64,000 nucleotides of DNA from Scleroderma bovista (taxonomy: Eukaryota; Basidiomycota; Agaricomycetes; Boletales; Sclerodermataceae). A program made the translations under genes and the position numbers. Positions 1-64,000 of the stretch are shown here, one piece after another. Below the pieces are notes generated by a model. That model was not told the origin of the DNA and ran no database searches. It saw only the letters and a list, made by a program, of their open reading frames with translations. The stretch spans positions 62,001 through 126,000 of the forward strand of contig JAYMGJ010000680.1 in the NCBI GenBank assembly GCA_037178675.1. The letters run 5' to 3'. How positions within the stretch are numbered: position 1 is the stretch's first letter; each line of letters opens with the position of its first letter.

Positions 1-883
1 AGAGAATGCAGGCAGTGCTAGAGTCTTTATCATTTTGGAGGATGTTTTGGAGGGTGGACGAGATCGGTTCATTGGTTAGCACCTCTGTCCGAACCGAATG
101 GTGCAAAGAGCTTGAGCACAATGTAAGGCGACTTCGTCGGTATATGATGTGGTCTGATCGGTCTATGCTTCTAGCTCATTCTACAGACTGGCCGTCTGTC
201 TTCTGCACAGAGTCAACTAACAAAATCTACGCTGGACTTCTTGTCTACGCTTGCCCCACCGTCTCCATACTCCACCTTCCACTCGCCTGTACTTCTGAAC
301 CAGCTTCATCAACTTGAGGCTTCGCCCTCGTATTCCCTCTCGCCTGCTACCTTGACCCAGCCCCTTGTCAATCGTCGCAATCAAATTCTCCGATTCACTA
401 CTCCGAAATTACATCGTGAAGCTCAAAACGCTGTGCTAGGAGTCCTTGGCGGGGTTTTAGCAGGTACTGGTGTCGGGTGGTGGCTGACCATCGGGGAACA
501 CCTATTGAACCTCGGAGCGGGTTCTGAGATGGCAACAGCCGTTGGCGCTGGCACTCTTGTAAGTATCAGTGCTTTGAGGTGGGCAGTGGGTAAGTGGGAA
601 AGAGGTAAGCGCAGGTGGATGCAAGACCTAGAAAGAGTCGGCGCGGGAACCAGCCGCGATTTGAAGGTTTGAGATTATTTTCCTGCCATTTCCATGCTAC
701 ATAAAAACACAGGCATCACTCCAGTACACGATCGACCACAATGTAGTTGTCGTTGCCGACACTGCATGTCAGAGATCGGAGGACCTTATAATGAAACGGC
801 GGGAGGCACTAACTAGGATAAAGGCAGATCTTCAAGTTCTGCAAGCGGAACTTGAAGCTTGCACAAACCCTCTATTACGGTGA
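1..883 (+). CDS. Mmc1-like mitochondrial protein, C-terminal part (5' truncated)
   Basis: Exons <1-122, 211-666, 713-883; both introns are phase 0 and keep one open frame to the TGA at 881. The visible part holds a W-rich segment ending WRVDEIG, a stretch with two hydrophobic helices (VLGVLGGVLAGTGVGWW and VGAGTLVSISALRW), a basic KWERGKRRW patch and a C-terminal helix rich in K/E. This order resembles the C-terminal region of the fungal Mmc1 mitochondrial family (dynamin-like, membrane associated); that naming is from memory of the family and is not proven here. The start lies upstream of the window. It ends 387 bases before the tail of the next, convergent gene. Confidence 0.65.
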
Positions 884-1270
884 CTACTAAAACATATCCA
901 GGCAATACCGAGCATTTCGAGATATAGCTCTGCAACACATACCATAAGCTAGTGCTTTCTAGATGTGCCACAGTGCCAGCTTCTTGCTGTCGAAGGCAAC
1001 CTTTATCAGTGGCAGTCTTAGCTTCTGCATAAGAATATGTAAAACTGGAAGCTGCGTGGTATGTATGATGCATATGCTGAGAATCCAAAAGCATGTTTCA
1101 GCACAAAGGCTCACCTGCTACATTGTATCAACATGAACATGTCGTAGACTCGTGTCCCACAATATGACTGGATGCTTTGTCGGCTGGATAATAGTGGCGG
1201 GCACGCAGAAGGGACACTCACAGCGAAAAGATGCTGGTGTACATATACAACGTATAAGTGTCTATGCTCG
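884..1270. other. Intergenic stretch between two convergent genes
   Basis: The 387 bases hold the 3' flanks of the Mmc1-like gene and of the VanZ-like gene. I see no conserved open frame, RNA gene or repeat; the short open frames on both strands lack a plausible splice pattern. Confidence 0.5.
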
Positions 1271-2254
1271 TCAAAGTCCCGTAACAACGATCGTCGGAAG
1301 TGGGGGGTCCTGTCGGGACATTGAAGACGGTCTAGGGGTGTCATGATCGTCTTCAGAACTGCTATCTTCCCCGCCTATCCCAAACAATTCTTCCCGCTCA
1401 TCCCAAACATCTCCAAGTCGGTTAACATGGTACGCCTTGGGTTTAGACGTGTTTGTTGGCGCCTGCGAGTGGAACAATGGTAAGAGCTGTGTTCCAATAG
1501 GTGTGTCATCATCCGAGTTTTCTTCGGACAGATCCTCTGTATCCAATGGACGATACAGACGGGAAATCTTAGGGTTCGTGATAGCTCTAAGGGGTGTGTT
1601 CTGAGTTAGTGAAAATGACGTTCTCACCTCTCTTCGGGTGCGGTAGTGTTTCTCGAGGTGATAGGATATGTAAAGACCAACTGACGATCCCATCATGTTC
1701 GCCTGTAAGAACGTAAACAAGAATCCTCGTGGCATGAGCGGTAAGCGTACAACTACGCCACCGAAATCAAATATTTTGTGCTGAGGGGTCGATGAGACAC
1801 AATGTTCGAGTACATTATTGACAGGACCGTACCGGTAGAAGCGACTGGACAATTTCACTCACGAGACCGCCGAAGAAGAAGCATGTGATGGCAGTAAAAA
1901 TAAGGCCAGAGTGACGCCAAAGCCAGACGCGTCTTGCATCCCTGAGGATCAAAGACTGTAGGAAATACTGGATACACAGAGGAAAATGCCTACTCTTCTA
2001 CATCGAAGATGAAGTAGAACACACCAGTGGCAATACCAAGGCACATGAAGCGAAGGAGCTTGTCATTCAGTGGTAGCGAACGAGAGAAGTCCGTGAGTCC
2101 AAGGAAGGCGAGGACAATCATGACGATGGAAGTGAAGACGAGGAACCACTACAAGAGAAATAAGTGAGACGGCTGGAGGCTGGTTGGAAGTGCGAACCGG
2201 TCGTAGGCGGATGGGCAAGTTATAGCGCGGTAATTGGACCCTATGTGACTTCAT
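1271..2254 (-). CDS. VanZ-like domain membrane protein
   Basis: Exons 2254-2198, 2148-1994, 1941-1833, 1780-1751, 1702-1628, 1567-1271 give 240 residues from ATG 2254; exon 4 is only 30 bases. The spliced protein has about four membrane helices (starting WFLVFTSIVMIVLAF near residue 20, then FMCLGIATGVFYFIF, GLIFTAITCFFFGG, GSSVGLYISYHL) with the family signature LNDKLLRF just before helix 2 and a YHLEKHYR motif after helix 4, followed by an acidic serine-rich cytosolic tail of about 100 residues. This matches the small fungal VanZ-like family; the molecular role is unknown. It shares a 164-base divergent promoter with the RraA-like gene. The larger open frame that begins upstream of 2254 starts with GTG and lacks the family pattern. 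Confidence 0.8.
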
Positions 2255-2418
2255 GATAGCTCTGAAGGCCTTGTTAAGGTATTTGCGCATTGTTCTAGGG
2301 GATGGGGGTCTTGTTGAGGACGAAATGTGGGCATTGCTGGCCATGATGACATTGACAGTGAGGAGACCCAACACAGTACGTGGGAACAGTGTGCGCTGTG
2401 TAACACTCGACAAGCACA

Positions 2419-3192
2419 ATGTCGACACCGGATGCTCATTCCCTATCGTCGTTCTCTTCCTGTGAGGTCTCTGATGCCCTCATTAAACTGGGTGTCCCTC
2501 ATGGCGGTCTCATACCCGATGTCTATATGTTCTCCCCCGCCCCGTCGGCTGCACCAGTAAAGATCTGTGCACCAGCTTATACTGTCAAGATGGTCCCCGC
2601 AAGTGATAGGAACGCTCCGAAATTATCGACCCACTTCGTGGACACCGCGACGCCAGGGTCTGTTATCGTCATAGATGCCCCTCCTCGTTCAGTTTGTCCC
2701 TACCCTTCTAATTTCCTCACTTATTCTAACATCGGCAACCCCACATGCATGCTATTACGCCTAGAAACTAAGAATGCGGTTTGGGGTGGTCTCATGACCG
2801 CAGGTGCGCAAGCCCGCGGAGCTGTCGGTGTCGTGATATCTGGACGCTGCAGAGACATCTCCGAGCATCGTGCAGCTGGTTTCCCTGTGTTCGCACGGGG
2901 GCATTCAACCTTGGGCCAAGGAACTTTCGTCAGGCCTTTGGCTGTGAATATTCCCCTTGTTATACCCCCTCTGGGAATCGAACAGGGGCCTGACGCGTTT
3001 CCACCGGTAGAGGTTAATCCTGGGGATTGGATCATAGCAGATGAGGATGGCGTCGTCTGTGTATCGCAACATATGATGACTGACGTTCTGAAGCTGGCAG
3101 TGGTGGGTCGAGAAATCGATGCGAGGTGCATGCAAGATATCAAAGCTGGGAAGGGGGTCCGAGCATCTTTCCTCAAGCACCGGGGGAAATGA
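2419..3192 (+). CDS. RraA-like / HMG aldolase family protein
   Basis: Start ATG 2419. The whole 257-codon stretch is open, but bases 2687-2764 are most likely a 78-base intron (phase 1, branch-like ttctaac, acceptor cctag): removing it joins IDAPP to QTKNAVWGGLMTAG as in the family, and gives 231 residues. The core contains GGLMTAGAQARGAVGVV, then GRCRDISEHR with the Arg-Asp pair that binds the metal and substrate in 4-hydroxy-4-methyl-2-oxoglutarate aldolase / RraA-like enzymes, and the late GDWIIADEDGVVCV motif. In fungi the substrate is unknown; aldol cleavage of a hydroxy-oxo acid is the likely reaction. Because the intron is a multiple of three without a stop, retention would give a longer but still open product. 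Confidence 0.85.
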   Translation: MSTPDAHSLSSFSSCEVSDALIKLGVPHGGLIPDVYMFSPAPSAAPVKICAPAYTVKMVPASDRNAPKLSTHFVDTATPGSVIVIDAPPRSVCPYPSNFLTYSNIGNPTCMLLRLETKNAVWGGLMTAGAQARGAVGVVISGRCRDISEHRAAGFPVFARGHSTLGQGTFVRPLAVNIPLVIPPLGIEQGPDAFPPVEVNPGDWIIADEDGVVCVSQHMMTDVLKLAVVGREIDARCMQDIKAGKGVRASFLKHRGK

Positions 3193-3587
3193 TTTCGGTT
3201 ATCTCCTAAAGTTTTCAGAAATGGTGAGGACCAGAATTCGCATTACACAGCGTCGGCGTACGAATACAACAAGATTTAACAGTAGCAGTGGAGAACACAT
3301 AGAGCGTGTCAAATGACATCCAATGCTCCGTCTAACGACATAAGACAAACTTTAGCATGTATCAGGGCATCGTTGGAGTTCACCAAGGCGAGCTGTAAGT
3401 ACGGGTAAAGACAGAAGAACAGGCCCCGGGCCGAATTGAAAACAACAATGGATGGCGAAATTGCGGCCATCTTAAACTATCCTCGTCATAGTTGCACATC
3501 GATTGTATCGTGGTCGCACCGATCTACATACACTTATTACTACATCGAATTCGCTCTGCATTTCGTTACCGACATCAGCCCGATGGG
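3193..3587. other. Intergenic stretch between convergent genes
   Basis: 395 bases between the RraA-like stop and the Gyp1-like stop. No open frame with a plausible start or splice pattern, no RNA gene, no repeat seen. Confidence 0.5.
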
Positions 3588-5625
3588 CTACCTGGCATTG
3601 AAATGACTCTGTGCATTGTGCCAAATTGAACTGAGCACAAAGGCCTCACTAAGGAGTAGCTCAATCTCATGGTCACCCCAGTCCTGTGTAGGTGGAGACT
3701 GAAGAAACATGATGATACCCTGGCTCAAATTTCAGTGCCATGGACCATATTTATTGGAACATGGACTTGCCTGAAAATCCATCTGCCGTAATTTTGCGCT
3801 CCATTTGACGAGGAACGCGGAGCACACGTACAGATGGAACTGGGAAAATGCATCCGCTCCCTCGGCCTAACTGTGCCATCAGTCCAAGCTACACCCAACA
3901 ATCGGCATCAAGCCCTGACCAGGTAGGTATCCCACATGCGAATAGTGTTTTGTACGTTTATCTCGCGCATAAGTAAACAGTTCATCCATCGGAAGGCGAA
4001 CTGCATGAATTCAACGTTTTGGGATTCCAAGTGCGCATGCAAGGGAGCTAGGAATGGGAAGATGATCAATAGACCGGTCGAGCTGTGCAGAAATATGTCA
4101 GACAGACCATCAATACGTGCAACAAGCTCTGCCATGCGTTTGACACTGCGATGGATACCAGGCTGGGCAGATATGTAATTATCTTGAATTCCATCCAACA
4201 GACGCGAAAGACACCAAAAGCAGTCTGCTTCAATAGCATTGAGGATAATTGACGGAAGAAGGGAGGTATCAAAGTTTTCCGGATCTGCGTCTGTCGAGAC
4301 ATTTAATTAAACCACGGACATGATGTGTGGGGACAGAACCAGACCTATGTATGCTGACAAAAACACTTGGAAAAATGGGGTAACTAGATCGTTTATGCCT
4401 TGCACATAGCCGCTAGCAGGGTGTCGGATAGCCCAGACGTAAAGAATTCGTTCCAGACTCTACTTGCACAAACTTCAGAACCAGAGAACGTATCCACAAG
4501 AGCGACTTACACGTTGTGTGGTCGCCTGCATCCACAGTAGTATTCCTGGTCGCGTCCGTGGGACGTCGATCTCAATTTGATGCCAGACTTGTTGGTCCAG
4601 ACCCTGTCGGTCTCGGGAAAACGCAAGTTCTGCCAACGAGAGATACTCTTCTCGTTTTCGAGCAAGAGTAGGCGCACGTAAATTTGAAGGCAGAGGAATG
4701 TAACCCTGGGCGACAAATGGCGTTCGAGGTCATCGGCGCTAGACGATAATGGAAGGTGACTCACAAGGAGCGTCGGCCAGACAACTGGCCGGAGATCACT
4801 GGGTGTACCAGCCCATGCTAGCTTTCGCAGCTCGGCTACAAGCATGAATGGCACAAACTTTGGCCAATGAGACAACGACGCATACCTATATCTACGTTAT
4901 CTTCACTGAGACAGTCAATGAATTTCTGACGTCGATTACGACGGATGGAGGTCTCTCGAAAAAGCTTTTCGGTGTCACCACTAAGGCCTGTTCCGTTGCA
5001 AGATGGCGAACTTTCCTTTGACGGCTGGGGATGAAGAAGCCTACAAAAGGGATCTAACCAAATACTCAGAGAGATTGGGCGATGGGGGAGATACGTTGAT
5101 ACCGTTGACCAGTTCTTCGGCATCAAATTTCATTGATCCCTGTGGCAGTCTAGTTTTGGGGCGAACCGCGGGCCCGATCTCTGGCTCAAAATCGCCAACC
5201 ACCATGTCGGCATCGAGGTCCACGTCTTCGTGGACGTCGACGGAGTTGACGTGCAATTTGCCATCTGTACTGCTCCGGGGGATACTCGATTTCCTGACCA
5301 TTGTCCATCCCTTAGATGATTGGCCAGGAGACTCCACCTTCGGATAAGAACTAGGACTGGGGACGCTGACATGGGTATAAGAGAGAGCGAGTGTCGAGGA
5401 CGACGAATTCCTTGGTTTTCTTGGAACAGCCCTGGGAGACGTTGCAGAAGACGGCTGCTGTTTCGATGGCCTCCACAATTGGTGAGCGATCATGGATTGA
5501 CGTGGCGATTCCGAGTCCGATGCGCTGTCCCAAACATCGTCTTCACCCCAGTCTGCGTTTACTGTTGCATTGAATGATGAATGCACCGCAATGTGTGGGC
5601 GTGCGGGGGGAGGCCTCGCCGTCAT
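3588..5625 (-). CDS. GYP1: Rab GTPase-activating protein, TBC domain, Gyp1/TBC1D22 type
   Basis: Exons 5625-5095, 5024-4886, 4835-4765, 4705-4511, 4459-4345, 4290-4108, 4047-3920, 3866-3771, 3719-3588; about 529 residues. The first 180 residues are a disordered Ser/Pro-rich region. The TBC domain follows: ELRKLAWAGTPSDLRPVVW (arginine finger in DLRP), HQIEIDVPRTRPG, then ASGYVQGINDL (glutamine finger in YVQG), and the late RIDAPLHAHLE, FMQFAFRWMNCLLMRE and DTYL. These are the catalytic dual-finger elements that stimulate GTP hydrolysis on Golgi Rabs such as Ypt1. The first intron is uncertain: donor 5094 gives 70 bases, donor 5058 gives 34 bases with 12 more residues. The intron at 3720-3770 begins GCAAGT, a GC-AG intron. 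C-terminal residues end QSHFNAR. Confidence 0.9.
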
Positions 5626-6469
5626 TGTTGACGACAGCGGAACGGACCACTTTCTTTGCGATCAACGCTGGTAATCCGTGAGAGCTTTACATAAACGACA
5701 GATTTTCATTGGTTTCAAATACATAAAACTAGAGATGCTAGTACGTTTTCCATCATGTGCAGTATCAGAATGAGAGCGAACACAACCACCAATATGGCAG
5801 TTTGTGCAACATCCCCTTGATATTCGAACTTGGGGAGTCAGTATTTCAATGCGAAGACCGCCAAGGCCTGTAGGGCTCTTTTTCATTCCTTTCAAGAGAA
5901 CAAACTGGAGAAGGGGATAACCAATACTTACCGTGCACCCGATCATAGTCGCCTTTCCACACTGATGCAGGAAGCCAGACAAATCTGGTGTTCGTAGCAA
6001 GGATTATGGACCAATCCTATTATGCAGGCTTTCTTAAAATCTAACAAGGGAGCTGAAGCGGTCGTAAATTGATCCATGGCTCTAGCTTGGCAGTGCGATT
6101 GGTTTTCTAGTCACTGTGTAAGCTTGACGGGGATCTTGACATGGTAATCGACTATTTGCTGGATGCCTCAACGATGGCGGAGTATCGGGCTGTCGAGTTG
6201 TAAATCCAAACAGCCAGAACTGTGGCACACTTGAGGACGTTTTGTTGCCTAGAAGGACGAAGAGATCAACGCATTATTTTTTTTGGGAGCGAAACTTCCA
6301 GCGTACGGATAAATTTGCAGTCTTCCAGTGCTTCATCGATCGCCGGCCTCTCGAGTGTGGCTAGAGAGTTGTCGTGGCAAGCGGGGAAATTTTGAATTGG
6401 TGGAGCAGGATGACCAAGGACTTGGGGGGGAGAAAAAAACCCATCGCTGTTGACCTCATTGCCAAGGCC
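5626..6469. other. Region upstream of Gyp1-like gene, no confident gene
   Basis: Contains the promoter side of the Gyp1-like gene and, on the minus strand at 5662-6000, an open frame with a Cys-rich stretch (GCCTNCHIGGC) that starts with TTG and would need a 27-base intron for an ATG start. I cannot support it as a gene. Homology to the right arm of the inverted duplication fades out near 6470. Confidence 0.4.
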
Positions 6470-6475
6470 CTGTCC

Positions 6476-7320
6476 CAAACGAATGGCAGACAATTAATAG
6501 CGTCTGGAGAATTCGTCGAGAGCGTGGTTTCTTTGTAGTGGTCGTTTCAAGAACGGCAACAGGTTGCGGAGTTGAAGCAAAATCGCACACCACGCTCGCG
6601 TCTGTGCACCTTGGATTGTAACCCTCACCTGTCAACTCAAGTTTTGATGGCTTGGATACACCGCAACTTGCATTGCTGACGCTCATAATCGCAGCTGGCA
6701 ACATTCGAGCATTATTTCGCTGGATCATCGGAGGCACAAATTGCGGACTTTTCGAAAATGTTATCGCGCATCTCAAATGCTCTACCTACCTTCGTCAAAG
6801 GCCCCCCAGGCAATCAGCTGGCGGCTAGCTTCTGCAGAGCACATGCCAACGTCTTCAGCATCGATGAGCGCTATTGCTGCAACCTTGTCTCCGGCCCTCT
6901 TCGAGACAACGCCACGGTGAAATAATTCCAGTAACTTCGCAATGAAGAGTACGAGGGTTGGTCCCATTGCAGAACTCACTTGACGCATTTCAATCTTCTC
7001 TACCATTTTCTATGGCTTGACTGCGATTAAGGGGATTTCCAAGACGGTTGGAGGAGGAGGACACCATTCATATGTTCCGGGCGGTCCCACACGTACAGCA
7101 TAGCCAGTGAGTGTCTTGATTCACTCAAGTGCATTCCCCTGTTGAGAGGGACAATAGGATGAACGTTTCGATACAGCATTGGCTTGTGAACTAGGTTGCT
7201 CTTGCTGGGAGTTCCCCCTTGGACGGACAGTGTCTTCGGTTGCTTCGTCGTCTTGCATCACACCAGTCGTCTTGAACAGGGCCTTGGAGCATTCGCGGAC
7301 ACACACGTTGAGTTGTACAC
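6476..7320 (-). other. Duplicated unidentified coding-like unit R, left copy
   Basis: Minus-strand frames at 7306-7121 (RECSKALFKTTGV..QDDEA), 7006-6782 (LFHRGVVSK...DAEDVG...AWGAFDEGR) and 6776-6456 (ASCGVSKPS...EGYN) each have a counterpart in the right copy (RECFKTLFKTTGV, FHRGVVVK...DIEDVG...AWGSFEPGR, ASCGVSKPS...ESYN). Between copies, several differences in these frames fall at third codon positions, and a GT donor follows the shared GR residues in both, so this looks like an old gene with introns. No convincing ATG or full splice chain joins the blocks, and I do not recognise the family. It may be two decayed copies of one gene. Confidence 0.45.
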
Positions 7321-8112
7321 CAACTACATGGTGGTGAAGAACAACTCGCCTGTGAAATTCTACGTCCTATGGCAGTGACGTGACGTGACGTGCCCCTTTT
7401 TGTTGTGACATGTCACGCACCATGCCCATAGCTCATTGGCTTGCATTCGCGACAGGGCTGCAAACTTGAAATCCTGGGTGTATGCACAGAACATGCATCT
7501 AAGAGGTACAATGGGAGCTATTTTTGGTGGTGTGGGTGGCTTTTTTCGGAGCATGAGGCCTAGGTTAAGGCGTCTCGACTCAGACGTTTACCAAGTCGCA
7601 AAATTGCATTCCGAGCAGCCAGGGACTATTGTCGACAGCGTCTACGAGCAGTTTGACATGTGTCATGGAAACCTAGAGGGAAAAGGACCTATCTGGCCAC
7701 ATTTATGTGCAAAGAGGTTCATTCAAGAAGCATGGCATAGCTGTTCCACCTCTACACTTGTCGTAGGTCTCTGGCGATGGGTGTAACTCGTTTTCATGGC
7801 GCTTGCGGTCTTGTGGAGATGGAGTTGGATATGACTACTCGAACGCATAAATGGCTCCGCGGAAGCAAATTGTATCGTTGAAGCCCAGTTTGTGGTTATG
7901 ACAAGATGCCTACTGGAATAGGCGCCGTGTTGACCCAGGTCCCCGCTTTTGAGCCATATTGGAGTCTAGGCTTTTCGTGGATATGGGGTGTTTGACTCTC
8001 GCTTCCTCGATTTTATTCTTTCGGAATACCGGTCCCTGCTGCAAATTTAAGCTTCAGGTTGGAGTCGAGGACCACCCCCATTCTTTTTCTTCCTTCCCAC
8101 TCTACTGAACTC

Positions 8113-8600
8113 ATGGACTCGGGCAAACTTCCCAACTACAAGTCTTCATACCTGCTTCGATTCCACCCATATCCAAGGGTAAAGCCTTCTGCCCGCGAGA
8201 GAGCGATGGTAAATCTTCTTTTCACCCTTCTCTCACAGCGTTGACAATGTCCACGGTGATTAGGCTACTTTGGAAGCCGCTGACGAGTACAGTATCTCGT
8301 CCTACGACGGGGTTTCTACACCTTCCTTTCAATCTACCGACTTTGACGTGAGGTTCCAACTGGGTTCGTAAAATCTTGCACTGACGACTACGATCTTAGG
8401 ATGCTGCCTTCGGAACCACGCAGAATTTGAACAACGCTATCCATATCATGCAAACTCTTGATATTCGCCAACGACGGCGGCTAAGTTTCTCGTCGCTGGT
8501 TGTGGCAAGTACAGCCGTTTCCACAATAGAACAACCAATTCATGATGCGCTTACCCAGGACCTGGCACTTTTGGCTCGGAAGCCATCTTCAGGTGCCTAA
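8113..8600 (+). CDS. 108-residue orphan protein, paralogue A
   Basis: Exons 8113-8208, 8264-8347, 8400-8504, 8559-8600; 108 residues. The product starts MDSGKLPNYKSSYLLRFHPY, has a basic R/K-rich N-terminal part (KPSARERAM), a serine-rich middle, a helix NLNNAIHIMQTLD followed by QRRRLSFSSLVV, and a C-terminal LARKPSSGA. No signal peptide or membrane helix. The second copy at 58517-58031 has the same four exons, near-equal exon sizes and the same total length. The third intron here (8505-8558, 54 bases) begins GCAAGT; it is in frame and open, so without the paralogue it would be read as coding. Function unknown; I know no family for it. Confidence 0.75.
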
Positions 8601-8753
8601 TCACATTGCGAGCGGGTTCAGCTCACGATGAAATAAATGCACCATGTTCCCCGTCCACTGCTCGTGAGCAAATGATAGTAGAACGTCTCCAGGTGTATTT
8701 GTACATATGATGTGTCAGTATTACAGCGTAATATAAAGTACTCGATCGACTGC

Positions 8754-11700
8754 TCAAGCATTCAGTGTCCGTTCCAAAAAATCTTCTTCGCACCACCCAT
8801 AATATTCTTTTAAGCGCTTGCTAATTTTTCTTAGTCTGGTGGGGTCAATCGTTGGATCTGGGTGGGCTGTAAAATTACGAGTCAGATTGGCAACTTTGAG
8901 GGGGGAGAAATATACGTTTGTGGATAGTGATCGACTAAGTGATTGTATAAAATAGGCAGATAGAAGGATGGGGTCAGAACAACCAAAGTCCAAGACACAA
9001 AAAGCGCTTACCTTATCCGCTTTATTCGGCGGATCGAAACGAACAGATGACCCTGCAGTGCTCGGATCATATGAAAAACCCATCTCTCTCATGATCTATG
9101 GCATTAGTAGACTGCAATGAGTGATGCTTCTCGACGACATGAGATAGTCGCCTGTACCTTCAAAAAGTTTTCCCATTTAAGTCCACCTTTATCATCTCCT
9201 ATGTGCAACAGTCGCTCCATGTACCCCTTGGTCTTCTTCCGGAGTCTGGAAAACACTGAAGGCTTCTTTTTGTTGATGTTCGCTTCAGATTCCTTCTGCA
9301 CAGGATGCTTGTCTTTATCTTTCCCGCTAAGCTTCGAAAGGAACCCCTGCTTCTCCGGAAATCCGGATGTATGGTGAGGACGCGATTTAATCTTTTCTTT
9401 CTGAGGTCCTAGCTCTTGCAGATATGCATGGGCAGACTTGGCAGTAGTTGGCGCGATCTTCAACGAGGTAGTTGACACGTGTCCGAGTGACGTCATTGAA
9501 GCATTTGAGTCGGGAAGTTTGCTGGACAGCGACTTGGAACGAACTTCAGCAAGTGAACCTGAAGTGGTACTCTCTGTGTTGGCTATGGAGGCTACATCTT
9601 CTTGTACGGTCGCCAGTTCGTCAATTACGGATTGTTTCTTCTTCGCTTTCTTCTTCTTCTTCTTCTTCTTCTTCTTGCTGGTAGACGACATTGCATCGAC
9701 TTCGTCTTCAACGTCCTCGACCGTGGCACGTTGCTCCCGTGGTATCAATGGGATAACAGTTGCATTCACACCCCTAGAGGGGGGATGATCGTGTGGCATA
9801 CCGGACACGGCCGTGGAGGGCTCTGTTGTGCAGATCTTTATAGTCCGCTTTTTCCTTGGGGTGGCAAGGGCCCGAAGCGGGGGAAGATCATCCTCGGGCA
9901 CATTGGATAAGTCGATGTCGAAGGCAGGAGTGACATTCCCTGTAGTCTTGATTGCTTGCAACTTCGCTCCGAGAACCCCTTTCCTTGGTTCAGTACGACT
10001 GGTTGCGCTAAGTTTGGCACTTGATGAAAACATGCGTCCTACAAGGGCAAGTCAGAAAAATTGTCCGTGATAATGCTTCTGCATGTTGCTACCTCGTAGG
10101 GAGCTAAGCAGTTTCAAAAATGGGTTCTCCTTACACTCCTCTGCCATTGCATCGAATTCCGGGACGTGAGCGTTGCGATCAGAGAATTCGGGAATGGCCA
10201 TAGCAGCGTCCATTGCCTCTCTGAGAAAATTCCTATATACTTCTTCTTCTTCTGGGTCATACGCTGTCTCGTCGTCGTCGTCGTCGTCATCGTCCTCCTC
10301 ATTTCCTCCCTCATCGTCATCGGTGTCGTAATCAGTGTCACTCTCGTCAGATGTGTCTGAAACAGATCGAAGACCCGGCATGTCGTCGTAGCTGTCGTCG
10401 GAACGCCCGTCGGTAATCGCAAGAAGCTTCCGTTGTTGTTTCTTCAATCCATTCTTGCGCGAATTTTTGACTAGGGCTGTGGTGGCATCTTCACTTCCAG
10501 AATCGTAGTCGGACATAGGGAAATTGGGCACATAGACAACACTCCACTGGGGCGTCCTGCGGTGCGCATCCTCAAGTTGCCAAAGGTTATCGATGAAAAC
10601 ACTCGACACCCCAAAGTAATTCTGGGTATTGATGGTTGGTAACGAGCTATTTGGCTGAGACATGTTAAATCGCACCATATCTATGGCCTTCCACATGCGA
10701 TCCAGAACTGCTTGGCTCCTCGTACTCTCCAGGGGGTTGATGATGTCCTGGAAGTTCTCATACGATTCGGATGCTTTTTCAGAGTATATCTGCGCGTCAA
10801 GCCACAGTTCATATCGTTCTGGCATCTTGCGTGGGGAGGTCTTGAGCTTTTCTCCTTCAGGCCCCAATAATGGGCTCTCGAGGAGTTCCTGGAGTTCAAG
10901 GGTGACCTATATTGGTCGGACAATGCGGTCATGATGCTAATGAATCAAATCACTCACTGAAAGGTCGCCCACTGCATCCCACATCGTTTGGGGAAATCGC
11001 TTCGCCTCCCGCGGGGATTCGTCAACAGCGTCGTGGAGAACCTGGAAGAGGATACGTTTCGGATATGGCGCTCCTGGAAAGCACAGTTCGATTATTATAG
11101 AGTCCATGAAAGATTTGCAGGCATCCTTGAGACCACTCCAATCGAAAACAACTCCAAGCTCCCCTTTTTTCGTACTCTCAGCAGTTTTAAAGTAATGAGA
11201 ATAATGAGCTGCGATAATATCAGCAATATGTAACAAAAGAGAGGAGGCATCGTACGGGTGGTTGTAGCGAGAACAGAAAACTGCATTTGGCGAAGATCGA
11301 CCAGGACATTGACGACATCGCAAAGGGCCAGATATCTGGAACGCAATCCATCGTCTTTCCGAAGCTGAGCGTGGGCAGTTACATCCTTCAACCCCGACTT
11401 TTCCAATCCTCGAAGGATATCCAGGACAATCTTCCACCCGGAAGCTATCACATACGCGTTATGGATTCTGCATTCTTAGGGTTCAGACGAAACGAATATG
11501 GTGGATGAGAAGACATATATACCTAGTTGCAACTACCGAGGCGACATGGGAGGTATTAGACAAAATATCTTCGATTCCTCTTGAAGTAGTATGTGGTGTA
11601 CGAGCAACGATCTCATCTTTAATCGTGTCGTAAAATAGCTCGGAGTCTTTGAGGGCAGCGATACTATCCAGGGAGGCTGAAGACAATGAACAATTACAAA

Positions 11701-12107
11701 GGCTTCAACACGTGAGGAATTGGGTGCATACCATTGAACTCAGACTCTGCGATTCTGATGCATTTCTCCAGCTTAAGAGGAGACATTACGGCGGTGCATG
11801 CTGTCTGCTGTACCAGATCCTCTACACGGGCTCTCTCAAAGGCTGGATGCTAACACTGGGAGGCACGAATCCTACCTGCAAGGAGATCAAGCTTTTCTCT
11901 TCCGCTTATTTTACCAGCCAGCATGAGCTCCCCACCTCCTCTGGCACCGTACTTTCCATTACGAAGGACGAGGGCGCGGGAAGTAGAGGGTTTATAGCCA
12001 CCTCCATCTCTTTTTGCATGAGAAGCTTTCTGGACATGCCTTGGACCCACTGGGACTAGATCAGTGACCTTGGAGGGAATGGGGGGCTTGTTCGTTTTCT
12101 TGGACAT
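8754..12107 (-). CDS. Large uncharacterised protein with C-terminal HicA-like domain
   Basis: Exons 12107-11876, 11821-11732, 11676-11523, 11467-11256, 11208-10958, 10906-10093, 10038-9158, 9095-9012, 8934-8916, 8866-8754; 949 residues. N-terminus basic (MSKKTNKPPIPSKVTDLVPV). A helical region of about 280 residues is followed by an acidic run (about 8 Asp) near residue 530, a run of about 10 Lys near 640 and a basic linker ending KKTKGYMERLLHIGD. The last 70 residues read MREMGFSYDPSTAGSSVRF ... HKPHPDPTIDP ... LRKISKRLKEYYGW, the order seen in HicA-type RNA-binding/RNase folds (GSS...RF, then H-P-x-P-x-I and a helix). Exon 9 is only 19 bases and supplies SITIHK. The first intron could instead be 33 bases long with the same frame. 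Role unknown; nuclear location is likely from the basic and acidic runs. Confidence 0.75.
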
Positions 12108-12608
12108 TTACGCGTGCGATGGAGAGGTGCGACATTTGATTTGGACTTTGATACGGACATATTGGGCAGGTTTGCTTCACCTTTCATTCACCGACTTCGG
12201 ATGCGCTTTGAAGCCAACGGCCAAGCTGTACTCCCTTCGCGTACCGTTGGAGGAGTATACACTCGCCGATTCTGCATGGCAACGCCTGCAGTGGAAGGAT
12301 AGTTCAGTCCGACATCTTCCTCTACGAATAGTCTGGTTTAAGGAGACTGGCAACTCATTTATCTTGACATGCCCTAATCCTCCCGTTATCCATCACGACT
12401 TGAAAATGCTCGTCGCCATTCTGTTTCGTCTGGTGGTTCCGTCGACGACGAAGACCGTGGTCGCCACAGTAACGAAAAAAGTCACGTGCGACACGAGGAT
12501 CTTTATATTGATACCAGGTCTCCTTGTTCGCCCTCTCTTACTTTTGCTTCGGTAGGTGTATCCCCCTCTTTGAACCTAAGCGTGCCAATGTACTCCCCGC
12601 AGCTGCCC
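12108..12608. promoter_or_regulatory. Divergent intergenic region
   Basis: 501 bases between the start codons of the HicA-like gene (minus) and the DUF7727-type gene (plus). It contains an E-box core at about 12480-12487 (GTCACGTGC), the sort of site bound by bHLH factors such as Cbf1. A 163-codon open frame on the plus strand crosses the region but has no conserved features and I treat it as chance. Confidence 0.4.
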
Positions 12609-13232
12609 ATGGGGGAACTCGTCTGGAACGAGTTAGGTCGCTATGTTTCTCTCACTTCGAGTGCTTGTGAGTTTGGGTTTGCATTACAAGTCTCATTCAT
12701 ATACATACCGCCCAATTCAGACGCAGTTTGGGCGAGTTTCTGGGGAATGTTCTTTCGTAAGTTCTTCTGGGACTTTGTAGGCGGTATATTGCGTGATCCG
12801 GGTGGAATCCAGTACGTTCATGTTCACATATGTCATGGACCCATGCACTCAATTGCTCGTAGGCCATCCCCACGTGCTCGGGTATTTATTGCTATCATAG
12901 TCAAAGTGCCTTTCATTCAAATCATGACAATGATCGTTGGACTTTTGATCCTTGCATTGGAGTGGCCGCTTCCACCTCTCAAAGGAACGCGGCTCCATCG
13001 TAGTATCCCCTTGAGAGTAGTCCTACTCTCTTTCCAATCTTCCCTCGCCCTGTTGTTCTACCAAGTGGGTCCGTCCGTGGTCATCCTTTTTGTGCTCCTA
13101 AATTCGGTGTTGCAGGGCACAAATGCATCCCTGTATTCACTAATAGCCGTCACCTTGTATATCAGAGCTCTCAATCGGGGCGAAAACATCGGGCCGTCGA
13201 AAGAACAACGAGGCACATGTGGACAGGCCTAA
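12609..13232 (+). CDS. DUF7727-type four-helix membrane protein
   Basis: Exons 12609-12666, 12721-12811, 12863-13064, 13116-13232; 155 residues from MGELVWNELGRYVSLTSSAY. The family pattern is clear: ASFWGMFFRKFFWDFVGG, RDPGGIQ, VFIAIIVKVPFIQIMTMIVGLLILALEWPLP, LKGTRLHRSIPLR and FYQGTNASLYSLIAV, with about four membrane helices. The family is widespread in agaricomycetes and, as far as I know, has no assigned function. All introns are 51-54 bases. The gene is compact and follows the divergent region shared with the HicA-like gene. Confidence 0.85.
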   Translation: MGELVWNELGRYVSLTSSACEFGFALQVSFIYIPPNSDAVWASFWGMFFRKFFWDFVGGILRDPGGIQYVHVHICHGPMHSIARRPSPRARVFIAIIVKVPFIQIMTMIVGLLILALEWPLPPLKGTRLHRSIPLRVVLLSFQSSLALLFYQVGPSVVILFVLLNSVLQGTNASLYSLIAVTLYIRALNRGENIGPSKEQRGTCGQA

Positions 13233-13500
13233 CTCTACGCTGGCGTAGACTGTTTTTGTACCTGCCCTTTGTTCACCACTCCCAGATCGTGATCATCCGT
13301 TGTATCCAACGCACTACCGTATAACTTGTGTCTCGAACAATGATGTATCGCCCAACTAACTAAGGGCTGTTGTACTTGTCGCTTATCAGAGTCGGATTTT
13401 AATGATTAACGGCTTTTGGTAATTCTTCATCCCACAATCAGATCTTAGCGAGCCAGCCGTCCTTGAAAGTCTACGCCTACTATCCTTGACGGCGGATTCA

Positions 13501-14790
13501 ATGGGTCCATCGGACATCATAACGTCCATCCCTGATAAATTCCGATCTGCGCTGTCTTCCACCGAATTGCACTTCTTCCCGTCGGAAATCCACAAGGCCG
13601 AGGATTTCGGTGTCGAGGTATCGCTCGCATAAAATGATCGCGGAACGACCTTCACTGTTTGTTTTTGCGCCGTTTATAGTTCGAGGTTCGCCTATGTCCT
13701 GCACTGCAAGAAAAACTTGGACCAAAGACAGAAGCCCGTGATGCAAGTGCTGCTGCTACAGGGAAACTGAATCCTTTTTTACCTCCATACTCTCCAAACT
13801 TGTACGTGGGCGACTTGACCCTCGAGGACGAGGACGGTACATCGGAATACGTAGTTTTGGTGATTGTTTGATCATGGTTCCCATCGTACACTTGACCTAC
13901 TGTTCATCTTGCAGCTTAACAAATTCTCCGTTGTGCCCCATCATTTTCTGTTGGTGACGAAAGGTATATTCTGAATCCAGGCTCGATCCACCCTTGATCC
14001 CTGATCAATTGGCACGGAAGAGTTTCAATCGCAAACATCTCCATTGCTGCCAAGTGACCTAGTACAAATCTACCAGCTATTGCTAGCTGCCCGCCAAGAA
14101 AATAGACATTTCATAGCATTCTACAACTGTGAGTATCACTCCCTCCTTCCCATTACTCAAATTCACACCGGCGGGTGACCCAGGTGGGCCTAACAGCGGC
14201 GCGAGCCAATCTCACAAACATGTGCAGTTTATCGAAGTTGCGAGTGGCGGCCCCCCGGTCGAAAAACTCACTCGGACGGCTAACCTTGAGGTGTCAGGTG
14301 CCCATCCTCTAAACCTCGTAAAGGCATGAATACTGATTACGCAAATGTAGGAAAACCCTTTGCGGTATCCTCACTACCATACGCGAATCACGTCTATCGC
14401 CTCCCTGCATTATCAACGGATTCCACACCAACAGAACTCCGACGTATCCTTTTTCCTCCTTTATTGTCCCTCCTCGATTTGGTGATATCAACAGTGCGGC
14501 ATGATCCAGACTACCCACCAGGTTTGCCCTCATACAATATCATCATGACACTGGAACACATACACATGATACCTCGGCGGCATGAGACTTATGCACTCGA
14601 GGACAGTAACACCATGATCAATGTGAACTCCCTCGGATATGTAGGGATGTTGCTTGCTAAAAGCAACTCCGAACTCGAACAGATCAAGAATTTGGGCCCA
14701 GGGAAGATCCTGAGAGGAGTGGGAGTAGAGAGTGTGCATGACTTACAAGTGGCTGGTCTATCCTTAGAAGCTGATGGCTTGCAATTGTGA
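13501..14790 (+). CDS. APA2: Ap4A phosphorylase / ATP adenylyltransferase
   Basis: Exons 13501-13617, 13680-13859, 13915-13963, 14021-14128, 14184-14297, 14351-14790; 335 residues. The enzyme phosphorolyses diadenosine tetraphosphate to ADP and ATP in the cytosol. Key parts: FEVRLCPALQEK near residue 40, LNKFSVVPHHFLLVTK near 100, RHFIAFYNCGPNSGASQSHKHVQF with the HIT-like H-x-H-x-Q (HKHVQ) nucleotidyl histidine motif near 165, and the late SYNIIMTLEHIHMIPRR and LGYVGMLLAKS. Family length is about 320-340, so the gene looks whole. The minus-strand open frames across 13386-13891 are its shadow. Confidence 0.93.
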
Positions 14791-14799
14791 AGTAGATAC

Positions 14800-15712
14800 T
14801 GTGCAAGTGCAACACACTGTCTTTGTTTGGCTCCTCTACCTTCTGCTCAAACGTCTGCGCCAATGGTATCCTTTTCCACGGCTCGACGAACACGAACGCA
14901 ACCACAAACACCGCCAGCGAGCCGTACGTCGATGGCCATATCTTGTCACCCCACACCTGCCCCTCATGATACCGTGCCAATATAGCACACATGAGTGCAC
15001 TGAACTCCCACTCGGCTGTATCCTCAGATGCTACGACGGCTGCCCCGGTTTATACCTCCTCCTGCCCGCACGGACGAGCGCTGTGAACCGACTCACGTCA
15101 TTGTCGCTCCAGCTCGTTCACATCGCCTTCAGCCGCGCGGTTGAGGACGGCTTCATCGTAAGCAACCTTAGCAGCGCGTGCAGCCTACCGAACAGCTTTA
15201 ATTTTGACCTTTGTGCATTGGAACAAAGCAATTTTCAGCATCCACCCCCGTATACAAAGGGCAGCTTTGACAAAACGGACAGAAGAAAAGAGGCGCACCT
15301 TGTTCCACCACCAATCGTTTGAGAAGGTCGATAGCATCATGGCCCATCGCACAGTTCAAGTGCTGTGTGAGCTGGAAGAACATCGCCGTTGCCCGCCCCG
15401 AGTACACATCTACGCGATCGAGTCGCAAAGTCATCGCCGCAACGCTCAATAACTCTGGCATGCGTCCTTTGAGTATCTCAAATCCAAACGTGGGTCGTGT
15501 GTTCAAGTCCGAGGTCACCGATGTGGATGTAAAGGCATCTGGAGCTGTGGACGGTTTGACAAGCTTGTTAGTTTCTGGTCAGAGAACGAAGCAGTACCAG
15601 AGTTAGTTTGTGAAGTAGCAATGCCCAGAGTGGCAGCTTTATGAGCAGACTTGGAGGTGTCTCCAGAAGATCGACATGCTCTACCGATGTGTACACTCGT
15701 CCGTAGCATCAT
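14800..15712 (-). pseudogene. SHE9: Decayed SHE9/MDM33-like gene
   Basis: Start region at 15712 (MMLRTSVHIGRACRSS, mitochondrial-presequence-like), one intron at about 15554-15605, then a stretch with DRVDVYSGRAT and HDAIDLLKRLVVEQ, then at 15180-15075 a helix ARAAKVAYDEAVLNRAAEG, then NDVSRFTALVRAG in another frame, and at 14992-14850 ILARYHEGQVWGDKI...STYGSLAVFVVAFVFVEPWKR. This is the order of She9/Mdm33, an inner-membrane protein of mitochondrial morphology. After VVEQ no splice choice restores the frame, the ELERQ/NDVSRF junction is shifted by one base, and a few residues of the final membrane helix are missing. I read it as a broken copy; a functional gene would be expected elsewhere in the genome. 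Confidence 0.65.
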
Positions 15713-16163
15713 ACAAGAGTCGCCTTGGATCTCAGTCGGGTCGTACCGGTTTACGGGGCTGGTAAAAGTGAAAGGGATGTTGGGCTACTAGTTATCACCT
15801 TGTTAAGGTCTCTGTCATCTGAGCCCCTGTCATACCGCGAATTCCGGCATTAGAATAGCAGAGCAAGCGACACAAGTGTTCCTATTGGGGGTGACAGAAA
15901 CCTGCCAAGCAAGGTGATATTTACCAAAACAGCGTCAAGCACTTAACTAACGCTTGACTTTGCTTGATGCGACGTGTCTATCATACTAGACAGTTGCCAC
16001 CGCTGCATTGCAAGCGCTGACATTATTTTCACAAGTCAAAGACAAACTGCTCCTCTAAAAACCAGGAGAAGGTGCGGTTCGACTACTGTGCCTGATGTCT
16101 CAACACATTCCATGGCAAGGAAGGTTGCATTGAATTCCAGCTTGAATGTTGACGTCTCTTCAG
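15713..16163. other. Intergenic stretch
   Basis: 451 bases between the SHE9-like relic and the tail of the next minus-strand gene. No supported gene; plus-strand open frames here run antisense to the neighbouring gene. Confidence 0.4.
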
Positions 16164-17461
16164 TCAGCGAGGAAGTAATCCTTTCCCTCTCCACAAGGAG
16201 TCGAGGCTGTCAAGCTGGCTCGAAATGTGAGAAATGTGATAAATCCCACTCCAGCGTTTCATCTTACCAGACGTGCGAACCCCTCCTCTCGCACTACCTG
16301 ACTCACCAAGCGTTCCAAGTCCGCTCGCGAAAGACTGTAGAGGGACGAGACATCATTCAAAGATGCAAGAAACCCCAATTTTCCAGTATCCACGGAAGCT
16401 TCCGGGACCATAGGAGTGGATGGGTTGGGACGAGACACGTTTCGCGTCATATCACTGCTATAACTGGATGTACAAGGCTGTGAGGAGCTGGGAAGAGAGG
16501 GATTTCCAGAGGTGCGAGGAGTTTTTTCTGGGCAAGTGACAAAGGAGCCATCTTCCGACGAGTCGAGCATACTCGCTGGTGGGAATGGGGGGTTCGAGAT
16601 CCACTGCCTTGGCATCGCCGTCGTGGCCGAGGGGAGACCGGATTTCCCAAGCGCCGACAGACCATTACCTGAGGTATTCTGATGGATATATGTAGGTCGG
16701 AACAAAGTTCGATTGGGTTGTATCATGTGAGGTTCCGATGGTATGGTAGTGTCTGCAACAGTACTGGCCGTTGCAGAACGTGCTAGTAAGTTAGCAGGGG
16801 GCATGGTTAAATTGCGATTGACTTGGTTCGGTTGCGGGTTTGCTTTGCATGGGCAGACTGACTTAACGGTGTCGATGAACTGTGATGCCTCTGCAGTGTT
16901 TATAAATGTGATCTGGAAACGACGGTAGGCCTGAATTACGGCGTAAAAGTAGTCTGGAAAGGAGACATTGAATTAGACATACAGGTGCGCAACCTGGTAG
17001 AATTGTCTTTGGATGAAGGTAACGGATACCGACAACTGCGTCACGATAGACTGCTTTGAGGGGAAGCCCTTGGTCTGAGTTGTTTGGAACCCGAAATGTG
17101 GGTAGAGATGAAAACGCTAGCAGTTCTAAATCTTCCTACCGAATGGCAAGTTCACGAGTCAACTTGCGCTGTTGGCTGTACGAACTTCATTGATGGAGGA
17201 AGTACCCACGAAGACAACTTCCCTCTGGTCGACATCTATATCACCACCTTGCATTTCAATGTTCCAAAGAATCTTCATTCTCAACGAGATGAGCTCGCCG
17301 GGCGGAGATTTCTTAGCATCTAAGCGAAGCTTCATAATTGGGTTTGTGAAGTGTTGCCATTCATTCTCAGGTGCAGGTTGGTTCTGCGAGGAAGGCGAAG
17401 AGTATGAGCGGGAATACTTGGTCAGTATAAACGAAGCTGTGGTCGTCGTAGAGAGTGACAT
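16164..17461 (-). CDS. Uncharacterised fungal protein with PH-like N-terminal half
   Basis: Exons 17461-17182, 17125-16994, 16953-16268, 16214-16164; 382 residues from MSLSTTTTASF. Conserved-looking stretches: NEWQHFTNPIMKLRLDA, MKILWNIEMQGG, VVFVGTSSINEVQLL, FRVPNNSDQGLPLKAVYRDAV, and DYFYAVIQAYRRFQITF followed by QFIDTVKSVCPCK. The first half therefore looks like a compact beta domain ending in an alpha helix with a CPC motif; the second half is Ser/Pro-rich and disordered, and the protein ends with a short helix LERLVSQVV and SLWRGKG. I recall similar fungal proteins but no function, so none is given. Confidence 0.75.
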
Positions 17462-17669
17462 GAGAAAGATGAGAATGTGTATACGTAGTACATTCGATAT
17501 GCAAGTGCTCTTACTATACACTGAACTAGCCCGAAGTGATCCACCACGCTTCACAAGACAGTTATCCACAGCATACAAAACACAGAAGAGAACCCTCATT
17601 TTATTCCGCTTCCCAGATCAGTCGCAATATGCACCTTCGCTGGCAGGCTGGGGACGTTGGGTCAATGGT

Positions 17670-20423
17670 TCACGGAGCATAAGATTCGACACCTACCGCC
17701 ACGTCCCTTGCGTAACGATACAGGATACCCCTATTTACTTTCAGAGCATCTTTGTCGGACGCTTCCCATTCCCCTCTTCTAACATATTTTTCGTTCTCGT
17801 CAACTAGCCAATCTATTGTGCGGGAAACTGCGTCAATGACAATACGATCGCCATCTTTAACCAGGGCAATCGGTCCCCCTAGCGTCGCTTCAGGTACAAC
17901 ATGACCTTGAAGAACTCAGTAGAATCACCTAAATTGGACTTGTGTATTCACTATCTCACCGATGATAAACCCCCGGGATGCGCCAGAAAAACGACCATCG
18001 GTGACGAGGGCAGTGGAATTCCCAAGGCCAGCTCCCACCAAAGCACTCGTTGGGCCTATTGATAATATATATCATTGGGAGCTAATGCATAATCCACGAG
18101 ATTCCAGTACCTAACATCTGGTGGTACGGTGAGTTGTACTACTTCAAATTACATCAGTCGTGGCTACAACTCACCTCTGGCATGCCTGGTGCTCCTTTTG
18201 GACCTTGATATCTGAGGACCAGGACCGTTCCTGGTTTTATCTCCCCTTTCTTGAGGGCAGGATAGATATCACTTGGGCTATAAAAATATGAGATTTACCT
18301 ATTGAGGGGTAAAAAAGCATACTTGTCAAAGCATTTGGCGACGCCCTCAGGTGGAGCGTCAGGATTACAGACAAGTAACATTCAGTACGGTAACCTACCT
18401 CGAAACGTAGACCCTCTTTTCCTGTCAACTTTGCAACGGCTGATCCCGGTGCTAGGGTTCCACGGAGGATTGTGATATGGCCAGTACGTTTGATAGGATC
18501 ATCTATTGTCCTGACGACGTCCTGACTCTCAAAATCGAGTTCTGGTACGTCCTCCAGGTTTTCTGCCAGTGTTTTACCTGTGACAGTCATTTGACGACCG
18601 TCTATCAGGTTCGTACATTTGAGGAGATATTTCAAAATTGCTGGGATGCCGCCTATTCTGTGCACATCTTGCATATAGTACTTGCCAGAGGGTCTGCAGC
18701 CACACTTAGTTAGAGTCATCAAAAAGATTCATGCGACATACTTGAGATCTGCTATGTATGGCGTTCTGTCAGAAACGTCTTGGAAGTCATCAATGGTAAG
18801 AGGAATATCGGCAGCTCGTGCAATTGCAAGCAAGTGCAGAACCTTGATAATTTGAGTCTAATGTAACCGGGATACTAACGTCAAGATCTCACTGCATTGG
18901 TGGAGCCACCGAGAATGTTCACGATGGTTATTGCATTCAAGAAAGACTGGCGAGTGAGGATATCCCTGGGCTTGAGATCGAGTTCCAGCAGACGTTTCAA
19001 GTATTTTGCAGCCTTAAAACACTCCTGCGCCTTTTCTAAAGCAAAGAAAGCTAAAGGATATCGCACTGCTGTTGTGTAGTTGCTCACCTGGATACATAGC
19101 AGGAGTACTAGAAGAGTACGGTAGAGACATGCCTAAGACTTCAAGGACCGAGCTCATAGTGTTCGCTCTTTAGAAGCACTATAGAACAACAATGCTGGAT
19201 AAAGAAGTAGTTACGCACGTGTACATTCCACCGCAGGCACCAGGTCCAGGGCATGCATGCCTCACCACGTCAAGCCGTTCTTCATCGTTAATGTGACCCA
19301 CTGTGTATGCACCTTTCAGAAAAGACAGTGTTACCGCCATTGCCTGGACCAAAATAAAACATATGATACCATATGACTCAAATGCATCAGAAATGTTTAC
19401 GGCTTCCCCTTTCTTATAACCCATTGACGGGCAATCAAGTCGACGAGTGCCAGTCTGAATAGTACCGCCATACACAATAATCGTTGGGCGATTGTGACGT
19501 AGGGCGGCCATCAGAACACCTGGCATATTTTTGTCACATCCTGGGATCGAGATATTGCCATCATAGTATTGAGCCTGCAAGAGTAGAATCAAGCGTTACG
19601 TCGATTTTCAAGTCTCTTACCATAGTGACCTATCATTTCTGTCAATCCCAACCCGCCACAAAAAAGGGGCACGTACAGCCTCAATAGAATCAGCAATCAA
19701 GTCGCGACTTGGTAAACTAGAAAAATCTAGTCAGCTTATGAAGCCGACAGTATTGAAAGACGAGTACACACGAATATCGCATGCCTATTGCCAGTCACAC
19801 TGCAAGTCAAGTGGAATACCCCGTCAAGAACCAGCTCACCGTCTGTGCCCATGGTTATTGCATCACTGAAATATGGAATAAGCTGATTTCACAGGGCTAG
19901 TTATGATCCTACCTGATGCCAATTGTATTAAAAATAAGACCAACAAGACTCTCTTCTGTGCACCCGTCCTTGACCTTCTTGGCCAAATCAAGCTGCATGG
20001 GATTATTGATAAAGAAAATAGCCAAACAAGGGAAGAGCGACGTACTAGATGATAGTTACAGGGATTACCTTTGGATGGCGATAAGAAAGAGTGCAAGGGT
20101 GATGAAAAGACTTACCCTCCCACCAGATCGGGGAAATGCCGATCTAAATGGAATTAGCACTGACGGGAGTACTTTGGTGGCGGCAGACCTGTGGTCTGTT
20201 CATATCTTCTTCGGTCAAACCAGTAGCGTAGACTATCATCGCCGATATAAATCGTTCAACGTAACGGTTACAAAATTGTCTGAAATACATACGCATTGCT
20301 TGGGAACCACCCCGTGCCTCCACAAAGAGTGAACAAGTCTGATTTATAGCATGATAACATCCTCACTTTGTCCTGGGTGAGGTGACAAGAGATCTTGTTT
20401 AGCTGGCCGTTTGGAGGGCGCAT
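17670..20423 (-). CDS. ILV3: Dihydroxy-acid dehydratase
   Basis: 21 exons: 20423-20367, 20317-20293, 20232-20189, 20143-20116, 20068-20046, 19992-19913, 19865-19840, 19784-19772, 19716-19677, 19629-19621, 19574-19370, 19312-19219, 19167-19088, 19035-18893, 18842-18742, 18693-18399, 18345-18323, 18271-18175, 18117-18111, 18055-17960, 17905-17670; 573 residues. It dehydrates dihydroxy acids to 2-oxo acids in valine and isoleucine synthesis and carries an Fe-S cluster. Cysteine motifs GNPCN, PGCDKN and GACGGMYT are present, as are [19 protein letters not shown] and [11 protein letters not shown]. Exons of 7, 9 and 13 bases are needed to restore EMLGPTS, EAVTMAQ and GMRYSLPS. The N-terminus [12 protein letters not shown] is short and lacks an obvious mitochondrial presequence, unlike usual Ilv3. 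Confidence 0.92.
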
Positions 20424-21054
20424 AGGATCCCTGGCGATGGAATGGCTGATAAAAGATCATCTGTTCAGAAAGCGCATCGTAACAGACTTGGAGCTGTTTA
20501 CACACATCTCAACACTGGACATACTAGGTGACTAGTTGCCGATTGCAGCACTGAACTACTCGAGGCTGGGTAGTGTATCTGTCTTTGAAGAGTAAAGGAA
20601 CTTTGGTGAAGGCGACGATTGGGATCGATGAGTCGTTACAGTCAACAGTCTTATCATTAAACCTAGTGTCGTGACAGGCCAGCTCAATGGCAGAAAAGCC
20701 GCTTCTGCATTTGAGGGTCAGAAAGTTTGGCTGAGCTCACTGACAGAGTGTATATCTCAGCCTATTTCACGCCTTGATACGCGTGTACTACCCATGATGC
20801 ACTGCACCCGGCCTTCGCGACTGAACTTGAGCATAATTCTGTATACATACATTCATCAGAATCGCATATACTCGGTGGCACACATTTGATCTACTTATTG
20901 ACTCAATCGAGCTTCCGGAAGAACACTCACCAAATTCATAAATAGTAAGTAAATAATTGTGTGGTTCATATCCAGTACTTTCACCCTCCTAGTACGGTCG
21001 TTGCAAAAATCAACTTCCCCTCATTATGCTACAGATCAGATCAATACATAAGAT
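20424..21054. other. Intergenic stretch upstream of ILV3
   Basis: 631 bases between the ILV3 start and the PEX5 stop. It should contain the ILV3 promoter. I looked for an upstream exon that would add a mitochondrial presequence and found no convincing one. No RNA gene or repeat seen. Confidence 0.4.
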
Positions 21055-23411
21055 CTAGAAGTCGAACCCTTGCTGTCGGAACAAGTCTAAGTTGGACCGA
21101 TTCTCGGGCTGTGCAAGTTCAACTAAATCACCACGATCCTTTTTTCGAGTTAACACCCGGGTTTCGACATGCTCAGTTAGATGCGCTTACCATTTGGACA
21201 AGAGCACGGCGCAAGGTGTGCCAGAGCTGGTCACTTGTTTGACTGGCTCCTGATGCGTCCTGCATGGCTAATGCACCGAGGAAGTGCTCTGTAGCTTCTT
21301 TGAGTGCTCCGATATTCAAGCCTAAACATAATTGTGGGTTCATACAATCGAGTTGGTCACTGGGCACTCACAGGCAACCCCGACATTATAGATTGCCCGA
21401 GTATATGTTGGTCGGAGGTTTAAAGCCTCCCTATATGCACCCAAAGCCTCTTCCGGTTTGTTCCCATTTGACAGGCAAGAGCCCAGTCGGTTCCATAACA
21501 AATAATCCTGTTAAGCCAAATCGAGTAAATCGCACTGATCACGGATATAGCGTAGAACGTACCTGAGGTCTCGAGGACAAAGCGCTCTCAAAACAATCTT
21601 TGGCACGGTCATATTCTGTACTGTTGTAGAACAGAATACCCAATGCAATTTGTACATCGGCATCGACGATGCCTTGTTCGTACTGTTGTCTTGCCAAGGC
21701 AAGGAATGCATCTGTGAGACGTCCGTGAGCATCCCAAGTAGAATTGGAAGTCACAGCCTTCTCGAGGTCTGCAGGAAGGGATACGGTAGGAAAACGGGCA
21801 CGTAACCAACGCAAGAGCATGAGATACGAGGCTCTGTCGTATGATTCGTTGGTATATGAAATAGCAAGGGACTAGGTACACGGTTAGTTGTGAAAGGACG
21901 CAGACGAAAGAGATACCACGAACCAGCATCCCGACATCATTTACCCCAGCTATCTCTGCTCGTCGAACACCTTCTATCAGGGCGCGCATCGCATACTCCT
22001 CTCTTTCATCCATGCTTCTAGTTTCTCCAAGGAGTATCCAGGCTTCATATCCGCCTTCCCCCAGTTCGCCTTTTTGTATTGCCGCTTCTAAGAGCAGTGC
22101 AGCTTCTGATAGGGAGCCATTTCGTTCAAGAAGACTCTTGGCCTCATTCAGTAGAGATAAACCAGAAGACGACTGGTTTAAGTGTTTGTTTTCCTGTTCT
22201 ACGGAATGCTCGATTACGCCTATATCTCATTGCGTTTTACTCACCAAAGATATATTCTCCCAGGATCGGATATCCGTGTTCGTCGAGCCTAGGGTTGTCT
22301 GCAGTATCGCTGAAGTCACCCAGGCCGTTCTCCCATGCGTCTTGCATAGCGCTACCGTAATCATGTTCCAGTTCATCACGCTGTGCTGTCATAAGTTGAT
22401 TAAACTCGGCCTCCCACTTGGCTAGATCTTCCTGTGGGACCGAAGGATTGGATTCCTGGATGTTATTCCAGATTCTGTATGTGTTCTACTATTAGTAATG
22501 TTGTACAGAAGAATCGTACTAGAAAGACAGACTCTGCGTTGTTGGAACTTGCCTTCGCGTCGCTATTTTCCTGGGTAGCGGCATCGTCGGCCAATTCGAC
22601 TATCCTCGCAGTACTTTCTGATTTCATGTTTAAGGATGCCATGGCATTGACGAACGCAGCTTCAAAATCTGCTTCACGTGCCTTGCCCTTGCCACTGTCA
22701 GGTACCTGGAAAGCGGAATTAAAGCCCTGCAAGAAGGGAGTAACGCCCAAATCTTGGCTGCGCAACCTCATGGACAGAGGATGGTTAAAAAATTCCGCTA
22801 AGTATGTGAATTCCATTGAATATGCTTTCTGGATGTGGCCAGGCACCAAGGGTAACTCTCACTGTCTGATGTTTTTTGCGCAGATTGTTGGACGGAAGGA
22901 CTCGGACCAGCTTGTCTCTGCGCCCCATTAAACTCGGATGCCCATAGCCCATTCATGGAGCCATGTTGATTCGCCACTTGTTGTGATTCTCTTGTCCATG
23001 CATGATGGAAGGTGGGGCGCACCACGAGGTCGTGCGACGGGGTGAATCCAGGGTAATGTACCTGCGGAGGGACCGTGAGAGCTTGTGTCAATGAGCCTTG
23101 TTGACCTTCAAAGAACTGGCGCGCCATCGTCATGTCATGCTCAGAAGCGGCAGCGGGAACGCTTCCCGGCAAGTGTTGCAACTAAGACTTTGTCTATACA
23201 ACCAGTCCCCGGGAGATGGAGGGAGAGCTTACCCTAGAAGATGACGGACCCGCAACCCTGTCCTAGTGCGATTTCATCATTCTAGTTCTAGTAGCTTGAG
23301 ATACCTTACCTGTTGCAAACTTCTGTCCCCCTCAGTATGTTTGAGAACTTGCGAGAGCGGGTTCGAGGCTAGGGCACATTCAGACCCAGATATTAGACTC
23401 TGAAAGGACAT
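21055..23411 (-). CDS. PEX5: Peroxisomal targeting signal 1 receptor
   Basis: Exons 23411-23310, 23262-23233, 23181-22863, 22824-22533, 22474-22245, 22198-21924, 21871-21563, 21507-21372, 21321-21191, 21138-21055; 635 residues. The protein carries PTS1 cargo from cytosol to the peroxisomal docking complex. The N-terminus [20 protein letters not shown] has the conserved Cys12 that is monoubiquitinated for recycling. The N-terminal half has WxxxF-type motifs (WASEF, WEAEF) for docking; WTRES is a degenerate one. From about residue 300 TPR repeats run to the end ([74 protein letters not shown]), and the tail reads [12 protein letters not shown]. The third intron is only 38 bases. Confidence 0.93.
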
Positions 23412-23778
23412 GGTGCAGCTTCGGGCCTTGGAAGAGTGGGTACAAGTGCGATGGTGGTACAGCTGGAAGGATTCACTCAGATCGGTGCGCTTAGTACCGA
23501 CCGGGGTGCGGTCGTAAATCACGTGCGAGTCCTTTAAGCTTCAAACTTCTTCATACTGGACAGTAATACAGAATATCTAGTGTAAATCACGGACTGAGTC
23601 CCCCCTGGTACTATAGATTTCATGGAAGATAAGGCTTTCCACAGGTCCAGACGGTGAGTAGGAACCGTGTTCGTATTGGCTAACTATGTATGTAGTACTA
23701 ATAGAGCCAGACCGGCCTACGTAATATTCCGAACTAATATCATCCCAAAGATCCTTTGTCCACATAACATCAAGACCT
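23412..23778. promoter_or_regulatory. PEX5 upstream region
   Basis: 367 bases between the PEX5 start and the stop of the next upstream minus-strand gene. It serves as PEX5 promoter and the helicase 3' flank. A 62-codon minus-strand open frame lies here without conserved features. Confidence 0.4.
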
Positions 23779-26700
23779 TCACCAAGGATTAGCCCAAAAA
23801 GCTGGCCTTGCCCCTGCTTGTCTAACTAGTCCTTCGTATTCCGCAGCCCGACTGTTGGACTGCAACAAGCTATGATGACTACCTCCAATAGGTGCACCAC
23901 ATTCCGGGCACCTCGAAACCTGCATAGCGCCACCACACTAAAGACAAAGTTAGTTAAGCATCGCTATCGAGCAAGGCCGGACGCACATCACCGATCACAA
24001 ATGTGTGTCCATTAGGGCAATTGTAGAAATGACCGGCGACAGCTAATTTCCCATGAGACGGCATCGTCAAAGGAGATGAAAAGAAAAGAAAACCTCACCA
24101 TAATCGAATGCTTTAACAATCTCCATGCGCTCCTGCAAAGAAAGCGGCTCGTAAAACGTGTCCAAGCGAATCGATGTCTCTATTTTCCCCCATTCATCAA
24201 CGATGTCCTGTGCAATGCTCGAAAAGTTCACTTCTAGCCAGTTGGCCTCCTCTGAACCACTCTTCTTTTGGGAGTGCTTCCGAAGAGTTTCTCTCATGCA
24301 TTGCGCGGATTTCTCGTGACACTGGCGAGCACGCGTCAACAATTCGTTCCTGTGGTTTTGGTCTCGGAGTAGACCAGCAGATTTAAACATGAAAAAGTCG
24401 AAACGGAACTCTTCTAGCTCCACGCGCATCTTGTATAAAATGGTTTTTGTGATTTGACGGCGAGCCTCCGAGTCGTTTGCGACCTTGAGAGCAAGTTCTA
24501 CGTCACGGTCACAAGTATCGAAGAGGAACTTGATGTATGTCGCCCATGATTTGGGCTGAAACTTCTTGGTATTGGAGTCCCGCTTAGCGATCTCCTCTAG
24601 CCATGTCCGGATGAGGTCAACAAGCGCCAGACGAATGTGCAAAGTCAGCCAGAATGCTTCCACAAGGAACCTCCTGTCTGCAAGTGGGCGCGGCTGCCCA
24701 ATCTTCATCTTGGCAACACTCATGGCATTTACTTGAGGATCCCTTGCAATAGTCCTAGGATTCTTTTTCATGGACTCCATTTCGCATTCGTGCAAAAGGG
24801 AGAGTGCAGCTTCCCACGCGTCAGCATGAGCTGAACGTGTTTCCGCAATCTCCACGGCTTGCTTGTATGCGTTCAGTAACTCTTTCATAGCCTTATTCCA
24901 GATGTCTAGGACGGACGGGTCGATGGTATGGAGCTTCTTCATCCAAGGTCGGATGGCATTTAGAGGAACAGGCACTTGTTTACTGACATTGAGGACGGCT
25001 TCCTTGGCCCGCTTCTGAGCATCGATCTGCTTCCTGCTCAGTGACTTCTCTTTAAAACTGAGACTGATTGCTGCCGCATCTCTGACCAGGGCATTCTTTT
25101 TGTCGGCTAAGGTAAATGCCTCGATCGAGTTCTGGGTGTCTCTGAGGCGCCGAGACATGTAGGCCGCGACGTTGCGTTCCAGAATGTCAAGATCTGCGCG
25201 CTTGTAAACCCGGCCGTAGCGAGGAGTTCTGACAACGGAACGACAGGTTGGACAGGTTGGGGGTCGCCTAAAGCCAATAGGAACGTTAAGCCCAATCCAT
25301 CGACCTTCAGAGTTTTGCGTGTAGAACTCGGTCATACCACACAGTCCATCTAGGGTTTCAACTGTGAAGGCATGACCGCAGGATGGGATTGTTATCAGCA
25401 GCTCGTCCAATGTCTCCATGTCTGGGTCAATATCCGATAATGGGCGCTGCAGGATGAGATCTACGACTTGTGCCTGCCTTTCGTCTGATGCACAAAACGG
25501 GCAGAGCTGAACACCACAAGGTTCACCGCACACTAAGAAGTCTTCTAGCATCTTCCCCGAAGAATTGATACAAAAGTACTTACCAGAGGGACACCTATGA
25601 CCACATGGTAGGATTGTTTGGCACCTCAAGTCACAGGGTGGTCGCGCACAAACCTGAAGTAGCGGATGTCATAGAGTCATTTGCACATGTTCCATACATT
25701 TAAATACTCACAGAACCGCATGGCACGGGACAGCTATAATGTGGACAAGTCCTGTAATTGCTAGGTGAGCCTAGTAAGCGTTATGGAATCGCAGGAGCCT
25801 ACCAAGTGCACTGCTCCTTGCAAGGCGCGCATGGATCTGAACAAGGGCGTTTGCATTTTGCATGAGGACATTCTTGCCGACAAGGTTCCAAGCAACGGCT
25901 AGTATGATTGTGACTTTCGGAGCACGCTTCTTGGCAAATATGTTCGCAATGAAGGCTCTTCTGGCATGGATGGCGAACGTGTTTATCTCTTGTCACGTCA
26001 TCCTGGTCGTTTTCGCGCTGGCATTCGTAACATGAGGCCTTGCACGTCTTACTGCAGCATGGCATCCACCCAGCACACGGCGCTTGGCATGAGTAGTCTT
26101 CAGGATCCATGGAACATTCCATAGGCGCGCTGTGTTCGCAATGCGGCAATTGTTTCACCACAATATGATCGCAGTATATGCTGTGCAGCATATCGAGCTG
26201 ATAACTACGATCCAATTCGTCAAACCTTAATATTACCAGGCTCCAGAATAAACAAATGTTGCGTACCAGCGAACGGAATCTTTGATATGTCCGCATGGCA
26301 AACGAACGTTAGGGACGGGAAATATACAATCCCCGCAAGGGGTGTTGCAGGCCTTTCTGCATGGGTGGTCCCTGTGACACAGTCGACGACACGGCCTTTC
26401 ACAGACTACGGATAGATGGTTTGGATCATCCGAGTGGCACTATAAGCTAGTTGTGGGCTATGGGCAACGAAAATACCTGCAGAACTCACCTTAAACGGGC
26501 AAAGGTGACCGCACTTCAAAGATGCATTGCACGGCTCTAGGCACCCACCTACAGAGTTGCCAACTCAGTGTCACGGAGAACATTTTGTGTCGGACTCACC
26601 ATCAGGCGCAACCTGAGGAAGTTGTCCAGGTCGTGATATACGATGCAACTTATCTGGGTGACGGAAACAAGCAACGGGTAACGCGGGTCCTACACTATTG

Positions 26701-29700
26701 TTTGCTTGCAGTTCCTCAAGGATGGATCGCCACATCTCGCTCCTGCAAGAAAGGTTTTCCGCGTTGCCGAAAATATAAAGCCCTTCACGAGCTCTGGATA
26801 GAGCCACTGGATGCAACTAAGTCTCATTCATCATGTAGCTCATCGGCTGACGTACCATTAGTTCGATTCTCAGACTGAACAGCAAGCAATGAGTACGGTT
26901 GAGACCATGTCGAAAGCACCACAGACCTTGAGGAATCCTATGTTTGGCCGCGAATATGAACCGAATCCTAGCTCCATGTCATCATCCAGACCACCAGAAT
27001 TTCTGACAAGAGATAGAATGACGATCTTCAAAAAGTTCAATACTTCCACATGCACATAGGATAGCACATTACCTTTCCCTCCTCCCCCTGGTAGTTGTCA
27101 ACCGTGCGCAATCTCACCTGCGGCAGGGTAAGAATGACGAGTATAGTGTATTGGACATGCATTACCCGCTTCGTGACTCTGATCTGCTCGATACCCGCTC
27201 CTTCCATATCATTCTCGACCTCGGCCTCTTGATCAGCAAGGGCTGCTTGATCATGTTCATCAATGACGGTGATGACCTCGCCTGCAAAGGCATCTCGTAG
27301 CCGGGCAAGTTGTCCGAGGTACGCGCATAAGACTACAATATCACCCTCCTCTGTATAACAACCTTGCCTAGAGGGGAAAATGATTACATTTATGATACTG
27401 CCAGTGCAGATCTGGAACCCCACCTGAGCAAGTACAAGACCAAGTCGTGGATCATTTCCACCTTCAATCATTACCCAGGTCAACTTCCGAGTAAGAAGTA
27501 TCGACAGTGAGCTTACCTCATATTTATTATACTTGCTTGCAGTGTCATCCACTCCGCCATTCTCTTTGTGGTTATGACTGACGAAGTACAAGTTCTTTTT
27601 CATACCACGGACATCAGGATAATCGAGTACTAGTTCGTGGTCCTGCAATCCAGGGTACAACGTATTTCTAGGGAACGCAGATTGAGCAAGCGGCGGTATG
27701 GACGAAGTGAAACCGAACTCACCGGATCAAGCTAGAAATGGAAGGTCTCATGCGTCGCTGCACATCGAGTCGCGACATTGGTAAACCAGAACTTGAAAGG
27801 CGTTCCATCAGAGACATATCAAATCTGAAGAGTTCCCTGCCGCGTCTACTGTCCATTGAGAGGGCTGAAAACTAGAGTTAGCAGTGGGGCTCAGGAGTTG
27901 GGTTAGCAAACACACAGAAGTTGTTCAACGTGGGTCGAAGTTGAAGAGGATCGCCAATCAAGATCAGATGCTCAACTGATGGCACAAGGCTGCCTAACAC
28001 GTGTGCTTCCAACACTTGACCAGCCTCCTCGACGAGGAGAACACGAGGACTTAAGGCCTAGATATTCAAGTTTAGTCTTGCGTACGATGTTGAATTGAAA
28101 GGCACACACTTGCAGTAATGTAGTGAGCTTGGCCGCACCTGGTGACAATAAGATGAAACGAAGCAACCACGAACACGGTATACACACTTACCAGTTGTGG
28201 TGCAGCCGATGATATCGACGTCTTCAAGCACTTCACGCCGAGCCTGGAATAGTCAGACCACAAAGGAGTCAAAAGAAGATAACGCACTGTTTCTTTGCAT
28301 TCATTGTATTCACGTCTCTTCTCCGCATGTCTGGCTCGCAACTGCTCAAATTCCTCGAGCTGATTTCGATTCATTTCTATGCGTGCTTGGCTAATCCAGA
28401 ATTTGTGGAGACGTTCACGTTCGGCGGTACTCATCTGCCAGACATTTCCCTCCTGAAAGAGATCGTCCAATTCGCGGTCACTGGATGGGATAATTGGAAT
28501 GCTCTCTTCGCCTAGAGCACGGAAAAAACCTGATGGATCCCGTACATAGCTTTCCCTAGAGAGAGTCACCTCCGGAGATGTATCCTGTACAAGGGGCTTA
28601 GAAACCAGTTGGGTAGATTCCTGTGGCGCTTCTTCGTCTTCGTCCTTCTCATTATCTGATATCATCATCCATATTTCTTCTATCTCGAGGTCCTCAAACG
28701 GAGCGAAGCTGTCATCATCGTTACTGTCGCTGTTGGTATCTGAAATATCGGAATCGGCAGCATTTGAACTGAGCAATTGGAAGGGATTAGTAGTTGACGA
28801 GCTTGAGACTGCTGCAACATGGGTAGGAGTAGGGGTTTCGACTGTAGATAGGAATAGGAGGTCGCCCGACTTCTTCCAGTACGCATACATGGACGTGTCC
28901 TGGTTCATGATGTGACCCCTGGGACCTTGGACCTGCCATGGACCATCAGAGGAATCATCGGAGAGCTCCTTCGAAGCAGTAATCCAATCCGGCGGTATGG
29001 AAAGGGATTCGCAATGCTCCGGATGATATAACATGATATACTTTATGACTTCGGAGGAGTCTGACTCCAAGTCAGCCTTTAAGATACGCTCCATCAATTT
29101 GTTGATCCGATCCTCCATATTCTTTAGCTCGCGGTGGCACTCATACACCGTTCTGTCAAGGCGGCTGTGCTCAGTGACCCTCTCTCGAGTTTCGATAGAA
29201 TATTGCGATATCCTTTCGTCAGACGAGCGAGAGCCAAGGCGCACGATGTTGGAGGTAATTCCTGCGTCGAGGACGGAAGAAAGCATGTGGTCCAGAGCGT
29301 GATTCGTGTACGCAATCATCAGTATTGGTTTGATGCGATTTGCAACAAGGACCCTCAGAAGTTCGACGCCCGTATAACTCTGACAGCAAAATCAGACAGT
29401 GTAAGTCGCATTTGTACCAACCCACCTTTCCGGTACCCGGGGGGCTGCACCCGAAGCATTAGTATGCTATGGTGAGTATTGCTGGTGCGACTTACCCCTG
29501 GATGAGAGCTATCTCCCTAGTAAGGACATCAATGATTGAATCCGCCTGACTCGGATCCAACCGACTACCATTTTGAAGCGCGATCCTAGCTTGCCTGACA
29601 GAGCGCACATCAGAGACGTCAACTCTCAAATTATCAACCCCAGCATCATCTGGAAATAATGACGCAAGTTGGAACGTAAAGCCCGGAATTTGTGCATATT

Positions 29701-32140
29701 TAGGGGGATTAATTGTGCACTCTTTGAGGAAGTTCGGGGGCCTGAAGACCAAGTACTTGGAAAAGGGAACAGTTTCTGGCTCCGCCTTGAGAGCTTCTAA
29801 GAAAGGACGAATAGCCTCAAACATGACCGGCGACTCTACGAGCATCTTGACATCCTTAGACGATCTCCGGTTCTCAAGAGCCTGTAGGATTCGGAGTTCG
29901 ATTTGACTGTCGAAGAAGACAATGCGTATCTTGACACGCTCACTGTCAGAGCGAACACCGTCAGTTAGCTCCTTCAAAGAACTCGCCACTACACCGAGGT
30001 GAACGGCTATCCCCATGGTGGTCTCCCAGACGAGAGCAATAAGTCCTCCTTGCGGAAGTCTTTTCCCGCTCATCCCCTGCCAAAATGCCACCCGTGTTTC
30101 AGCCTGTCGGGAACTTGCACGACCCGGTGGTGCTCGCAAACTAAGGCTTACGGAAAGACCACGATGGTCTGGCACGATTGAAGTGAAGTTGACGTCAGAA
30201 TAAACGTTGAACATGATCGAGTTATGGTTGTCGATGTGACCTGTGTACTTTCCACCGTTCTTCTCAAGGACAGCATGTAGCTGAGTTTTGGCACGATTTG
30301 CGGCCTTTAAATCATCATGGACGAGTTGAACAGCCCTTCGTAATGGAGCGCTGCCAATACTCGGTCAATACTGAGTAAAGCACGATTGAGTGGAGACCTA
30401 CGTGAGTTCCTCCCTTAAAAGACGGAATTGGACATCCAAAAGTCGTTGCATAGATTCAGCTGGATCAGGATGTGGAGCTTCGTACAGGGTGGCTGGGAGA
30501 AACGGCTCAACCCGACACATAAGCTCTTGGTGAGTAGGAGCCACACGTATGTCATAGCAGTCTATATAGTCATTGTCGTGCCGGGGACCACCTGGACGCA
30601 ATTCCCCAGGGGGGTCATAGCTGCTTTGCAATGCTGCGATGAGCCCCTCGTTCGCTCGGACAGCGGTAGTGTTCGGAGACTTGACTCTGTTGGACTCCAT
30701 CTGTTTACCGACTTCTCGATCCACAATTGCTTTCAGACGGTCTACCCTTTCTTTGAGCGAATTTATCAACAGATCCCGAACCTTCGGTTCTACGTCTTCG
30801 AAAGGATCTTCGAAAGAGCGGGGAGACGAGGAAATACCCTTGCTCCACTGGTCAATCCATGAGTGGAGGTTTTTCACCAAGGGTGCCAAGCGAGGATACA
30901 ATGCAACAGCATTTTTGAAACGCACTAGACATCTAATGGTGTGGTCATGAGTCATATTCTCGCATGGAAATGGTAACCGAAATTTTACTCATAGAGTACG
31001 CCAGCTATAGATGCTAAGGCTCTTGGTCCGATCTTATTACCGAGTCCAAGACCCCCGAGAGGATCTAAAAAGGAACCAGAAGTCATGATAGCCGTCATAC
31101 AGCTCTCTATTGCATCGGCAAGATTTGGTAGGTTTTGAAGAATTGCAGTGAGCAGCGCACTGTGGTGTGCTTAAAAATAGTGCAAAGCCATATAGAGGAA
31201 ACATACTTGACTCGAGAAACAAGAGTACTCTTCACAACGAAATCAGATGATAGATACTATTCGACAATACGATAAAACTTCGGAAGAAGACCACGAGACA
31301 ACGCTTACCCCGAGGAGAGGGAGCACACCTTTCTGGAACGATAATATTTCACGACTTGAACCAGCGCAAGCAGACACCTGGGGCCAACGGATAATGTCCA
31401 CTATCCGTAAGAGACCATTTTGCTAGAGGAAAGATGAGTCGCAACGTGATATATATTACGTAAGAGCACAGACTGTGGAAATAGTATTCAGCAGAAGCTA
31501 TAACAGGAAACGTGAGTATGATGTCACCGGAAGAAGCTTTTCAATAACCTACTTGACCATCTTCCTGAGTCTACCGCAGTCGATGAGAACAACGTGTAAT
31601 TATGTACAAGAGACGACTACTTACCCATTGGCCGTTGGATGAGTTAGCACTAGTGAGCGGCACCAGAAAGCTATAAACGTGGTAGGTAATTTGAAAACTG
31701 TAATTGTCGGCAAGAAACCTCTTGAGAGTATTGTGAGCTTCTACCGGTGACAATGAAGTGGATGGGCCCAGAGTGAGGAAGCCGTCTGTGCCACCAGCAT
31801 TCAGTCTGGAAAGACCTTGTTCTGTGAGGAACGGCGCCAGACGCTCTCTGAGCGGCGTGGGGGGAGCCACTGGGCGAACGGACTGGATAAGTTGCTTGGG
31901 TGCTCCAGGACCTTGTTCGTGTCGATAGCGACAGTTGAACTCTCTGCCACAACGCCCCCGTTCCCAGTAGAAGCGACAGACACCCCTCGGAGGGGGAGGA
32001 ATATTGCCAGTACTGGCCTCAGAGGTGGCAGGAGAAGATGGCCGAGTGGCATGGGTGTCGTGACGGAAGTTGCACTGATCGCCACGACGACAACCACCCG
32101 GTGAGCTGAAGAAACGACATGGTGGACGCTGCAGAGACAT
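23779..32140 (-). CDS. ZNFX1-type NFX1 zinc-finger helicase
   Basis: 29 exons: 32140-31625, 31570-31553, 31497-31474, 31422-31309, 31256-31207, 31159-30989, 30932-30402, 30350-29496, 29444-29426, 29379-28288, 28243-28192, 28138-28110, 28057-27916, 27864-27723, 27667-27517, 27461-27424, 27367-27166, 27117-27073, 27025-26927, 26874-26856, 26806-26600, 26548-26490, 26439-26267, 26225-25803, 25751-25712, 25653-25584, 25532-24099, 24042-23987, 23937-23779; 2309 residues. N-terminus: two C-x8-C-x5-C-x3-H fingers (residues about 7-70). SF1 helicase core: QGPPGTGK on a 19-base exon (about 760), AYTNHALDH, LLVEEAGQ (about 1165), DPLQLRPT, VDNYQGEE and ALSRAREGLYIFGN. Then NFX1-type Cys/His fingers (about 1480-1800), a helical region, and a C-terminal RZ finger (GHFYNCPNGHTFVIGDCGG...CPECGAPIGG). 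Relatives bind RNA in RNAi-linked granules or silencing. The intron 25533-25583 is in frame and open. Confidence 0.92.
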
Positions 32141-32220
32141 TTTGTTGGCCAGTCTTTGTCCGAGACACTTTAAATAGTACGCTTATCAAATTATTGGACG
32201 CGGTCTTCTCTGTATTCGCC
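32141..32220. promoter_or_regulatory. 80-base bidirectional promoter
   Basis: Only 80 bases separate the start codons of the ZNFX1-like helicase (minus, 32140) and of ETF-alpha (plus, 32221). Both transcripts must start inside this stretch or inside each other's 5' region. Confidence 0.7.
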
Positions 32221-33362
32221 ATGCTGCGTACAACCCTTGTCCGAACATTTCGCAGAGGCTACGCAACAGCTGCTTCACCCCATGCCCTGGTCTTTTTAGA
32301 ACACCAGGGGGGGAAACTCGACTCTGCCTCGCTCTCTGCGCTCACGGCTGCGTCACAACTCGGCGGCAAGGTCACTGGGCTCATTGTTGGCACGGCTGAA
32401 GAGCTACCACCTGTTTTGGAGCAGGCCAAGAAGTATGCACTATCTTTCATTTCTCTCTGCCCAGCTCTCACGCACCTCCCTAGGGCCAGGGGTCTGGATA
32501 CTTTGTTACATGCTGCGTCGCCACAGTACTCCACGCCCTTGCCCGAAACTATCACCCCGCTGTTCGAGAAGTTACTCTCAGAACAATCCCCTTTCACACA
32601 CGTTGTTTCTGCCCACTCTTCATCTGCCAAATCCATCCTACCCCGTGTAGCTGCTAAACTTGATCTACCGGCTGTCTCCGACATCATTTCGGTGCAGCAC
32701 GATCAGCCATCCAATAGCACCACGTTCACCCGCCCAATCTATGCTGGAAACGCAGTCTCGACCGTTCGAGCTTCTCAATCCATCTCTATCAAATTCTTCA
32801 CGGTCCGATCAACAGCTTTTTCTGCAGCTGCACCAGCGGATACAGAAGCTAAAATAGAAAGCATCGACGCCGTCCCCGTCCCTGATCCATCAACAGAACA
32901 TATCAGTACCTCGCTAACTAAATCGGATAGGCCTGATCTGGGTGTGGCTTCTCGCGTGGTTTCCGGTGGACGTGCCCTCAAGAACGCGGAGACGTTCAAA
33001 GCCACCTTGGATCCACTGGCGGATGTGTTGGGGGCCGCCGTTGGCGCTTCAAGGGCAGCCGTAGATGCTGGATACGCCGACAACTCCCTCCAAGTTGGAC
33101 AAACTGGAAAAGTTGTTGCTCCAGAATTGTACATGGCCATCGGCATATCCGGTGCCATTCAACACCTTGCAGGCATGAAGGACTCGAAGCTTATCGTGGC
33201 AATTAACAAGGTAACGTAGTTCTTTCAGCTCTTCACACTACATTCTAGACCCGTGCGCAGGACCCAGATGCACCCATCTTCCAGGTTGCAGATGTCGGCC
33301 TTGTCGCAGACCTGTTTCAGGCTGTGCCTGAGATGGTGGAGAAGCTGAAACCGCAAATGTGA
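32221..33362 (+). CDS. ETFA: Electron transfer flavoprotein alpha subunit
   Basis: Exons 32221-32432, 32484-33210, 33261-33362; 346 residues. The mitochondrial matrix ETF passes electrons from acyl-CoA and other dehydrogenases to ETF-ubiquinone oxidoreductase. The start [19 protein letters not shown] is a basic, Arg-rich presequence. The FAD domain is clear: [56 protein letters not shown], then [19 protein letters not shown]. The first intron (51 bases) is in frame and open; splicing gives [16 protein letters not shown]. The open frame continues upstream of 32221 to 32119 but the first part overlaps the helicase start and lacks family similarity. Confidence 0.95.
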
Positions 33363-33363
33363 T

Positions 33364-33612
33364 TTTAACATTAACCAAGAGGTACACTAGATCTACTAGT
33401 TACTCCATCCTCGACTCGATAACACCGGAATCCATGATCCATGCTTCGACCTTAGGTTTCCCAGACTGTGAATCCTGTGCTTCGATCGCTTTCACGACGT
33501 CCATGCCTTCGACGACCTCGCCGAAGACGACAGGACGATTTTCCAGCCAGGAGGTAATGATGAAGAACTGCCGCATACAGTGACGTAGGAAGTGCATGTC
33601 ACTTGAATTGAT
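33364..33612 (-). pseudogene. Cyclophilin 3' fragment (partial duplicate of 36167-36425)
   Basis: The minus strand reads [31 protein letters not shown] and [10 protein letters not shown], the last exon of the cyclophilin at 36215-37086 with its 3' flank and part of the last intron. Versus the intact gene it has lost four codons (TAVT), carries substitutions in conserved sites, and its stop has moved. Similarity stops near 33612, so upstream exons are absent. It lies 2 bases beyond the ETF-alpha stop codon. Confidence 0.9.
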
Positions 33613-34220
33613 CTCGCCCTTTCACTTGTGCTTCCAGTACCAGTGAGTTCTGCGTTACCATCGCTTTAGATTCTTGCTCCACATGCTCGCGGTGGTGACA
33701 ATGCTGGAATGTCTGGTGAAAAAGCGCCGTTTTGCTTTAGTTTGGTTTGTCTCAGGCCACAACTCCAATCAAAGCGTGCTTGAATAATAATCACCCTGTG
33801 AATTTTTGTAACCCAGGAACTCCATCTTTGCCAGAGGAACGCGGAGTTGATATCCCCGATCCCGACGAAGAAATCCTCGTTGCACTGGTGAGGCTTGAAG
33901 GTTTGACGTCAAGAGAGTTGACCTTGACAGGGTATGGCAAATGTTGGGATAAATGAACCTCTGTGGGACTGGACATGCCTGCCAGCGTCAGCGACGTTCG
34001 GTATGTGGAGTGACAATCACTACAGACACGAGTTTCCCTCTGGTGCTGGATATGGTGCGGGAAAATGACTGAACTGTACCACTGAGTACCCCATAACAAG
34101 TGAACACTGGCGCTACACGCACACTTGAGCAAATGTCCTTCAACCAACATGACCAAGGAGAAACGTCAGAAGCGATTTACGGACTGACTGAATCCAAGTT
34201 TAAAACACGCATTGTCATAT
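33613..34220. other. Intergenic stretch
   Basis: 608 bases between the cyclophilin fragment and the acyltransferase stop. No supported gene; open frames on both strands are short and lack ATG or conserved features. Confidence 0.4.
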
Positions 34221-36078
34221 TCAACCAGTAGATAACATACTACGCTGCTGGCTGCACCGTGTCATCACTGTTCTGCCGAAGCCTTCAGCAAGGATGTCTA
34301 GTATTCGTGGCTTTAATTCTGGTGGGACACCGAAAGAAATGTCAATGGAACCATGGCGAGTGTACCAATTACCATCGACTCCCTTCACCGGGTTGGATTT
34401 AAAAGCCCGAAGGTAACCTTTCCAAAATCCTGCAGTATAAAATCTTGAGCCATCCGGGAAGCCGAAGTGGGCGCTACACCAATCAATCCTAGACAAAGTC
34501 GACATGTGTTACTCTTCGATGGCAAATGGTACACTCACGAAGAGTTCGAGTTTACAGCTAGCTCGTCCTCAAAGGGTGCCCAGAGCGTCGACTTCCCTGA
34601 ATTGGTGATGGTCAGTAAGCAGTTGCTCATAGTGCTCAACCAGTTCTTCATATCTTGGGGATCTCGGCTGCGGAGAATGGAGGCACGGATTGCGGTCGCA
34701 ATCCCGACCATATCTAAGGGCAATTGCTCTGCTGTAGTCTGATATGATAGATGTCAAGCAGCTCGTCTCACCACAGGAACACAAGTACAGACCCATCGTA
34801 CTGCATTTCCCGCCACACTCTCTTCTATGAATGGCGCTATCACTTTTCGATACTGGTATGGAGGTTGAGTAGCATCACTCAGACTGTACTGTGTCTCCAC
34901 TTACACTGACTACGTTGGTGATTTGTGGTATGGGTTTTTCCTGAGTACGATTTAAGACGGTGACGAGATAAGCCGTGAGGCAGTCTTGGATGGTGAGTGT
35001 CTGTTGTTCGCTTGAGCTGATTATCGCATGTAATCTGCGCAGCTCCTCGCCAGTGAACCGCCATTGCACGATCTCAACAGCCTTAGTGGCTTCTGCATAT
35101 TTGGGGCCGAGTTCAGCGATGGGACAGACATTTAGTTGACGGGTCAGGGAGCGGTATTCTGCGGCGATGGCCTCCGAAGGTGGTGGAAAGACATGTTTTT
35201 GGAATGTGGGTGTGGCAAACTCTGGTGCTTTGTTCTGGTAGAATTGTGACAGAGTATGGGTGAAACGGAAAAGGAAAGTGCCATCACCTTCCAGTAACAA
35301 GTCAGTCTCTTTCATTCGACCAGATTCGACATAGACATACTTACCGAGAGCGTGATTCCAGGTTATACCGATGCATGTTTCTTCCATAAAGAAAGTGAGT
35401 TTAAAACGCACCAATGGCGCTGTCCCATTTATGAGGTCAGCGTCGACCGGCTGATCGTACACAAGTGATGCTAAGGATTTTTGTACGACCCAGTCGCCTC
35501 GCAAAACTGAGCTCGAAGTTGTCTCTCTGGCATAACCGACATCCACGGGAACACAACTGTTTGTAAGTTCTATCTAAGAATGCGATGAACTGACTAATGA
35601 AGTAGGCTGTTAGAGGGAGCTACTCACAGACCAACGCCCATCCTGACAGCGTATCTGGCCAGCTGCATGGGGGCACATCTGAAGGGTATCGGAAAGGGCA
35701 TTCTTAAACTTTTCTAGATCAATCGTTCCAGGGAGAACATGGACGTTAGGGACCTTCCGATGGGAAATACATGTAAGAGCTATGTCACAAACGGCCGTAT
35801 GGACTTACATCGTGCACAATGAACAGATCGTAGCCGGGAAGATCAACTGCGGCCTGATGATTGAGTACAGTGGGCAACGTCGGGGAGACGAGATGCATTG
35901 TAAATATCAGGGGCCAATGCAGAGCGGCTGTAACGGCTCGAAGTAGTGGGGCTTGATTGGAACTCGCAGGACTTTTATTCGAGAACTCTACAACTGAAGC
36001 GCGTGTATTTCTGACTCGAAAGGTATATTCATAGTCAACCGGGTTGTAGATGAGTCGTATTGAAGGCGTTACAGTCAT
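34221..36078 (-). CDS. BAHD/HxxxD-type acyltransferase
   Basis: Exons 36078-35809, 35753-35628, 35573-35345, 35287-34905, 34852-34793, 34738-34539, 34488-34221; 511 residues. The catalytic H-x-x-x-D is built across an intron: WNHALG then D, around residue 210. The N-terminal half shows VPNVHVLPGTIDLEKFKNAL and LVRFKLTFFMEETCIGITW, and the C-terminal half the second domain (DCLTAYLVTVLNRT, AGNAVRW, RDPQDMKNWL, RFYTAGFWKGYLRAF). The DFGWG motif of plant BAHD enzymes is replaced by HFGFP. Such fungal enzymes transfer acyl groups to secondary metabolites or polyamines; the substrate is not predictable. An alternative 33-base version of the fifth intron exists (donor 34771), but 54 bases fits the other introns. 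Confidence 0.85.
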
Positions 36079-36214
36079 GATGAGATGACTGGGAGATAGG
36101 CTCGAGCTCCATGATGGCCGTCGAAATGTCGCCTAACGTTAGTAACTGGCTCGTTTGGCAACACAACACAAAATTAACCAAGAGGTACACTAGATCTACT
36201 AGTTACTCCATCCT

Positions 36215-37086
36215 CTACTCGATAACACCGGAATCTATGATCCGTACTTCGACCTTAGGTTTCCCGGACTGTGAGCCCTGTGCTTCGATCGCTTTTACGA
36301 CATCCATGCCTTCGACGACCTCGCCGAAGACGACATGACGATTGTCCAGCCAGGAGGTAACAGCTGTTGTAATGAAGAACTGCAGCATACAATGATGTAG
36401 GAAGTGCATGTCACTCGAGTTGATGATTGCTCACCTGTGAGCCATTTGTGTTTGGGCCAGCATTCGCCATAGACAAGAGACCGGGCTTGGTGTGTTTGTG
36501 CACGAAGTTTTCATCTACGGAAGATGAGTCACCAGATAAGAAACTAATTGGCGGATAAGTACACACCCTCAAAACGCGCTCCATATATTGATAGTCCACC
36601 GGTACCATTAAAGTTGGTGAAGTCACCGCCCTGGATCATGAACTGCACAATAATACTGAGCTACATAGGTAGCGAGTGGCAATGAGAACAACTAGCCTGA
36701 GGGATAACTCTGTGGAACAAACTTCCCGCGTAACCCATTGTTTCATTCTTCTCCTGTTCTCCAGGGGGGGATGAGAACTGGTGCGGGGCTACGTTGGCCA
36801 GCTCCTCCTTCGGGATCCCAATAGCCAGCTTCCGGAAGTTCTGTGCAGTCTTTGGTACCGTGTCATCGTAGAGCTTGAACACGATGCGTCTGGCAGGTGG
36901 CTTTCCAACTGCAACGTCGAACTAGCGTGACATAGCAGACGGGGACAGTGCACGAGAGAAAGAAACGTACGAAGACATTGCCTCTTCATACACGAAGTGA
37001 GAACAGATCAACAAGGCCCGTGACAAGAAGAGAGCTTACTTGGACTTGGCCGCGGAGGACATGAAACGACGGAAGACCATGGACAT
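36215..37086 (-). CDS. Cyclophilin-type peptidyl-prolyl cis-trans isomerase
   Basis: Exons 37086-37040, 36983-36971, 36921-36697, 36642-36567, 36514-36435, 36379-36215; 201 residues. Catalytic and cyclosporin-site residues are present: [59 protein letters not shown]. There is a short insertion after NFRKLA ([15 protein letters not shown]...NETMGYAGS). The N-terminus [15 protein letters not shown] could act as a weak mitochondrial presequence. Exon 2 has 13 bases. The intron at 36643-36696 starts GCTAGT, a GC-AG intron with a poor donor. A truncated copy of the 3' end lies 2.8 kb downstream. Confidence 0.93.
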
Positions 37087-37140
37087 TTTGGTGGTGCGTG
37101 GAAGGCAACGTCGTTGCGGAAGTAACTGAGAAAAAGAGTC

Positions 37141-37211
37141 TCTCTGGCGGGGAGTCGAACCCCGCTCTCCCGCGTGACAGGCGGGTGTACTATCCGATAT
37201 ACTACCAGAGA
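37141..37211 (-). tRNA. tRNA-Asp (GTC)
   Basis: 71 bases fold as a complete cloverleaf: acceptor TCTCTGG/CCAGAGA, anticodon stem CCCGC/GCGGG around loop CTGTCAC (anticodon GTC), T-stem CGGGG/CCCCG with TTCGACT. It carries no intron. The gene lies inside the 206-base space between the divergent cyclophilin and PAC2 starts. Confidence 0.95.
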
Positions 37212-37292
37212 CATTGACCACCCCGACGAAACCGCTCCATCCCATGCAGTCGGGCGCGATAGCAGGCCTGAAACACATCCTCACCGACACCC

Positions 37293-38260
37293 ATGGCGTT
37301 CTATCGACCCACAACTAACTACAACCTCGCAGGCAAGATTCTCCTCGTGGTAAGTGCTTGCATCGTCTCACCACCATCCGCAGTCTGTCAACCCAGACCA
37401 GCCCATTGTCTCCGTCGCCAATGTGGGGCAGCTGGCAGCCGACCTGTTCATCTCGACTCTCAGACTGCGACGCGTCGGCGTCTTTGATCCCAGGCATCTC
37501 GTGCCTGTAGTCGGGGCACCCGAAGACGGCAGCTCGGACCTAACCCTGCCTCTCGAATGTACGTCGTCTCATCTACCTCCGATGGCCGTTCTTTACCCTT
37601 CTAGTATTCGGAAGTAACAGCAGTAATATCGCCGTCATCCAGCAACGATCACCGGTCCTAAAGGTGCGAAACAACAGTGTTTGATTTGGTTTTCATTTTA
37701 CCTGTCGGCTAGATTTTCAAGCAGGACTTCCCCGATGCGTTGCTGGAATTCATATCTACGTCATGCCCATCCGCAGTCATCTTCCTGGCAGGTGTAGATA
37801 TGTCCAATAGAACGGACGCTCAGATGCTGTAGGTGCCCAAATCGTCGTCACAGTGATGGGTGGATGACCTGTGGTCAGTACACCAACCACATATATACGG
37901 CCCCTTTCGTCGCCAGCTCTGACATCGACACCTCTCATGTCCCTGTCTGCTTTACCTATCCCTCCCTATTCTTCTCCAGTGCCCCAGTTTGTCCATCCAG
38001 ACCAGGATCTGTCCAAGCTTCCTTTCGTCCCTGGGGGTGGCCTCACTCGCCGAATACTTTCGTCCATCCCCGACTCGTGGAAAATACCCACTGTGTGTTT
38101 GCTGCAATATGTTCTGGAGGGTGACAACAGATCGGACGCTCATCTCTTAGCGGCAGTCACGGCAAAGGTACTCAACGCCAACGTGACAAGCTGGATACAG
38201 CCCACAACGTGGGGCCATGGACTTTTTGGATCCCCTCATGATCAAACATTGTACGGCTAG
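37293..38260 (+). CDS. PAC2: Proteasome assembly chaperone 2
   Basis: Exons 37293-37349, 37402-37558, 37605-37663, 37713-37828, 37879-38260; 256 residues. With Pac1 this chaperone helps build the 20S proteasome alpha ring. Family landmarks: MAFYRPTTNYNLAGKILLV, PIVSVANVGQLAADLFIS, RVGVFDPRHLVPVVGA, FLAGVDMSNRTDAQM, then a C-terminal LPFVPGGGLTRRILSSIP and LLQYVLEGDNRSDAHLL. The acceptor at 37401 is preferred over 37383 because it restores LLVPIVSVAN and a 52-base intron. Confidence 0.88.
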
Positions 38261-38293
38261 GGTATTGGATGCAGAAATAAGTACCTACATATG

Positions 38294-41200
38294 TCATCGC
38301 TTCCCCGCAATCCCAATACGATTACGCCCTTTCTTTTTTGCGGCTTGACTGAGAGGGAGATATGCATAAGGCTCTAGCCCACCTTTCTTGACATCGCCAC
38401 CCGCCTTCTGTTTCCACAGTGAGGGGAAAGATCAACACATGAGCAGTAACCGCACCTTTGCTTTGAATTCGTGCCCAAGCTTGACCTCAGGTCGTCGGCG
38501 GTTCTTCTTGTCGCTGGTCAGCGTCTCGTCGCCCATCTCCACGTCTCCATCTTCGTCCTCATTTTCACGCCGCCGCTTCTTTGTATCCTTGTTGAACTTC
38601 ACACGCCCCCTGCTATCCCGGGTGAACCCATCAACAGATGTTAAGCTTTCTTTATAGGCCCCCCCTGCCACATCCTTTGCGGCTTTGCGAGCGCCGGCTT
38701 CGATGTCGGAATCAGACTCTTCAGCGGGTATGACCATCTTTCCTGACTCCGAATCAACTTTGAAGCGATCGGCATTCTTTCCTGCCTTTCGTCTGCGGTT
38801 TGCTGAGGCACCTGAAGGAAGGCGCGTTGGTAATTATGGCCAATGGACGTACAAGCTTCACTTACTGGTCACTCGGGACGCAGCACCTTGGAGGAGATCC
38901 ATCGGGTCATCATCGTCAGCGCGTAGTCGAACGCCATACGCGGCACCTTTGCCACTCCCTGCGGTAGGGTGCCCGACTTGCCCTTCATCATCGGTGTCTT
39001 CATACTCACTTTCACTGCCATGCAGCACGTCTTCAAATGCATCGCCTGTAGGAACATTTCCAGAAACCACCTATCAAGGATTAAGATACATCGAATGAAA
39101 AAGGTAAAACAAAACACTTTTTCGCCACTTTCAGCTCCTTCTGCGCGGGCCTTCTTGCGCTTCGCCCTATCCTTCCGCTTCTTGATGTTGACAAGTACCT
39201 TCGCAGCTTCTTCTTTTCCGGCCGCCGAGTAAATGTCTTCCCAACCGAACCTTCTGATCATGCGTTCGAAAATGTGGCGAACTTTCGCCTTGAAATGGTT
39301 TTTGTGGTCGTGGGACCATGAAAGAAGTGCAGGTACCAGCTCGGCAAGGTGGGGCTTCAGAAGGTCGACTGGAAGAGTGTGAATGGCAAGCTTAATGTAC
39401 CCAAGTGTTGACTTGACAATCTCGCGATTATTGGATGACAAAAAGACCATCAGGGTAGTGAAGACATCAGCTTGCACCTGTGGTTCAATAACATCTATCG
39501 AGAATCGTCAAAGTCTACATCAAACTCCACAATGACCATGCATACCTTTAAACTCGAAGACAAGCCGAGAAATCGCCGTCACAGTGGCGCTTATCATGTG
39601 TGGCGTTGCCCCACCGAGACCAGCAGCGACCATGGTGATGTATTCGTTAATAGACGCCTTAGCTGAAGGAAGCACTCAGCTTCCGACGTTTCGAAAGAGA
39701 GACCACAAACCTTCACACGTGTCATTGCTGTCCATCTCGTCGAGCATCTGTCGCTTTACCATACCACCTTCACACATCTTCCTGCCCATTGTAACGACCA
39801 GGTCAAACGCAGCCAACCGTGCCTTTTCGGAAGGTTCTTTAGTTCCTAGGACAGCCTCCGGAATGAGCGACGGGATAATATGCATGGATGTCGAGGGGAT
39901 CCCGGGAACAAGGGAGGATAACAACACAAATCGGTCCTTCTTGGCCGCAGGAGAGAGTCCAGTCACGAACGAATCCAGCGTTCGAAGAGTGTCCAGCACA
40001 TCAACTTGTAACTTTCCGCTGCTTATTGATTTTGCCAAGAGCTTATAGCCACGTTTCTGTATACCGTTGTCCTTGCAAGACAAGACCTCTTCCGACAGAC
40101 AAAGGCGGAAGAGCGAGGTGATGTCAGGCGTTTCGAGGAAAGGCAGGAGAAGAATGAGGAGATCTTGCATCGTGGCCGCCACAGTTGCATTCTGTTGGAC
40201 ATTGGGTGCGTTGGTGACTCTTTGCAGGTGTTGTTTAAAGAGCCCGACAACGGTGAGGCATGCCTTCGAGACATCCTGGCTCTCTGCAAGGTTCGCCCAG
40301 ACACCAATGACATCTCCGGCGACCCCTCTGCAATCTCTGTCTACACTGCCGAATATGTTGAAAAAAACGGCAAACCAGCTTTCGACCTGGCTCTTTAGGA
40401 ACGCGACATTTTGCGCAGCCTCCTCGGGCGTGGCCGACCCTCTGATCGTCAGATGGCCAGCCTCCAAATCCGTGCTGGAGTTGTCCTCCGAAGCGACAAC
40501 AAGGTTGGATTCTACCAACAGCTTGAGACCCTTAAGAACAGGTAGTCGAAGGTCGGGATGATTGTATAAGAGCTGCGACAGCAACTGAGAAAACGCGGGG
40601 GTGAAAGCCTAAGACAGATTAGAATTAGATCACTAAAGTATGACGGCAGACACTCACATTCTTTACATCAGGGGATGCATTACAGTACCCGGCGAAACCC
40701 GCCCACACCTGCGAAACAAGGACACTCCACACCTTAGCTTCGGACTGTCTGCCCTCAGCGTCTGCTTTTTGCTGACGGTCAAACATCCGTTCGCTAAGAG
40801 GTACGAAGTATGACACAAAGTGGCTCAGCGGGGATGGATGCGGCTGAGCGAGCATAGGTAGAAGGAAAGCACGCGGCTCACGACCAGCTTGTCTACAGCG
40901 TTGATCAGCGCTGAATCAACGGGCTAGAGGATAACACGGACCGATCTTCAGGCTCGAGGTTTAATGGAAGCGCCTGTAGAAGAACCGCAGGACCAACCAC
41001 TCTCATCGCAGTTGAAAGAACGGCATCCGCCGCTTCCTTGTGTTCAAAGTTTTTCTGGACTCTCAGCTCGGCCACTTGTTGTACAAGTGGCATGAGGAAA
41101 ACCTCAGCAGCAGTCGTCAATTCTCCAACCTTGACCCTCATGTTTAAATTCCTTATAAGGGACGAGATGATGCTAAGCAACTCTGGCACTGCTTGAGCGT

Positions 41201-42427
41201 AGGCTAACGAATCCAGAGCCTTCGAGGTCTGTGCAAGGACACTGCGAAGGGCTGATTTTCCATTTTGAGGTTCTCTGGCAGCCGCTTGCACCATCATAAG
41301 CGTCATGCACTGCGCGAGACTGGCGATGGCGTCAGCAGCGGCTTTGCCAGTCTGTGCATGAGTCGAATCAAGGAATGTCCAGCCAGCTTTCCATACTGTC
41401 AAGAACTCGGCTGCGCAGCCTTCCGCGTCTGCAGAATGATACGCGAGCATGGTGTCGCCCAGAACGCGCAGCCACGACGGTGCCACTGTTACATCTGATT
41501 TGAGAGGGGGAGACGCGAGAATTGCGGCGAGAACGGCGGGTATCTGTTCAGTGCCACTTTGAGTGCCAGAATTTATGGAAGACGTGAGCAGGTCAGAAAG
41601 GATGGAATATGATGCCTGCGATAGATAGGGGTTCCCTAATTTGGGAAGGGTCAGAAGTACAGAGGTGATCGGTGGGATAGCCTGAAGCACACAGTTAGCG
41701 GTGGCTTCGGGAAAGAAGACATGCTCACCTCTAGTGGGAGATCAGGTAGCACAGGACGCAGTAGGGCAAGGAGGTGTATGGCTGTATCGGTTGGATTCGA
41801 GCCTTTTCCCGTAGATTTAGAGTTTGAGAAAAGACCTGAGCTAGCCTTGTGCAATGATGTTTGGAGCCAATCGGCGATGCGCTCTGCGTATGGATGACGC
41901 AGAAGGGGACTGGGTGCATTCGACAATACATCGCTGACAAGATCTGCGGCCCTCTTTCGTACTTTCGGTCGAGAGTCAAGACATAGTTGTAAGATGGTTG
42001 CAAATGATTGTCGGACTTCTGGGACGTCCAGTTGGGAGCGGTCAAGGGCCCGAAATATGACATTGTATAAGGACAGTTGTGACCTTAGGGGCGGTGCGTG
42101 TGCAATGAGAGAAGGAAACAATGGAGCGGTCAGTGATAGCAAGGTGCTGAGGTTAGTCTGTATGACAGCAGGGGGCACGAAGGGAGAGACGAGCGCAAGC
42201 AAGTAAAGCTCCGCTGGAAGAATGTCGCCATCTCCGAGAGAAATCTCGTTCTTTCGAATCGTTCCATCAAGCGTTGTTATCAATGCCGCGAAGTATGCGG
42301 TAGGCGTTTGATCAGTGCCCTTCTCCTGGAACGTCGATTCCAATGCCTGCAGCAAATTCGCAGGTGTCTTTTGATGTGCAAGAGAGGATTTTGTATGGGG
42401 TCGTATTTTATCCAGTGCGTCCTCCAT
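38294..42427 (-). CDS. RRP12: Ribosomal RNA processing protein RRP12 (NUC173 family)
   Basis: Exons 42427-41729, 41681-40942, 40892-40658, 40608-39711, 39662-39546, 39494-39118, 39070-38866, 38811-38456, 38407-38294; 1246 residues. A HEAT-repeat protein needed for pre-40S and pre-60S export. N-terminus MEDALDKIRPHTKSSLAHQ; alpha-solenoid throughout; the NUC173 region includes VFFNIFGSVDRDC and GLKLLVESN; late HFKAKVRHIFERMIRRFGW and the Lys/Arg-rich KKRKDRAKRKKAR; then an acidic/basic nuclear tail ending GGLEPYAYLPLSQAAKKKG and a C-terminal GIAGKR. The start lies 90 bases from the divergent acyltransferase start. Confidence 0.93.
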
Positions 42428-42517
42428 TTCCAGAACGCGATGGCAGAGATGATCGCAAGGCAAAAAAATGTTGACGTAATACTAACCACTGCATTACTTA
42501 CCATATGCGGATATTTT

Positions 42518-44685
42518 ATGGATGCTGCGCCAAGCCGAAAACCCGGGTTCAACTCGAATCCCCAGCAAGACCGACGACGAAAACGACGACTACACGACGA
42601 CCGAGTGCACATGCCCCAGGGTACACCTACTCCTTGGTCGTATATCTTCGTTAGGCACGTTTAGCACTTACCCCTGTGGCTCCACTGACCCAAGTTTGCA
42701 CCGTGCAAATTCTGCAGGCTTCTGTTCAAGTTCGTCCTCAAAATATTCTATGGGTCCATTGTTGTCGAGAACGTTGAGCTGGTTCCAAAAACTGGACAAC
42801 CATGGTGAGGTACTATATTATTCGCCGTATTCGCCTAACTTGTATTCTAGCATTGTATGTGCCAACCACAGCAATTCACTGACGGATGCACTGTAAGTGA
42901 ACTGCCATCTGTCCTTTTGGCGTCCTATTAAAGAAATCCTCTTGAAAGCGTCCTAGTTGCGTCCATACCCTCACGAGTAAGCTTGTCGAGCTGCCAGCTC
43001 GGTACAAATCATTAAGAGACCCTTTGCCAGAGACGCAACATGCTTCGCCTCACAGCCAAATCCACTCAATTCGGCCGTAGGACATTTACAAGTTGGCTTA
43101 TTGAATCGGCCGGTACTGTGCCAATCAAGAGACGTAAAGATTTCAATGATGAAAGTGTCGACAACTATGGGGTGATGGAGAAGCTCATGGAGGTCAGACA
43201 GACATCTCTGGTTCTACAGAGTTGACTCACGTTAGGGTATATGAAGGCCTTGAAACTTGGCGATGCGATATGCATGTTTCCAGAAGGGATGAGTCGTTAC
43301 CACCCAACTATTGCTCCGCTGAAGACTGGAGGTGGGTACAATCTTGCATGCCATGACCCGGACTGATTTCTCGTCCCAAGTTGCGCGTATTGTTTCCGAC
43401 GTTCTAACTCACAATCGGGATGATCCTGACTTTTCAATATCGATTCTCACCTGTTCCATAACCTATGTGTAAGTTCGTCAGGTGATGACGACCGTTATTC
43501 TGAAGTTTAATGATGCCAGGCATCGCCAACATTTCCGCTCGGATGTCCTGGTTACTTTCCACCCACCTATCAAATTCACTCCCAATGTACGACGGACCTT
43601 GCTGTGCTATGTTCCTTTGAATTAATATTCTGATGTAGGATAATCCAGAGTTGCTCGCGCCAGTGGAATTTGAGCGTATTCGGGAGGTTACTTGGCGCAT
43701 GCAAGAGCAAATCAGCTCTGGAACTATTGATGCACCATCTTGGGACCTGATTCGCTCTGCGAAGCTAGCATCGCGCATGTATGCTCCGCTGGGGACCCGT
43801 ATGAGCCTAGGAGACTACATTCGCTTGACACGCGCTTTCGTCGAAGCTTTCAAGGCATCAGAACGTCCTCTCGGAGACGGGACAGCGAATGGCCACGATG
43901 AATACACCACAGAGGATTTCGAAATTCAACGTCTGCGGCGTGACTTGAAGGTAATTAGCCGCCCATCGGTGCACTGAACGCTTGCTCATTGGGTGACACA
44001 GAGGTATCAAGACCAGCTTGTCCGTTGGGGAGTCAAGGACGACCGCATCCGTCGACCGCTATCGAGACGCACGATCCTTTTTCGAATGGCCATCCGCCTT
44101 TCCTGGTCTATTTTCCTCTTTACCCTGTCCACACCTGGTCTTATACTCTGGACGCCTGTTTTCCTCACGACGTTCTACGCCGTGCATAACTTCAAAAAGA
44201 GTGGCCCTATCTGGGATACGTGGGATGAGATTGCCCAATACAAACTTGTATACGGGTTGTTTTCTGGTTTGTTTGTCTGGCTTGTTTCTGTGCTGTTAAC
44301 CCTGCATATTGCACCCATCACCACGGTCATGGTCCCGGCTGTAATGTGGATGACGTTGAGATGGCTAGAAGACGCCGTCTCTGCGTTTAGAGCATTCACT
44401 GCGCTTATACGTTTGCTGAGAGTAGGGAAGGTGACGTTGCAGTCGTTGCGGGACACTCGCGAGGACTTGTATGCGAAAATACAAAATCTGGCAGTAGGGA
44501 CAGTGGGGCTCCCTGCCGACCCGGAGAAATACTTCTTAGAGAAAGGTGGGCGGGAAAAGGGACGGGTAGGAGGCAGGTTGGATAGTGGAGCAAAGTATTT
44601 CTCCATCCGTCGCAGAAGGAAGAGAGATTGGAATGAGGCGCTGAGGTTGCACGACATAGTGGACTATCCCGAAGAAGGGTTATAA
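42518..44685 (+). CDS. Glycerol-3-phosphate / DHAP acyltransferase, Sct1/Gpt2 type
   Basis: Exons 42518-42639, 42718-42804, 42851-42892, 42949-42976, 43031-43192, 43247-43331, 43381-43468, 43520-43586, 43639-43950, 44002-44685; 558 residues. It adds the first acyl chain in phospholipid and triglyceride synthesis at the ER. Acyltransferase blocks: CANHSNSLTD (catalytic NHxxxxD), AGTVPIKRR, FPEGMSRYHPTIAPLKTG (FPEG block) and the late VTFHPPIKFTP. Two or more membrane helices follow (LSWSIFLFTLSTPGLILW, FSGLFVWLVSVLLTLHI, TTVMVPAVMWMTL), then a basic tail. The start is uncertain: ATG 42611 is in the same frame and gives 31 residues less. Confidence 0.88.
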
Positions 44686-44920
44686 GTCAGGCACCATTGA
44701 CTTTTCTTTGCTATTTATGTGCACAATCTAATCACGGAAAACGGTGGTATGGGATCGAAGGATGAAACGGCAATCCAAGTGGAATCAAAGGAAGAATGAA
44801 GTGCAAGGGGAAAGATAATAGGGTAATTGTGCTTTTGAAAACTCGTCAACGCGTCCAGGACCTCAGGAAGTACCAAAATATCCACCTGATCTCCAGCATA
44901 AATCAAGAAATTCTCCCATT

Positions 44921-45767
44921 TCATCCCCGTATGGGGTAATAAAACCTGTTGCCAGCAGCCCATCTATAACCGCGGTCGGCAGCCATGCCAGTGTAGATTA
45001 CACCGTATGCGACAGCGAAACCAAATAGCCAAGACATCGCGTTAAGGATAAAACCAAATCCTGTGCGGACTCTCTTCAGAACGAATGCACATGCCTGACT
45101 GACATGACTCACCGGGCGTTGCATACTCAAAGGCAGGGAACCTTTCCCTATGGTATAGCTCCGCAACGAGCATGAACGTGAGCAACTGGAAGCTAGCTGT
45201 GATAAGGAGCAAACGTAGGCCAAAAGTCCTGTTCGAGTCATAAATGATGTCGCACCATGTAGCAGAACGAGACCTGCAACGGCTCTCCATACCCTACGTC
45301 TTCTAGAGTGAGTGCTAATGCCAAACAACAAAGCTACGAGGGCAGCGGCAGAGAACCAGATACCCCATTCAGTGAAGTACCGTGCAGACGTCCAAGCGGC
45401 ACAGAAAATTTTCTTTTCGCCTTCGCACTTGTCCTGAGTGCGAAGAGGAAAATTTCTGCATTCGTAGTCTGAGAGTTCGAAGTGGGGTACTTTGCTCAAA
45501 GTACGTTCGCAGCGTTCCATTAAGCCATAACGGACAATAACTTGAGTGTCTTGGACATCATATTTTGCAACGAGCCTTCAAATGGAACGAGTCAGGGTGC
45601 TGAGAGGTGCGATACTGTGCACAGGCGAACCAATCCGGCAGACGAGCGGACAGGATGTTCTGAGAGTTCTATTGAGAAAGGGAGGCGGAAGGCGGAGTTA
45701 AAAGGCTTACAAAAATCAAGAGCGCGAAGACGGCGAGGAATGTGAGCGCATACGAGGCCTTCCGCAT
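44921..45767 (-). CDS. Predicted four-helix membrane protein
   Basis: Exons 45767-45711, 45668-45572, 45540-45256, 45196-45113, 45069-44921; 223 residues. MRKASYALTFLAVFALLIF is a signal-like first helix; after an extracellular-type loop with six cysteines (GLMERCERTL, DYECRNFPL, DKCEGEKKIFCAAW) come GIWFSAAALVALLFGIS, GLVLLHASFQLLTFMLVAEL and WLFGFAVAYGVIYTG, ending DRGYRWAAGNRFYYPIRG. This layout resembles claudin/Sur7-like proteins, but I cannot name the family. The second intron in this model has only 31 bases (45541-45571); the part of the protein it joins is the weakest. Confidence 0.7.
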
Positions 45768-46203
45768 CTTGAGAGGAAGAGAGAGCGGGTGGTGAAAAAT
45801 GGCCCTGCTGCGATGTTTTTCAAGCTGTTGACCTCAGGGGCTCCAGTGTGTGCTTACATAAGCCCTAATCATACAAGGCGCAACATTTTTATCTCCATCA
45901 CTCGATTCGATGCAGTCCGTCCATTGGCACAATCACCTCTTCGCTGGCGCTGTGGAGCCAGGGAAAATGCCAGGCCGTTCAGTGCCCGAGACAGACAACT
46001 ACAGCATTAACAACCCGCGGCCCCCTTGACTGGGACACTGGAATATAGCAAGCTCATCCCACCCTGCTATCGGCTCCAACGTGGGTCTCGGTCCAGATCA
46101 AAATGACAAGAAGATTGACGATAGGATCCACTCGATCCGAGCGTCCGATTGGCCGATAAGATGGGGCTGAGGAGTTCGAGGCCTTGTTCGAGGAGCGAGT
46201 GAC
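45768..46203. other. Intergenic stretch before tRNA-His
   Basis: 436 bases with no supported protein gene. It holds the promoter side of the four-helix protein gene. Confidence 0.4.
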
Positions 46204-46286
46204 GTCCTTGTCGATTAGTGGTTAGATCATCACGTTGTGGACCTCCCAAAACCGTGAAGACGGAGGCTCGAATCCTCCCTGGGACA
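46204..46286 (+). tRNA. tRNA-His (GTG) with short intron
   Basis: 83 bases: acceptor GTCCTTG/CTGGGAC with one T-T mismatch, D-arm GATT...GATC, anticodon stem TCACG/CGTGA with loop TTGTGG (anticodon GTG), an insert of about 11 bases (acctcccaaaa region) just after the anticodon as in eukaryotic tRNA introns, T-stem GGAGG/CCTCC around CTCGAAT. A T-rich stretch follows, as for Pol III termination. Confidence 0.85.
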
Positions 46287-46339
46287 ACTTTTTATTCCCT
46301 TTATATAATGTGTTACAGATCATAGGTTAATCGAGACCC

Positions 46340-48742
46340 TCAAACTCGAGGGACTCCCTGGACGACCCTCGGATATTTCTCTGCAATCATCTGTCACAAG
46401 TAAACTCGCTTCATTCAAGTGAAAATGTATACTCAAAGAAACTTACAGCAAAGAGAGCAGGTGCACGCATCGCTAGTACTTGTGGGTCTTCCGCAAGTCC
46501 GACGAAACTAGGATCATAATCAACACTAAATCAGTGGCGATGACAATTGAAAAGAGCGCCTACATCGTTGACACGCCGGCTTCAATTGCAGAAGATAATG
46601 TGAGGGCTGTAAAGGCACCTCGGATCAGAGCAGACCACCTGTTATAGCTTGGTTCGACTTACAACATTGCAATCCGATCAAAAAGGCAAATAAAACCACA
46701 GGGGCCGTGTACTGTCCGTCGGCGTTATACGATGGATGTGTGACTAAACGCAAACAAGTCAACAGGTGTCACTATAGGCTAAATCAGAATACCAACGTCG
46801 CAAGTACAGGTATGCGAATAATGAGCAGAGCAGTCCTATGACGTAGGCGCCAAATATCAAAGCTGGCATTACATGAGATTCCCTTCATGTGAAAATAACC
46901 TGGCACATACTAGTTCCAACAAGCGAATCGTTGACAAGGGCATCGATGCCTGAACGTACAAGACTTGAAGATTTCCAACAAACTCGGAAGCAGGGAACAT
47001 TACCTCGATCTCGAAAGAGTCTAAATGTGTCCTTCGCTGCTTTGAGATATGTCTTTCCATACAGTGCTGTCGGGTGTTAGCAGCAGAAACAAGTAAATCA
47101 TTCTGTAATGTACCAATTTCGATGTAAGCATATCTGTTGAAGTACTCAACCATGCTTTCAATGCAACCGACGAACAACTCGGCACAACACGCAAGGCATG
47201 CCTCAACAGCTTGATAACTCGTTTATTGGATGTTTACAAAAGGTGAAGCATCGGACTTACGACTTCCTTCTTGACTAGCATTGTTCCTCGCAACATTCAG
47301 GAGAAGGCGAATTAGTTCAAGAATGGTGACGATCAGAGATCCAAATGCGATGGAGCCGAGGGAAATAGTAGATGCACGGGCGAATGCACTGAGAGTAGGG
47401 TGCCTTGGCTGTAACGCCATGTGAGACATGATGCTAAGACGGTTAAGGCTGATGAAGCATCACCATTTGCCCAAATTCACGAGGCCCGAAATAGTACCAG
47501 CCTGTAGCAAAATAATCAGCCCTTATTATTAGTCGTTCGTAGCAACGACCACCCACATCCGTAAGGTCCGCCTGCGAGAGTGGCCAAGGCGACGTTCCCG
47601 ATGATTTGCGATGTCCACAGGTAGGAAAAGACCGAGTAGATTAAAAGCCCAGTTACCTTGGCGGATGAACATGATGACGCAGTGCCACAGCCTGCATGGA
47701 TACATGAATGTGTGGAGTAAGATATCTCCATATGTGCTTACTTGGATTTCCCGGTGTCCACTTGCCATATCTATGAATAGATGACATGAACGATACCAGA
47801 ACCACACGTCTCGACTCACATGGCAATGGCTGTAAAAGTAAACCAACTGATGTGCTACACACTCAATGCAGCCTGCAACAAAAGTGCAATGAATGCCACA
47901 AAATAGACACTAAGATGATGCTTGGAAACATCCATAACGACTTGAAGGAGTAGAGATGCAAGCGGGATGCGAGCCCTGAATCCGAAGTACGCAAGTACTG
48001 ATACTAGGGCAATGATGGTGAAGATGATGGCAGCGGCTGTAGCCATGTAGCATTAAAATACGCGTCTGGAAAGTCAGAATGACAGCCGTACAATAGTATC
48101 CGATGATCCAATAGTATACGCAGATTGCGCTGCAAATGCCTTGAGCAAAGGGACGGTGAACGGAAAGGTCACCTACATATTCGACGCGATTGCTAGCACG
48201 AGAGTAATGTGCATTATCACACGAGTGAAAGCGCGCGTCAACATGAGATAGCTAACAGATAGCAGAAGACCAGCAACCGTCACTAATAATAGCAGATAGA
48301 CCGTATGCCTGGTGACAGGAGAAGGACTTGAGCAGTCGTGGATGGAGGGTGTTGCGCTTTACTGACCAGTTGAGGGTTACAGCACTCCCGCTCTCACCAT
48401 TACCTCCAACACCACCCCCTAGACCCCCGATTTTGATCCATCCGTTGATAGCGATGGCTGAGAGTGCCGCAAAACCCAGCAGCTGAGAATGGTGTTAATC
48501 AGCGATTAGCTGGACAAGTTATCGCCGCCGACCTGCAGGATGAACAGCACCAAGAATATTGGATCGTTCACTCTCTTCTTCGGCTGAAAGCGCCCACCTT
48601 CGTAGGGTGACTTGGTGTCCTCGTTGAATTGGGGTGGTGGGTTAATAGGCTGAGCGTAAGGCTGCGAGTAGCCAGGAGAAGGACCTGGCGGCGCGAGCGA
48701 CTGGTAGCCCTGCTGGGCGCCCCACTGGTCGTCGTTGTACAT
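46340..48742 (-). CDS. PNS1: Choline-transporter-like protein Pns1 (with a possible in-frame stop)
   Basis: 18 exons: 48742-48533, 48482-48367, 48308-48177, 48129-48092, 48036-47863, 47829-47820, 47770-47742, 47691-47557, 47501-47464, 47408-47261, 47209-47114, 47066-47004, 46949-46911, 46862-46797, 46743-46663, 46606-46564, 46507-46447, 46390-46340; 509 residues. The N-terminus is Pro/Tyr-rich (YSQPYAQPINPPPQFNEDTK) then KPKKR-like FQPKKRVNDP. Conserved core: CVYYWIIGYY, RIPLASLLLQVVMDVSKHH, CGTASSCSSAKVTGL, FSYLWTSQIIGNVALATLAGGPYG, PRHPTLSAFARAS, CFVGCIE-like FVGCIESMVEYFNRYAYIEIA, and the end YPRVVQGVPRV. About ten membrane helices. At 47862-47850 the family residues SV and WF are separated by 12 bases with a TAG; the model avoids it with a 33-base intron (47830-47862). 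Confidence 0.82.
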
Positions 48743-49132
48743 TGCTACTTAGTGACCGACGTGGACAGAGAAACGGAGGTGTCCGGTTAGGCTGCAGCCA
48801 TATGTAATGAAGACGCCTGACCTGGGTGAGGCTGATTACATAATACAAGCAGAGAAGGTGGATTTACGTACAAAATTCCTGACTGGGTGGTCGAGTTTTC
48901 GATCGCAAACTTAGTCCTCTTCCACTTGCCCACTCTGCCCTCGGTCGACGGCGTACAACGACCAGACGTTGTTCTTCGCCGTGCAGCATACAAGCCACTG
49001 TCATACCCACCCACTCTTGCTGCGGGGACGAAGGCCTCAGTAACAGTGTCTGCAATCAATCACCTGCAACACAGGTCCTCTCATAAGGCGTCTTGGCTTG
49101 TGCGAACGCCCGCGAGCTCTTTTTTCTGGCTC
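48743..49132. promoter_or_regulatory. Divergent intergenic region
   Basis: 390 bases between PNS1 (minus) and the next plus-strand gene. The plus-strand frame of the downstream gene stays open back to 48887 but without an ATG, so some of it may be coding via an upstream exon. Confidence 0.4.
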
Positions 49133-51930
49133 ATGAGTGTATCCGTTGGTGGAATCAGCCTCCTTTCTCCATGGTCATCCTTATTCAGCTGGGATGATAC
49201 CCTCCATCCCAGGACCGGATTTAGATCCTTCGTCTGCGCACTGGTATTCATCACCGTTCTTCTCATCCTCGGTGAGCGTCATCGTTCCAATCGCGTAATG
49301 TGTGACATTAATTTTCCTCATCTCCCCTCCCTCGATACCCTTTCTCAATCACCCCGATGGACCATCGTTTCAAACACAACCATGATCAGCATATCTCACG
49401 AATCCCGCAGAAGCATCTTTCAGAACTTACCTCACCGAACAGTCTTTCCGCCAGCATCTAAGCCATCTTGAAGATCTCACTGACGACTCAGGTACCGACA
49501 TCGAATACACCTCTCCGTCTCGTGGCTCCGCCGCAGGCATCCCGTTGGATAGGGCCACACTTCCATTCCATTTCGCTAATCGTGCCTCCGTTTCGCTTCG
49601 CACACCAAAACATGTCCTCCACAGTTTTGGTATCTGTACCATTGCCACCACCCGCGGTGCTGCAGCCACCCGTGGCGGGCGCAGTGGTACCACATTAAAC
49701 GGCGTAGAACACGGCACACCCGTGGCTCTGGACACTTGGTTCATCGGCGCGTTCGGACATTGGTGGCGTGGTGGTATGGTTGATTCCTGGTGTTATGATG
49801 CTATAGTTCGTTCCAAAGACACTGAAGGCTGGAGTTCGGGTATCCTCGGTTTCAAAGCATCGGACAAGCTCAGCGAATACAACGGTATTTCGCGTCTACT
49901 ACTGATTTGAATGTACAAGTTCAGCTAAGCCAACTCTAGGTCTTTTTTTCCCAAAGTCTGGCCCATGCCCTCGTCTATTGCAGCGTGGTGTGCCACCCAA
50001 GCTGCGGAGCCGCGAGCGATCTGTACAAAGTACTGGCCTATTGCCAAGACGGAACTCTACCCCTCCGCCGCTTCCCAAGTCTGCATCGCTTCCTTTGCAC
50101 GCTGATCACCGTGTCCAGGAGCATTTACCAGGAGCATCTCATTCACCACCCCTTGGAGTCGAGCGCAGGCGGAGTGGCATCCACACCTCCCCAGTTGCAC
50201 TCCCCGTGTCTCGTACTTGTTCGGCATTAAGCGCATTGGATCATTCACCGGTCATCTCAGAGGTTCTCGAACAGATAGCGGTCGCCCAGGCATCCGTTAA
50301 TGACGTCAGGGCTCAATTGAAGGAAGCCCAAACTTCTGCCATACAGTCACATACCCAACTGGAAGCCGAACTCGACGAGCTTCGTGCGAGAAAGCGCGAA
50401 GAAGACCAAAAGAGAGCTGATAACAGGACACGGACAAAATCTTTGGAAGAAGCACGGCGCGTGGCAGAGACTCGGAAGCGGGAAGCTGAGAAAAAGCTAA
50501 AAGTTGCCCGAGGTACTAAAGCATCTGCCACTCGCCGCGTGGAAGAACTGGAGAGTGAAATAGGAAAGTTAAAACAGCGCCTTGATCGGGATCATGCAGC
50601 CCTCTCCACTCAACCTAGTGGTGCTGAAGAGGAGCAGAGGTTGTTATCTGAACTTGAAACCAAGAAAAAGGAAGTGCAGGTGGCGGAGGAGGTTGTTGCT
50701 GCTCTCAACGCTCGTGCTAGGGAGCTAGAGGAAAAGATCACGGAGGGCAAGGCGCGGCTCCGTAGTGCCGAAGAACTTGCCGCGAAAGGCGACGCCGTTC
50801 TTGGTACTTTCGGTGCTAACTACGATCAAATAGATGCACGTACTTGGTCTTCGGCCTATAACCCTTTCGACCTCCCAGCAGACATGGCTGCGGCTCTAGA
50901 ACCACAAGACAATCAAGGCGGGGTGCGGTCGGATTCGACGAATCCTCCGCACTCGCCAAACTCTGTGCGGCATTCCGCAGGGTCATTCTCTGGTTTCGGC
51001 GCTACCACCAACGAACCTACTGTTCCTCGAGTGAGGCCTTATTCTATTGACATACCTGTTCACCACGGCTCTATATCTCTGTCGACTTCTCAAGGCCTAG
51101 GTCATCACAGTTATCATCAGGCACCTGGTTTCATTCCCTTGGAGTCTCCGTCATCCGCATTTATTCCCAGCAGTCTCATCAGTGTACTCGACTCGCCTTC
51201 TGCGGATTGGAGGGGAAGTTTTCTCGGTGATGCTGAAGCAATGAATTTGTCCCCTGTCACGTTTTCTGCCCCTCTGTCCCCCGAATTGGATACCGACCTT
51301 GGTCCAGACGACGCGGGGCGTCACCCGCAACCTCAAAGTCACTCTGTCTATGGCCAAATGGTGGTACCGTATCGCACGAGCTCAGACCCCACTGTGAATG
51401 CTTCCGACGGCCTACAATCCAATCCCGCACTGAGCAGCACAGAAGTCGTGCCACGCAGGTGGTTCTCGACTTCTTCAAGGGAAAAACCGCGGAAGGGACT
51501 CAACCCTGACGCAAAAGTCTTTTGTCTTCCGAAACGTAAATTAGGTTCTTCTGGCACGGACACGAGCACGGACATGAATACGCTACCCTCATACAGCACA
51601 CTCAAACCAGCTGGGCTCATGTCTGGTATCACTTCGACGCCTTCTGCTCTACTTCGTGCCTTCGCTCCGTCCCGGGCTGAACGCGAGGCTCTTCAACGGG
51701 CTCTCAGCGTGTCTACCAATACCAGTCTCGAGCTTCTTCCAAGCCTCAGCGACGTCGGGAGCATTCCTCCTTCGCCCCAGCACGTGCATACAGAGAGGGA
51801 AACGAGGAGCATCGGGGAGAAGGAGTGTTCGCTTCCTGCATGGTTGCAATCATTGCCATTGATCCGCAAACCGAACTTTAGCCCATGGGAAGACGAAGAT
51901 GCTGCGCCGATCGAACCAAAGGGAGTGTAA
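49133..51930 (+). CDS. Single-pass membrane and coiled-coil protein, uncharacterised
   Basis: Exons 49133-49271, 49411-49884, 49940-51930; about 867 residues; the 5' end and the 139-base first intron are uncertain. A hydrophobic helix CALVFITVLLIL lies near residue 40. Next come FRTYLTEQSFRQHLSHLEDLTDD, a compact region HFANRASVSLRTPKHVLHSF and WFIGAFGHWWRGGMVDSWCY, then a basic/Pro-rich linker, a long coiled coil (about residues 310-480: rich in E, K, R, A, e.g. LEEARRVAETRKREAEKKL), and a 350-residue disordered Ser/Pro region with LNPDAKVFCLPKRKL near the end. The join at 49884/49940 fuses two open frames that would otherwise be taken as two genes. Function unknown. Confidence 0.65.
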
Positions 51931-52220
51931 TGTGGTGTTGGATGGTGGAGCGCTCGCTACTGGTAGCGGTCAGCGTTGTAACTCAGGTAGGGGGTCGGGG
52001 GAGATCAGAACAGAGGCGTTGTGGACGAGGCCCGAGTCTACTTTCCAGTTATCCCTGCGTGTGTCCCAAATACGTGAATATATGAAATTGTTGTTGTGCC
52101 GTAGGAGACCCTTTTTTCAACGCACGAGTAACATTACTAGAGCATCATGAGCATTTCACGGAAAATGTAAGGTAAGTTGTAAACACAATAGTAAAAATCT
52201 ACCCGCGAGTAGCAATGATA
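51931..52220. other. Intergenic stretch between convergent genes
   Basis: 290 bases between two 3' ends; nothing recognisable. Confidence 0.4.
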
Positions 52221-53889
52221 TTAGAGTATGTCATCTTGAGATGGTGGTTTGTGGGTTGCTACGTATCTTCGCAGGTCCTGCGAGAGGGTATAGCCACACT
52301 GACCCAACTCCGTCAAGGCCAACGCATATCGCGAATCACCCGCAACAACACAGGTTCGAATAATAGCTTCGTATACCCGTAAAGGCGGCAAGAACTTCTG
52401 CGCTTTCATTTCCTCCAGGTAAAAGAATGCGTCCTCGTAGGTTGGCTGTGTTAGACAGAGCAGGATGATTCGCTCATATGTCAGAGCATTTGGACGAATC
52501 CCGGCCTGTTTTAAATCCAGGAGTAACTTGTCCCCAAGTCCCCGGTGCTTCGCATCGATACAGCCACGTAAGAGGAGGTTATAAGTCTCGATATCTGGCT
52601 TGCTAGCGTAGTCGTTGAACGTCTTGTATGCACCTATCGCACGTTGGAGATCTCCGAGCGTAATCGACGCATCGATAATGGCATTAATGGCGGCCGCATC
52701 GATGCTGTGGCCCTCATCCCGTAGCCCATCCAGAATCTTCCATGTTCTATCGACTCGGTCAATGTCGTTCTTCAGAAGGTTCGATATTGGCTGGACGGTT
52801 TCTGGGCGCGGCACAATGCCATTGCTCCGCAGTAGGTGCAGTGTACCAAATGCCTCCTTCAACTTTCCGGCGCTGGAAAATGCTTCGAGAAGAGGGGCAA
52901 AGTGATACTCTTGCCATTCAACACCGATTGAACGCAGGACGCGAATTGTGTCTGTGGCGAGGTCGGCTAGGCCATGACGGGCGCAGGTATGAAGAACAGC
53001 AATGCAGGCGCCCTCATCTGGAGTGAGGTTTAGTTCATGAACGGCCTTTTCCCAACATTTCTGGACTCCATCCGCCTGCAGTAATATCAGCTTCTCAGTT
53101 CGACCACTGGCTACCAGGAAAATAGACAACTGACATAAAGCAATTCCGCGGAAGATATAAGGCAAGCCATCCACGTCTCCCCGTCGATTCTACGAACGGA
53201 GTGGACTTCGAAATTCTGTGCTAGATCGATTGCAAGTCTTGGAAAGTACAGATCAGCGGCTAGCTTAATGACATCCTGGGTGGCTGTCAGATCCGGTGGA
53301 AAACCACGTTTAGCCATCTCGTGCATGACTTGTAGAGCGAGCTCAACGCCTTCGGTAGCTGTTATTCGCTTGATGATAAGAGCATATGTTTGCTCGTTCG
53401 GTGGAAACCCTTGCTCAGCCATTTTTTCCAATGTTTCCCATGTAGGTTCGAGGGGTGACCGTCTTAGGGCCTGGAGGACGTCAGGTTTCGTGGCACACCT
53501 GTGAGAAGATGGGTACCTACATGGAGAATGTGGTGATATGACTGCCGATCAGGTGAAATGCCCATGGCATGCATATCGTCGACGACAGCCCAAGCCTCCA
53601 GAGGTAACCCTTCTTCCGCAATGCAAGCAAGCAGCGAATTATATATGACGATGTCTGGCTTTACACGTTCCCTTTTCATCTCCCGTACCAGGCGAAGACA
53701 AGGGATCAGTCGTCTCGTTCCCTTCGCATGACTGATGGCCTCATATTGGCACCGGGCCAGCTGAGTTACTGATCCTCGAAATGTATTGTCCTGGTTGAAA
53801 GCCCAAGGTGTGATCTTTGAAGGTGCCGCCATCGTACTAGAGAACCGGCATTGACAAGTCCGGAGTGCTGTTTGCATAGTGAGCTTCAT
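52221..53889 (-). CDS. Mitochondrial PPR protein
   Basis: Exons 53889-53521, 53470-53135, 53075-52221; 519 residues (515 if ATG 53877 is used). The N-terminus (MQTALRTCQCRFSST) looks like a mitochondrial presequence. Repeated 35-residue helical pairs of PPR type cover the protein: PDIVIYNSLLACIAEEGL, PPNEQTYALIIKRI, PDEGACIAVLHTCARHGL, PDIETYNLLLRGCIDAKH, PNALTYERIILLCLTQPT, PPLRVYEAIIRTCVVAGD. Such proteins bind organellar RNA in a base-specific way and act in processing or translation. The first intron is taken as 50 bases (53471-53520); a 22-base reading would break the frame of the next repeat. Diverges from RAD21 over 299 bases. Confidence 0.87.
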
Positions 53890-54188
53890 TGACCATCTCC
53901 TGCATACGAACATACCCCGGCCGGAAAAAAACGTATCCTGCAACAGATACGACAGCGATGGGGAAACGGGCGATCGCCGCTGCCCGCGTTTGAGGGCATT
54001 CCGACACGTCGAGGTCAACATATTCTGTTCTGCAGGAGTCTCGGGTGGAGAGACCCCTCCGACGCAAATACGACATAACAAACATATGCCACCGCAATTG
54101 TCCATGAACAACTTATCTTCTTCCCCTGGGTTTGGCTACCAGTGGACTTACATTTCTTGGTTGCATTTCTTGTTCTTGACTGTACAAC

Positions 54189-56475
54189 ATGGTGAGTGGC
54201 ACCCCTGTTTTCTTGGCGCCTTGATCCTGAACGCAGTGCAGTTCTACTCAGAGGCCATACTGTCGCGTCGCGGCCCCTTGGCTAAAGTATGGCTTGCCGC
54301 GCACATGGAGCGCAAGCTCTCGAAAACGCAGACTCTACAGACAGATATCGAGCAGGCTGCAGGTAAGCATTCTATACCATGGCGTATGAAAGCTCGTTCT
54401 CAACACCACGCTAGATGCGATTATGGGACAGGAAGTTGAAGTTATGGCGCTTCGTCTCAGCGGGCAACTATTGCTGGGTGTCGTCAGAATCTACAGTAGG
54501 AAGGCAAAATACCTCCTAGACGACTGCAATGAAGCTCTACTGAAGATCAAAATGGTGCGTGCCTCCTAGCGTTGTGTCATCTACACTAGGTATGACTTCT
54601 GTTTTTCAGGCATTTCGCCCAGGAGTTGTCGACATGTCAGAAGACCAATTGGCTGTAAACCGCAATGCAATCACGCTTCAGGGCGGTACCTTGGACTTGG
54701 ACGTCCTTATTCCCGACATTAACTGGTCAAGTGCCATCTTTCGCCTTCCACGTGGCTTTACTTATACCTCTGCAGGGACATTGACTTTGAGGACCGAATT
54801 GCAGAACCACAGGGCCACCACGTCGCACGCCAAGCGGATGTCACCCTTCAAACAGCGGAGGATTTCCAACTCGACCTGGATGATCCAGGCTACGGGTTTG
54901 ACCTTGGTCCCTCTGATGGCATAGGCTCACAAGACTTTGGTGAGCTGGACCTTGGCCTTGATTTCGGTGATGGTCCAGTCAGTGCCGTCGACGGAAGCGT
55001 AGAAATTGGGCGTGACGCACCAACACCACGGAGTGCAAGGGAGTCTCTGGATTCGAGAGTGATGGCTCATGGTATGGAGAAAGACATGGATATCTTCTCG
55101 CATGCTAGCAGGGCACCTTCTGAACACAGGTTCGGCGCGGATATGGATGTCGACATGGCCTTTGGCCCCGACACCGGTATGGATATTGATCTAGGCTTGG
55201 ATTTCGGTGACGGTCCCTTGAGTGAACGAGAGAAGACCCCCGGCCAGACAAGATCACCGTCGCGAATGTGTAAGCCTTAAATATATGTTTTCTTTGATTA
55301 TCGTTGAGATCCTTTAAGCATCTCCACTTACCGAGCCTCCACAAACGCCACCGCCGGACTTTCAGCTTACTCCACGTGCCACAGAGACATTTCCCGAAGG
55401 CGAAGTTGATGCAGAGGCTCCCAAAGTTAAACGAAAACCCAAGGAAAAGAAACAAATCATTGACGCGGTCATCGAACTGACAGACGGGCCTGGAGGTAGA
55501 GGTAGAGGTGGCAGGGGCTTTGGCCCCCCAGTTGTCAGGGACGTTAGCGATATCCTAACTGAGCAACGTTTCCTGCCTCGCTCTTCGATGGTGATGCGTC
55601 TCATGGAAATCCGAGAGGATCCTCTGGCGCATTTCCTCCCTACCAAGGTTACCCCTGAAGGAACGTATCTTTGTGTTGGTCCGCCGGGATTGGTACCTGA
55701 ATTAAACGATCTGTTTATGCGTCCGGTGCAGACTGCACCGGCTCCCAAGAAGAGGGGCGCTTCTCCAGAGAAAAGAGACAGGAAGAAGCCGAGAGTGGAT
55801 GGTAGTTTACACGAGGACGAAGAAGTTGAACAGGGCCGACGCGACCAGAGCGTGGCGCCGAGCATCGGAGTAGCCGGTGAGGCGCTCGGTCGTCGCGCGA
55901 GCCTTGTACCCGATGGTGGCTTCGACTTTGCGGACATGACTGGTGGGGTGGATGACTTCCAGTTGGATGTTCCTGGCGAATTCCCCGTAGCTCAAGAGGA
56001 TCTCGGAACCGACCGCGCCAGGAGTGTTGCCCCGTCAGAGCTAACGCGTCTTTCTACGCCGGCAGTTGATGGCGAAGAAGGAGATGAAAGTTATGCGGAC
56101 CTTACCTGTCCCATCGCTGCCTTTGACACTCGGCCTACACCATCATCCCAATCTCAGGAAACGGAAGGCGATAGTGAGAGCAAAGGCTATAGCAAGAATA
56201 CCGTGAAAGCACTTGGACTTATACGTCAGGAACTACAGCCCACAGACGATGGCGAGGGTCGCGTGATGAGCTTTGCTAAAATGTCACAAAAGGCATCAAG
56301 GCGAGCTGCATCCGCATTCTTCTTCGAATTGCTTGTTTTGGGTACGCGCGACTGTATCAAGCTCTCACAGAATTCTCCGTTCGAGAACATAGAGATCCGG
56401 GCCAAGAATAGGCTCTGGGAATATCAAGGGGGGAGTTCTTTGGGGCGATCCACTGGATCTGCCGTGGGTGCATAG
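54189..56475 (+). CDS. RAD21: Cohesin kleisin subunit RAD21/SCC1
   Basis: Exons 54189-54191, 54242-54362, 54415-54554, 54610-54725, 54776-55269, 55319-56475; 676 residues. The first exon contributes only the ATG. N-terminal kleisin domain: [58 protein letters not shown], which binds Smc3. Central acidic region with two LDFGDGP-type repeats ([28 protein letters not shown]) and basic patches. C-terminal winged helix ending [18 protein letters not shown] and [13 protein letters not shown] binds the Smc1 head. Length fits fungal Scc1/Rad21. The donor at 55270 (GTAAGC) rather than 55268 keeps the frame. Confidence 0.94.
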
Positions 56476-57059
56476 TACGACCGGTATGTTTTCTTCACCA
56501 ATATCATCTTTGATTTTATGAGCACTAGACGGATTCATATTTACTCGATGTACGATCGTTCGTCATTGATTTATTTTGTTCTTTTGTCCGGTTGACTGCA
56601 TTATTTCGATGCATTTTGTAGCAGCACAATTCTCGTGTCCGTTCCATCCATTCCATATCATATTTCACTTATCCCTCTCTCTGCGGGCTGACGAAGTATT
56701 TTCACATGTCATCTACCATGTACATAGCAATGCCAAGTCTCAATCTTGACGTCATTGTCTTTAAAAAAGCTTGATCGTATCATGGCTGAAAAGCAAATCT
56801 CGTACAGATGAAAAACCCCTCTCCCACAACTCGGATTGCAACTGTCAGTAGGCTGTCGAAGATCAGACTCTGGTGTCTTCATTCGGTGAGTGCACCTTCA
56901 GAAACTTATCGTCCGCTTGATATGTTTACCGCCGTGGCGAATTGACAGAAATGGCCCCTGGTATATTGAGGTCACAGATTTCCCAAACTCCAATGACATC
57001 AGCATTGCTAGCAGAGAGGCTTTCAGCGAACGGGCCAAGTTGCATCGACGAGGTCACAG
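56476..57059. other. RAD21 3' flank, no gene
   Basis: 584 bases of AT-richer sequence; contains the RAD21 3' untranslated region. Small open frames from 56890 lead into the F-box relic but are broken. Confidence 0.4.
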
Positions 57060-57560
57060 GAGCTGTCCCTTCCCGGGCCCCATTCTATCCCATGCCGCCT
57101 GCCACCAGAATTATTGACTGCCATTTTTCTCGAATACGTGCAACAATACGAGAAATCCCCATTTTATACGACAGGGGTTCCGCCTTGGGTCAACGTTTCC
57201 TACGTCTGCCAGTACTGGCGTAGTGTCGCTCTAAACTGCGCTAACCTTTGGTCACATCTCTTTTTCGCATCATCAGGGTGGATGAATGAATTGCTCAGAA
57301 TGTCAAAAACTGTCCCCCTGATTATTCATCGATTTCTTTCAGAGTTCGAAACTAGGGAAAATCCGTTCCCCGGAGAAAGCACAAGCACTGGGGCATATGG
57401 AGCGCATCCGGGTCCTTTGGATTGATTGCTACTGTTCTACAGATGCCCTCAGCATCATCCTTGCTAGACTAACTGCAGCCGCACCATTACTGCGGTCACT
57501 TCACCTATCTACGTATGGCGACGGTGAAACTGATATCATAATACTCAAAAACACCGTCAT
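57060..57560 (+). pseudogene. F-box protein relic
   Basis: The plus strand reads LPPELLTAIFLEYVQQYEK (F-box helix) from about 57096, then VPPWVNVSYVCQYWRSVALNCANLWSHL (the usual second F-box half), then KTVPLIIHRF. Around 57372-57385 the frame shifts by one base and continues as MERIRVLWIDCYCSTDALSI and LTAAAPLLRSLHL, which is the leucine-rich part of agaricomycete F-box proteins. Upstream the expected N-terminal coiled coil is spread over two frames. The rest of the LRR is gone. Confidence 0.75.
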
Positions 57561-58030
57561 TTTTGTGTGGTTATGATTACATGACTCCACAAGAACTTTC
57601 CAATGAAAGGATGTCGACATTCCGTCGCTTGAACCTGCTGAAAGGCTCCATGTACGGTTGATTCTTGGCGAGGTGAGTGTTATGTACGTACATCAAGTCA
57701 ATCACAACGTATGCCTCTCCAAACAAAACGTTTCCACGAGTCTGACCTGTAATTGTATAGCTCATCCAGATCTAACACTTACAGCCAGTAACCTGAGATG
57801 GATTCGCGAACGATCAAAAGATTATGGATGGTCAGACAAGGACTTAGAGGGTTCATAAATATTTGAACAATATATTACACAGCTGCACTGTTTTCAGTGG
57901 ATATAAGTACAAGATAAACATTGGCAAGTAATCATATGCCTACTAAACCCTAGTCTGGTCACCAGACTAACTAAATCCCAGGATGAATTATTTGTTTCAT
58001 TATTCGTGTTCGAAACTACTCGCTAGGTGA

Positions 58031-58517
58031 TCAGGTGCGTGACGATGGCTTACGAGCGGGACGAAGAGCCAGGTCCTAGTGGGAAGCGTATCATAATTAG
58101 TTGTTCAACTCTAGGAACTCTACTTACCACAACCAGCGAGGACAAACTCAGCCGCCGTCGGGAAGTATCGAAAGATTGAGTGGCATAAATCGCGTTATTC
58201 AAGTTTTGCTTTCCGTTGGCGAGTTCCTGAAAACATGGGCGTTAGTGGAAGGCAAATGAGAACGTAGCTGAAGCCCCACGGAGTCAGAGTTGGCAGGTTG
58301 CAAGAAAGGCGCAGAAATCAAGGCGTGAGACGAGACAGTGTCGTTGTCAGTGACTTCCAAGGCGGCCTAATCAGCACACGGGTTGTCAGTGCTCTACAGA
58401 TGAAGTAAAAATAAGACTTACTATCGCTCTCTCGCGGGCAGAGGGCTTGACTCTTGGATACGGATGGAACCTGAGCAAGTAGGACGACCTGTAATTTGGG
58501 AGTTTGCCTGAGTCCAT
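58031..58517 (-). CDS. 108-residue orphan protein, paralogue B
   Basis: Exons 58517-58422, 58366-58280, 58226-58128, 58075-58031; 108 residues. MDSGKLPNYRSSYLLRFHPY and VKPSARERAI are almost the same as in paralogue A; the middle differs (SSHALISAPFLQPANSDS); the helix NLNNAIYATQSFD, RRRLSLSSLVV and C-terminal RKPSSRT match again. Exon sizes are 96, 87, 99 and 45 bases against 96, 84, 105 and 42. All introns here start with GT, including the third (58076-58127). Conserved ends with a variable middle, and many third-position changes, point to a gene under selection in both places. Function unknown. Confidence 0.75.
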
Positions 58518-59224
58518 GAGTGCCGTAGAATGGAGGGAGAAAAAAAACGATGGCGACGATCCTCCACTGCAATCTGGGCCTTAAATTTGCAGCAGAGACC
58601 GGGATTCCGAAGAAACGGAATTGACCAAGCGAGACACCCCATGCTAAAGACTCCGCTCTGGAACGAGGACTTTGGTCCACACGATGCTTATTCCAGCAGA
58701 CACTTTGTCGTAACAAAGTGACCAGGCTTCGATGATACGATTTTGCTTCCGTCGAACCACTTTGCGTTCAAACAATCCGATTCCGCAAGATTTCCAGCGC
58801 CATGGACACGAGTTACATCTGTCTCCGGCGATGACCCACAAGGAGTGCAGTAACAAGAGGCCATACGGTGTTCCCTGAAGTTTCGGACAGTGTTGCATGT
58901 GGATCGTGGTCAAGCAAGACCTGGTACTTTGTACTCCGCGTTCGACACCATGACATCCATCCTGATAGTTTGTTTTCGTTGTCGGCATCATTGCCTAACT
59001 GCTCGGGTTGCAATTTTGCAGTTTGGCAGCTCTCCGGGTCAGGGAGCTTCAACCTGGGCCTTCTGTTCCACACAACGGTTCCATTTCCCTTCCCTACATG
59101 CAGCTTCCCAGGAATTCCAACGTTGCAGTCTTGCAAGCCGCATCCGTCGGTAACGAGAGAAAAGGGGCGTAGTCACGTGACATCGCTGGCATAAGAACTT
59201 CACAGGCGAGTTGTTCCATAACCA

Positions 59225-60090
59225 TCATGTAGTCTCCGTGTGCAACTCAACCTGTGTATCCGCGAATGCTTCAAAACCCTGTTCAAGACCACTGGTGTGA
59301 CACAAGATGACGAAGCTGCGAAGACGTGTCCCCTCAAGTTTTCAACAGGGAAGGCCCAGGCCGCCCAGCAATTCTGTTAACCAACGAGATGTCAAAATGC
59401 TCATCTTATTGTCCCTCCCAAAGGAGGAATGCACTTGAGTGAATCAAGACACTCACCGCTATGCTGCCTTGTGAGAAGCCACGGAACATGAGGAATGACG
59501 CCTCCTCCCCTCCAATCATCTTGGCAACCCTTCTGACGCAGCAAGTCTTGAACAATGCCAGAGAACATTGGCGTGCATCAAGTGAGTTCTGCAACGAGCC
59601 CAGATCTCCTACGCTTCGTGACGAAGTTATTGGAATTTTTCACCGTGGCGTTGTCGTGAAGGATGCCCAGTTTCCAGTCATGTGGCTCCTCGACATTGAA
59701 GACGTTGGCCTGCGGTGTCCAGAAGTCAGCAACAGGCAGAGTGCATGGGGGAGTTTCGAGCCAGGTAGGTAGAGTATTTGAGATGCGCGGTAACATTTTT
59801 CAAGTCTGCAAGGCGTGCCCCGAAGATCCAGCGGAATAACGCCCGACAGTTGCAAAGCAACAACTCATGATTATCGCGATCAGAAAAGCAAGTTGCGGTG
59901 TATCCAAGCCATCTGAATTTTCTGAGTTGGCAGGTGAGAGCTACAATCAACAGACGAGCAGTGCACCTCTTTCAACTCTAACTCCGAAACCATTTTGTGA
60001 GGCTTTTGCCGTTCTTGCAACAATTGCTCCAAACATGCACCCAGTTGGCGATATTATCCTCCTGCCGTTCGTTGGGGACACCATCCAATG
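59225..60090 (+). other. Duplicated unidentified coding-like unit R, right copy
   Basis: Plus-strand blocks: about 59262-59330 (RECFKTLFKTTGV and QDDEA), 59541-59770 (EVIGIFHRGVVVKDAQF, DIEDVGLRCPEVSNRQSAWG), and 59867-60090 (KASCGVSKPSEFSELAGESYN). Each pairs with a block of the left copy. The stretch at 59415-59456 (gaatgcacttgagtgaatcaag) is nearly unchanged between copies. As on the left, no single splice chain with an ATG could be built. Confidence 0.45.
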
Positions 60091-60092
60091 AA

Positions 60093-61580
60093 CTCGCTGG
60101 TGATAGTTTCTTTGTCGCCCAAATGCTTGCTTATTCCCCCACTGTGTAACTGAAAAAATCCTCTGCTTGCCACAGTACCACACCGGTCCCCTTTCAACCC
60201 TCTCAACATACTAACCCAATGCTAACTGGTAAATTATTTATACTTCTTTTGGGACTGTTACTCAGAGCATTTTTATTCTGACAAATTGTGCTCTGGTCGT
60301 CCTCCAATAGCTGCGGTAGCGGTTTCACTTACAGCCGACCACTTTCATAAAGTCAAGTTCACAATCCCCATCGAGGTCATACCGCTACTGGCAAAATGGT
60401 CATGCCGCGAATTTGCAACCGTTTCTTGCAGGGGATAATGGGAGTGGCCAGAGATCGGCACTACAAAGTTATTTGGCTTGCTGTATAAGGACGGAAAGAC
60501 GATAATGGTGCAGATAGTAAGTTCTGGTCGCTCCCTTCTCTATGTTTTGTTATGGTCTCCGTAGGGAGGATGAGAGGTCATATAACCCAACTGCCAAGTT
60601 TTCACGGCATTCACATTGGCTCTCCAAGCCGCCTCGAGCTTTATATTCGGATAGCCTGAACCCCTCAAGTGGGACGTTGCACGGACCGACCATACTGTGG
60701 CATTCGTACTCGCTCTCGTCCTGATATGAAACCCATGCTGGAGGTGCGTGCGCAGGTCCAGGGTAACACCCGCCCTTCGCGAGTGTCAGTAACAGCAACA
60801 GCAGGGCTAAAAACAATAGGTTGCCACGTTCATATGTACTTCATCGTGGTCCCGAGTCAAAATCCTAGTGCTCGGACATCATCTAGGATGGGCTGCAGCC
60901 TTCGAATCTCGAATCTCAGCAAGTACGTACGCCGTTTCTGGTCTGATAACTCGATCGATTGGAGATTATCTTGATCGTTCTGGCCCACTACTAAGTGACT
61001 GAGTAGTACGGATCTCAGCTAGGTTATGAGTGGATTTGTGCACGAAGGATGCAAAATGAGATGGTGACACGGCATGAAGGACCCAATATCCAAGAGACAT
61101 TAATTTGTGATATATATGATGCATTATTGAAGATAAACGACTGACGACGAGACTTACTCAACGTTGCAAATACAGCCCGGCCTTATGTAAATTCGCATTC
61201 TGATTGGGATTGATTGGTTTCCGAAATCGAGTCTTCGCTAGTCCACCATGTCCAACGTAGTTGCCATTAGCAATCGCATACATGGATTGGATTGTGTATA
61301 TCAACAAGGTTACGGCTGCTCGATCCGTTTTATAAACCTAACTGACAGATACTCATAGCTACGCCACTCGCGACACTCAAAATGAAATGGACGGTATGTT
61401 CGATGCCCACTACAGGCTCACAAGTGAGAAGACAATACACGTTCCTTGCTTCAGACAAGAGGTAATAGAGTAGGAACTTCGATAAACAGATATAATACAC
61501 ACATAGTATAGAAAGATAGACAAACCCGTTAGCAAGAGAACAACCAAAGAAAAAAACAGTCCTCCGTCTCATCTACGCCG
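60093..61580. other. Long stretch without a confident gene
   Basis: 1488 bases. A minus-strand open frame at 60816-60550 looks like a short secreted peptide (hydrophobic FLALLLLLLTLAKGG then Cys-containing) but begins with TTG and I found no ATG exon. Other open frames are short. No RNA gene or repeat recognised; this part is AT-richer, e.g. around 61120-61160. Confidence 0.4.
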
Positions 61581-63996
61581 TTACCTCCCGTCATTTTGGT
61601 CACCCTCCGTCTCAGCTGTCAACTCGTCGCCCGACCGCTCCTCTGATGCAGAACCAGTGCCTTCATTTCGATACCAAACAAATGGCTTTGCAATGTCGCA
61701 CACATATCTTATGGTGCTTGAGTCAGGGTTACCAGAATACGGCATGACTCTTGTGACGAGGTATCGGTTAGTGAGTCGAGTAGAGAGCAAAGCCAACAAC
61801 GATTTGAGGTTGTCGTTACTTGGAAGTGACAGCATGGGTGGTTTGTCTGAATAGAGATCGCAGAGGTCCGTCCAATTGGGGGCCATGACAAGATCCTTTG
61901 AAGATAGTCTGTGCTGCCTTGGGGCAATGTTCGCCATTAAAGAAAGCGACTCGAGGTCAGCAAAGAGGTTTCCTTCGCAGCAGAATTCCTTAGAGTCCGT
62001 AAAGTAACCATAGTCCCCCAGCTGTTCTCGTAAGGCTCAAGCACTGTATGTAAGGCATGTGTGCTCACTTTGATATCATCGGATGCGTCCGGGAAAATAC
62101 TGGGCACCCCGTCTATTTCGTAGCCACTGCAGTTACTCTGCCGATCGAGTATCATGAGACCCCGCCAGTCACGGCCGGGATCGTCTGTTCCCTAAATAAA
62201 TAGTGATACTAGTGCCAATGAGACATACAAAAAACTACCCACCTTAACATCGAAGGCTGTCCATTCACCTGATACGTCACCGAAACCGTGATCGTGAAAT
62301 ACCTCAAGTTTAACTCCATACATCCCTGAGCTCCTCCACATGACGGACGAGATCTGAAGGATGCTGGTTGTTCGAGGGAGACGGGTCTGCATAATGCAGA
62401 CCTGACCATAGCGTCCGGCCCCAGAACGCACTTTATTCATGTGTCGCGCATGCTCTGGCGTTCTGACCTTCATTTCCATGTATTTATGCTCGATATAGTC
62501 CCGCCATGAAGGTCGCGGAATTGTGTTTTCACCAGAAACGACATGTATCCAGTGCTTGCCAAAAGATAGTCCAAGGCCCACTACAAAACGATGGTTAGTT
62601 AGACTATCAGAATAGACTTTGATGCAAAGGGATTCTGTGCTAGTCAGCGTGAGCGTGTCTCCTGTGAATTTTATTGGATACGTGGCGCAGGAAGTGAAAC
62701 CATTCTCGGTGAGTGCGCTATCGTCGACTTCGAATGTGGTGCTGTGATGCGGCAGGTCTTGGTATCTGAGATAGGCTTGACGCAATCGCAGAGGTCCCTC
62801 TGGACGAAATCGTTCATCGTACAGCACTGGGCATCTATAGTAATTAGACTCCCACAAAGCCAAAGCGATGGCCACTGGTGGATCCAATGGACCAAGAGTG
62901 TGCGAGAGCTGCGACAGGGACGGAGGAGCAGCCAAATTTGGATTCCGCGATTGGTGATTGGGAATGTCCCGAGTCGATCCTCGACCGAGTCCAGCTCTTC
63001 TCCTGGGACGTCCTCTTTGATATATTGGATGAATTCGTCGTGACCCATGAGCTCCATCCTACCACAATACTGGAAGCAGCTCGGGTCATCCGCAAGAATG
63101 CTGCCAGTCCGCACGTTCCAGTTCCATGCGAAGATGCTTTGATCGTTCGATGCGCGGATGATCTCCAGCTGAAGACGATGAAATGATTTCTTCCCTTCTC
63201 CATACAGCATTGGCATGTTCACGTCCAGAAGACCCATTAGCGAATAAGCTCGGTCCTCCACTCGCGTCGTCGTCCGATGGGCCGCCCACGACATGATTTG
63301 AGCGACACACGGACGGTTTCCGCAAAGCCCATGTTTCAATACATGCTCCGGTACTCCAGTGATGTCTACCAAGGTAGGTGCAAGCGTCCTCTTGTAACCT
63401 ATGCTTTGCCAATGCTTGTTGAGGAACTGAACGTTGCTCGGGGCTATCAGCTCTTGTAACGTCCACCCACGCGAGAACCACTCCGGCCATCCACTGAAAT
63501 CGGGATACCTCTCATGGTCACTCGAAGTGGGAAATGTTGGATCGGGGACATCGTGGAGGTACGCATAGCATACTTTCGCGTTTTCATACCACCGATACAT
63601 GGAATTGATGGCCTCGGATAGCTCTGCGCTGCTTCGCTTGTCGATGCAGCAAGTGTCGACCCACAGCCACTCATATCCGTCCTTCTGAGTCCGCTCGCAG
63701 CTCTGAAGGATCTTTCGGTAGCCATCACGCTGGCGAATTTCGTCTCTGTCCTCTACGGCCATCTTCGCGAGCTCAACCATCTCCTCATAATCCGCTTCTT
63801 TCCCGACCCACCGATGCGACAGGATCGCGTACTCTGTTTCCTCGTCACTGCCGAAGTCAAGGACTTTGGCTCGACAATCCACTCGCCTTCCCTCTGTAAT
63901 CAAACTCTCCCTCTCAAGAAAAGCTTTTACGTTGATCAGGCGCATGCTGCACAAGTGTGCATCAGCCTCGATGGGATCATCGATTGTGAATGGCAT
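61581..63996 (-). pseudogene. HET-domain protein gene with one frameshift
   Basis: Start ATG 63996, parts 63996-62243 (with a frame change near 62930-62960), 62191-62069, 62021-61581; about 770 codons. HET domain: YAILSHRWVGKEADYEEM near residue 55, YEWLWVDTCCIDKRSSAELSEAINSMYRWYENAKVCYAYL near 110-145, WFSRGWTLQELIAPSNVQF near 170, and RVEDRAYSLMGLLDVNMPMLYGEG near 245. After FPITNRGIQIWLLLRP the frame slips by one base, then continues as DPPVAIALALWESNYYR and LRLRQAYLRYQDLPHH. The rest (to NDGR) is open and has normal introns. HET proteins trigger death or growth arrest on non-self recognition in fungi. One indel in a long otherwise intact gene may be a recent mutation or a sequence error. 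Confidence 0.8.
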
Positions 63997-64000
63997 TCAT

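What the first reader, a model, noticed from the sequence alone, without database searches (positions are those of the whole stretch)
6470..60092. A two-gene segment is present twice, in inverted order, 50 kb apart
Bases 6470-8604 and 58027-60092 share the same series of blocks in reverse complement: an unidentified coding-like unit R and a 108-residue gene with its promoter flank. The flanks between the two units match as well, so it is one duplicated segment of about 2.1 kb. The rest of the window between the arms is mostly single-copy housekeeping genes. Inverted arms at this distance could cause inversion polymorphism between strains, and gene pairs of this type often belong to lineage-specific families.
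Basis: seen in the sequence. Interest (0 to 1): 0.75.

Follow-up and report, generated by a model that had tools for sequence, protein, structure and literature searches.

The report
Old inverted duplicate of mushroom gene
In a mushroom genome related to Scleroderma, a small gene of unknown function and an unusually conserved stretch of DNA beside it were copied long ago, and two of the copies sit as an inverted pair 50 kb apart in this window.

Summary
The duplication is real. Window 6614-8612 (copy A, +) and 58019-59948 (copy B, -) align at 68% identity over about 2.1 kb, E = 0.0. The genome search finds two further copies: C, about 10 kb past the window end on the same contig, and D on another contig.

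The "108-residue gene" is a genuine four-exon gene: 108, 108, 108 and 107 residues in A-D, intact splice sites, clear purifying selection between A and the rest. It belongs to an unnamed small-protein family; every named hit listed is from boletoid fungi.

Unit "R" (A 6614-7400) shows no convincing protein-coding signal, yet is as conserved as the gene's exons and clearly more than its flanks. It was found only beside this gene. I read it as an upstream control element or a non-coding RNA.

The duplication is old: A and B each pair with a different Scleroderma citrinum protein. With 31 bp as the longest identical run, A and B are poor arms for inversion; B and C would be better. Mostly ordinary gene-family duplication; R is the interesting part.

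The parts
6614..8612 (+). Copy A of the duplicated segment (significant part)
   Evidence: BLASTN against B
6614..7400 (.). Block R in copy A: conserved, no coding signal; strand of action unknown
   Evidence: Ungapped identity to B/C/D 75.8-77.8%; coding tests; genome search
7107..7130 (.). 24-base core of R containing inverted repeats (CTTGA-TTCAC-TCAAG), identical in all four copies
   Evidence: positions printed are one base too high
8113..8208 (+). Gene copy A, exon 1 (ATG at 8113)
8264..8347 (+). Gene copy A, exon 2
8400..8504 (+). Gene copy A, exon 3; the intron after it starts with GC instead of GT
8559..8600 (+). Gene copy A, exon 4 with stop codon
8754..8870 (-). Probable last exon of the convergent neighbour gene in A; degraded relics of it lie at the matching end of the other copies
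   Evidence: reading (A-D piece 8850-8934)
58019..59948 (-). Copy B of the duplicated segment (significant part against A)
57706..61134 (-). Wider copy B as shared with C and D
   Evidence: B-C 82.6% over 3525 columns, B-D 78.3% over 3328
59160..59948 (.). Block R in copy B
58422..58517 (-). Gene copy B, exon 1
58280..58366 (-). Gene copy B, exon 2
58128..58226 (-). Gene copy B, exon 3
58031..58075 (-). Gene copy B, exon 4 with stop codon

Best explanation
This is an old segmental duplication of one small protein-coding gene with its upstream DNA. An ancestral locus of type A was copied before the split from Scleroderma citrinum; one copy lies inverted about 50 kb away on the same contig, and that lineage also gave C and D. 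Shown: four homologous segments, an intact spliced gene in each, constraint on the protein, raised conservation of R without a codon signal, and separate pairing of A and B with two S. citrinum proteins. Inferred: A is the ancestral locus. Inferred: the protein is small, mostly disordered and regulatory or adaptor-like, acting through two conserved motifs, LPxYxSSYLxRFHPYxRVKPSARER near the start and RRLSxSxLVVDLALL near the end, whose RRLS resembles a PKA site (recalled, untested). Inferred: R is an upstream control region of this gene, kept with it through the duplications.
For: Alignment of the arms and four copies in the genome. Gene models with matching introns, dN/dS 0.23-0.59; for A against B, C and D, 0 of 1000 random placements reach the observed synonymous share. 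Relatives in other boletoid fungi and invariant residues over 65 sequences. Tree pairs A with P0001 (100/99) and B with P0014 (99/88), both listed on a scaffold of 1,120,035 bases. R as conserved as the exons, and more than the left flank and the stretch towards the promoter, in all six pairs. The 24-base core of R occurs only in the four copies, with 0, not 1-3, mismatches. Mostly low-confidence structure model with three short helices.
Against: Selection on the gene between B, C and D is not clear-cut: 66, 112 and 9 of 1000 random placements reach the observed value. R is not significantly more conserved than the gene's short introns in four of six pairs, R's limits were chosen from the match itself, and no transcript, chromatin or reporter data exist here. 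Four metagenome protein predictions match the R reading frame of B at 69-94%. Ancestry of A rests on my reading of a degraded neighbour exon.
Confidence: 0.6

Rival explanations
1. R is transcribed as a non-coding RNA, perhaps spliced and antisense or divergent to the gene, and acts on the gene or elsewhere.
For: Raised conservation without codon signal. Four donor-like GTRRGD sites are conserved in all four copies on the strand opposite to the gene, against one on the gene's strand.
Against: No Rfam match at gathering score; with loose thresholds none in A and only a chance-level one in B, E 0.42. No fold signal: 36 windows in R, mean z -0.31, lowest about -2.6. Four against one donor-like sites is not tested against chance; I estimate about two per strand in any one sequence of this length.
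Confidence: 0.22
2. R is a second protein-coding gene, with short exons or relaxed constraint, partly decayed in A and D.
For: An open frame of 103 codons in B and the matching frame in C (109 codons stop to stop); 50 codons match at 86% in C, 72% in D, and 47 codons at 47% in A. Four metagenome proteins at 69-94% identity, well conserved over about WRASSEFCNEPRSPTLRDEVIGIFHRGVV. B-D dN/dS in this frame is 0.66.
Against: Codon-position differences 5/6/3 (B-C), 13/8/12 (B-D), 25/31/23 (B-A): no third-position excess; dN/dS 1.8 and 1.1 for B-C and B-A. The frame on the other strand also fails (2/3/0, 10/4/5, 15/19/17). Indels that are multiples of three: 4 of 20, 6 of 23, 4 of 24, 3 of 6, 2 of 9, 2 of 10 in the six pairs (all). 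Stop in D. The coding scan peaks on the gene (z 3.9-4.1); windows in R reach at most 2.6 among up to 780 windows per reference. No named annotated protein among the four hits.
Confidence: 0.14
3. The segment is a transposable element or a relic of one that carries the gene.
For: Dispersed copies in both orientations on two contigs.
Against: Four copies only; no inverted repeat of 14 bases or more at the ends of copy B (B only); ends differ between A and B/C/D; the ends carry what looks like a relic of A's neighbour gene; relatives of the gene are spread over many boletoid genera.
Confidence: 0.04

Closest known systems
Unnamed small-protein family of boletoid fungi (for example SCLCIDRAFT_19565 and SCLCIDRAFT_19621 of Scleroderma citrinum; several members in Pisolithus)
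   Same: Same length class, same two end motifs, six invariant residues over 65 aligned sequences; A and B each have their own S. citrinum partner
   Different: Listed relatives are annotated only as hypothetical or uncharacterized; whether R lies beside them could not be read here, except that one R-like and one gene-like metagenome protein share a longest-contig length of 191,046 bases
Mycorrhiza-induced small secreted proteins (recalled)
   Same: Small, poorly known proteins of largely ectomycorrhizal fungi
   Different: By eye the N-terminus has no hydrophobic signal-peptide stretch; no predictor was run; the family also occurs in Hygrophoropsis and Leucogyrophana, which I recall as not mycorrhizal
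Conserved non-coding elements next to duplicated genes (general kind, recalled)
   Same: Non-coding block as conserved as the exons of the neighbouring gene

Membership tests
Unnamed boletoid small-protein family | Invariant residues R16 F17 P19 R22 R28 E29 and the two end motifs | tested here: met
   Alignment of 65 sequences including copies A-D
Unnamed boletoid small-protein family | Closest relatives are family members of a sister species | tested here: met
   A with P0001 (100/99), B with P0014 (99/88) in a tree of 35 of the proteins at hand
Unnamed boletoid small-protein family | Restriction to Boletales | tested here: inconclusive
Protein-coding gene (block R) | Codon-position bias and frame-keeping indels | tested here: not met
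Known RNA family (block R) | Rfam match at or above the gathering score | tested here: not met
   loose searches
Secreted effector (small secreted protein) | N-terminal signal peptide | not tested
   No predictor available; by eye no hydrophobic stretch at the N-terminus
Transposable element | Terminal repeats at the ends of the segment | tested here: not met
   inverted repeats of 14 bases or more, copy B only; direct terminal repeats and target-site duplications not tested
HicA-like (neighbour gene of A) | Pfam PF07927 at the curated cut-off | tested here: not met
   17.2 bits against a cut-off of 27, E 0.0054

The most novel reading that the evidence does not exclude
R is a roughly 790-bp non-coding control element or RNA that has been kept, about as strictly as an exon, beside each close member of an order-restricted fungal gene family through repeated segmental duplication, so that gene and element form a two-part module.
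Probability: 0.35. Interest if true: 0.5.

Novelty: new member of a known kind. Interest (0 to 1): 0.3.

Why it matters
It gives gene models, with intron boundaries, for members of a family whose named relatives in the listings are all 'hypothetical' or 'uncharacterized', and it flags a long conserved non-coding block tied to it. If R proves regulatory, the four paralogues are a natural series for studying how control DNA and a young gene family evolve together in boletoid fungi. The inversion idea itself is not strengthened.

Tried and rejected
R as a protein: a kinase-like reading made by eye was dropped; Pfam gave nothing above cut-off (best ATP-synt_J at E 0.14) and the codon tests failed. 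R as structured RNA: 160 windows over the segment, one below z = -3 and that one outside R. Known RNA. Protein domain for the gene: none for A and B; the 36 members of A2 gave only scattered weak hits, none in more than 2 of 36, best E 0.0081. Solved structures: one hit, E 0.56. The structure model (mean pLDDT 58.1, pTM 0.23) was too weak to search with. The 18-base block GACAACGCCACGGTGAAA of R: 4 exact matches, all in R, plus 9 places with 2 mismatches, against 2 for the reversed control, so it is not informative on its own. Fifth relative on C136: found with two of three protein queries, at E 0.009 and 0.006, not with the Pisolithus query; it is weak.

Papers: search listings only for (13 papers; one paper, on Boletus flavour; 4 papers, none on topic by title; 15 of 293 shown). 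Of PMC10066745 I saw only passages returned by a term search. Nothing on this family was seen in these; that is no proof that none is in print.

Limits: dN/dS are simple NG86 values on about 108 codons; the coding scan is my own simplified test; gaps were left out of identity counts; R's limits were taken from the BLAST match, so the p-values are nominal. One search used ranges shifted by one base; one search repeats it correctly and is the one cited. The tree used 31 chosen relatives of the proteins found plus the 4 copies.

Full report
Observation. The window lies at G000:C679:62001-126000 in an assembly of 51.8 Mb and 850 contigs. The gene's closest relatives that bear a species name are Scleroderma citrinum proteins, so I infer a Scleroderma-like boletoid fungus.

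Copies. Searches of the genome with each arm find four places: A (window 6614 onward, +), B (window 58019-59948, -), C on the same contig at about 134.7-136.6 kb (+), some 10 kb beyond the window end, and D on contig C22 at about 51.0-52.9 kb (-). The tool calls its counts lower bounds for large families. B, C and D share about 3.2-3.5 kb at 78-83%; A shares about 2.0 kb of significant similarity with them. A distant fifth relative of the gene appears on C136 near 67.9-68.05 kb (E 0.009, 0.006, not found; frames read); no R was found there.

The gene. Removing three introns of 52-56 nt gives 108, 108, 108 and 107 residues in A, B, C and D. Splice sites are GT-AG, except that A's third intron starts with GC. 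Exon lengths differ only by multiples of three. dN/dS is 0.23-0.37 for A against the others and 0.33-0.59 among B, C and D (all). For A against each of the others, 0 of 1000 random placements of the same changes reach the observed synonymous share; for B-C, B-D and C-D the numbers are 66, 112 and 9 of 1000. The protein is clearly constrained over the older interval and less clearly over the recent one.

The family. A single-sequence search gives 72 proteins at E up to 10; a profile of 36 sequences gives 187, of which 120 were listed. Every row with a species name that I saw is from Scleroderma, Pisolithus, Gyrodon, Paxillus, Phlebopus, Imleria, Suillus, Boletus, Rhizopogon, Leucogyrophana or Hygrophoropsis; that these are all Boletales is from memory. 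With 67 rows unseen and many unnamed, restriction to Boletales is likely but not proved. Several Pisolithus species have more than one member with the same longest-contig length, which suggests clusters. Six residues are invariant over 65 aligned sequences and two motifs stand out, one near each end. The model is mostly of low confidence, with short helices at 27-40, 69-79 and 90-101. I read the protein as mostly disordered and regulatory or adaptor-like; this is inference.

Block R. Ungapped identity of R between A and B, C, D is 75.8, 76.4 and 77.8%. The gene's exons give 76.0, 77.9 and 80.5%; the left flank 58.3, 57.1 and 56.5%; the stretch between R and the promoter 61.5, 62.9 and 62.2%; the introns 65.6, 67.7 and 70.7%. 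R exceeds the left flank and the middle stretch in all six pairs (p from 2e-18 to 0.02). It exceeds the introns at p < 0.05 only in A-B and A-C. It equals the exons in five pairs and exceeds them in B-C (93.5 against 87.2%, p = 0.0008) (all). The longest identical B-C run, 106 bp, lies in R.

Is R coding? In the two frames tested there is no third-position excess, indels are mostly not multiples of three (in B-C 3 of 6 are), and D has a stop. dN/dS is near or above 1 except B-D in the minus-strand frame, 0.66. The coding scan peaks on the gene at z about 4; windows in R reach 2.6 at most, and some windows elsewhere outside the gene reach similar values. Against this, four unnamed metagenome proteins match the R frame of B at 69-94%. 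By eye one of them reads its first twenty or so residues as if in another frame, while the part after WRASSEF is well kept. I take them as mechanical open frames in a conserved block, but they keep the coding reading alive. One of them (P0076) and one gene relative (P0066) share a longest-contig length of 191,046 bases, which suggests the pairing of R and gene in another assembly.

What else R could be. There is no Rfam match at gathering score, and with loose thresholds only a chance-level hit in B. There is no fold signal in R. A 24-base core with inverted repeats (7107-7130) is identical in all four copies and has no other match in the genome within 3 mismatches. R was found only in the four copies, at E up to 10. 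I therefore favour a private upstream control element, with a non-coding RNA as the main rival.

History. In a tree of 35 proteins A pairs with S. citrinum P0001 (100/99) and B with P0014 (99/88); 11 of 32 inner branches are open and some rows are long, but these two pairs are starred. Both S. citrinum proteins are listed with a contig of 1,120,035 bases, so the linkage of A and B probably predates the species split; orientation there is unknown. In A the segment runs into what looks like the last exon of a convergent neighbour gene, and the other copies end in degraded relics of it by my reading. I infer that A is ancestral. The neighbour's weak HicA match is below cut-off.

Inversion. A and B share no identical run longer than 31 bp in the 4-kb pieces compared, which from general knowledge makes recombination between them unlikely. 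B and C are the more plausible arms. No strain comparison was possible.

Context. Genes between the arms include ETF alpha (32119-33216), an RRP12-type HEAT protein (39679-40584), a PPR protein (52224-53174) and a Rad21/Rec8 C-terminus (55588-56472).

Verdict. The duplication is real, old and part of a small gene family; the inverted arrangement is ordinary. The feature that may deserve work is R, a long block conserved like an exon, without coding signal, and found only with this gene.

Noticed in passing
33367-33612 and 36170-36424: A direct repeat of about 255 bp, 89% identical, 2.8 kb apart; the genome search finds only these two places. Nature unknown.
   Followed up: partly
57714-61134 and C679:133510-136918 (window-equivalent 71510-74918, past the window end): Copies B and C form a closer inverted pair, 82.6% identical over 3525 columns, about 10 kb apart; the ORF with the HET domain lies between them.
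   Followed up: partly
62674-63996 (-): ORF of 441 codons with a HET (heterokaryon incompatibility) domain, E 8.5e-11.
   Followed up: no
46204-46286 (+): An 83-nt tRNA match by Rfam that ARAGORN (bacterial setting) does not report; perhaps an intron-bearing or long-arm tRNA.
   Followed up: no
8505-8558: Intron 3 of gene copy A starts with GC, where B, C and D have GT.
   Followed up: yes
L021 (G000:C136, about 67.9-68.05 kb, -): A weak, distant fifth relative of the gene, without block R.
   Followed up: partly
8754-9092 (-): The convergent neighbour gene of copy A has a weak HicA-like match below Pfam's cut-off.
   Followed up: no
2419-3189 (+): ORF with an RraA-like domain, E 6.6e-28.
   Followed up: no
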